31,137 nucleotides of DNA, from positions 1-31,137 of the IMG/VR virus record IMGVR_UViG_3300035680_000060; one strand, written 5' to 3'. This stretch comes from a virus. This document shows, piece after piece, positions 1 through 31,137 of the stretch. Numbering within the stretch: the stretch's first letter is position 1; the number at the start of each line of letters is the position of its first letter. The position numbers were made by a program, and so were the translations under genes. The notes beneath the pieces are model-generated. The model made no database searches. It had not been told where the DNA came from and worked only from the letters and a program-made list of their open reading frames with translations.

Positions 1-828
1 TTCCCTGACATCCAGTCCGAGGCCGCTGCCTGCGCCAAGATCATCATTGGTCGTGGGCTTGGCTTGAGCGACTACGACGCCATGACCGGACTCCACATCA
101 TCAAGGGCAAGGCCGTGCTTGCATCGAACCTGATGGCAGCAGCCATCAAGCGCGCAGGCAAGTACGACTACCGCGCCGAATGCACCGATGAAGACTGCAC
201 CATTGTGTTCTATGGACGCACCATGGACGGCAAGATGGAGCAGATCGGCACCACCTCGTACACCATGGAGGATGCCAAGCGCGCTCGCCTGACTGGCGGC
301 GACAACTGGCAGAAGTACCCACGCGCCATGCTCTTTGCCCGCTGCATCAGCACGGGGTACAAGCAGCACTGCCCTGATGCCCTGGGTTCAGCGCCTGTCT
401 ACGTCGAAGCCCATGGCGAGATGGAGATCACGGACGATTCAGCGGGTCCGGTCAAGGAAGTGCAGACCGTGCGCCCGGTGATTGAGCAGCCGAAGAGCAA
501 GAAGGGGTCGGCCAAGCAGTCGTTCCTCGCAGCGGTGTCCGAGTGGACCGGATGCGGAATGAAGGACGCAATTCCCCATGGCATGCGTATCCTCGCGGCG
601 TTGTCGCTGCCGACCGATGGGACCGTGGATGATGATAAGGTGCGGTGGGCCGAGACGTGGGTGCGCACCCGGATCGAAGAGGGGCACACCATTGACATCC
701 TCGACACCAAGGAAGCCGTCCCTGTTCCCGAGTCCAAGCCGGCCGTTGTCAAGCGCACGACGCGCAAGGACATTGCTACGCCGGTCGTTGAAGTCGCACC
801 CGCAACCACTGAAGAACTGGAATTCTGA
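1..828 (+). CDS. RecT-like single-strand annealing protein, 5'-truncated by window edge
   Basis: The frame is open from the first base of the window, so the true start lies upstream. A TTG at 64 is only an internal codon. The visible N-terminal part (residues ending IIIGRGLG, then MTGLHIIKGKAVL, SNLMAAAIKRAGKYDY and NWQKYPRAMLFARC) matches the conserved core of phage RecT-family annealing proteins, which pair complementary single strands during recombination and concatemer formation. The last 120 or so residues are a less conserved tail, with a small helical segment around KQSFLAAVSEWTG and a low-complexity end. It is the first visible gene of the replication operon, and its TGA overlaps the next ATG (TGATG), suggesting translational coupling. 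The family call rests on pattern recognition. A different single-strand annealing family is less likely. Confidence 0.72.
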   Translation, partial: FPDIQSEAAACAKIIIGRGLGLSDYDAMTGLHIIKGKAVLASNLMAAAIKRAGKYDYRAECTDEDCTIVFYGRTMDGKMEQIGTTSYTMEDAKRARLTGGDNWQKYPRAMLFARCISTGYKQHCPDALGSAPVYVEAHGEMEITDDSAGPVKEVQTVRPVIEQPKSKKGSAKQSFLAAVSEWTGCGMKDAIPHGMRILAALSLPTDGTVDDDKVRWAETWVRTRIEEGHTIDILDTKEAVPVPESKPAVVKRTTRKDIATPVVEVAPATTEELEF

Positions 829-1601
829 TGCCACGCAAGAAGAAGGAAATCATCGACGTTGTCCCGCACGTTGGAATTACGCAGCAGTCTGCGCTTGATC
901 AGCAACTGGACGTGATTCGGATTGCCGAGCAGGAAGTGGTGTCACGTTGGCAAGTCATGGCGATTGCCACCAAGACGATTCACAGACAGCGCCTGTGGGA
1001 ATTGAACTACGAATCGTTTGAGCACTGCATGTCGGAAGCCCTTGGTTGGAAGAAGTCATGGGCCTACGAGATGCTCAAGGCTGCGGACGTGCTTGAAGAC
1101 GCGCCAATCACCGACGCGAGCATGGCCCGGTATCTGCACCCACTTGAAGGCGCCAAGCGTCTCACGGCATGGCAGTCTGCTGTCGAGTCTGCGCAACCGG
1201 AGAAGCCGACCCGGGATGACGTGAAGAAGGCGGCGGCACTGCTGCGTGGTGGCGAGGCAACCCCGAAGGAAGAGCCCGAAGAGGGCGAGAAGGAGTCCGG
1301 CGCGCCGGACCAGGCACCAACACCATCCATTGTCCCGTCTGGCGAGGAGTTTGACCGCATCGTTGCCATGCTTCGTGAAGCGCGCAACGCAATCGAGGAA
1401 CTTGCCGAGAAGCCGGCCGGCGCGTTTGTGACGACTGCGCAGATCATTGTTGACCTCAAGAACGTCTTCAATGCCCTGACGTGGGCCAAGCCGCATTGCG
1501 TCTGCGTGTACTGCGAAGGAGAGGGCTGCAAGCATTGCCAAGGCCATGGTTGGATGTGCAAGGGTCTGTACGCATCTGCACCGGAGGATCTGAAGCAATG
1601 A
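828..1601 (+). CDS. Unknown protein with C-terminal DnaJ-like cysteine cluster
   Basis: 257 residues; not recognised by name. The basic start (PRKKK) is followed by a helical region. Residues near 65-85 (SFEHCMSEALGWKKSWAYEMLKA) resemble the 'short helix plus SxxYAY' segments of plasmid and phage DNA-binding proteins, so DNA binding is a guess. The middle (about 125-165) is a charged Pro/Glu-rich linker that also carries one copy of the 16-bp palindrome, read as SGAPD. The C-terminus has cysteines at 224, 226, 229, 234, 237 and 244 in a CxxC-GxG spacing like one DnaJ zinc-finger repeat, probably binding one zinc. It lies between recT-like and helicase genes and overlaps both neighbours by a few bases, so a role in DNA replication or its regulation is inferred from context only. 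Confidence 0.7.
   Translation: MPRKKKEIIDVVPHVGITQQSALDQQLDVIRIAEQEVVSRWQVMAIATKTIHRQRLWELNYESFEHCMSEALGWKKSWAYEMLKAADVLEDAPITDASMARYLHPLEGAKRLTAWQSAVESAQPEKPTRDDVKKAAALLRGGEATPKEEPEEGEKESGAPDQAPTPSIVPSGEEFDRIVAMLREARNAIEELAEKPAGAFVTTAQIIVDLKNVFNALTWAKPHCVCVYCEGEGCKHCQGHGWMCKGLYASAPEDLKQ
1295..1310. repeat. 16-bp palindrome GTCCGGCGCGCCGGAC, copy 1
   Basis: Exact 16-bp palindrome inside the gene at 828-1601, read there as SGAPD. One of five exact copies in the window. Confidence 0.95.
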
Positions 1602-1837
1602 CGTGGCGAGACAAACTGGCACAGAAGGCCAATGGCATGCTCCCCGCAGGCGAGTACGGCATGTACCTCAAGCGTGAATTGCTAGAGATTGTGGCCGAAC
1701 TTGACCGCCTCACCGCCGAGCGAGACGAGGCGAGGCGGGAGGTGTGTGTGTGGCAGGGATTGGACACGGGCAATACGCCACGCGACACCGCAACGGTGCG
1801 GGGATGGAATTGCTTTCCACAGGAGGACGGCAAGTGA
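1598..1837 (+). CDS. Small coiled-coil protein, unknown function
   Basis: 79 residues, starting MTWRDKLAQKANG. The ATG at 1598 overlaps the preceding TGA (ATGA), which is why this start is preferred over a longer upstream reading. The first half is helical with a likely coiled coil (KRELLEIVAELDRLTAERDEAR). The C-terminal third is short and probably unstructured. Its last codons contain the strong Shine-Dalgarno AGGAGG (1821-1826) for the helicase gene that overlaps its stop. Phage operons often carry such short helical proteins of unknown role; no function can be assigned. Confidence 0.6.
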   Translation: MTWRDKLAQKANGMLPAGEYGMYLKRELLEIVAELDRLTAERDEARREVCVWQGLDTGNTPRDTATVRGWNCFPQEDGK

Positions 1838-3465
1838 ATCTTCGACCATACCAACATGACGCAGTGAAGGGAGTGCAATCCGCCCTGACCGGGAAGAAGT
1901 CAGCATTGGTGGTCATGCCAACCGGAACTGGCAAGACCGTGTGCTTTGCCCATATCGCCAAGCAGGCCGTCTCACGGGTCATGGTGATTGCGCACCGCGA
2001 AGAGTTGGTACAGCAAGCGGCTGACAAGATCCGGTCGGTTACTGGGATGTCGCCGGATATTGAGATGGCGGAGTACAAGGCAGGCCGGATGTACAAGGCG
2101 CCTGTGGTTGTGGCGAGTGTGCAAACCCTGTGCGCTCCATGGGGCGACGTTCACCGCATGATGAAGTTCAACCCGGATGAGTTCGACATGCTCGTGATCG
2201 ACGAGGCTCACCATGCAACCGCCGATTCATATCGGCGGATCATTGCGCACTTCTCGCGCAATCAACGGCTGCGAACCGTTGGGTTCACGGCGACTCCCGA
2301 CCGAGCCGACAAGGCCGCGCTTGGCATGGTGTTCGATTCGGTTGCGTTCCAGTACGAGATCCTCACCGCAATGAGTGATGGATGGCTTGTGCCAATTGAA
2401 ACACAGCAAGTCATCGTCAAGGATCTCGATTTCAGCCACGTCAAGACCATCGCCGGCGATTTGAACCAGGGTGAACTGGCAACGATCATGCAACAGGAGA
2501 AGGTTCTGCATGGCGTCGTAAGCCCAACCATTGAGATTGCGGGCAAGCGCAAGACACTTGTGTTTGCGTCAAGCGTTGCGCATGCGGAGCGCATGGCCGA
2601 GATCTTCAACCGCCATGGCGTGACTGCGGCAGTTGTGCATGGCGGGACGTTCAAGGATGAGCGACGCCGGATCCTTCAGGCATACGCCGACGGGAAGATT
2701 CAAGTGCTTTGCAACTGCGGTGTTGCTGTTGAGGGATTTGATTGCCCGGGAATTGAAGTCGTCGTCATTGCGCGGCCAACCAAGTCGCGCGCCCTATACA
2801 CGCAGATGGTCGGACGTGGCACCCGTGTCCTTCCAAACGTGGTAGATGGTCTGTCTGACGGATCGGCACGGCGGGCTGCGATTGCGGCAAGCAAGAAGCC
2901 GCGCATGCTTGTGATCGATTTCACTGGCAACAGTGGTCGGCACAAACTGGTCACGGCGGCGGACATCCTTGGCGGGAAGTACGACGATGACATGATTGCG
3001 GAGGCCAAGAAGCGCATTGCCGAGGCTGGCAAGCCGGCCGACGTGATTGCGGAACTGGAGAAGGCCGCAGAAGAAGTGCTTGCCAAGCGTCGTGAAGAAG
3101 CGTTGCAGAAGAAGCGCAACGTAGTCACTGCGCGCGTTGACTATGCGACCAAGAGTGTCGATGCATTCGGCATTCTCAACATCGGCCCAGAACGTATTGC
3201 CCATGCCGCCAAGAACACCGCACCAATGTCGCACGCACAGCAGGCCATGCTTGCACGCAACGGCATTGACATCACGGGATTGCCTGTCGCGCATTGCCGT
3301 GCCCTGTACAACGAGATCCTTCGCCGGATCAAGTCTGGTCGCTGCTCATACAAGCAGGCGAGTCTGTTGCGCAAGTATGGCTATGGAACGAATGTGAGTT
3401 TCCGCGAAGCGTCACGGATCATTGACGAACTCAAGTCCAACGGATGGAAGAAAGCGAGCGCATGA
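1834..3465 (+). CDS. SF2 DEAH-box DNA/RNA helicase
   Basis: 543 residues from a GTG at 1834, chosen because AGGAGG lies 7 bases upstream and the GTG overlaps the preceding TGA. The GTG at 1744 would run far into the upstream gene. All superfamily 2 helicase signatures are visible: an NLRPYQ Q-motif-like start, Walker A MPTGTGKT with Lys34, Walker B DEAH at 123-126, motif III GFTATP, a second RecA lobe with LVFASSVAHAERM, and motif VI QMVGRGTR at 324-331 with the arginine finger. The C-terminal 100 or so residues hold a small helical domain (AQQAMLARNG..., then QASLLRKYGY) common in phage-type SF2 helicases. It should be an ATP-dependent duplex-unwinding or remodelling enzyme serving phage replication or recombination alongside the RecT-like, primase-like and RusA-like proteins. 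Confidence 0.92.
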   Translation: MNLRPYQHDAVKGVQSALTGKKSALVVMPTGTGKTVCFAHIAKQAVSRVMVIAHREELVQQAADKIRSVTGMSPDIEMAEYKAGRMYKAPVVVASVQTLCAPWGDVHRMMKFNPDEFDMLVIDEAHHATADSYRRIIAHFSRNQRLRTVGFTATPDRADKAALGMVFDSVAFQYEILTAMSDGWLVPIETQQVIVKDLDFSHVKTIAGDLNQGELATIMQQEKVLHGVVSPTIEIAGKRKTLVFASSVAHAERMAEIFNRHGVTAAVVHGGTFKDERRRILQAYADGKIQVLCNCGVAVEGFDCPGIEVVVIARPTKSRALYTQMVGRGTRVLPNVVDGLSDGSARRAAIAASKKPRMLVIDFTGNSGRHKLVTAADILGGKYDDDMIAEAKKRIAEAGKPADVIAELEKAAEEVLAKRREEALQKKRNVVTARVDYATKSVDAFGILNIGPERIAHAAKNTAPMSHAQQAMLARNGIDITGLPVAHCRALYNEILRRIKSGRCSYKQASLLRKYGYGTNVSFREASRIIDELKSNGWKKASA

Positions 3466-3845
3466 TGAACACTCGATTTGCCAAGCCAAGATTTCGGATT
3501 GTCCCACTCGATGACATTGATTTCACCTTGATCTCAACATTCAAGCGCGCAGTCGAGTTGAAGTCTAAGACATGCGTATTGATTGCAGTGAGTCAGATCA
3601 AGCGCCGCAAGATCCCCATGCCTGCCTGGGAGGTTGATGTCTGCGCAGTGACTGCGCGCATGCTGTGGGGAACCAAGAACAGCCGCATCAACGCATCACT
3701 CATTGAATCGATTTCGCTTGTTCGACGCGACGAAAGTTCTGACGACATCGGCATGCAGTTCGCGTCCGACCTTGTCGAGTTCTTTGATGCAGAGGATGAC
3801 GATCTTGGCGACGTGATGAACAAGTACTTTGATGTGCTTGCCTGA
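3462..3845 (+). CDS. Unknown small protein of the replication operon
   Basis: 127 residues starting MMNTRFAKPRF. The ATG at 3462 overlaps the helicase stop (ATGA), preferred over an ATG at 3444 inside the helicase gene; the adjacent ATG at 3465 is also possible. No known motif is recognised. The sequence looks alpha/beta, with a very acidic C-terminal segment (EFFDAEDDDLGDV). Placement between helicase and primase-like genes suggests a replication accessory protein. Acidic tails occur on several phage single-strand DNA-binding proteins, but there is no other evidence for that here. Confidence 0.62.
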   Translation: MMNTRFAKPRFRIVPLDDIDFTLISTFKRAVELKSKTCVLIAVSQIKRRKIPMPAWEVDVCAVTARMLWGTKNSRINASLIESISLVRRDESSDDIGMQFASDLVEFFDAEDDDLGDVMNKYFDVLA

Positions 3846-3859
3846 CAGAAGGGACTGCA

Positions 3860-4702
3860 ATGTCAACATGGAACCGAGTGACACGGGCAAAGCCATGCCC
3901 TGTGTGTGGCAAGCCCGACTGGTGTTTGTTGTCGGCTGACGGATCAGCCTGTATTTGCCCACGAACCGAGAACAAGCACTTCATTGAAGGCAGCGGATAT
4001 CTCCACGTCCTCAAGGACACCGAGTGGTCGAAGGAGCAATGGACTCCCGCAAAGAAGGAGTTGCCTGAACACAACGAAGTCATGGCAACCATGGCTCGCA
4101 AGTTCTACATCGCATGTGATGAAGAGCAGCAAGTCGATGCTGATGAGCGCCTTGGCGTAAGCCATGGAAGCCTGCGCCGGCTTGGCATGGGATGGTGTGC
4201 ATCACAATCAGCGAATACGTTTCCTATGTTCCGCCACGAGCGCCGGCTCGTAGGCATCCGCATGCGCGGCAAGGATGGTCGCAAGTGGGCCATCAAGGGC
4301 AGCAAGCAGGGCTTGTTCATTCCTCGCGGGCTTGACGAACACAAGGTAGTGTTCATCTGTGAGGGTCCGACCGATACCGCAGCGATGCTTGATCTTGGGT
4401 TCAATGCCATTGGCCGTCCGTCGTGCATGGGAGCAACCGATTTGATTTGTGAGTTCGTTGCCGGCCGCAACGCGGTCGCAATCATGGCGGATAGAGACGG
4501 CCCAGGCATGGACGGCGCCGAGCGTCTTGCTCACTCACTTCGATCAATTGTCGGCAAGGTGTTGGTGATGTCGCCGCCGGACGGCCACAAGGATGTCCGG
4601 GCTTGGTATTGTGGCGGTCAGTTGCGCAAGGAAGACGCACTCGATTACATCAAGGCCGAATCATGCCGACATGGAAATGCACGATCCCGGGCTACGATCT
4701 GA
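3860..4702 (+). CDS. Zinc-ribbon and TOPRIM domain primase-like protein
   Basis: 280 residues. The ATG at 3860 has GAAGGGA about 8 bases upstream. The N-terminus carries a zinc-ribbon-like cluster (C13, C16, C22, C31, C33), as in phage primases that recognise a template sequence. The middle binds no recognisable cofactor. A TOPRIM fold follows: VFICEGPTDTAA with catalytic Glu168, then MADRDGPGMDGA with Asp211 and Asp213, the acidic metal-binding set of DnaG/T7-type primases. No helicase domain is fused, unlike T7 gp4; the separate upstream DEAH protein is not a DnaB-type replicative helicase. It likely makes RNA primers for phage DNA synthesis, with the caveat that some TOPRIM proteins of this type have lost activity. 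The next gene starts 40 bases inside its 3' end. Confidence 0.86.
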   Translation: MSTWNRVTRAKPCPVCGKPDWCLLSADGSACICPRTENKHFIEGSGYLHVLKDTEWSKEQWTPAKKELPEHNEVMATMARKFYIACDEEQQVDADERLGVSHGSLRRLGMGWCASQSANTFPMFRHERRLVGIRMRGKDGRKWAIKGSKQGLFIPRGLDEHKVVFICEGPTDTAAMLDLGFNAIGRPSCMGATDLICEFVAGRNAVAIMADRDGPGMDGAERLAHSLRSIVGKVLVMSPPDGHKDVRAWYCGGQLRKEDALDYIKAESCRHGNARSRATI

Positions 4703-5121
4703 TCTCACCGAACAAGTTGCTGCGCATGAAGTGGTTCATGCAGTCCAAGGAGAAGGACCGAGCCATGAGTTTGATCGCTGTCTATGGCAGGCCAATTCCG
4801 CAATATCACGTTCCGGTGGCAATGGCAATCGTCAGGAAGTACGGTAAGCGCCAGCGCAAACTGGACACCGACAACCTGTATGGTGGATGCAAGTTGCTTG
4901 TTGATGCGATGAAGGCACCGAAGGGTCGGTCGAAGCGCGGCTTGTCCATCCTGATGGATGACGATCCGCGATCGCTTGATCTGTGGGTCACGCAGGCCAA
5001 GAACACCGAAGATTCCTGCGATATCGAAATTTATGCATGTCCGGCGACAGAGTCGCTTGACCTTCCTGATGATGTCGCTATGATGTTCAGGCAGTCCCCA
5101 GTAGACCGCACGGCGCGTTGA
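4663..5121 (+). CDS. RusA-like Holliday junction resolvase
   Basis: 152 residues from an ATG at 4663, in frame and overlapping the primase-like gene by 40 bases; a TTG-type upstream start is possible but unneeded. The diagnostic RusA pattern is visible: RKLDTDNLYGG with Asp68 and Asp70, then LMDDDPRSLDL with acidic residues 99-101. These correspond to the three metal-binding aspartates of E. coli RusA. The protein is somewhat longer than the roughly 120-residue E. coli enzyme, with extra residues at both ends. RusA enzymes cut four-way DNA junctions as homodimers; in a phage this resolves recombination and replication intermediates before packaging, fitting the RecT-like partner upstream. It is the last gene of the + operon, and the terminator stem begins inside its final codons. 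Confidence 0.85.
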   Translation: MPTWKCTIPGYDLISPNKLLRMKWFMQSKEKDRAMSLIAVYGRPIPQYHVPVAMAIVRKYGKRQRKLDTDNLYGGCKLLVDAMKAPKGRSKRGLSILMDDDPRSLDLWVTQAKNTEDSCDIEIYACPATESLDLPDDVAMMFRQSPVDRTAR

Positions 5122-5148
5122 GCCATCCGCGCGCCGTGCGGATTTTTA
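5106..5148 (+). terminator. Rho-independent terminator of the + strand operon
   Basis: Perfect 12-bp GC-rich arms, CCGCACGGCGCG (5106-5117) and CGCGCCGTGCGG (5130-5141), with a 12-base loop, followed at once by ATTTTTAT. The left arm lies in the last codons of the RusA-like gene. Only the + direction has the T-run, so this stops the replication operon before it runs into the opposing virion operon. Confidence 0.9.
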
Positions 5149-5150
5149 TT

Positions 5151-5366
5151 CCAGTACTCCCGCTGTCGCATGCGGCCTGCACTCCGGTGCAATGCGACTT
5201 CCCACTCGCGGAGCGGTAGCGAGATCACCATGACGCTGTGGCCGGCGACGACGCACTACCACAGAGTTTGTCCGGCGCGCCGGACTCGTCATGGCAGGCA
5301 GGGTGCAACGACCGGATGCCTGACCCAAACACCGATTGCCCGACCTCGCAAGGGGTCGGTACGTCT
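5151..5366. other. Gene-free convergent junction
   Basis: About 215 bases between the ends of the two facing operons. It holds one copy of the 16-bp palindrome (5270-5285) and a short inverted repeat CCGACC/GGTCGG (5340-5345 and 5354-5359, 8-base loop) just beyond the stop of the last - strand gene. That stem has no good T-run on the - strand, so it is at best a weak terminator. No supported gene or tRNA is visible. Short Arg-rich open frames here lack ribosome sites and look like GC-driven noise. Confidence 0.6.
5270..5285. repeat. 16-bp palindrome, copy 2
   Basis: Exact copy of GTCCGGCGCGCCGGAC in the non-coding junction between the two convergent operons. Confidence 0.95.
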
Positions 5367-5609
5367 TCAGGATGATGCGAGGTAAGCGCCCACCTTGCGA
5401 CCGCCTGCGTCCTCTGTCTGGGATTGCACTGCCGGCCTGCTGCCAAGCCGCATGGCGCGCTCGGTGGGCGTCAGTTCAAACCACAGCACGGCCATGGCCT
5501 CAACCACGTCGATGCTCTTGACGCCGTTCTGGACGCCGTCTGCGGCCAGTCTGGCGTATGTCTCTTCTCTGATCCGAACTGATGCCGTCACTGGCTTCTT
5601 TGGGTTCAT
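5367..5609 (-). CDS. Small ribbon-helix-helix-like protein
   Basis: 80 residues. Its ATG overlaps the stop of the giant gene (ATGA), so it is probably translated by coupling. The N-terminal segment (VTASVRIREETYARLAADG, then a helix around SIDVVEAMAVLWF) has the strand-helix-helix pattern of CopG/Arc-type ribbon-helix-helix DNA-binding proteins, which dimerise and bind short palindromes. The C-terminal 30 residues look disordered. It is the last gene of the - operon and lies close to palindrome copy 2, so autoregulation or binding of that palindrome is conceivable but unproven. It could equally be a helical virion protein. Confidence 0.55.
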   Translation of the reverse strand: MNPKKPVTASVRIREETYARLAADGVQNGVKSIDVVEAMAVLWFELTPTERAMRLGSRPAVQSQTEDAGGRKVGAYLASS

Positions 5610-8600
5610 TCGTCTCCAAGCCCTTCTGCGTCTGCGATTCGACGCGCCACGACACCAGACTCGACATCGATTCGCCGCGCCAACTGGGGCATCTGGCGGG
5701 ACTGCATCTTGTTCTTGGCGCGCCGCTCGATGTCGCCCATGTTCATGCTAGCCATGGGGTACATCGAGTTGAAGGTCCGGAGCACCTTCTGAGCCGTGGC
5801 TCGATCGCCAACCGCCAGGTAGGTCGCAGCCTCGTTGGCATACCGATCCACCTCGTTGCGAATAATACGCAGCCTCTGATACTCCATTGACCATACGGTT
5901 TCGCTGACGGTGCGGAACGCCATGGCGCGCAGGAACTGTTCCTCGGGATCCAACTTGTACTTCAGCCGGCCGCGAGCGTCGTATTCCTCGTTGCTGCCAG
6001 AGAACAACTTCCAAAGGGACGTGATCTGCTGCGCGGCAGGGCTGCTGTCGAGCAAGCCTCGGCCAAGGCGCTCGCCCGCACCCATGGGCACAGCCGTCTC
6101 TGCGGTCAAGTTGGTCATCAACTGGATGGCCGTATTGACCGTCGGGCCAGCCACGGTGGCGCCGATCTTCTCGTAGATGTTGCGGCCGAACGGCTTCTGC
6201 CAGATCGAGATCGAGCCGGACAGGTCAATACCAAGCGCAGCCGGCAGGCCCATCATGGCAACGTCGGCCATGCGCTCGGAGCCAAGTTCGCTCTTGAGCC
6301 ACGCACGCAACTTGTAGTTGAGATCGTCTGCGCCTTCCTTGTCGCCAAGGTAGAGCGATCGAATCAGGCTGGCAGCAGACAGGCCAATCGACGCCTGCAA
6401 ACCGCCAAGCATGCTCATGGTTGCCATGTACCTGGCGACACCAGAGTAGTTGCCCTTCTGGAACTCATTGACAAGCAGGCCAGTCGTGTTGATTGCAAAC
6501 CGGCGGTACTGCAACGTGGTCGATGCGATCGGTCCACGCAGCAGCCACGGGATATTGGCCTTCGTGTAATAGAACTGGGTGTACACGTTGCCGTACACGC
6601 GGCCATATCGGACAGCCTCGGTGTCATCCATGCCAAGGCGGTACTTGGCGTGGTGGTACATCGCAACGAACGCGAAGTTCTGGTTTCGTGCTTCCGACGA
6701 TGGATTGAAGTTCTCGTTGGTCGAACGGTAGATCTTGTCGTTCATCGTGGACACGAAGTCCATGATCTCGCCACCGATCGCGCCCTCATCGCCCTCGCGG
6801 AATCGCGCCGATCCATCGAAGAACCCGTGCTTGCGAAGCACCAACTTGCCTTCATCGCTGTTGTAGAAGGCAACGGCTTCCATCATGCCTTGTTCGCCAA
6901 GGATGGGGTAAATCGTCTGAAGCGGCTGGAACGAGTTGACCACTTGCTGCCGAACCGTGAGCAACTGGCGGGCATAGTTCAACGCGCGAATCGAGCCAAG
7001 CCATCGCCTCGTCGGGAACGGAGACACGATCTTGCCGAAGATCGGGATCGCTCGGATCATCGAGTCAATTGCAGCCTCGGTCATGGTCGGCGCGGTAAAC
7101 AACGTGTGCCGCATGCTCTCCGCGAGATAGTCACCCCAACCCGGGGTGTTGCGACGGATGGACTCGATGCGGGGAGTCAACTTCCGCACCATGTCTCCAC
7201 CCATGCGCCAACGGTTATGCAGCCGTTCGCTCATGTTCCACACGGCCATGAAGTCCGTGACGAACCCGCCGGCGCCGGTGCGCTCCATCAACGGTGCATA
7301 GAACGGACGCTTGCTTGTCTTGCTGGCAACGATGCCACGCATGGCGTCTGATACCTCATCGCGGTATGCGCCAGTCGCGTCGGCAAGCATCTTCTCCAGC
7401 CGGCGCCGCTGCGCATCCGACAGACGTACCGCATCATCGGGATCGATGCGGACCGCCGGCTCGGCAACCAACCGCTGGTACACGCCAGGGTTGGCGCGCT
7501 TGAATGCATACAACTTCTCGTATGCCTCTGGCTCGGTGATGGCGCTTCCAAGGATGGTTCGAGTTCCATCAGCCGCATAGCCAATCAACTTGAAGTCGCC
7601 GTTGAACCAGTGGAAGAAATGCGCATACTGGCGACCCCAGTTGTCTGGGATCATGGTTTCCACGAGCGCCTCGCGCGCTTGGTCAATGGTGATCATGCCT
7701 TCCGGCGTCTGGATCATCTTGCGACCACGTTCGTTGCGCACAACCTCCCACGTCAGCCCATACTGGGAGGCGCGGGTCACCAATCGCGAGGAGTTGTCGC
7801 GCTTGAGCATCGCACGGATGCTGTCCCGCTTGGTGTCAATGATCTCCTGGCGGCGGACCTCTTCCCGCTCCTTGAACCACTTGAGCGCGTTGCGCCACGC
7901 CTGAGACTTCGACTCGAACTCCTGATTCGTATCGATCGTCTCGGGCGGGTGGTACGCATCCATGTACCGCGAGAACTCTTCGCTGTCCCGCTCATCAGGC
8001 GGGATCGACTCCCAGACGGCATTGGCTTCTTCCTGACGGCTCTTGGTCGTCAGGTTCCGCTCGATGTCCATGTTGATCATGTCCTCGACCACGGAGATGA
8101 CCTCCGGGTTCTTGGACCCGATCGCAAGGTTGATCGGAGCAGCAATGAACTTCCAGAACGGCGAGATGTCCGCCGGCTCGGTGACGATGGAGATGTCGTC
8201 GGACTCCTCGACCGCAATTGCAGACGGCACGACCCGCGAAGCCAACTGGCGGGCGGTTCCCATCCATGCTCGGCCAAGCGCGCCAAGGCGGTCTTCAACC
8301 TCCGTCCGGACTCCACCGGACCGGACCGCCATGTTGATTACGGTGTCGGCGTCTGCGGCGCTGGCGGGTTCATAGGTTGAGGGTTCGTTCCGAAGGGCGA
8401 AGTCGAGGGGCTTTCTTGGCTCCTCTTGGACTCGGCCTCCTCGTCGAGCAGCATTTCGTCTGCCTCCTGCTGCGCGTCGAACGGATACCACGGATCTCCG
8501 CTGGGCATCGACTTGCTTGATGGCTGCATTGATATCGCTTTCTGGAATCTTGCGCGACCGGGCAAAGGCAATCGCGGCCTGCTCGTAGTCCGGGAGTCCG

Positions 8601-11600
8601 CCGGTTTCATACTGCATGCTCCCGTCGTCCTGCACCTTTGCCGTGTCGTACAGGCGCTTCTCAGGATACCAATACAACGCCTGCAAGTCAGCCATCGTCA
8701 GGGCGGGATTGGTCTTCTGGAGTTCAGTAAGAACGATTGCCATCACTCGGCGGATGCGGTTACGGGTCGCCGGATTTCTCGGGGTTTCAATCGAGCCGTC
8801 AAGCGTCTTGGTATGGGTGTTGGACTGCCGGCGAATCAAGTCTCCGCTTGGCAGGCGCTCCACAGCATCGCGGAACTCCTGCTTGCTCGATCGCCTTGCA
8901 ATCTTGCCGGCGATCTCGGTCAGGCGAGCATTGCTCATAGACGTATTCACGAACTTGACCAGGTCTTCGCCAATCTCCGACCCAATAAAGTCAAGCGTGC
9001 GCTTGCCTTGCTTGGTGGCCTTGCGACTGCCCTTGCGGCCTTCAGTCAAACCAAGCAACGAGTTCCGCAGTTCTTCGCGCTGAGATTCAGCCAATGCCCG
9101 GTTGTTCTCAACCAACAGACCAATCCAGCGTCCCCATGTCCGCATGAACCACCGGTCCATCGTCAATTGCTCGTACTTGCCGTTGAGGTTGGCGAAGAAC
9201 CCGTTCCCGATCTTGGGACCAAAGATTGCTGCGCCATACACCACTTGGTTGACCGATTCACCATTGACCCGCTTCCCGGTCATGTCAAAGATCTCGCGCA
9301 CCGTGTACATGGTGTTCGAGAAATTCATCACCCAATCAAAACCCTTCTTCTTGACAAGGTCGTTGAAGCGCGCAAACGACTCATTCATCACCTTGCCAGA
9401 CGTTCCGGTTCCAATGTTGGTCGGCAGTTTGCCAGTTCGCTTGTATGCGTCATACGCACGCGCCGCCAGCCTGAAGTTTTCAGACACCTCCATGGAGTTC
9501 GACGTGATGGCAAGCGCCATCTTCATCACGAACTGAGCGCGTTCGTCCGCGTTGAGTTCGGGATATACCAATGACATGATCGCAAGCGCCTTCTTGACCT
9601 TCTCGTCGTACCAGCCGACAGCATTGTTCTTCATGCCGAGGGCGTACTTGGCATCCGAAATAGCCACAGCAGTGATGTACTCGTCAATGACCGCACTATC
9701 GCGATCATGGACAGTCGTGTTGTTGCGAGTCGCGGCGTCGCGAACTTGCTTCTGAATCACCAACTTGAAGTCGCGAATGGACTTGAACTTCTGGCTTTGC
9801 GCAGCAGCAATTGAGTTCTCAACGCCTGCGGTGTCAATTACCTCTTGCGGAATGCGTCGGACCGAAAATTGCGGAAGCGCACCTGGCTGACTCTGCGCAT
9901 CGAGCACACGATCTTCGGGATACGCATCCCACTGTGCAAAATACCTCAGACGCGGATCAACATTCCATGTTGAACTTATGCGAGCAAAGAGTTCCCGCCC
10001 CGTCAGCAAATCAGTTGGAGCGGGGATATATGGGCCACTCGTCGGAAAAGATGGAAGTCGGGTTTGTCTAACTTCGCGCAACGGAACTGCTTCAACTTGC
10101 TGAGTCGAAGTCCGGACTCTACGAATGGCTCGATCCCCAAGTGGGATTCCGCCAAGGTCGTTGTTTGTGGCTGTACGCGCTAGAGCAGTGACATTGCCCT
10201 CCATAATGTCGGGCACAATTGCTGAAAGTCTGTCAAATGCTGTTTCTTCTCCCTGGAGAGGGAGAGAGGCAAACCCAAAGACTCGCGAAACAATGTCTTT
10301 GAACAATTCCCATGCATTTGAGAACGACTCAAAGGCCGCAGTCTTGGGGAGTTTGATTGACTTGAGATAGTCAACCATATCTTGGTTGCTAAATGCTTGT
10401 GCAACAAACTCATCAAGATTGGCCATCCCATACGACACGCTCCGCGCGGCAGATGGATTACGGGCAGCAAGTTCGTCATATCCACGGAAAGTAGTTGGCA
10501 GATCCAATTGTGCCGCAGCCCATCGGCCATAGTTGAAACTATTGCCGTCGTTCCCGGCACCGCTGACATACAACCAAAGTTGGCAGAGATCTCGGACCGC
10601 TACTCCGCGCCTAGTTGTTGGCACGGTTCGTGCAAAAGCCGCAACTCTTGCGACGTATTCTGGCCCCCGAGCATATGACACACTAATCCCCAACGTGTCT
10701 TCTATTGCATTGGCAGTGACTGCATGAAGCGCCTCATGGACGAACGTCTCAACCGACTGAAGCCGAGTATTCAACGACCCGACGTATTCATGCTGCTGCG
10801 GCGAATAGTGTTGCCGAAGCAACCCTGCAAGCGATGCTTCGTCTACAAATCTGACTTTGATGCCCAATGACTCCAACTGACCACTCAGATACGCTGCCAA
10901 CTCACCATACCGATTGTCTGACCGAGAATTGTTTTGAACCAGGCGCAAATACTCGCTAGGTTGCATAAATCCAGCACCAACGTAATCCCAGACGAATTTA
11001 TACGTCTCTGGGGAGTTGGGATACTTGAGTGTCTGGGTTGTGGTGTCAATTTGTGGGAGACTCAATCCAACTCTGTTGATTCCCGATTGCTGACTGGATT
11101 CAAAACTACGAATCGAAAAGTTGATGTTTTCGCCAATTGATTCCAACTTTGCACGCGCAACCGCTGCTTCATCAAATGCTGGCTCACCATCATTGAGCGT
11201 GGCAAGCATGTTGTAGAAATTGCTCATCATCAATGCGCGAGTGCGCACCGCGTCAGCAATATCCTTCTGCAACATGCGCTGAACAGCCGGATCCATGAAT
11301 GGATACCCGCGACCAAGTTGCACCGCCTGAAGCGCAGCAAGCGCATCACCCGACTTTGCAAACTCAGAGAACTGCTGCGCGAGATCACGCAACACACGCG
11401 AGATGTTCGGGCGTTCTTCAGACGACGCTGTCGTTTCGAGCATTAGGCTAGTCAGGTTTACCGCCGCCGGGTTGTAGCCATAGCGCAAACCACTGAACAG
11501 CGCACCAGCCAAATAACGCCTGATCTGTTGTAGTCGCTCAGTTGGTTCAGACAACAACTGCGCTTCGGCATAATTCCGAGCAAATGCCGTGAGCGCGCCG

Positions 11601-14600
11601 TTTGCGAAATACCGCGATATAGGGAGCAAATTCTGGTCTTTGTTGATGACCGGACCAAAATCTGCGGTGTGGGCCATTTCGGCGGTAAAACGCGGATCCA
11701 ACCCATTGACAACGGTATTGCGATCTTCATACAGATTCGCAATCAACTCCCGGTTATTTACAATTGCCGACAGTTGCGCGGCATTTTCGGAAGTCGTGTC
11801 ATCATCACGAGCCGATCTAAACTGCACTTGGAGTGACACAAATGGAATTGAATCTGCTTCGGGGGCGAATGCCGGAACACCAAGCGAGCCACCGAGATCA
11901 AAGACATTTCCTTGCGTAGTGATGTTGCTATTGTTCGCGTCACTGACGGCAAGAATTGATGACACACCAGCCGACTTCATAACCGTTTCCCACGGGATGT
12001 TCTCTCCTGATTGGTTGGAACCGCTTAGTGTCTGAAAGTCAGGCCGTACTTCACTTGCCTGTACATCACGAACCTGTCCGCCCGTAGTGACAAAGAACCC
12101 ACGGATCGGCATGACTCCTGGCATTCCGAGGCTTTCAGCCATCAGGTTTGCCGCAAGTTCGTTTTGAAGGTGGTACTTTTGTACCCCTCTAAACTGAATC
12201 CGTCGAATTGCAGCATCTCGCTCGTCTTGAGTGCCTGATAGTGCGCGTTGAAGAACCTCAGAATCTTGGCTCGGAATTCTTCCAACAAGATGCTTGATGT
12301 ACCAACGTCGGCCATCTTCCGTGTCAGCAAATCCACCAATAGTCGCCCCCCTCCTGCCGGTCACAAGATTGTTGCGCACCTTTAGTTCAGTCGGATTGTC
12401 ATCGCTAGCAATCGCTCGAATTGCGAAATCAAGCGACTCCTTGCTGATGCGAGACGGAGTTGCCGGATCCACCGCAGGCAACTCACGATCCTTGCCGGCA
12501 AACAACGCTGATCGCCCGTCATCGGGTACTGCAAGCCGGATGGAGAAATCAAGTGCCGGGATGCGCGCGCCCGCCAGTTCATCTGACATTGGGCTTGCGC
12601 CAATCTCACCGGCTGGGATGTTGCCCCGCTTAGCATCCATCATCTTGACCAATGACTGAGCGATCAACTGCTGCGCTACATTGCGAAGCCGTGGGCTTGC
12701 CAGTTCTCCTGGCTTGTCCGCAAACTTGCGAAGCGCAGCGACTTGGGCATCATTGAGCCCCCGCGCTTTCTTCGTCATGCCAGGGATAATGGCGAACGCA
12801 TCCATGATGGCTGACGCCAAGGCCGCAAATCGGCTGATGGTCGGCTTGGTATCTGCCAGCCGGCGCACCTCATCAATGTTGATCTTGCCGTCATCACCAA
12901 CAATCGTGACGAACGCGCCATCCATGACCAGTTCGGCAAGGTTTGCAATCTCCTCTTGCTGCAACTGGCTTTCGGACAACGGCGCGCGCAGCCCACTCGT
13001 GAACCGCTTCTTGAACTCCTTGCGATATTCAGCGGCGACATCATCCGTAGGCGTGGTAAGCGACGACAGGTCTTGGTCGTCAAGCGCAGCCGCCAACTGG
13101 TCTGGCATGTTGGCCCTGAGCAATGCTGCTTCAGGCGAGTCGTCGTTACGGGCAACCCACAAGACCGCGTCGCGTGACGATTCGTTCTCGTCGTTGAGCA
13201 TGATGAGTCCGGCGCGCCGGACTGCATTGACGCGGGACACCTGATCCAATCGAGCCGTATAGGACTTCCGCAGTTCCCGGAGCGCACGCGGCACACGCTT
13301 GTTGAGCGCGTTGTATAGGCCACGGAACAGTTCCGGGTTGGACTCGTGCAGATAGTGGACCGTCTCGTGCATGGCAATGGCGAACATTGCCGACGGGCGA
13401 TTGATGTCCTGCGCCGAAAGGAACACCACGCCGTTCTTGTACGCGCCGGCCATGGTCGAATTACCGGGCGTCTGAACGAACACAACTGTAATGCCGAGTT
13501 TCTTGCCGAAGTTGACGAACCGCTTCTCTTGCTTCGTCAGCGTCGTCTTGCCATCGGCGTACCGCATCTTGACATCATTGATGTCAATGTCGTTGATGTC
13601 GGCAATCTGCTGGCGAGCCTCTTCAATCAACCGGCGCTTACGGCCAGTGTCCTGGTTTGGGAACGTAGCCGTGGCATCAACAGCCTCCGGTTCCGGCATG
13701 GCCTGTGACACAATGCCACGCTGTTCGAGAATGCTCGCCTGATCCTTTTCGAGCGCAGCGATCTTCTCTTCAACCTCGCGCATTCGGTTGACAATTGCCT
13801 GTTCGGCGTCCGTCATAGGAGCGCGCTTCTTGCGCCTCTGCGCTGGCTTCTTACCCTTTGGCTTGGTCATCCAAGCCTCCTCAAGCAACGGCTGGCGCTC
13901 TGCCTCAAGCATGGCTTTCTGCTTGCGAAGATCAGCCAGTTCGGCGTCTACCCGCTGCTGCTCCTCAACAAGCGCGGCGTCACGCTCGGCCCGAACCTCA
14001 GCGATTCCGGGCACACGCGACGGTTCACGCGACGTGACTTCCCGCGTGCGCCGGATGTTGTCCAGCATCCCACGAAGCCGCAGTTCCGCTGCATTGACAT
14101 CGCCCGTGCTTGCTTCCGGCAGATCCATGGCTTCCAAGAACAGAAGCCCAAGGGATCGCCCCGATGCAAGAACGTCCGCAATGTCCTGCTTCGTGTCGTC
14201 GCTTGCCTCGTTCATCAAGATCTCGACCGCATCAGGCATGCTGATGATGTAGTTCGGATCTGCGTTCTTGGCTTGCTGCTCCGCTTCGTCAAGGATGCCG
14301 ATGGCTTCCTCGCGTGCCGACCGACGGAAGTCCTCTTCCAAGGTCTTGGCCCGCCGGCGCGCAGCCTCACGGACATCTGCAACGTCCTCGTCGGTCGCTC
14401 CAGCCTCGCGCATTCGCGATTCAACATATGCACGGGACAAGTCCGCAAACTCTGCGTTCGCCGGAAGTTCAACCGCTGTCAGCAAATCGAGCGCGGCCTG
14501 TTCATCAATTGGCCCTTCCGTAATCGCTGCTTCTCGCGCTTCGTTATAGAACTCGACTTGACGCTTTGCCCATGCGACATCAACCGCAGCAGCAAGGTCG

Positions 14601-17149
14601 CGCTCAAACTTGGCCCGCAACTCAGCCTCTGCGTTTCGTTCACGACGCGCCGACACAACTTCCGGCGCAGCCTGTGCGCGCTCGGCTGCGGTCGCCGCAC
14701 GTCCTGGTTCGCGCGCGCGGACGGCTTCGACAAACTGCCGATCCTCCAGCCGACGGATGCGCTCTTCGACGGTTGCGTCGGCAGATACCGGCATTGCTGC
14801 CTGCTGCTCTGCCTCCTGCATGACCTGAGACACAATCCGCGCCTTGCGCGGGCTGACGCCAGCAGTGACGCGCGCAACCTCTTCAGTAGTCAGCCCGTTG
14901 AGTTCGGCAATGATCTGTGCTTCCGCACCGCGCCGCTGGTTGTCGATCTTCTCCTGAAGACGACGCGGATCCATGTCAGCCTGCTGAGTTTCAACAGCAC
15001 GCTTGATCTCCGCGTGCAGTTCGTCGCGCTGGGCGCGAGAACCGAAATCAAAGTAACCAAGCGCCTTGTCTTGTGGATCAAGCAACGAATCCGCCATCCG
15101 GCGAGAAATGAACTCTGCATTGGCAAGGCGTGATGCAAGCACTGGATTGGCCTGCACGAATGCATCAACAGCATCAGCAGTTGTTTCGCCCTTCTGACGC
15201 GAAAGCATGCCATCCACGCCTGTAATGCTTAGCATGGTGGCCGCGCCAGTTTGGACTTGCTCTTGCGTCCGGCCGCTCATCAGATTGCGCCGGACCATCT
15301 CGTCCGCAGCCATTGCCGGCGTGACAACAAACTGCATCGAGCCAAACTTGCCAACACCACGGGTGGTGCCACGAAGCGTGGCAGTGACTGCGCCGTCATT
15401 GTTTCCACGCAGGATGATGTCCTGGAGCGCCTGCGTCTCAATGCCATCCATGTTCAGTGCGGCACCAAGCGTGCGCATCTGCTTGTTGTCGGTGGCATTG
15501 TCAATCGCCAACTTCGCTTGGTTCTTGACGAACCACTTCATCACCGTATCTACGTCGTTGGTATTGAGATCACCGCGCTCCATGAGCCGGCGAACCTGTG
15601 AGTTCTCCGGAAGCCGGCCAATGACTCGGTCGAGTTGCGCCGCCGTTGCTGCCGCGCCGTTGCGCGTCGAGATGCCCGTGATCACGCCAGCAGGAACGCC
15701 AACGAGTGCGCCAACCAGGCCGGCATATGCGGCGTTGCTAAAGACATCCGTGACCCAACCAGGGTTATCTTCGTAGAACTTCTTGAACTCCGGCTGATCA
15801 AGCCGATACATATTGACCGCAAAGTCGGTCAACGCCTGATCGGCAAACTCCTGAACGCCTTCCGCAACCATGCCACGAGTTGCGCCACGCGACACTGCCT
15901 GCGCTGTGGTCAATCCAGCAGCGCGTCGAATGGCATTGGTCGTCATCTCATCGAACTGGACGCCAACACCAAACGGCTTCAAGACCTTGCCGACAATGGC
16001 TTCGGTCACGAACGTGGATGCAAAGGCCGTGACTGCATCACGGTTCGCATTAGCCGACGCCGCCGTGGCCGAAAGCCCAGCCTCCATGCCAGTGCGCATG
16101 GATTCTTCCCACTGCGACGCAGCAGCCTGTCCTGCACCGGTTGCGGCAAATGTGGCAAGTTGCGCGCCGGCTGATGCCCCGCCAGTAAGTGCGGCAGCGC
16201 CAAACTGCGCAAGCAACTGAGGCACAGTTTCAATTGCATCAAGGGCCAACTGCTTGACGGCGCCATTGTTTCGAGCGCCAGCGCCAGTCATTGAGATGAA
16301 TCGAGCGGTTTCTGCTGCCGCGCGCAGGCGATCTGCTCCGTATTGCCCATCAGAAAAGTACGCAACCGCCCCAGCAGGCATATCTACCAACAGCCGTTCC
16401 GGAAGTGTCAACACACGCATGCCGCCACGACTGAATGCCTCAGCGGCTTGCTTCAAGAATCCAGCGTCTTCGCCCGGGAATCTCTGCTCGTTGAAGTACT
16501 GGGCAACTTCAGGAAGGTCTTCGCCAGTACGCGCTGCACGAGCAAGATTGCGCCTCTCCATGACGCGCTCTGCTTCTGGGTCGTTCTTGTAACCAAGGGG
16601 GATACCAGCAAGGCTTCCTGCAACCACACCTTGCATGGACTCCATGTCCTGCATGCCCTGGATCTGCTGCGTCATTGTCTGACGCGGTGCCATCTCCTCC
16701 AATTCCTGGAGAGTCGGCGCGCCGCGCTTCGCGGCTTCCTCAGCCAGATACTCTTCCCGGCGCTGCTCCATGCCTCCAGTTGCCTGGTCCCACAGGAGTG
16801 CTGCATTGGAATCAACAGCCCGGCCACTAAACCGGAACTCATCCTCACGAAGACCTGGCTCGATCGACGGAGTGAAGTCAGGCTCCTGCGGTTGCATGCC
16901 TTGCTGGAACTGCGCAAACTCATCCGGAGACATCAGCCCCTGCATGCCAAGCGATGCCTGCGGGAACCTGGTGGCTTCAAGCCGTGCCATGTCCTCTTGT
17001 GGCGCCGCCGGCTCCGACATGGGATCAAACCCATATGAGCCGGCATTGGTCATGGCCGTCTCATCGGGAGCGAGTGGGTACTCGCTGAACTGCATGTCTT
17101 GGGTGGTGTCGAACTGGTCTTCCGGAAGGAACGATCCGAATTGGGTCAT
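5606..17149 (-). CDS. Giant polyvalent virion-type protein with two metallopeptidase-like and one kinase-like domain
   Basis: 3847 residues in one uninterrupted frame. Residues 1-600 are Gln/Ala-rich with hydrophobic stretches near 304-340 and 472-494, as in internal or ejection proteins. A charged coiled coil spans about 1040-1150. A zinc-peptidase-like HETVH is at 1261-1265. A HipA-like kinase pattern spans about 1590-1780 (Lys1619, NE at 1663-1664, SDANNSN with Asp1737, FDLGG with Asp1751). A second HEALH is at 2138-2142, with a possible third ligand in NLDEF (Glu2247). Residues about 2500-2680 (GWYDEK..., FGPKIGNGF, TMDRWFMRTWG) resemble a domain shared by large phage proteins. The last 450 or so residues (LQYRRFAINTTGLLVNEF) look like the C-terminal domain of phage polyvalent proteins (LPD38-like; from memory). 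Such proteins are thought to be packaged and injected with DNA to act on the host. Start: ATG at 17149, 8 bases after the upstream stop, weak ribosome site. Confidence 0.88.
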   Translation of the reverse strand: MTQFGSFLPEDQFDTTQDMQFSEYPLAPDETAMTNAGSYGFDPMSEPAAPQEDMARLEATRFPQASLGMQGLMSPDEFAQFQQGMQPQEPDFTPSIEPGLREDEFRFSGRAVDSNAALLWDQATGGMEQRREEYLAEEAAKRGAPTLQELEEMAPRQTMTQQIQGMQDMESMQGVVAGSLAGIPLGYKNDPEAERVMERRNLARAARTGEDLPEVAQYFNEQRFPGEDAGFLKQAAEAFSRGGMRVLTLPERLLVDMPAGAVAYFSDGQYGADRLRAAAETARFISMTGAGARNNGAVKQLALDAIETVPQLLAQFGAAALTGGASAGAQLATFAATGAGQAAASQWEESMRTGMEAGLSATAASANANRDAVTAFASTFVTEAIVGKVLKPFGVGVQFDEMTTNAIRRAAGLTTAQAVSRGATRGMVAEGVQEFADQALTDFAVNMYRLDQPEFKKFYEDNPGWVTDVFSNAAYAGLVGALVGVPAGVITGISTRNGAAATAAQLDRVIGRLPENSQVRRLMERGDLNTNDVDTVMKWFVKNQAKLAIDNATDNKQMRTLGAALNMDGIETQALQDIILRGNNDGAVTATLRGTTRGVGKFGSMQFVVTPAMAADEMVRRNLMSGRTQEQVQTGAATMLSITGVDGMLSRQKGETTADAVDAFVQANPVLASRLANAEFISRRMADSLLDPQDKALGYFDFGSRAQRDELHAEIKRAVETQQADMDPRRLQEKIDNQRRGAEAQIIAELNGLTTEEVARVTAGVSPRKARIVSQVMQEAEQQAAMPVSADATVEERIRRLEDRQFVEAVRAREPGRAATAAERAQAAPEVVSARRERNAEAELRAKFERDLAAAVDVAWAKRQVEFYNEAREAAITEGPIDEQAALDLLTAVELPANAEFADLSRAYVESRMREAGATDEDVADVREAARRRAKTLEEDFRRSAREEAIGILDEAEQQAKNADPNYIISMPDAVEILMNEASDDTKQDIADVLASGRSLGLLFLEAMDLPEASTGDVNAAELRLRGMLDNIRRTREVTSREPSRVPGIAEVRAERDAALVEEQQRVDAELADLRKQKAMLEAERQPLLEEAWMTKPKGKKPAQRRKKRAPMTDAEQAIVNRMREVEEKIAALEKDQASILEQRGIVSQAMPEPEAVDATATFPNQDTGRKRRLIEEARQQIADINDIDINDVKMRYADGKTTLTKQEKRFVNFGKKLGITVVFVQTPGNSTMAGAYKNGVVFLSAQDINRPSAMFAIAMHETVHYLHESNPELFRGLYNALNKRVPRALRELRKSYTARLDQVSRVNAVRRAGLIMLNDENESSRDAVLWVARNDDSPEAALLRANMPDQLAAALDDQDLSSLTTPTDDVAAEYRKEFKKRFTSGLRAPLSESQLQQEEIANLAELVMDGAFVTIVGDDGKINIDEVRRLADTKPTISRFAALASAIMDAFAIIPGMTKKARGLNDAQVAALRKFADKPGELASPRLRNVAQQLIAQSLVKMMDAKRGNIPAGEIGASPMSDELAGARIPALDFSIRLAVPDDGRSALFAGKDRELPAVDPATPSRISKESLDFAIRAIASDDNPTELKVRNNLVTGRRGATIGGFADTEDGRRWYIKHLVGRIPSQDSEVLQRALSGTQDERDAAIRRIQFRGVQKYHLQNELAANLMAESLGMPGVMPIRGFFVTTGGQVRDVQASEVRPDFQTLSGSNQSGENIPWETVMKSAGVSSILAVSDANNSNITTQGNVFDLGGSLGVPAFAPEADSIPFVSLQVQFRSARDDDTTSENAAQLSAIVNNRELIANLYEDRNTVVNGLDPRFTAEMAHTADFGPVINKDQNLLPISRYFANGALTAFARNYAEAQLLSEPTERLQQIRRYLAGALFSGLRYGYNPAAVNLTSLMLETTASSEERPNISRVLRDLAQQFSEFAKSGDALAALQAVQLGRGYPFMDPAVQRMLQKDIADAVRTRALMMSNFYNMLATLNDGEPAFDEAAVARAKLESIGENINFSIRSFESSQQSGINRVGLSLPQIDTTTQTLKYPNSPETYKFVWDYVGAGFMQPSEYLRLVQNNSRSDNRYGELAAYLSGQLESLGIKVRFVDEASLAGLLRQHYSPQQHEYVGSLNTRLQSVETFVHEALHAVTANAIEDTLGISVSYARGPEYVARVAAFARTVPTTRRGVAVRDLCQLWLYVSGAGNDGNSFNYGRWAAAQLDLPTTFRGYDELAARNPSAARSVSYGMANLDEFVAQAFSNQDMVDYLKSIKLPKTAAFESFSNAWELFKDIVSRVFGFASLPLQGEETAFDRLSAIVPDIMEGNVTALARTATNNDLGGIPLGDRAIRRVRTSTQQVEAVPLREVRQTRLPSFPTSGPYIPAPTDLLTGRELFARISSTWNVDPRLRYFAQWDAYPEDRVLDAQSQPGALPQFSVRRIPQEVIDTAGVENSIAAAQSQKFKSIRDFKLVIQKQVRDAATRNNTTVHDRDSAVIDEYITAVAISDAKYALGMKNNAVGWYDEKVKKALAIMSLVYPELNADERAQFVMKMALAITSNSMEVSENFRLAARAYDAYKRTGKLPTNIGTGTSGKVMNESFARFNDLVKKKGFDWVMNFSNTMYTVREIFDMTGKRVNGESVNQVVYGAAIFGPKIGNGFFANLNGKYEQLTMDRWFMRTWGRWIGLLVENNRALAESQREELRNSLLGLTEGRKGSRKATKQGKRTLDFIGSEIGEDLVKFVNTSMSNARLTEIAGKIARRSSKQEFRDAVERLPSGDLIRRQSNTHTKTLDGSIETPRNPATRNRIRRVMAIVLTELQKTNPALTMADLQALYWYPEKRLYDTAKVQDDGSMQYETGGLPDYEQAAIAFARSRKIPESDINAAIKQVDAQRRSVVSVRRAAGGRRNAARRGGRVQEEPRKPLDFALRNEPSTYEPASAADADTVINMAVRSGGVRTEVEDRLGALGRAWMGTARQLASRVVPSAIAVEESDDISIVTEPADISPFWKFIAAPINLAIGSKNPEVISVVEDMINMDIERNLTTKSRQEEANAVWESIPPDERDSEEFSRYMDAYHPPETIDTNQEFESKSQAWRNALKWFKEREEVRRQEIIDTKRDSIRAMLKRDNSSRLVTRASQYGLTWEVVRNERGRKMIQTPEGMITIDQAREALVETMIPDNWGRQYAHFFHWFNGDFKLIGYAADGTRTILGSAITEPEAYEKLYAFKRANPGVYQRLVAEPAVRIDPDDAVRLSDAQRRRLEKMLADATGAYRDEVSDAMRGIVASKTSKRPFYAPLMERTGAGGFVTDFMAVWNMSERLHNRWRMGGDMVRKLTPRIESIRRNTPGWGDYLAESMRHTLFTAPTMTEAAIDSMIRAIPIFGKIVSPFPTRRWLGSIRALNYARQLLTVRQQVVNSFQPLQTIYPILGEQGMMEAVAFYNSDEGKLVLRKHGFFDGSARFREGDEGAIGGEIMDFVSTMNDKIYRSTNENFNPSSEARNQNFAFVAMYHHAKYRLGMDDTEAVRYGRVYGNVYTQFYYTKANIPWLLRGPIASTTLQYRRFAINTTGLLVNEFQKGNYSGVARYMATMSMLGGLQASIGLSAASLIRSLYLGDKEGADDLNYKLRAWLKSELGSERMADVAMMGLPAALGIDLSGSISIWQKPFGRNIYEKIGATVAGPTVNTAIQLMTNLTAETAVPMGAGERLGRGLLDSSPAAQQITSLWKLFSGSNEEYDARGRLKYKLDPEEQFLRAMAFRTVSETVWSMEYQRLRIIRNEVDRYANEAATYLAVGDRATAQKVLRTFNSMYPMASMNMGDIERRAKNKMQSRQMPQLARRIDVESGVVARRIADAEGLGDE
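13207..13222. repeat. 16-bp palindrome, copy 3
   Basis: Exact copy inside the giant gene, extending to an 18-bp palindrome with flanking A and T. On the - strand it is read as VRRAGL, a different frame from copies 1 and 4, so protein-level selection does not explain the repeat. Confidence 0.95.
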
Positions 17150-17157
17150 GGATGTTC

Positions 17158-19626
17158 TCAGTCTGCGGCGAGCGTAAACCCGCCAAGGTTCGGGCTAGTC
17201 AACATGCGCACAAGCATTTCTTGCCGCGCGGCCAACGGAAGATACCCGAAGACATCGTCGATATAGGAAGTTGCTGCTTTGACGCCAGCGTTCTGGCCGG
17301 CCGTATTCGACCCAAGGCCAATGCGCTTGTTCGGCTCCTCCATCATGGTCTTGATTCGAGGGTCGTTGCGGTCGAACTTGAACGGGACAGCCCGCCCGCC
17401 AATGTCGATGGCAAACGGCTTACCGCTGGTCAGGAGCGCAAGCGCCGACGTGGCGACTTGCTTTGGATCTGCTCCGCGCGACTGAACCATGGGGAGAACC
17501 GCCTGCGATCCACCCTCCGATACGCGGACGCCGGGATACTCGCGGGCTCCAACCCGCACCGACGGGCGACCGCCACGCAGCGACACGGTGTATCCCGTCC
17601 TCGCCTCGTTGAGCAGCCGCTCGTTCCGGACCTTGAACTCGGTCGTCCCGCGCTTGGTGAAGTAGTCCTGTCGCGCCTGGGCCATTTCCTGGGCCGCTGC
17701 GTCCTCGCCAAACGCGGGGGGCTTGGGCTTGTTGACCATGATGATTTCGTCACCACGCTTGCCAACCCATTCTGGAGCCTGCTTGCCGCCGGCGGGATAT
17801 CGCTCGGCTGCAACCGCAACCATCTGCTTGTTGACGGCATCTTCCCACTGGCCCTTGGCATCAATTCCAGCGGCGCGTTCCCCGGTTCCAGTTCGACCAA
17901 GGCTCTGCCATGCGTACTGCCCACCAGCGCCAAGCGGGACATTGAGTTCCTTGGCAGCGCGAGCCTGTGCCTCTTGCAGCATGTTGTTGTACTCAGCCTG
18001 CTGTTCTTCGTACTCCTTGGTTGCCTTGAGGCGCGGTTCCCCACGCTTCTGCGCCTCCTGCTGAATCGCAAAATCCTGCGCTTCCGGCGTTTCTGCGGCG
18101 GCGCCAGTCAGGCCAGCAACCTCCCCTTCCTTGCGCTTTGGCTCACGCATTTCGCCACGAGAATAAGCACCCTCAAGGATGTACAGCGATCCAGGCGGCA
18201 GCATGTCCAACTCGGCAGGGCTCGATGGCACTGCTACGGCCCGCCCATTGAAGTCCCACGCGCGCATCGGAACCGGGTTTGCCGGATCATCTGGATTCGG
18301 GATCAACGCAACCAAGGCACCATTGGAGGCTTGCTGGAAGTCAATTGGCGAACCAGGCTCGATGGCGATGTCGCGCATCATGGTTGAGTCCGGCGCGCCG
18401 GACTGGGGGGCACGCGGTGTGGGCGCGGCCCCAGCAGTCGGCGCTCCAGACGGCGGCTGCGATGGAGCAAGACCACCGCCCGCTTGTGCTGGGGCAGGAC
18501 GCGCCATTCCGGACGCGGCCATCTGCTGATTGAAGAGTTCCTGCGCGCGAGCGCGAACCTTGGATTCATCAACACGCGCATACGGGTCAGTCTGGAGTTC
18601 CGTCTGCGCACGCTTGTATGCATCTGCATACACCTTTGCAGACTGCTGCTGGCGCTGCCGCTCAAGCCGCTCCTGAACTGCAAGCGACTGGCGGTTCTCG
18701 CGCTCCTGCTCTGCCTGTTGTTCCGCCTGCTGACGACGCCGCCCAGCCATGCGAGCACTTGGGTTGCCCATGGCGGACCACATCATCTCATCCTGCTGCC
18801 GTCGCAACCTGGCCTTCGCTTCCTCCCGCTGGCGAGGGGACAAGGCGAGATCAGCAATAGTGGCCTCCATGATTTGGTCAATTCGCTGGAAATCGCGCGA
18901 CACCTTGTCAGTGCCAGAACTCAAGACCTCAAGAATGTTCGCTCGCGTGCCCTCATCAAGCGCGCGGGAGTACTCCTGCAGCGACATGCCATCAGAGGTC
19001 GGAAGCGCATAGCCAGTAATTGGGTCTTCAACAAACGGCATGATGGCACCGCCAGCACCTTGCATCATCGGACCCTGCCTGTTTCCAACCATCTGCGGGC
19101 CACCGCCCATTGCACCCATTGCAGCAGTTGGCTGCGGAGCCTGCCCAGCGCGCCAAGTGCTCTTGTCTGGCACACCCGGCACATTCGCATCCATGGTGGG
19201 CTGTGCCGGCGTCTGTGTTGGAGCCTGCGGGAGCGAAGTCTGCCCACGGAACTCGCCCGATTGCACTCGCCCACGCATCTGACGGAACGCATCAGTCGCA
19301 GCCTGACGCGCTTCAGCAGGGCTTGCACCCGCCTCCTCCGCCTGCTGTCGAGCCTCAACAGCGGCGTCGCCCGCGCGTGAGCGTGCGCCAGGAATATTGA
19401 CCGACTCGCGTTGAGCCTGAACTCGTGCGCGATTCTGGGCAAAGTCACCACCAGTCATCATCGGCTGACGCATCGCCGGCGCAGGAGTCTGCGGAACCGC
19501 TGCCGGCTGCTGTGCAGGCGTTGGCGGCTTCGGTAGATCTACCGGCTCGCCATAGGCATTCGTCGTCGGAAGACCGGTGAGGTCAATCGGCGGGAGTTCT
19601 TCGACATCAGACGCTCGGAGTGCCAT
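17158..19626 (-). CDS. Putative internal virion protein, Gln/Ala/Pro-rich
   Basis: 822 residues from the ATG at 19626, chosen because AGGAAGGA lies about 8 bases upstream; an ATG at 19650 would add eight residues. The N-terminal 170 residues are Pro/Gln/Ala-rich and low-complexity. A helical, probably coiled-coil segment rich in Gln, Arg and Glu (RRRQQAEQQAEQERENRQ and around) covers about residues 290-370. A second Pro/Ala-rich linker near 400-420 carries palindrome copy 4. The C-terminal 250 residues are more regular and end GGFTLAAD. No enzymatic motif is recognised. Composition and position directly upstream of the giant gene suggest an ejected or internal core protein partnering it, as T7-like phages encode several such proteins in a row. 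Inference only. Confidence 0.78.
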   Translation of the reverse strand: MALRASDVEELPPIDLTGLPTTNAYGEPVDLPKPPTPAQQPAAVPQTPAPAMRQPMMTGGDFAQNRARVQAQRESVNIPGARSRAGDAAVEARQQAEEAGASPAEARQAATDAFRQMRGRVQSGEFRGQTSLPQAPTQTPAQPTMDANVPGVPDKSTWRAGQAPQPTAAMGAMGGGPQMVGNRQGPMMQGAGGAIMPFVEDPITGYALPTSDGMSLQEYSRALDEGTRANILEVLSSGTDKVSRDFQRIDQIMEATIADLALSPRQREEAKARLRRQQDEMMWSAMGNPSARMAGRRRQQAEQQAEQERENRQSLAVQERLERQRQQQSAKVYADAYKRAQTELQTDPYARVDESKVRARAQELFNQQMAASGMARPAPAQAGGGLAPSQPPSGAPTAGAAPTPRAPQSGAPDSTMMRDIAIEPGSPIDFQQASNGALVALIPNPDDPANPVPMRAWDFNGRAVAVPSSPAELDMLPPGSLYILEGAYSRGEMREPKRKEGEVAGLTGAAAETPEAQDFAIQQEAQKRGEPRLKATKEYEEQQAEYNNMLQEAQARAAKELNVPLGAGGQYAWQSLGRTGTGERAAGIDAKGQWEDAVNKQMVAVAAERYPAGGKQAPEWVGKRGDEIIMVNKPKPPAFGEDAAAQEMAQARQDYFTKRGTTEFKVRNERLLNEARTGYTVSLRGGRPSVRVGAREYPGVRVSEGGSQAVLPMVQSRGADPKQVATSALALLTSGKPFAIDIGGRAVPFKFDRNDPRIKTMMEEPNKRIGLGSNTAGQNAGVKAATSYIDDVFGYLPLAARQEMLVRMLTSPNLGGFTLAAD
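18388..18403. repeat. 16-bp palindrome, copy 4
   Basis: Exact copy (18 bp with flanking A/T) inside the 822-residue gene, in a Pro/Ala/Gln-rich linker, read on the - strand as SGAPD. Confidence 0.95.
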
Positions 19627-19861
19627 CGTTCTTTCCTTCCTCGTTGGCATTGCCGAACGGGACTAGTTTGTTGAGTGCTTCTTGGCGCTGTTTGCAACCG
19701 CCGCATGGCTTGATGCCGACCGCAGATGTTGCGGCTGCAATGACATCACCTAGACCACGAATACGAACAGTTGTTCCTGTTGCGTTTTTTGCGTGTTCAA
19801 CTGCGCGAGCGCGTATTGCGGCCGCTTCTTCTTTTGACACAAGTCGAGTGGTTTGCTTCAT
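19607..19861 (-). CDS. Small CxxC protein common in tailed phages
   Basis: 84 residues from ATG at 19861, which overlaps the upstream stop (ATGA); a longer upstream reading would overlap the cysteine-rich gene. The N-terminal half is a basic helix (KEEAAAIRARAVEHAKNA). The C-terminal half carries AVGIKPCGGCKQRQEALNK with Cys53 and Cys56, a motif I recognise from many short phage proteins of unknown function; it may bind metal or act as an adaptor in virion assembly. Its 3' end overlaps the next gene by 20 bases. Confidence 0.68.
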   Translation of the reverse strand: MKQTTRLVSKEEAAAIRARAVEHAKNATGTTVRIRGLGDVIAAATSAVGIKPCGGCKQRQEALNKLVPFGNANEEGKNDGTPSV

Positions 19862-21402
19862 GTCACTGACACAATTCGTTTGAGCCAAAAACCATCTTGT
19901 TTCACTGATGTACAACTTGTATAAGCAACATAACACTTGCCTATGTCGCCAATTTGAGCCAAATTGCATAGTGGACTAGCGGTCCAACATAAATAAGCAT
20001 TGATGCGGTATGAAGAACCTGAACATGTGCTTTCTGTCAGTGCTTCCGAAACAGGATCAGTTTGCGTAGACGACTGCCATCCACTATTTGTAAGCCCGCC
20101 AGACCAAAATGGACTAATGACCGCACACAAATTGTCGCATTGAGAACTTCCAGGACATTGATTGAACATGCATGTTGTTATTGGATTTGTTACATTGCAC
20201 CCCATTGCTATTGATGGACTGGGCTCCAATATTCCAGGGTCATATGTGCAATCGCAACACTCTGATGCCATTGTGCATGGGGTTTCTACGACTGTGCGAT
20301 TGATTTGAAAACCTTGCTCCCACAAACCGTAGTTCCCAGAAAATTGTTGTAAATAAACTCGTCCTTGCGCCACCCCAAGATTGTTCTTGATGGTGTAACT
20401 CGACGATGAAAGTCGAATTTGCCAATCCTCAACAGCATCGCCAACGTGCCGAATGTTGATGGTGTCCCATGTTCCGGCGCTGTAGTGACCAATTGGGAAT
20501 GGACCCTGAATTGGCAAATAAGTTGATGACACGTTACGGAATGTTGCGCTTGAAAACGACGGTCCCTGTCGGACGCTCACTAGTTCAGTTGTTGCATCAA
20601 GCGCAACACGCAACTGCTCTATGGTGTTTGTAGACAATGCAAATGTGTATTGCGTCACACCAAGATCATTTCGGATGATGCAATCGGTCGCTGTAATTTC
20701 ACATGTCCATAGAGCCTGTGCGGCAGTCGCACCACCAATGACCATTGCCGGAACATCGGCCAGATATGTTCCGCCATATCGATATTCCACTGTTGGCGAA
20801 GTTGTATTCGTTGAGTCGTGTTCGGCAATTACGCAATAATGACACGAGTTTGCAGGCGACGTAAGTGTCTGTTTTGCCAACTCAATTGATCCAGAGTACG
20901 ACTCAACAAATCGAGTGATTGACGTTGTATGCCCTGTCAGGAAGATGTTTCCTGCATCATTGAATGCCCAAATCCCAGACGTGTTTTCGGTTGCAGTAGA
21001 CACATACGGCAAAGTCCAACACAGACTTTGCAACGTAGATTCTTGGACTTCCCCATGAATTTCAGGTGGAATACTGCATCCACCGTTACTGCACCAAGTT
21101 TGCGGAGTAACAACTAGGCTACATGAACATCCGCATTCTGCACTTAGTTCTGGGCAACTTGGTCGTTTGTCATACACGAAATAGTCATACTCATCGCCGG
21201 TACCAGGACTGCCATCCGGGTCACAACTTACATAATTTCCGCTGTAACAATCTGGGTAAGTCGGCCACAAGTAGTCTTGGGCGTCATATGACCAATCGAT
21301 TACATACGATCTGCATGAGTTGCATGTATGACAAATTTGCACTTCAACCGGAGTGACAGTTGTTACATCACAACAGCAAACGTATTGGGCAATTGAAGTC
21401 AT
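19858..21402 (-). CDS. Cysteine-rich putative host-recognition or tail-fibre protein
   Basis: 514 residues with about 33 cysteines (over 6%), starting TSIAQYVCCCD and including clusters CHTCNSC, CGCSC, CCDC and a CxxC series near residue 400-425. The remainder is Ser/Thr/Asn-rich and beta-looking. Two related segments, IIRNDLGVTQYTFAL and TIKNNLGVAQGRVYL, suggest an internal beta repeat. The gene is AT-richer than its surroundings (hand-counted GC 40% for 20341-20400). Fast-exchanging receptor-binding genes often look like this, and its place among the tail structural genes fits, but no conserved fibre domain is recognised. An exported, disulfide-stabilised adhesin is the best guess; no signal peptide is visible. 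Confidence 0.72.
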   Translation of the reverse strand: MTSIAQYVCCCDVTTVTPVEVQICHTCNSCRSYVIDWSYDAQDYLWPTYPDCYSGNYVSCDPDGSPGTGDEYDYFVYDKRPSCPELSAECGCSCSLVVTPQTWCSNGGCSIPPEIHGEVQESTLQSLCWTLPYVSTATENTSGIWAFNDAGNIFLTGHTTSITRFVESYSGSIELAKQTLTSPANSCHYCVIAEHDSTNTTSPTVEYRYGGTYLADVPAMVIGGATAAQALWTCEITATDCIIRNDLGVTQYTFALSTNTIEQLRVALDATTELVSVRQGPSFSSATFRNVSSTYLPIQGPFPIGHYSAGTWDTINIRHVGDAVEDWQIRLSSSSYTIKNNLGVAQGRVYLQQFSGNYGLWEQGFQINRTVVETPCTMASECCDCTYDPGILEPSPSIAMGCNVTNPITTCMFNQCPGSSQCDNLCAVISPFWSGGLTNSGWQSSTQTDPVSEALTESTCSGSSYRINAYLCWTASPLCNLAQIGDIGKCYVAYTSCTSVKQDGFWLKRIVSVT

Positions 21403-21408
21403 GTTTAG

Positions 21409-21951
21409 TCACTCTCCAGACTCGCACTCACCAATTAGAGGATTGGGAGCCCAAAATTCAAAGCGGCTCTGGCCGGTGGTTGCAATACGGACTGTGCGCA
21501 TCATCACAATTGTGTTGTTTGGGATTGCGGCGAACTCGACGCTTGTGAATGGCGCAGCCGTAAGTTTCCACTGCGTTCCGCTCCATGCAACACCGAACCC
21601 ATATGCAACTGATGACGTGTTGCCGCTTTCAGCGACGTTGATTGCATCGTTTGAACCAGTGCGGCCACTGGTCAAGGTTACGAAATCCGTCGTTGCCCCA
21701 ATGGTCGTACCAGGACGCATTTCGGTCCACGAATACTTCCATATTGCAGCAGTTGCACTACTCGTATTTCCGGTGATCTTGGCAGGAAAGAACACCTCGT
21801 CAGCCATGCGCGACTGACGCGACGCGAGCGCCGCAATCATCTGTTCCCAGCCGGCGAGTTGGTTTACAACGCCAGCAAGATCAGCCATTGCATCGCGGAA
21901 CTCCTGCGAGAATGGGTTGAACTTGCGCTGGAAGAACGATGGGTTGAACAT
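21409..21951 (-). CDS. Structural protein, beta-rich, possibly tail-associated
   Basis: 180 residues. The N-terminal 50 residues form a helical/coiled region (PFSQEFRDAMADLAGVVNQLAGWEQ) that may trimerise or anchor; the rest is beta-rich. ESGNTSSVAYGFGV and PNNTIVMMRTVRIA resemble a conserved pattern in small proteins near fibre genes of environmental phages. It lies directly upstream of the cysteine-rich protein, so it may connect that protein to the particle. Start ATG at 21951, five bases after the preceding stop. Confidence 0.68.
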   Translation of the reverse strand: MFNPSFFQRKFNPFSQEFRDAMADLAGVVNQLAGWEQMIAALASRQSRMADEVFFPAKITGNTSSATAAIWKYSWTEMRPGTTIGATTDFVTLTSGRTGSNDAINVAESGNTSSVAYGFGVAWSGTQWKLTAAPFTSVEFAAIPNNTIVMMRTVRIATTGQSRFEFWAPNPLIGECESGE

Positions 21952-21955
21952 GGCA

Positions 21956-22711
21956 TTACGGCAACGAGGGGAACGCCACCTGGTCGTACAAGTTGACCGC
22001 CGTTACCGTCCACGATCCAGACGACTCGGTGAGGTGGTGCATCTTCCATGCAAACGTGCCGGAGAACATCAATGATCCCTGGAAGGTCAATGCTGAATTT
22101 GCCACTGCGCGAATTTCACCACCGTCAAACCGAAGTTGGTTTGCCGAGAAGGACAAGCCACCAACCGAAAAACCACCGTTGTTCGCCTTTCCAACATAGG
22201 ACGCCCAGGCAATCATGGGGTTGGTGCCGCTCTGGACCGGAACACCAATGCGAAGAACTGGGCGCGACCATGGGAATGACGCTGGCCGGAACCCAATGCG
22301 GTTGGCACCCGCAGCATCGAAGAACGCAGCCGTTGTGGCCGGCAATCCTGTTGCAGCCTCAGCAGGACCGACCGTGTAGACAGGCACTGATTCAAATGCC
22401 AGCCGGTATTCGGCAAGCGTATTCAGCGTGGTAGAACCACCCCAGTTGCTGTTGCTCCAGGCGTAGTGCTGCTCAGTGATGTACTTGCCGACGCCAATCT
22501 GCTTTGCAGTAATGTTCTGCAACGGCATCGTCGCGATGAGCGGGAACTGCGTTGCAAAATCGGCAACTTGCGTGTTCGTCTCGTCAACTGCATTTGCAAG
22601 TGACGTTGCACCCTCGACGAAGTGCCGGCGTAAAACCCGTTCGGGCTGCGCCGAGTCATACCCAAGCGAGTAGGTCGAACCGTAAATGTCTTTGGAAAGG
22701 ACTACTGGCAT
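21956..22711 (-). CDS. Unknown phage structural protein
   Basis: 251 residues, not recognised by name. It has a short helical N-terminal part, then a beta-rich body rich in Gly, Ser and aromatic residues (FPWSRPVLRIGV, GGFSVGGLSFSANQLRF), typical of virion surface or tail proteins. No signal peptide or catalytic motif. The ATG follows the previous stop by only two bases. A tail-tip or baseplate-like component is possible but not demonstrated. Confidence 0.68.
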   Translation of the reverse strand: MPVVLSKDIYGSTYSLGYDSAQPERVLRRHFVEGATSLANAVDETNTQVADFATQFPLIATMPLQNITAKQIGVGKYITEQHYAWSNSNWGGSTTLNTLAEYRLAFESVPVYTVGPAEAATGLPATTAAFFDAAGANRIGFRPASFPWSRPVLRIGVPVQSGTNPMIAWASYVGKANNGGFSVGGLSFSANQLRFDGGEIRAVANSALTFQGSLMFSGTFAWKMHHLTESSGSWTVTAVNLYDQVAFPSLP

Positions 22712-22713
22712 GA

Positions 22714-22968
22714 CTACCCACCAAGATCCTCAACCGCTTGCTTGAGCCCAACAACCTCATCGTGAATGAGGTGCAGGGCATTGAGGACATCGCGCAGCAA
22801 CTGATCTGTCTGGCCGCGTTCCTGATTGCCCGTGGTGACTGGAGCCTGTGCTGCTTGAACCTGGCCGACAGAGGTAGAAAATTCCTGTGCAGCCTCTGCC
22901 GCAGCCTCGACTCGCTCGCGGAACGCATCAAGATCAGGCACATCAGGCATGTTTGACGGGTTCGCCAT
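22714..22968 (-). CDS. Small coiled-coil protein
   Basis: 84 residues, strongly acidic and helical. Heptad-like segments cover residues 12-35 (DAFRERVEAAAEAAQEF) and 55-80 (TDQLLRDVLNALHLIHDEV), separated by a Gln/Thr-rich linker. ATG overlaps the preceding stop (TAATG). Probably a small structural or assembly helper translated together with its neighbours; no family recognised. Confidence 0.66.
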   Translation of the reverse strand: MANPSNMPDVPDLDAFRERVEAAAEAAQEFSTSVGQVQAAQAPVTTGNQERGQTDQLLRDVLNALHLIHDEVVGLKQAVEDLGG

Positions 22969-23396
22969 TAGGCGTTCGACCCTGCAAGCCGGAACGACAC
23001 AGCCACGCCGACGTATGGCTGTGTCTTGTTGGAATTGACCTCGACGCTTTCAACAAAGCCGGAGAGAGTCTTGGATGCCGTCGCGTTGCCATACGCCATG
23101 ACAATGGCGTTGCCCGTTCCGGAATCCTCGGAGATGCACGTCGCAAGGGTAAGCGCGCTTGACGCGGTCATGTAGCCAGTGACAAGAAGGCGCCCCTCTA
23201 CCAGGTTCGTCTTTGCCAGTCGGCGCGTAGTGTCTACGCCGGCCGTCACGTCCTGAATGTCTGCCTGCACCTGAAGACGGAATCCAATCACGTCAATGCT
23301 CATCACCGGCAGCACCGAAGTGTTGCCGCTGAGGCTGCTGCCGGAATACGTCACCGTCAGCGGATTGACTGACGGCTTTGCCAATGCTTCTGGCAT
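22968..23396 (-). CDS. Small beta-rich virion protein
   Basis: 142 residues, Ser/Thr/Val-rich, predicted mostly beta, no cysteine pattern or signal peptide. The start at 23396 has a strong ribosome site (TAGGAGGT) immediately downstream of palindrome copy 5, so its translation could be affected by that stem. Position between adaptor-type and tail-type genes suggests a neck or decoration component. Not recognised by name. Confidence 0.68.
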   Translation of the reverse strand: MPEALAKPSVNPLTVTYSGSSLSGNTSVLPVMSIDVIGFRLQVQADIQDVTAGVDTTRRLAKTNLVEGRLLVTGYMTASSALTLATCISEDSGTGNAIVMAYGNATASKTLSGFVESVEVNSNKTQPYVGVAVSFRLAGSNA

Positions 23397-23409
23397 GGCC
23401 TACCTCCTA

Positions 23410-23425
23410 GTCCGGCGCGCCGGAC
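23410..23425. repeat. 16-bp palindrome, copy 5, next to a ribosome-binding site
   Basis: Exact copy (18 bp with flanking A/T) in the 31-base gap between two - strand structural genes. In the transcript it would fold as a 6-bp stem with a CGCG loop, two bases after the upstream TAA and directly before TAGGAGGT, the Shine-Dalgarno of the gene at 22968-23396. Confidence 0.95.
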
Positions 23426-23427
23426 TT

Positions 23428-23688
23428 TTACGACACCGTCAGGGCGGTCCAAGTCGCGGTCGTCGTTGTACCAAGGTTGATGTAGACCGTGTTGGAGGTA
23501 GACGTACCGGTGGTGTTGATCAGAATTGCACCACGGGCATACCCCTGGTAGTCAACACCAGTCGTCGCGGCAGGAATTGCGCCACCGGAGTTGGTGATGT
23601 TGCCAAACGATCCGACCTGAATGACCTTACCAGCAACGGTACGAACGCCGTCATTGTTGATGCTGTCGAAGTAATTGTGTCCAGGCAT
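23428..23688 (-). CDS. Small structural protein, possible decoration protein
   Basis: 86 residues, Thr/Gly/Asn-rich. The C-terminal half (GAILINTTGTSTSNTVYINLG, ATWTALT) is a short beta pattern seen in small phage capsid- or tail-surface proteins. Ribosome site AAGGA about 8 bases before the ATG. It ends in TAA two bases before palindrome copy 5. Decoration or fibre-adaptor role is inferred from composition and neighbours. Confidence 0.68.
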   Translation of the reverse strand: MPGHNYFDSINNDGVRTVAGKVIQVGSFGNITNSGGAIPAATTGVDYQGYARGAILINTTGTSTSNTVYINLGTTTTATWTALTVS

Positions 23689-23699
23689 GTGTGTTGTCC

Positions 23700-24692
23700 T
23701 TACGGGCTCGCTGGCCCAACGTAGGTGACGGTCACGTCTCGATCGTCGAGACGGCCAATTGAATCAGAACGATCGCCGTTGTATCCAAAAATCGAAGGAT
23801 ACATGCCGGCACGGTCAATCATTACAGACGCGGCAAGCCGCTGGGCAAACAGTTCGCGGTACTTGCTGCTTGGGGTGTCGCCAAACTCTTCTGCAACGGC
23901 AAGGCAGGAGACGACGACCGTTTCGTAGTGTTCGGCCCCACCAAGCGGGTAGTCGCCCACCGACCCAAGGCCGGCAGCGGCAATGTCAAACTTGATGTCT
24001 GCGTACAGAGTCAACTTCTCTTGCGCCCACGGATACACACGCAAGTGGAATTTTTGCGCCGCTTGATCAGACGATTCAGGCCACGTTGCTGGCTCAACGC
24101 TGAACACCGCCGGAAGACCAATTGGCGACACATAGTCGTTCTGCTCCATGTTGGTAATGGTCGCAGAGTTTGTGTGCTTCAATGGGCCGCGATTGGTCGC
24201 CGGCGGATAGAACAAATTCACGCTCGCACCAGAGCCAACGAAATTAGCCCGGTTCCACCAGAACGTAGCAGTTGATGGTGTGGCAAACGTCAAAGACGTA
24301 TCCCATAGATTTACTATCGTTGACCCATTGGTGGTATTGACTGGGTAATACCCATCAGAATTCGTGAACTTGACGACCGTATGGCTGTAACTGTTAGACA
24401 AGATCGATGACGCAAACGTCACGACTCCGGACGTGCAAGTACAGGTCACGGTCGTCGTGACCGGGGCAGGGAACGTGTAAACCCTACGCTCGCGAAGGAA
24501 TGACCATTGGTGCGACGACGTTTCGCCAGGAAGCGGAGGCGGAAAGTAGAACTGCCGCAGCCCACGGCTGATGATGCTCGTTACATCGCCCTGAAACGCA
24601 GCCGACATCGTCGAAAATGTCGTTGAGCGTCCATAGCCCATAAATCGCTGGACTTCGGCACGCAAATCTGCAAGCGTGATAGTCAATGACAT
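23700..24692 (-). CDS. Putative head-tail adaptor (tail tubular A-like) protein
   Basis: 330 residues. The N-terminal helical part (ADLRAEVQRFMGYG..., then ISRGLRQFYFPP and HQWSFLR) and the later segment AEHYETVVVSCLAVAEEFG, RELFAQRLAASVMIDR resemble portal-adaptor proteins of short-tailed phages, which dock on the portal ring and start the tail tube. A beta-rich insert spans roughly residues 80-190. The gene lies among tail structural genes. The family call is by pattern and order, without a decisive motif. Start ATG at 24692, overlapping closely with the HNH gene stop. Confidence 0.68.
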   Translation of the reverse strand: MSLTITLADLRAEVQRFMGYGRSTTFSTMSAAFQGDVTSIISRGLRQFYFPPPLPGETSSHQWSFLRERRVYTFPAPVTTTVTCTCTSGVVTFASSILSNSYSHTVVKFTNSDGYYPVNTTNGSTIVNLWDTSLTFATPSTATFWWNRANFVGSGASVNLFYPPATNRGPLKHTNSATITNMEQNDYVSPIGLPAVFSVEPATWPESSDQAAQKFHLRVYPWAQEKLTLYADIKFDIAAAGLGSVGDYPLGGAEHYETVVVSCLAVAEEFGDTPSSKYRELFAQRLAASVMIDRAGMYPSIFGYNGDRSDSIGRLDDRDVTVTYVGPASP

Positions 24693-24693
24693 T

Positions 24694-24903
24694 TCACTGC
24701 TTCTTTCGGTTTGCGCGGGCGGAAATCACGCGAAGATTGCTACGGCGTGAATTGTTTGGGTTTCCGTCCTTGTGATCAACATGCTTTCCATCGCCCTTAC
24801 GAACGACGCCCTCGCGTGCGAGTGCACGGCGAGCGGCGTTGCGCTTTGCGCGCTCACGCTTCATTCGATCACTGCTGTGGTACTTGGCGTAATCGCTGTT
24901 CAT
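24694..24903 (-). CDS. HNH-type endonuclease-like small protein
   Basis: 69 residues from ATG 24903, overlapping the preceding stop (TGATG); a longer reading upstream would lie in another gene. A very basic N-terminal helix (SDRMKRERAKRNAARRALARE) is followed by the HNH core: GKHVDHKDGN with Asp-His, NNSRRSNLR with the conserved Asn, then ARANRKK. This is the AP2/HNH-associated type often seen as short phage genes. It may be a homing-type nuclease between structural genes, or a packaging-associated HNH protein. The core is complete but short, so activity is unsure. Confidence 0.8.
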   Translation of the reverse strand: MNSDYAKYHSSDRMKRERAKRNAARRALAREGVVRKGDGKHVDHKDGNPNNSRRSNLRVISARANRKKQ

Positions 24904-25766
24904 CACTGGATTAGGTTGTACGACAAGGCGATGAACTTCGCAGCATTGGCTGCGTTTGCGCCAAGAACAGTCGTGTTTGACCAGTGGTTGATTACCTGAG
25001 ATCCATGGCAAAGCATCGGAACAACAACAATCCGCGCCGCTCCAGCAAGACCATTGATGTACAACTCGCCGGCAGCGGTCGCCATTCTCCCGTTTGAAGT
25101 CGTTTGATCCGTGGCAAATCCAGGCGAGTATGCAGAGAACCGATACCTGCGATTGACAATAGTCGCACTTGGAACGGCGCTTGTATCAATCGTTGACGCG
25201 CCATTGATCAAGTCGATGCCAAGGGATCCGCCGATATATCCAGCCGCATATGCTTCCGTGCCCGTATCTGCGCTGGTGTTGGTATCAGCGCCAAGCAACG
25301 GACTGTCAACAACACGAATTTGATTGCAGTATTTCCACTTCTCTGCTTCCGTGAAAAACCCAGTCAACTGCATCGGTGCTTCCGCCATGTTCGTTGGATA
25401 CACCAGATTGGTCGCAACGGACACCAGCGGGGTGAGCGAGTAATACGACGGAACCTGGTCTTCTTCAACATCTGATTCAACCAAAAAGATGTCGTAAGTA
25501 ATTACTCCTGAGTAATCCGTTTGCGAAGTGAGTGCAGCCGGCAAATGCGCCCACCTAAGCCGGATGGAGTTGTATCCATGCGTCATAATCGGCTCTATTT
25601 GATAATCGCCGCACTTGATCCGATCTTGCACATAATTCGACCCGCGTACTGATTGCCACAATAGTGGACGACCACTGTTTGCTGCGAGTGCCGCAGCAGA
25701 TCCAGACGAAATCGAAGTACTGACTGCGAAATAGCGTGTTTTCCATCCAGTGTTGTAGCCCTGCAT
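24903..25766 (-). CDS. Unknown virion protein, probably structural
   Basis: 287 residues. Beta-rich, aromatic-containing sequence with Ser/Thr/Ala-rich linkers (STSISSGSAAALAANSG near the start). No catalytic or signal motif is recognised. AAGGA lies about 7 bases before the ATG. It lies between the tiny-gene cassette and the HNH and adaptor genes. A tail or minor capsid protein is likely by position. Confidence 0.68.
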   Translation of the reverse strand: MQGYNTGWKTRYFAVSTSISSGSAAALAANSGRPLLWQSVRGSNYVQDRIKCGDYQIEPIMTHGYNSIRLRWAHLPAALTSQTDYSGVITYDIFLVESDVEEDQVPSYYSLTPLVSVATNLVYPTNMAEAPMQLTGFFTEAEKWKYCNQIRVVDSPLLGADTNTSADTGTEAYAAGYIGGSLGIDLINGASTIDTSAVPSATIVNRRYRFSAYSPGFATDQTTSNGRMATAAGELYINGLAGAARIVVVPMLCHGSQVINHWSNTTVLGANAANAAKFIALSYNLIQ

Positions 25767-25798
25767 TGTGGTGTCCTTGGTGCGTTAGAAAAACGCGG

Positions 25799-25954
25799 TT
25801 AGCGAGGCCGAATTTCGCCGCCGCCCTTGATGTCTCCGCCACCAAGTCCAGCGCGCTTGGTTTGCATCGCAGCACCAGTGATGCGCGTCCGAATTGCCTT
25901 GGTCGAACCAGCAGCGCGAGAACGGGTCGTACCAGAACGAGACGTACTCTTCAT
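25799..25954 (-). CDS. Tiny basic protein with TKRAGLGGG tail
   Basis: 51 residues. The ATG at 25954 is chosen because AGGAGG lies four bases upstream, and a longer reading would start MTCQCQ outside that site. Ser/Thr/Arg-rich N-terminus. The C-terminus (TKRAGLGGG, KGGGEIR) matches that of the gene at 26246-26395, and the underlying DNA is about 90% identical over 70 bp. Function unknown. Confidence 0.65.
   Translation of the reverse strand: MKSTSRSGTTRSRAAGSTKAIRTRITGAAMQTKRAGLGGGDIKGGGEIRPR
25810..25879. repeat. 70-bp direct repeat, copy A
   Basis: Matches 26251-26320 base for base with 7 mismatches and no gaps (90% identity). It covers the 3' end of the gene at 25799-25954. Confidence 0.85.
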
Positions 25955-25982
25955 GTTGCCTCCTTGGCATTGACAGGTCATT

Positions 25983-26246
25983 TCAACAGTTCCATGCCCG
26001 CAGTGACTTATTGATCCGAGAATTCGGATCGTTGGCCGTTTTGGCCCCAGTCAGTTTACGTTTCATGCCCTGCATCCGGGCACAAAAACTCTTCCGCCTG
26101 CCCGCATCCGACTTTGTCTTTGGGTTTGGAGCAGGCGGCTTGAGGTTCCCACCAGTTTCGCGGTTGTATGAAGCCCTCCCGGCAGCATTCAAGCCACCAG
26201 AAGGATTCTTTCCTTCAGCACGTTGCCATGCCGGGGACTTTGCCAT
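25983..26246 (-). CDS. DUF6321-like small phage protein
   Basis: 87 residues. The pattern KSPAWQRAEGKNPSGGLNAAGRASYNRETGG is one I recognise from a very common small phage family (DUF6321, from memory), of unknown function and often located near capsid or lysis genes. Cationic throughout, with one internal Cys and one near the C-terminus. ATG overlaps the preceding stop as TAATG. Confidence 0.75.
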   Translation of the reverse strand: MAKSPAWQRAEGKNPSGGLNAAGRASYNRETGGNLKPPAPNPKTKSDAGRRKSFCARMQGMKRKLTGAKTANDPNSRINKSLRAWNC

Positions 26247-26395
26247 TAGCGAATTCCGCCGCCGCCCTTGGGTTCTCCGCCACCAAGTCCAGCGCGCTTG
26301 GTGCGCATCGGAGCACCAGTCTTCTTGGCATACGACTTCGCCGCAGCCTTTCCAGCCTTGCTGTACGAGAACGATCGCTTTCCTACCTTCGGCAT
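26246..26395 (-). CDS. Tiny basic protein with TKRAGLGGG tail (second copy)
   Basis: 49 residues: MPKVGKRSFSYSKAGKAAAK at the start, TKRAGLGGG and KGGGGIR at the end. The C-terminus is paralogous to the gene at 25799-25954, while the N-terminal halves are different. ATG lies one base past the preceding TGA. Unknown function; likely a DNA- or protein-binding assembly peptide. Confidence 0.68.
   Translation of the reverse strand: MPKVGKRSFSYSKAGKAAAKSYAKKTGAPMRTKRAGLGGGEPKGGGGIR
26251..26320. repeat. 70-bp direct repeat, copy B
   Basis: Second copy of the 25810-25879 repeat, in the same orientation, covering the 3' end of the gene at 26246-26395. The DUF6321-like gene lies between the two copies. 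Confidence 0.85.
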
Positions 26396-26396
26396 T

Positions 26397-26534
26397 TCAA
26401 ACCTTTCGTTTTGCCTTCTTGGCAACCTTCTTGGGGAGACTCTTCATATTGGGCGTCTCCTTAGCCCACTTCTTGGCGGTCTTGGGCATGTTTGCAAACA
26501 TGAACCCCTGTTGCGCCTTGCTCTTGAACGGCAT
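26397..26534 (-). CDS. Tiny basic phage protein with KSKAQQ motif
   Basis: 45 residues. MPFKSKAQQGFMFANMPKTA then KKWAKETPNMKSLPKKV is a pattern I recognise from many phage and prophage small proteins of unknown function. Very basic, helical. ATG overlaps the preceding TAA (TAATG). A longer reading upstream would add a segment in another gene and is rejected. Confidence 0.75.
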   Translation of the reverse strand: MPFKSKAQQGFMFANMPKTAKKWAKETPNMKSLPKKVAKKAKRKV

Positions 26535-26677
26535 TAGGCAGATCTCTTCTTTTTCTTCTTCTTTGAGTTGCCACGACCGCGTGCCGCAGTTGCGGTTGCT
26601 GACGGCCGACCCAGTTGGCTCCATCCACCCTTGCCAACTCCGCCTCCGCCTCCGGGAATTGATCCTCCAGGAGGCAT
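26534..26677 (-). CDS. Tiny Gly-rich protein with poly-lysine tail
   Basis: 47 residues: Gly/Pro-rich start (MPPGGSIPGGGGGVGKGG) and a C-terminal run of six lysines. Start one base after the preceding TGA. Probably disordered, and DNA- or RNA-binding by charge. No homolog is recognised; it could be a non-coding-like filler between coupled genes, though continuous coupling supports translation. Confidence 0.5.
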   Translation of the reverse strand: MPPGGSIPGGGGGVGKGGWSQLGRPSATATAARGRGNSKKKKKKRSA

Positions 26678-26678
26678 G

Positions 26679-26798
26679 TCAGACCTTGCCCTTCTTGCAC
26701 ACAAAGATGCCGGCGCCAAAGCCAACAACCCCCATGAGCAGTGCAAACCAGATGTTCCCGAGGAACGACGCGAAACCGTCAGCCAGGATCAGATGCAT
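26679..26798 (-). CDS. Tiny single-span membrane protein
   Basis: 39 residues from ATG at 26798 to TGA at 26679. It starts MHLILADGFASFLGNIWF and has one hydrophobic helix (about residues 9-33) ending in a basic tail (KKGKV), so N-out/C-in is likely. It overlaps the lipoprotein gene by 20 bases and has AAGG upstream. Adjacent to the holin-like and spanin-like genes, so a lysis accessory or pinholin-type role is possible. Confidence 0.6.
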   Translation of the reverse strand: MHLILADGFASFLGNIWFALLMGVVGFGAGIFVCKKGKV

Positions 26799-27282
26799 GT
26801 TTCTTGCCTTTCTTCAATCGTCGCCACGCCGCGTCGAATTCTGGATCTGATGCGCGCCGCGCAGCGACATACTCGCGAGCATCCTCCGGATCATTGGGAT
26901 CAAGCATACCGGCAGCAAGTTCCGCATCGGACACCTTCTTACGAGGAAGCCATCCAATTGCAACCCGGATGGCCGTTCCGATCCCTGTCTGCCACAGGAT
27001 GATGGCGGCGGCGACCGACACAACCGCAATTGCGACCCATCCAACAACCGAAAGCCATGCCGGGGTTTGATCCTCGACATCCGGAAGCCTTTCGTGGATG
27101 CGTGCTGCCAGAACGTCGATGCGCTCTGCGTGAATCACGACGGTTTCGTCGTTGGTCTTTCGACCATGATCCACCAACAACCGAGCCTCCGACCTGATGT
27201 CGTTGGCATTGTTGGAAATGTCCTGGGTCGCTGAACACGCCGCCAGGACACATCCGAGGCTAATGAGAGCGGGAATTCTCAA
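26779..27282 (-). CDS. Lipoprotein with a membrane span, spanin-like candidate
   Basis: 167 residues from a TTG at 27282; the upstream frame is open but the signal sequence starts here. Residues 1-16 form a lipoprotein signal with lipobox LAAC (Cys16). Residues 17-75 are a charged helix, 76-97 a transmembrane span, and the last 60 or so a basic, probably cytoplasmic tail. The combination of an N-terminal lipid anchor, periplasmic helix and C-terminal membrane span is the topology of unimolecular spanins, which fuse inner and outer membranes at lysis; known ones have a much shorter cytoplasmic tail. It overlaps the holin-like gene by 23 bases. Alternatively it is a superinfection-exclusion lipoprotein. 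Confidence 0.7.
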   Translation of the reverse strand: MRIPALISLGCVLAACSATQDISNNANDIRSEARLLVDHGRKTNDETVVIHAERIDVLAARIHERLPDVEDQTPAWLSVVGWVAIAVVSVAAAIILWQTGIGTAIRVAIGWLPRKKVSDAELAAGMLDPNDPEDAREYVAARRASDPEFDAAWRRLKKGKKHASDPG

Positions 27283-27469
27283 GTTTCGTCTCGATCTTGT
27301 CGAGGCGTTTCGCCGCTGATTCTTGCTGAATGATCACTTGCGTAAGCAAACGATCATGGTGGATGAATGACCCAACAATGATTGTCAAAACAGTAAGGGC
27401 AATTCCGATGATCGGAACCCAATCCTTGATCGACAGCCTGACCACTACATTGCTGTTTTCGATTGTCAT
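27260..27469 (-). CDS. Small membrane protein, holin-like candidate
   Basis: 69 residues. One hydrophobic helix at about 17-36 (WVPIIGIALTVLTIIVGSFI) with charged residues either side, followed by a coiled-coil-like charged tail (QQESAAKRLDKIETKLE). Single-span proteins with such tails occur among phage holins and spanin-type proteins. It starts just after a 13-bp hairpin and overlaps the lipoprotein gene. No endolysin is seen in the window, so the lysis role is inference. Confidence 0.62.
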   Translation of the reverse strand: MTIENSNVVVRLSIKDWVPIIGIALTVLTIIVGSFIHHDRLLTQVIIQQESAAKRLDKIETKLENSRSH

Positions 27470-27482
27470 GTCTAGTCCCCGA

Positions 27483-27520
27483 CCATGGGGCAGGGTCCGT
27501 CGTGCGGCCCTGCCCCATGG
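27483..27520 (-). other. Stable 13-bp hairpin between capsid and lysis genes
   Basis: Perfect arms CCATGGGGCAGGG (27483-27495) and CCCTGCCCCATGG (27508-27520) with a 12-base loop. No T-run follows on either strand, so it is not a clean intrinsic terminator. It ends 13 bases before the holin-like ATG and may be an RNA processing, stability or translation-control element. Confidence 0.7.
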
Positions 27521-27540
27521 CGCGGCATGGAGAAGAAGAA

Positions 27541-28254
27541 TCAGCGGTCGTACGCAAGCATCACGTTGTCCACGCGAAGCGTCTTGGCAGCGGTATCAGC
27601 CTTGATCGCAAGATCAAGAAACAGCGCAGCCGTGGGAATCGCGTTCGTGTCCGTGATCTTGCCAATCTCAATACCGTTGAGGTAGTAAGTCACGCTGTTG
27701 AGGCCATCAACACGGAGTCCAAGTCGATAGTAGGTATCGGCAACTGCCGTACCAACCGTAACCGGGGTTCCGATCGTGGCGCCCTTTCCACAGACGCCCC
27801 TGATGGTCGCAGCGGCAATGGTGAAACCAAGGCCGTTGTTGGTTCCATCCATTGCACCCGCAATGGTGATGCACGTTGTAGGAACCGTGGTGGCTCCAGC
27901 CCGATCGCCAAGACCAATGAACGCAGCGCCGGACGAAGCAATGGTGCTCACAGCGACCGATGCCTCAAAGTACACCGACCGACTCGCAGCAAGCGTCACC
28001 GTGGGAGTCCACGAGTTCACCTGAACATCAGCAGACGACGTGCTAAGAAGGTTCCACACGCCGGTAGAAACCGTCGTCGAGTGCGTCACCGTCGTGCTGC
28101 TTCCGATCGTAATGTTGTACAGATCGGTGTCCGCGCTTGCAGCGAGGGAGTAGAAGTCGTCGAAACGCCAGACGGCTTCCTTGGGATCGAAGATTGCGTC
28201 TGCGATGGGTGCGTTGTTGATCGCTCCAGCCAGACGAGAAGTGATGATCTGCAT
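27541..28254 (-). CDS. LamG/jellyroll-like virion protein
   Basis: 237 residues. Beta-rich Ala/Thr/Ser-rich protein; the segment YYRLGLRVDGLNSVTYYLNG followed by IEIGKI is typical of concanavalin/LamG-like jellyrolls. No secretion signal. Its place directly downstream of the major capsid gene suggests a capsid decoration or head-fibre protein. AAAGGA lies upstream of its ATG. A carbohydrate-binding role is an inference from the fold only. Confidence 0.65.
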   Translation of the reverse strand: MQIITSRLAGAINNAPIADAIFDPKEAVWRFDDFYSLAASADTDLYNITIGSSTTVTHSTTVSTGVWNLLSTSSADVQVNSWTPTVTLAASRSVYFEASVAVSTIASSGAAFIGLGDRAGATTVPTTCITIAGAMDGTNNGLGFTIAAATIRGVCGKGATIGTPVTVGTAVADTYYRLGLRVDGLNSVTYYLNGIEIGKITDTNAIPTAALFLDLAIKADTAAKTLRVDNVMLAYDR

Positions 28255-28285
28255 GGTGGTTTGTCCTTTCTATGCAGAGTGCTAA

Positions 28286-29344
28286 TTAGAACGCAGACGA
28301 GCCCGTACCGAGCACGAAGTTCATGCGACGGTTGGTGCACATCAGGTTGAGCGTGGTATCGACGTGAGTGACGAAGACCGTGTGCTGCGACGATGCAGGA
28401 TTCGGACCTTCCTCACGCATGTACTCGCCAGCGAGGAACGCGGGCTTGAGGACGCCCCAGTTGATGCCGTACACCGGGTTGGCGGTGTTGGCCTCAAGAT
28501 AGGGAACCCAAGTCACGGGCACCTGGCGGAACAGGAGACGACCATCCTTGGAAGCAATGTCGTTTCCGAGGTTGTCGTTCTGCGCTTCCAGGGCTTCTTC
28601 CAGAGGGCCAATCACGTTGTAGTTCGTGTAGTAGCCGTAGTTGTTGCCCGTGTTGTACGAAGGCGACGGAACCGGCGCCTTGAAGTTGGTGAAGGTCGCA
28701 GCGCGACGCCACTTCCGGATCAGGTCCGTAGACGTGATTGAGGTGTAAGTGCACGCCCAGTTTGCCCACGAACCGTACGTTGCCGAGGACAGGTTTCCTG
28801 CTCCAGAACTGAAGCCGACCGGATTCAGACCCTCAAAACCACCGTTCGCGGCCGTGGTCGTTCCGGGATAGACAATCCAGTACGGAATGCCGTACATGCG
28901 CTGGTTGTCCGACGACGAAGCGGGCTTCGTCCAGAACCGCTCTTCCATGTGCTTGGCAAGGTCGATCATCGCATCGTTGCGGCGAATGCGAACAAGATCG
29001 ACGATCTCGGCGGGAGCGCGGTTCATCGCCACTTCACGACGCTCGATGGCGTAGTTGGTGGTGACGTGACGCCACGGGATGTTCGCCGTCTGCATCACGT
29101 CAGAGACGTTCACCGAATCGGTGGCGTACAGTTCGGTGTCCTTGGCAGCGCCGCTCGTCGCGACCGCCACGTTCCACTGAATGCCGTAGCCGCTCTGGAA
29201 CGAAACCTTCTCGCGCTGAAGCAGCATCGGGAGGGCGACGTACTCCTGGAGGGAGTAGGAAATATCGGTCCACTTCATGCGACCAAGATCACGCTGGGTG
29301 GTCTTGATCAGGTCTGCAATGTCATCTGCCTGAAGAAAGGCCAT
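28286..29344 (-). CDS. Major capsid protein (HK97 type)
   Basis: 352 residues, beginning MAFLQADDIADLIKTTQRDLG and containing long beta-rich segments with aromatic clusters (YWIVYPGTTTAANGGF, NTGNNYGYYTNYNVIG). It ends RRMNFVLGTGSSAF. It resembles capsid proteins of environmental podoviruses in length, composition and place: portal, scaffold, then capsid. AGGAG lies 7 bases before the ATG at 29344. There is no proteolytic pro-domain obvious at the N-terminus, consistent with a separate scaffold protein. The fold assignment is by pattern only, not a structure search. Confidence 0.82.
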   Translation of the reverse strand: MAFLQADDIADLIKTTQRDLGRMKWTDISYSLQEYVALPMLLQREKVSFQSGYGIQWNVAVATSGAAKDTELYATDSVNVSDVMQTANIPWRHVTTNYAIERREVAMNRAPAEIVDLVRIRRNDAMIDLAKHMEERFWTKPASSSDNQRMYGIPYWIVYPGTTTAANGGFEGLNPVGFSSGAGNLSSATYGSWANWACTYTSITSTDLIRKWRRAATFTNFKAPVPSPSYNTGNNYGYYTNYNVIGPLEEALEAQNDNLGNDIASKDGRLLFRQVPVTWVPYLEANTANPVYGINWGVLKPAFLAGEYMREEGPNPASSQHTVFVTHVDTTLNLMCTNRRMNFVLGTGSSAF

Positions 29345-29361
29345 GACTGTTCTCCTGTGAG

Positions 29362-30297
29362 TTACGAGCCAGACATGCGATCACGCATCAAAGCCGCCAC
29401 GCTTGCGATCGCCTTCTCGCGGCCGGACACGGGACGCTTCCCGTTGTTTGCCGGTCGCGCGATCAACTGCGATTCGCGCTGCTTGACCTTTGACGTGAGC
29501 GCACGCTGCTCCACTTGCTTTACTTTGCTGCCGAAAACGCTTCGGACAGCCTGATCAAACGCCTCGCTCACGTCCGGGATCCGCTTGCGCGCGGTCCGTG
29601 CCGTATCGCGAATGCGCTGCATTTCCTGCACAACCGTGGTGCGTGCCTTGAACTGTTCCGACTTGGGTGACAGCGCACTCGACGGGCCTTCACCGAACAC
29701 GTCGGCAAAGTCCGATCCAAGTTTTGCAATCATGTAGTCGGCTTCGTCAGCACGCGCTGCGGGGGCTGGCTCGACAGACCTTGCACGGATCTTGTCGAGT
29801 TCAGCCTTCAGCGCCTTGATTGCCTTGATGGCCGACGGATCAAGTGCATCGTCGGGATCAAGCGCAGCAAGCGCCTCGTACTCGGAACTTGGGCTTGCGC
29901 CCGCATCAGGCTTGCGCCTGGATTGTTCGGTGTCGTCACTCGTCTCGACAGCGGCCTGCCGCTGGAGCGCAGCAATCACGCTGCGGAGTGCGCCGGTGTC
30001 CTTGATACTGGACACCTCTTCGTCGTTCATGCCAAGCGACTTCGCCTTGGTGGCGAGTTCTTGCAGCACGCCTGCATCAGACTCATCGACGGTGTTCTTG
30101 GCATCGTCTTCGTCGCCAGCGTCGCGCTCGTCTTCCTTCTTGGGTGCGACGATCAAGTCATACTCCGACATGTCCGGCTGATCAAAGTCAAGCGGGTCTG
30201 GACGGCGTGTATCCGACAACTGCTCCCGCGTGGGGAATGCATTGTCTGGGGTGTCGCTCGGAGCGGGGATGAACTCGTCGTTCTCTTCAGTCGCCAT
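29362..30297 (-). CDS. Scaffolding protein
   Basis: 311 residues from ATG at 30297 (AGGA 9 bases upstream). A reading from further upstream would use a different frame of the neighbour gene and is rejected. The N-terminal 120 residues are highly acidic (KKEDERDAGDEDDAKNT), the middle helical, and the C-terminus basic (KVKQRESQLIARP), as in podoviral scaffolds, whose basic C-terminal helix binds capsid subunits. It sits right before the capsid gene, the classic position. Start overlaps the previous gene by 11 bases. Confidence 0.8.
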   Translation of the reverse strand: MATEENDEFIPAPSDTPDNAFPTREQLSDTRRPDPLDFDQPDMSEYDLIVAPKKEDERDAGDEDDAKNTVDESDAGVLQELATKAKSLGMNDEEVSSIKDTGALRSVIAALQRQAAVETSDDTEQSRRKPDAGASPSSEYEALAALDPDDALDPSAIKAIKALKAELDKIRARSVEPAPAARADEADYMIAKLGSDFADVFGEGPSSALSPKSEQFKARTTVVQEMQRIRDTARTARKRIPDVSEAFDQAVRSVFGSKVKQVEQRALTSKVKQRESQLIARPANNGKRPVSGREKAIASVAALMRDRMSGS

Positions 30298-30649
30298 AGC
30301 CGGCATTCCTATCAATGAAGCCTCGGGCGGCAAGATACCGCTTGCGGTGTGCCCGGTCGGTAAAAATCGCTTGTCCAGTTCGCTGGTCAAACGTGGTCGG
30401 CACTCCGAGACTGACGGAGTGCTGGTATGCCTCACCGGCCTGCGAGGGGTGGACCCCTGCGGCATCAGACTTCATCGGCCAAGATGCACATCCGCTCTGG
30501 GCGGGAGCATGCTCGGCTTCCAGGTTTCGCTTGAGCCAAGACCCCTCATGGAACAGGAACCCGTTCTGCTCGTTCTGCTCCATCTCGGCCACGGTCATAA
30601 AGATCTCGTGGTTGGTCCCATTCTTGTCGGTGTAGATGTACGTCGGCAT
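30287..30649 (-). CDS. Small zinc-ribbon/FmdB-like phage protein
   Basis: 120 residues. The start MPTYIYTDKNGTNHEIFMTV resembles FmdB-type small phage proteins that begin MPTYxYxCxxCG, but here the paired cysteines are missing and only one Cys (in SGCASWP) remains, so zinc binding is doubtful. The C-terminus (AHRKRYLAARGFIDRNAGYGD) is basic/aromatic. ATG overlaps the portal gene stop (TAATG). Commonly found between portal and scaffold genes; function unknown. Confidence 0.66.
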   Translation of the reverse strand: MPTYIYTDKNGTNHEIFMTVAEMEQNEQNGFLFHEGSWLKRNLEAEHAPAQSGCASWPMKSDAAGVHPSQAGEAYQHSVSLGVPTTFDQRTGQAIFTDRAHRKRYLAARGFIDRNAGYGD

Positions 30650-31137
30650 TACTGCTGCTGTCCCTGATTCGCCATGGCAAGGAGGTTGCGCATGGCCTCC
30701 TGATCATTGCCCTGCCGGGTTGCCCCAGCCACGTTCTCCCTGATCGTCGTCCGGGAGGTGACCGGCGACTGGAGCGGGCGTTCGCCTGCTCCGCCGGCCT
30801 GCTGCATCATCTGCATCTGCTCCTGCGGGATGCGTTCGAGGATGCGTTCCATCTCCGGGAGGTTGGAGTACTTCGCCATGATCTGCATGAACTCATCCAT
30901 GTTCACGCCGATGCCGCGCTGCTGGAGTTGCGGCGCCATCGGGATGACGAAGTTGGTCATCATCTGGCTGATGGTCTGGAGTCGCTCGGTGGGCGTCCGG
31001 CTCTGCATGGAGTATGGGGCGATCTCGACCATGTAGTCAAGGAGATCACCTTCGCGGATGTCCTGCGAGAACTCGACCGGGATCGAGAAGTCCGTACCAG
31101 CCACCTTCTTGATGACGGTCGGAACCGACACCGGATC
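30649..31137 (-). CDS. Portal protein C-terminus, partial at window edge
   Basis: At least 162 codons; the frame stays open through the right edge, so the GTG at 31131 is not the true start. The visible part (LLDYMVEIAPYSMQSRTPTE, MTNFVIPMAPQLQQRG) and the Met/Gln-rich tail resemble C-terminal regions of podovirus head-tail connector proteins. Order portal, small protein, scaffold, capsid supports it. Portals are dodecameric rings at one capsid vertex through which DNA is packaged and ejected. Confidence 0.7.
   Translation of the reverse strand, partial: DPVSVPTVIKKVAGTDFSIPVEFSQDIREGDLLDYMVEIAPYSMQSRTPTERLQTISQMMTNFVIPMAPQLQQRGIGVNMDEFMQIMAKYSNLPEMERILERIPQEQMQMMQQAGGAGERPLQSPVTSRTTIRENVAGATRQGNDQEAMRNLLAMANQGQQQ

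Follow-up and report, generated by a model that had tools for sequence, protein, structure and literature searches.

The KorB operators of the IncP plasmid RK2 are dispersed, and prophage N15, with which the sites described here can be compared, has a dispersed centromere. KorB itself displays the ParB domain organization and has an SH3-like C-terminus (PMC5016525). Noc binds 16-bp palindromes that are dispersed around the chromosome (PMC8429893, PMC4331003), and within the ParB/Noc proteins a few residues switch DNA-binding specificity (PMC7383237). In the cluster A mycobacteriophages (L5/Bxb1), many short repressor sites, the stoperators, occur genome-wide with one set near the early promoter, and the protein has diverged in step with the motif of its sites (PMC6550527, PMC9283540).

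The window analysed here is the whole of an IMG/VR record (IMGVR_UViG_3300035680_000060; 31,137 bp, linear). A sequence-only reading had reported five exact copies of a 16-bp palindrome in it, and all five were found again, three of them extended to 18 bp (AGTCC...GGACT) as described. The number of exact copies expected is 4e-5 to 6e-5 (Markov orders 1–3, sites masked). There are no further copies in the window at one to three mismatches; in shuffled controls the mean at up to three mismatches is 0.48, and none of 100 shuffles contained five or more.

Palindromic sites in the window and its relatives

The earlier account of copy placement, two intergenic and three genic in two reading frames, holds in both counts and frames. 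Site S1 (1295–1310) lies in a linker of a gene for a predicted helix-turn-helix (HTH) protein, where it is translated as ESGAPD. S3 (13207–13222) is within a giant gene (VRRAGL), and S4 (18388–18403) occupies a linker of an 830-aa gene (QSGAPD). The two copies outside convincing protein genes are S2 (5270–5285), within a conserved noncoding element that separates convergent operons, and S5 (23410–23425), in the 31 bp that separate two genes; S5 is exact in three relatives also (G001, G002 and G003). No strand is assigned to any of the five.

The claim also survives comparison with related phages, in which aligned copies are present, 5–8 per contig at syntenic places. A near-identical contig (3300043772_001757) has two extra copies outside the part that it shares with the window. 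Seven exact copies and one with a single mismatch occur in a 43.5-kb relative, six exact copies in a 32.6-kb relative of 48% GC, and seven exact or near copies in a 43.8-kb relative. Their gene positions match those in the window, and that of S1 is conserved in G001 and G002. A 44-kb phage genome holds about 7–8 sites, roughly one per 4–8 kb. Even spacing is marginal, with a best P of 0.006 in G001 and no significance in G002, and these genomes share ancestry. Another palindrome, CCTGCCACGTGGCAGG, has two copies in G009, one of which resembles a terminator. The 50,697 phage records searched hold no relative of the window DNA, of its major head protein, of a 160-aa portal end or of the HTH protein, while the helicase alone has many distant matches there; the palindrome tags an uncultured phage family.

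In the copies that encode SGAPD, the same five codons are used every time with no synonymous variant, and the product of the codon fractions is 7e-4 to 6.5e-3 per copy. The variants of these copies in G002 are all nonsynonymous, and the intergenic and other-frame copies stay exact. Because the codons are identical, and because there are intergenic copies and two reading frames, selection acts on the DNA. Peptide-level selection on SGAPD is ruled out by the same observations, as the sequence-only reading had argued. The phages thus show how genes can accommodate a binding site: it is set in tolerant protein linkers and read in the SGAPD frame.

Site dialects and the candidate reader

Distant relatives carry different palindromes, sometimes at the same places, namely in linker-coding stretches of the HTH gene and of the gene that precedes TerL. 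Three clade-specific dialects, all two-fold symmetric, are found: GTCCGG-CGCG-CCGGAC, [T/G]TCCGG-AATT-CCGGA[A/C] and GTCGCGTC-N-GACGCGAC. In G005 the dyad TCCGG-N4-CCGGA occurs six times and is the top-significance 5-mer dyad of the genome; TCCGG dyads are further found in L188 and L191, and are lacking from G006 and G030. The third dialect (GTCGCG) emerged de novo from two genomes; GTCGCG-N4/5-CGCGAC ranks first in significance among the dyads of G006 and stands near the top in G030. In L221 and L231 it occupies the linker in the gene preceding TerL, where site S7 lies, and in L220 the HTH-gene linker, where S1 lies. A scan of 2.9 million viral contigs for GTCGCGTCNGACGCGAC yielded 32 stretches; 13 of them, on about 9 contigs, are accompanied by genes of the phage family, the copies in L220, L221 and L231 included. 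A promoter considered at the type-B site at 40380 of G006 was rejected: TTGACA lies 13 bp off, but no −10 box follows.

The 257-aa HTH protein of the window (828–1601, plus strand), or its orthologues elsewhere, is a well-supported candidate for the reader of these sites. It has a predicted C-terminal CxxC/CxxC knuckle, and its gene is always upstream of a helicase gene in the phage family. In the window this conserved neighbour, a possible partner, encodes an SF2 (ResIII/DEAD) helicase (1744–3465, plus strand). A RecT-like ssDNA annealing protein is an operon neighbour (64–828, plus strand; its 5′ end may precede the window), and a Toprim-like DNA primase is encoded at 3860–4702, also on the plus strand.

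The recognition helix G[WY]KKSWAYE accompanies TCCGG dyads, and GYGKQWAYK or GYGRQWVYK accompanies GTCGCG dyads. TerL of G005 scores 64.6% against G006 and 56.7% against the window clade, and G005 is nearer G006 also in portal, 330-aa protein, primase, helicase and TerS-like protein. Despite the closeness of its structural genes to G006, G005 shares dialect and recognition helix with the window clade. The dialect, over this handful of related lineages, appears to track the recognition helix of the HTH protein and not the structural genes.

AlphaFold models a domain of the HTH protein confidently. A Foldseek search against the PDB gave no match below E=0.4, and searches of PDB, NCBIfam, Pfam and PHROG with the protein and its alignment gave no informative or curated DNA-binding family. 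Some of the proteins matched by predicted structure in a viral library bear the name DUF3102 (E=7e-4); the DUF3102 Pfam model (PF11300) is matched by no member of the HTH protein family, and a DUF3102 search across 10 genomes returned nothing. Profile comparison places the protein in register with ParB HTH domains over 67 columns, with a P of 0.12 that is not significant. Same-locus proteins of L195 and L196 have the same C-terminus and carry a ParB_N-like domain, below the curated cut-off; neither the window protein nor its HTH-type homologues have ParB_N.

The palindromes are probably dispersed operator- or centromere-like sites bound by the phage's own ParB-like HTH protein. They would be scattered sites for a phage-made, sequence-specific dimeric DNA-binding protein, and GTCCGGCGCGCCGGAC is the predicted target of the 257-aa protein. 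Within the dimer, each subunit would recognize one arm (TCCGG or GTCGCG), like ParB/Noc-type proteins on 16-bp palindromes. The first interpretation had set protein binding beside two other origins. Synteny, constraint on the DNA and dialects that track one HTH protein favor the protein-binding proposal. As to a methylase- or restriction-related site, no such gene is found among the annotated genes, and 16–17 bp would be unusually long for a site of that type; the suggestion of an iterated host palindrome is not supported, as described below.

Alternative explanations

It is conceivable, though unlikely, that the same or another phage protein blocks transcription elongation from the dispersed sites in the manner of stoperators, for shut-off or immunity. 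The sites extend over the whole genome, and one of them, S8, found in relatives, precedes by 14–25 bp the −35 box of the early replication operon to which the HTH gene belongs. Motif and reader co-diverge, as in cluster A phages (PMC6550527, PMC9283540). Such silencing fits poorly, however, with sites that are symmetric, few and mostly mid-gene, known stoperators being asymmetric and for the most part oriented with transcription, and no match to a repressor or integrase family was recognized among the scanned proteins of the window and G002.

Were the sites read by a different protein, such as the TerS-like one whose gene precedes TerL, they would be packaging-related. That gene holds S7, which is conserved there in two dialects. 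This reader is nonetheless improbable: packaging sites are normally one or few, not dispersed across a genome, and the G005 version of the TerS-like protein resembles that of G006 slightly more than that of the window clade, opposite to the dialect. The AlphaFold model of the TerS-like protein is too poor to inform.

That the palindrome acts as a transcript hairpin is quite improbable as a general account, despite its ability to fold as a stable hairpin. An instance would be S2, which lies inside a structured, covarying noncoding element with a conserved promoter (5057–5375, plus strand), a region in which Rfam, tRNA and tmRNA searches gave no match. In G002, S2 retains its arms and loses the 4-bp spacing, which alters the loop length, so selection at this copy may be for an RNA hairpin. 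Elsewhere the arms and the centre keep one sequence, and sites other than S2 show no compensatory changes in the arms; S8 lies upstream of the early promoter, the sequence is identical in all genomes whatever their GC content, and the dialects change with a helix of DNA-binding type.

An iterated host palindrome (HIP1-like), or a site for a conserved host protein, is very improbable: the same site does occur in phages of 48–64% GC, but an exact 18-mer scan of 84,980 species genomes, a set from which the host is perhaps missing, gave 38 scattered matches, mostly in GC-rich genomes, with no genome enriched and no genes of the phage family nearby, and the dialect varies between close phage relatives and tracks a phage gene.

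Possible function and comparison with known systems

If the HTH protein is the reader, the bound sites would work genome-wide, in architecture, replication or segregation of the phage DNA, and not as a classical operator. A role of this kind (architecture, replication hub or partition) is evenly balanced against all else; stoperator-like silencing by this reader is a lesser possibility, and another use (packaging, injection or recombination) is a possibility of similar weight. On S8, the HTH protein would autoregulate its own early replication operon. Through its C-terminal cysteine knuckle the protein would be joined to a partner, for which the product of the adjacent helicase gene is the likeliest candidate. 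More tentatively, the sites may belong to a phage-encoded docking system, in which the ParB-like HTH/cysteine-knuckle protein marks the phage chromosome at intervals of a few kilobases and, by bringing in the adjacent SF2 helicase or by tethering the DNA, organizes replication, recombination or segregation. In such a system sites and reader would change specificity together across lineages, while some sites stay in the same gene linkers. Specificity and function of the sites are directly testable through the matched dialects and protein versions.

Like the parS and NBS sites of ParB and Noc, the site here is a 16-bp palindrome. The reader differs in being without the ParB_N/CTPase domain (ParB_N-like only in the syntenic L195 and L196 proteins), and its HTH similarity to ParB falls short of statistical significance. 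In contrast to ParB partition, PHROG and Pfam scans of proteins from the window and G002 recognized no ParA-like gene; the AAA gene is AAA_5-like. KorB of RK2 also has dispersed inverted-repeat operators and combines repression and partition in one ParB-like protein; the phage protein differs from it in its cysteine knuckle and helicase neighbour. DUF3102 phage proteins resemble the HTH protein in predicted structure and differ in the Pfam model.

The stoperators share with these sites a dispersed distribution, a site or set near an early promoter and co-divergence of motif and reader, a single phage reader being inferred here. They are asymmetric 13-bp sites for a monomeric repressor, mostly transcription-oriented and numbering up to about 30 per genome. 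The sites described here are, in contrast, perfect palindromes, 7–8 per genome and for the most part genic; their proposed reader, a predicted HTH-plus-cysteine-knuckle protein, is unrelated to that repressor, and no lysogeny genes were recognized in the scanned proteins. Few phages are known to have cognate sites across the whole genome that co-diverge with the protein reading them, and the main examples are stoperators; to these this phage family would add a version made of perfect palindromes, whose three natural dialects pair with variants of one protein.

The palindrome and the phages that carry it

The sequence-only reading had reported five exact copies of a 16-bp palindrome, and all five positions (1295, 5270, 13207, 18388 and 23410; sites S1–S5) are confirmed; the window holds no further copy even when three mismatches are allowed. 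With the sites masked, Markov models predict 4e-5 to 6e-5 copies in the window. Two relatives, G001 (3300032269_000372) and G003 (3300044522_000230), have seven and six copies, where 6e-5 to 2e-4 and 4e-6 to 7e-6 would be expected. In eight of the ten window arms an A lies just outside the 16-mer, reading outward from each arm, so that the site is nearly an 18-bp palindrome whose outermost pair is soft.

The suggestion that the palindrome is a host repeat is not borne out by a scan for the exact 18-mer AGTCCGGCGCGCCGGACT, which has 38 scattered matches in 84,980 species genomes: the core is single-copy in every fetched locus except L143, which has a second copy, and no family protein is found nearby in these loci. 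Near the end of a Hyphomicrobiales MAG contig (L145, 1–64) the 18-mer is centred in a longer perfect inverted repeat, perhaps an assembly hairpin.

Among 2.9 million viral contigs the 16-mer occurs in 58 stretches. About half come from phages with proteins related to those of the window; most of the others are single matches in GC-rich contigs. The family consists of tailed-phage genomes encoding TerL, a portal (assigned from position and conservation), a major head protein, a giant protein of 3.2–4.0 kaa, AAA_5 and DUF7192 genes, a PD-(D/E)XK exonuclease, a RecT-like protein, an SF2 helicase and a primase; a search for a cultured relative found none. The giant protein of the window (3847 aa, 5606–17149) occupies more than a third of it, has counterparts of 3255–3974 aa and matches no Pfam or PHROG family. 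A DUF6321 protein of 87 aa (25983–26246) is strongly conserved across the family.

S1 lies within the gene for a 257-aa protein, S2 between convergent blocks, S3 within the giant gene, S4 within an 830-aa gene and S5 in a 31-bp gap. In relatives, S6 occupies the gene that separates those for portal and head protein; the window lacks this site, its linker there reading PKKEDERDAG. S7 is within the gene preceding TerL and S8 about 700 bp past S7; both fall outside the window and are found in its near-identical relative G004 (3300043772_001757). Sites are spaced at about 4–8 kb. In G001 the sites are spaced more evenly than expected at random (P = 0.006 for the largest gap), in G002 (3300012017_000270) not significantly so, and the genomes are related; evenness is thus suggestive only.

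A separate observation concerns the surroundings of S2 (5057–5375). Here a conserved promoter, TTGACa-16-TATGAT, is followed by a conserved element, about 230 nt long, that contains the site. Four sequences display compensated changes in 18 pairs, and wobble changes favor the + strand. The element matches no Rfam family, and taken by itself the window sequence has an unremarkable RNA fold (z = -1.15). It is possible that this is a new phage noncoding RNA where two operons converge.

Selection on DNA and two half-sites

In most copies that fall within genes the encoded peptide is (K/E/Q)SGAPD, part of a hydrophilic linker amid diverged sequence. Every such copy is spelled TCC GGC GCG CCG GAC, with no synonymous variant in any of the genomes; in G003 (48% GC) the codon-fraction product is 7e-4 per copy, for five copies. 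The other copies are read in the VRRAGL frame or are intergenic. Together these features show that the selected object is the DNA, the reading frame reflecting what the protein tolerates. Variant copies in G002 do alter the protein, to SGATD, SGGTD or SGVPD. The variants of this genome (L103–L105) form identical pairs, GTCCGGCGGGACGGAC, GTCCGGCACGCCGGAC and GTCCGTCGCGCCGGAC twice each (267/8849, 21309/43348 and 26734/38408), hinting at copying between sites or at very restricted tolerated changes.

A more distant relative, G005 (3300034190_001954), has six TCCGG-N4-CCGGA dyads; no other spacer length between 0 and 10 yields more than one. This is the most significant of all its 5-mer dyads; N4 varies around AATT, and the outer pair is mostly T...A. 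The relatives L188 and L191 have three and two copies; one of those in L191, GTCCGGAATTCCGGAC, precedes the start of the HTH gene by about 45–60 bp. At about 10–130 of G005 (L111), four CACAGC-N3-GCTGTG inverted repeats, possibly a second binding-site array, lie beside a TCCGG dyad upstream of a TerS-like gene.

The TCCGG-type dyad is absent from G006 (3300000116_000048) and G030 (3300030117_002802). De novo, GTCGCG-N4/5-CGCGAC ranks first among dyads in G006 and among the four highest in G030. The latter has GTCGCGTCCGACGCGAC twice; G006 has three copies and one with a mismatch. Other phages checked lack this dyad save for single partial matches. In the viral collection GTCGCGTCNGACGCGAC occurs in 32 stretches, 13 of them (about nine contigs) with family genes; the remaining stretches have one copy each and come mostly from GC-rich contigs that lack family genes. 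In L221 and L231 the gene before TerL carries the GTCGCG-type site in its linker, which reads KSRPTR or VSRPTR rather than the KSGAPD of the window clade, and in L220 it lies in the HTH-gene linker, at residue 142 (S1 is at residue 156). Both linker positions thus persist across the change of spelling.

A candidate reader

The 257-aa protein (828–1601, + strand) has a confident helical domain at about residues 20–140 in the AlphaFold model (block pLDDT about 85–95), with a predicted HTH in helices 64–72 and 76–89, a disordered linker that carries S1, and a C-terminal CxxC-x4-CxxC knuckle. The helicase gene is directly downstream in relatives covering the region. At this locus in L195 (9566–10453) and L196 (9302–10186) the C-terminus is shared and the N-terminal domain is ParB_N-like (Pfam E = 0.011 and 0.001, both below cut-off); apparently the DNA-binding half was swapped while the cysteine knuckle was kept.

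The recognition helix reads G[WY]KKSWAYE in all TCCGG-dyad phages with the gene available, and GYGKQWAYK, or GYGRQWVYK in the case of L220, in GTCGCG-dyad phages. G007 retains only the C-terminal part of the protein and has neither dyad. The best argument that the protein is the putative reader, a correlational one, comes from G005. Its TerL, portal, 330-aa protein, primase, helicase, DUF6321 and TerS-like proteins are nearer to G006 than to the window clade, by just 1–3 points for some, whereas its dialect and recognition helix are those of the window clade.

Possible roles and known systems

S8 is upstream of the likely promoter of the early operon to which the HTH gene belongs. In G001 (TTGACA-17-TATGCT) and G002 (TTGCAC/TATGCT) the distance is 14 bp; in G004 it is 25 bp, longer by about one turn of the helix. 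One copy in G005 precedes a 10-of-12 promoter by about 41 bp. With the exception of these promoters and that of the S2 element, no promoter-like sequence matching more than 9 of 12 positions is found near the copies, and a purely local operator role is therefore unlikely for most. What remain are genome-wide roles: architecture, a replication hub or partition (ParB/Noc-like), or stoperator-like transcription roadblocks. With low confidence we favor the former group over roadblocks, given the symmetry, low number and in-gene position of the sites, the conserved helicase neighbor and the ParB_N-like counterpart.

In function the nearest precedent is provided by stoperators, whose motifs diverge along with the repressor (PMC6550527, PMC9283540). 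They differ from these palindromes in being asymmetric and oriented. ParB and Noc sites are also 16 bp, and those of Noc are distributed over the chromosome (PMC8429893, PMC4331003); a few changes can switch specificity (PMC7383237). Because the 257-aa protein lacks the CTP domain of ParB/Noc and its HTH similarity to them is not significant, we would file the system, by analogy, as one that may work like stoperators and ParB/Noc rather than as a member of either.
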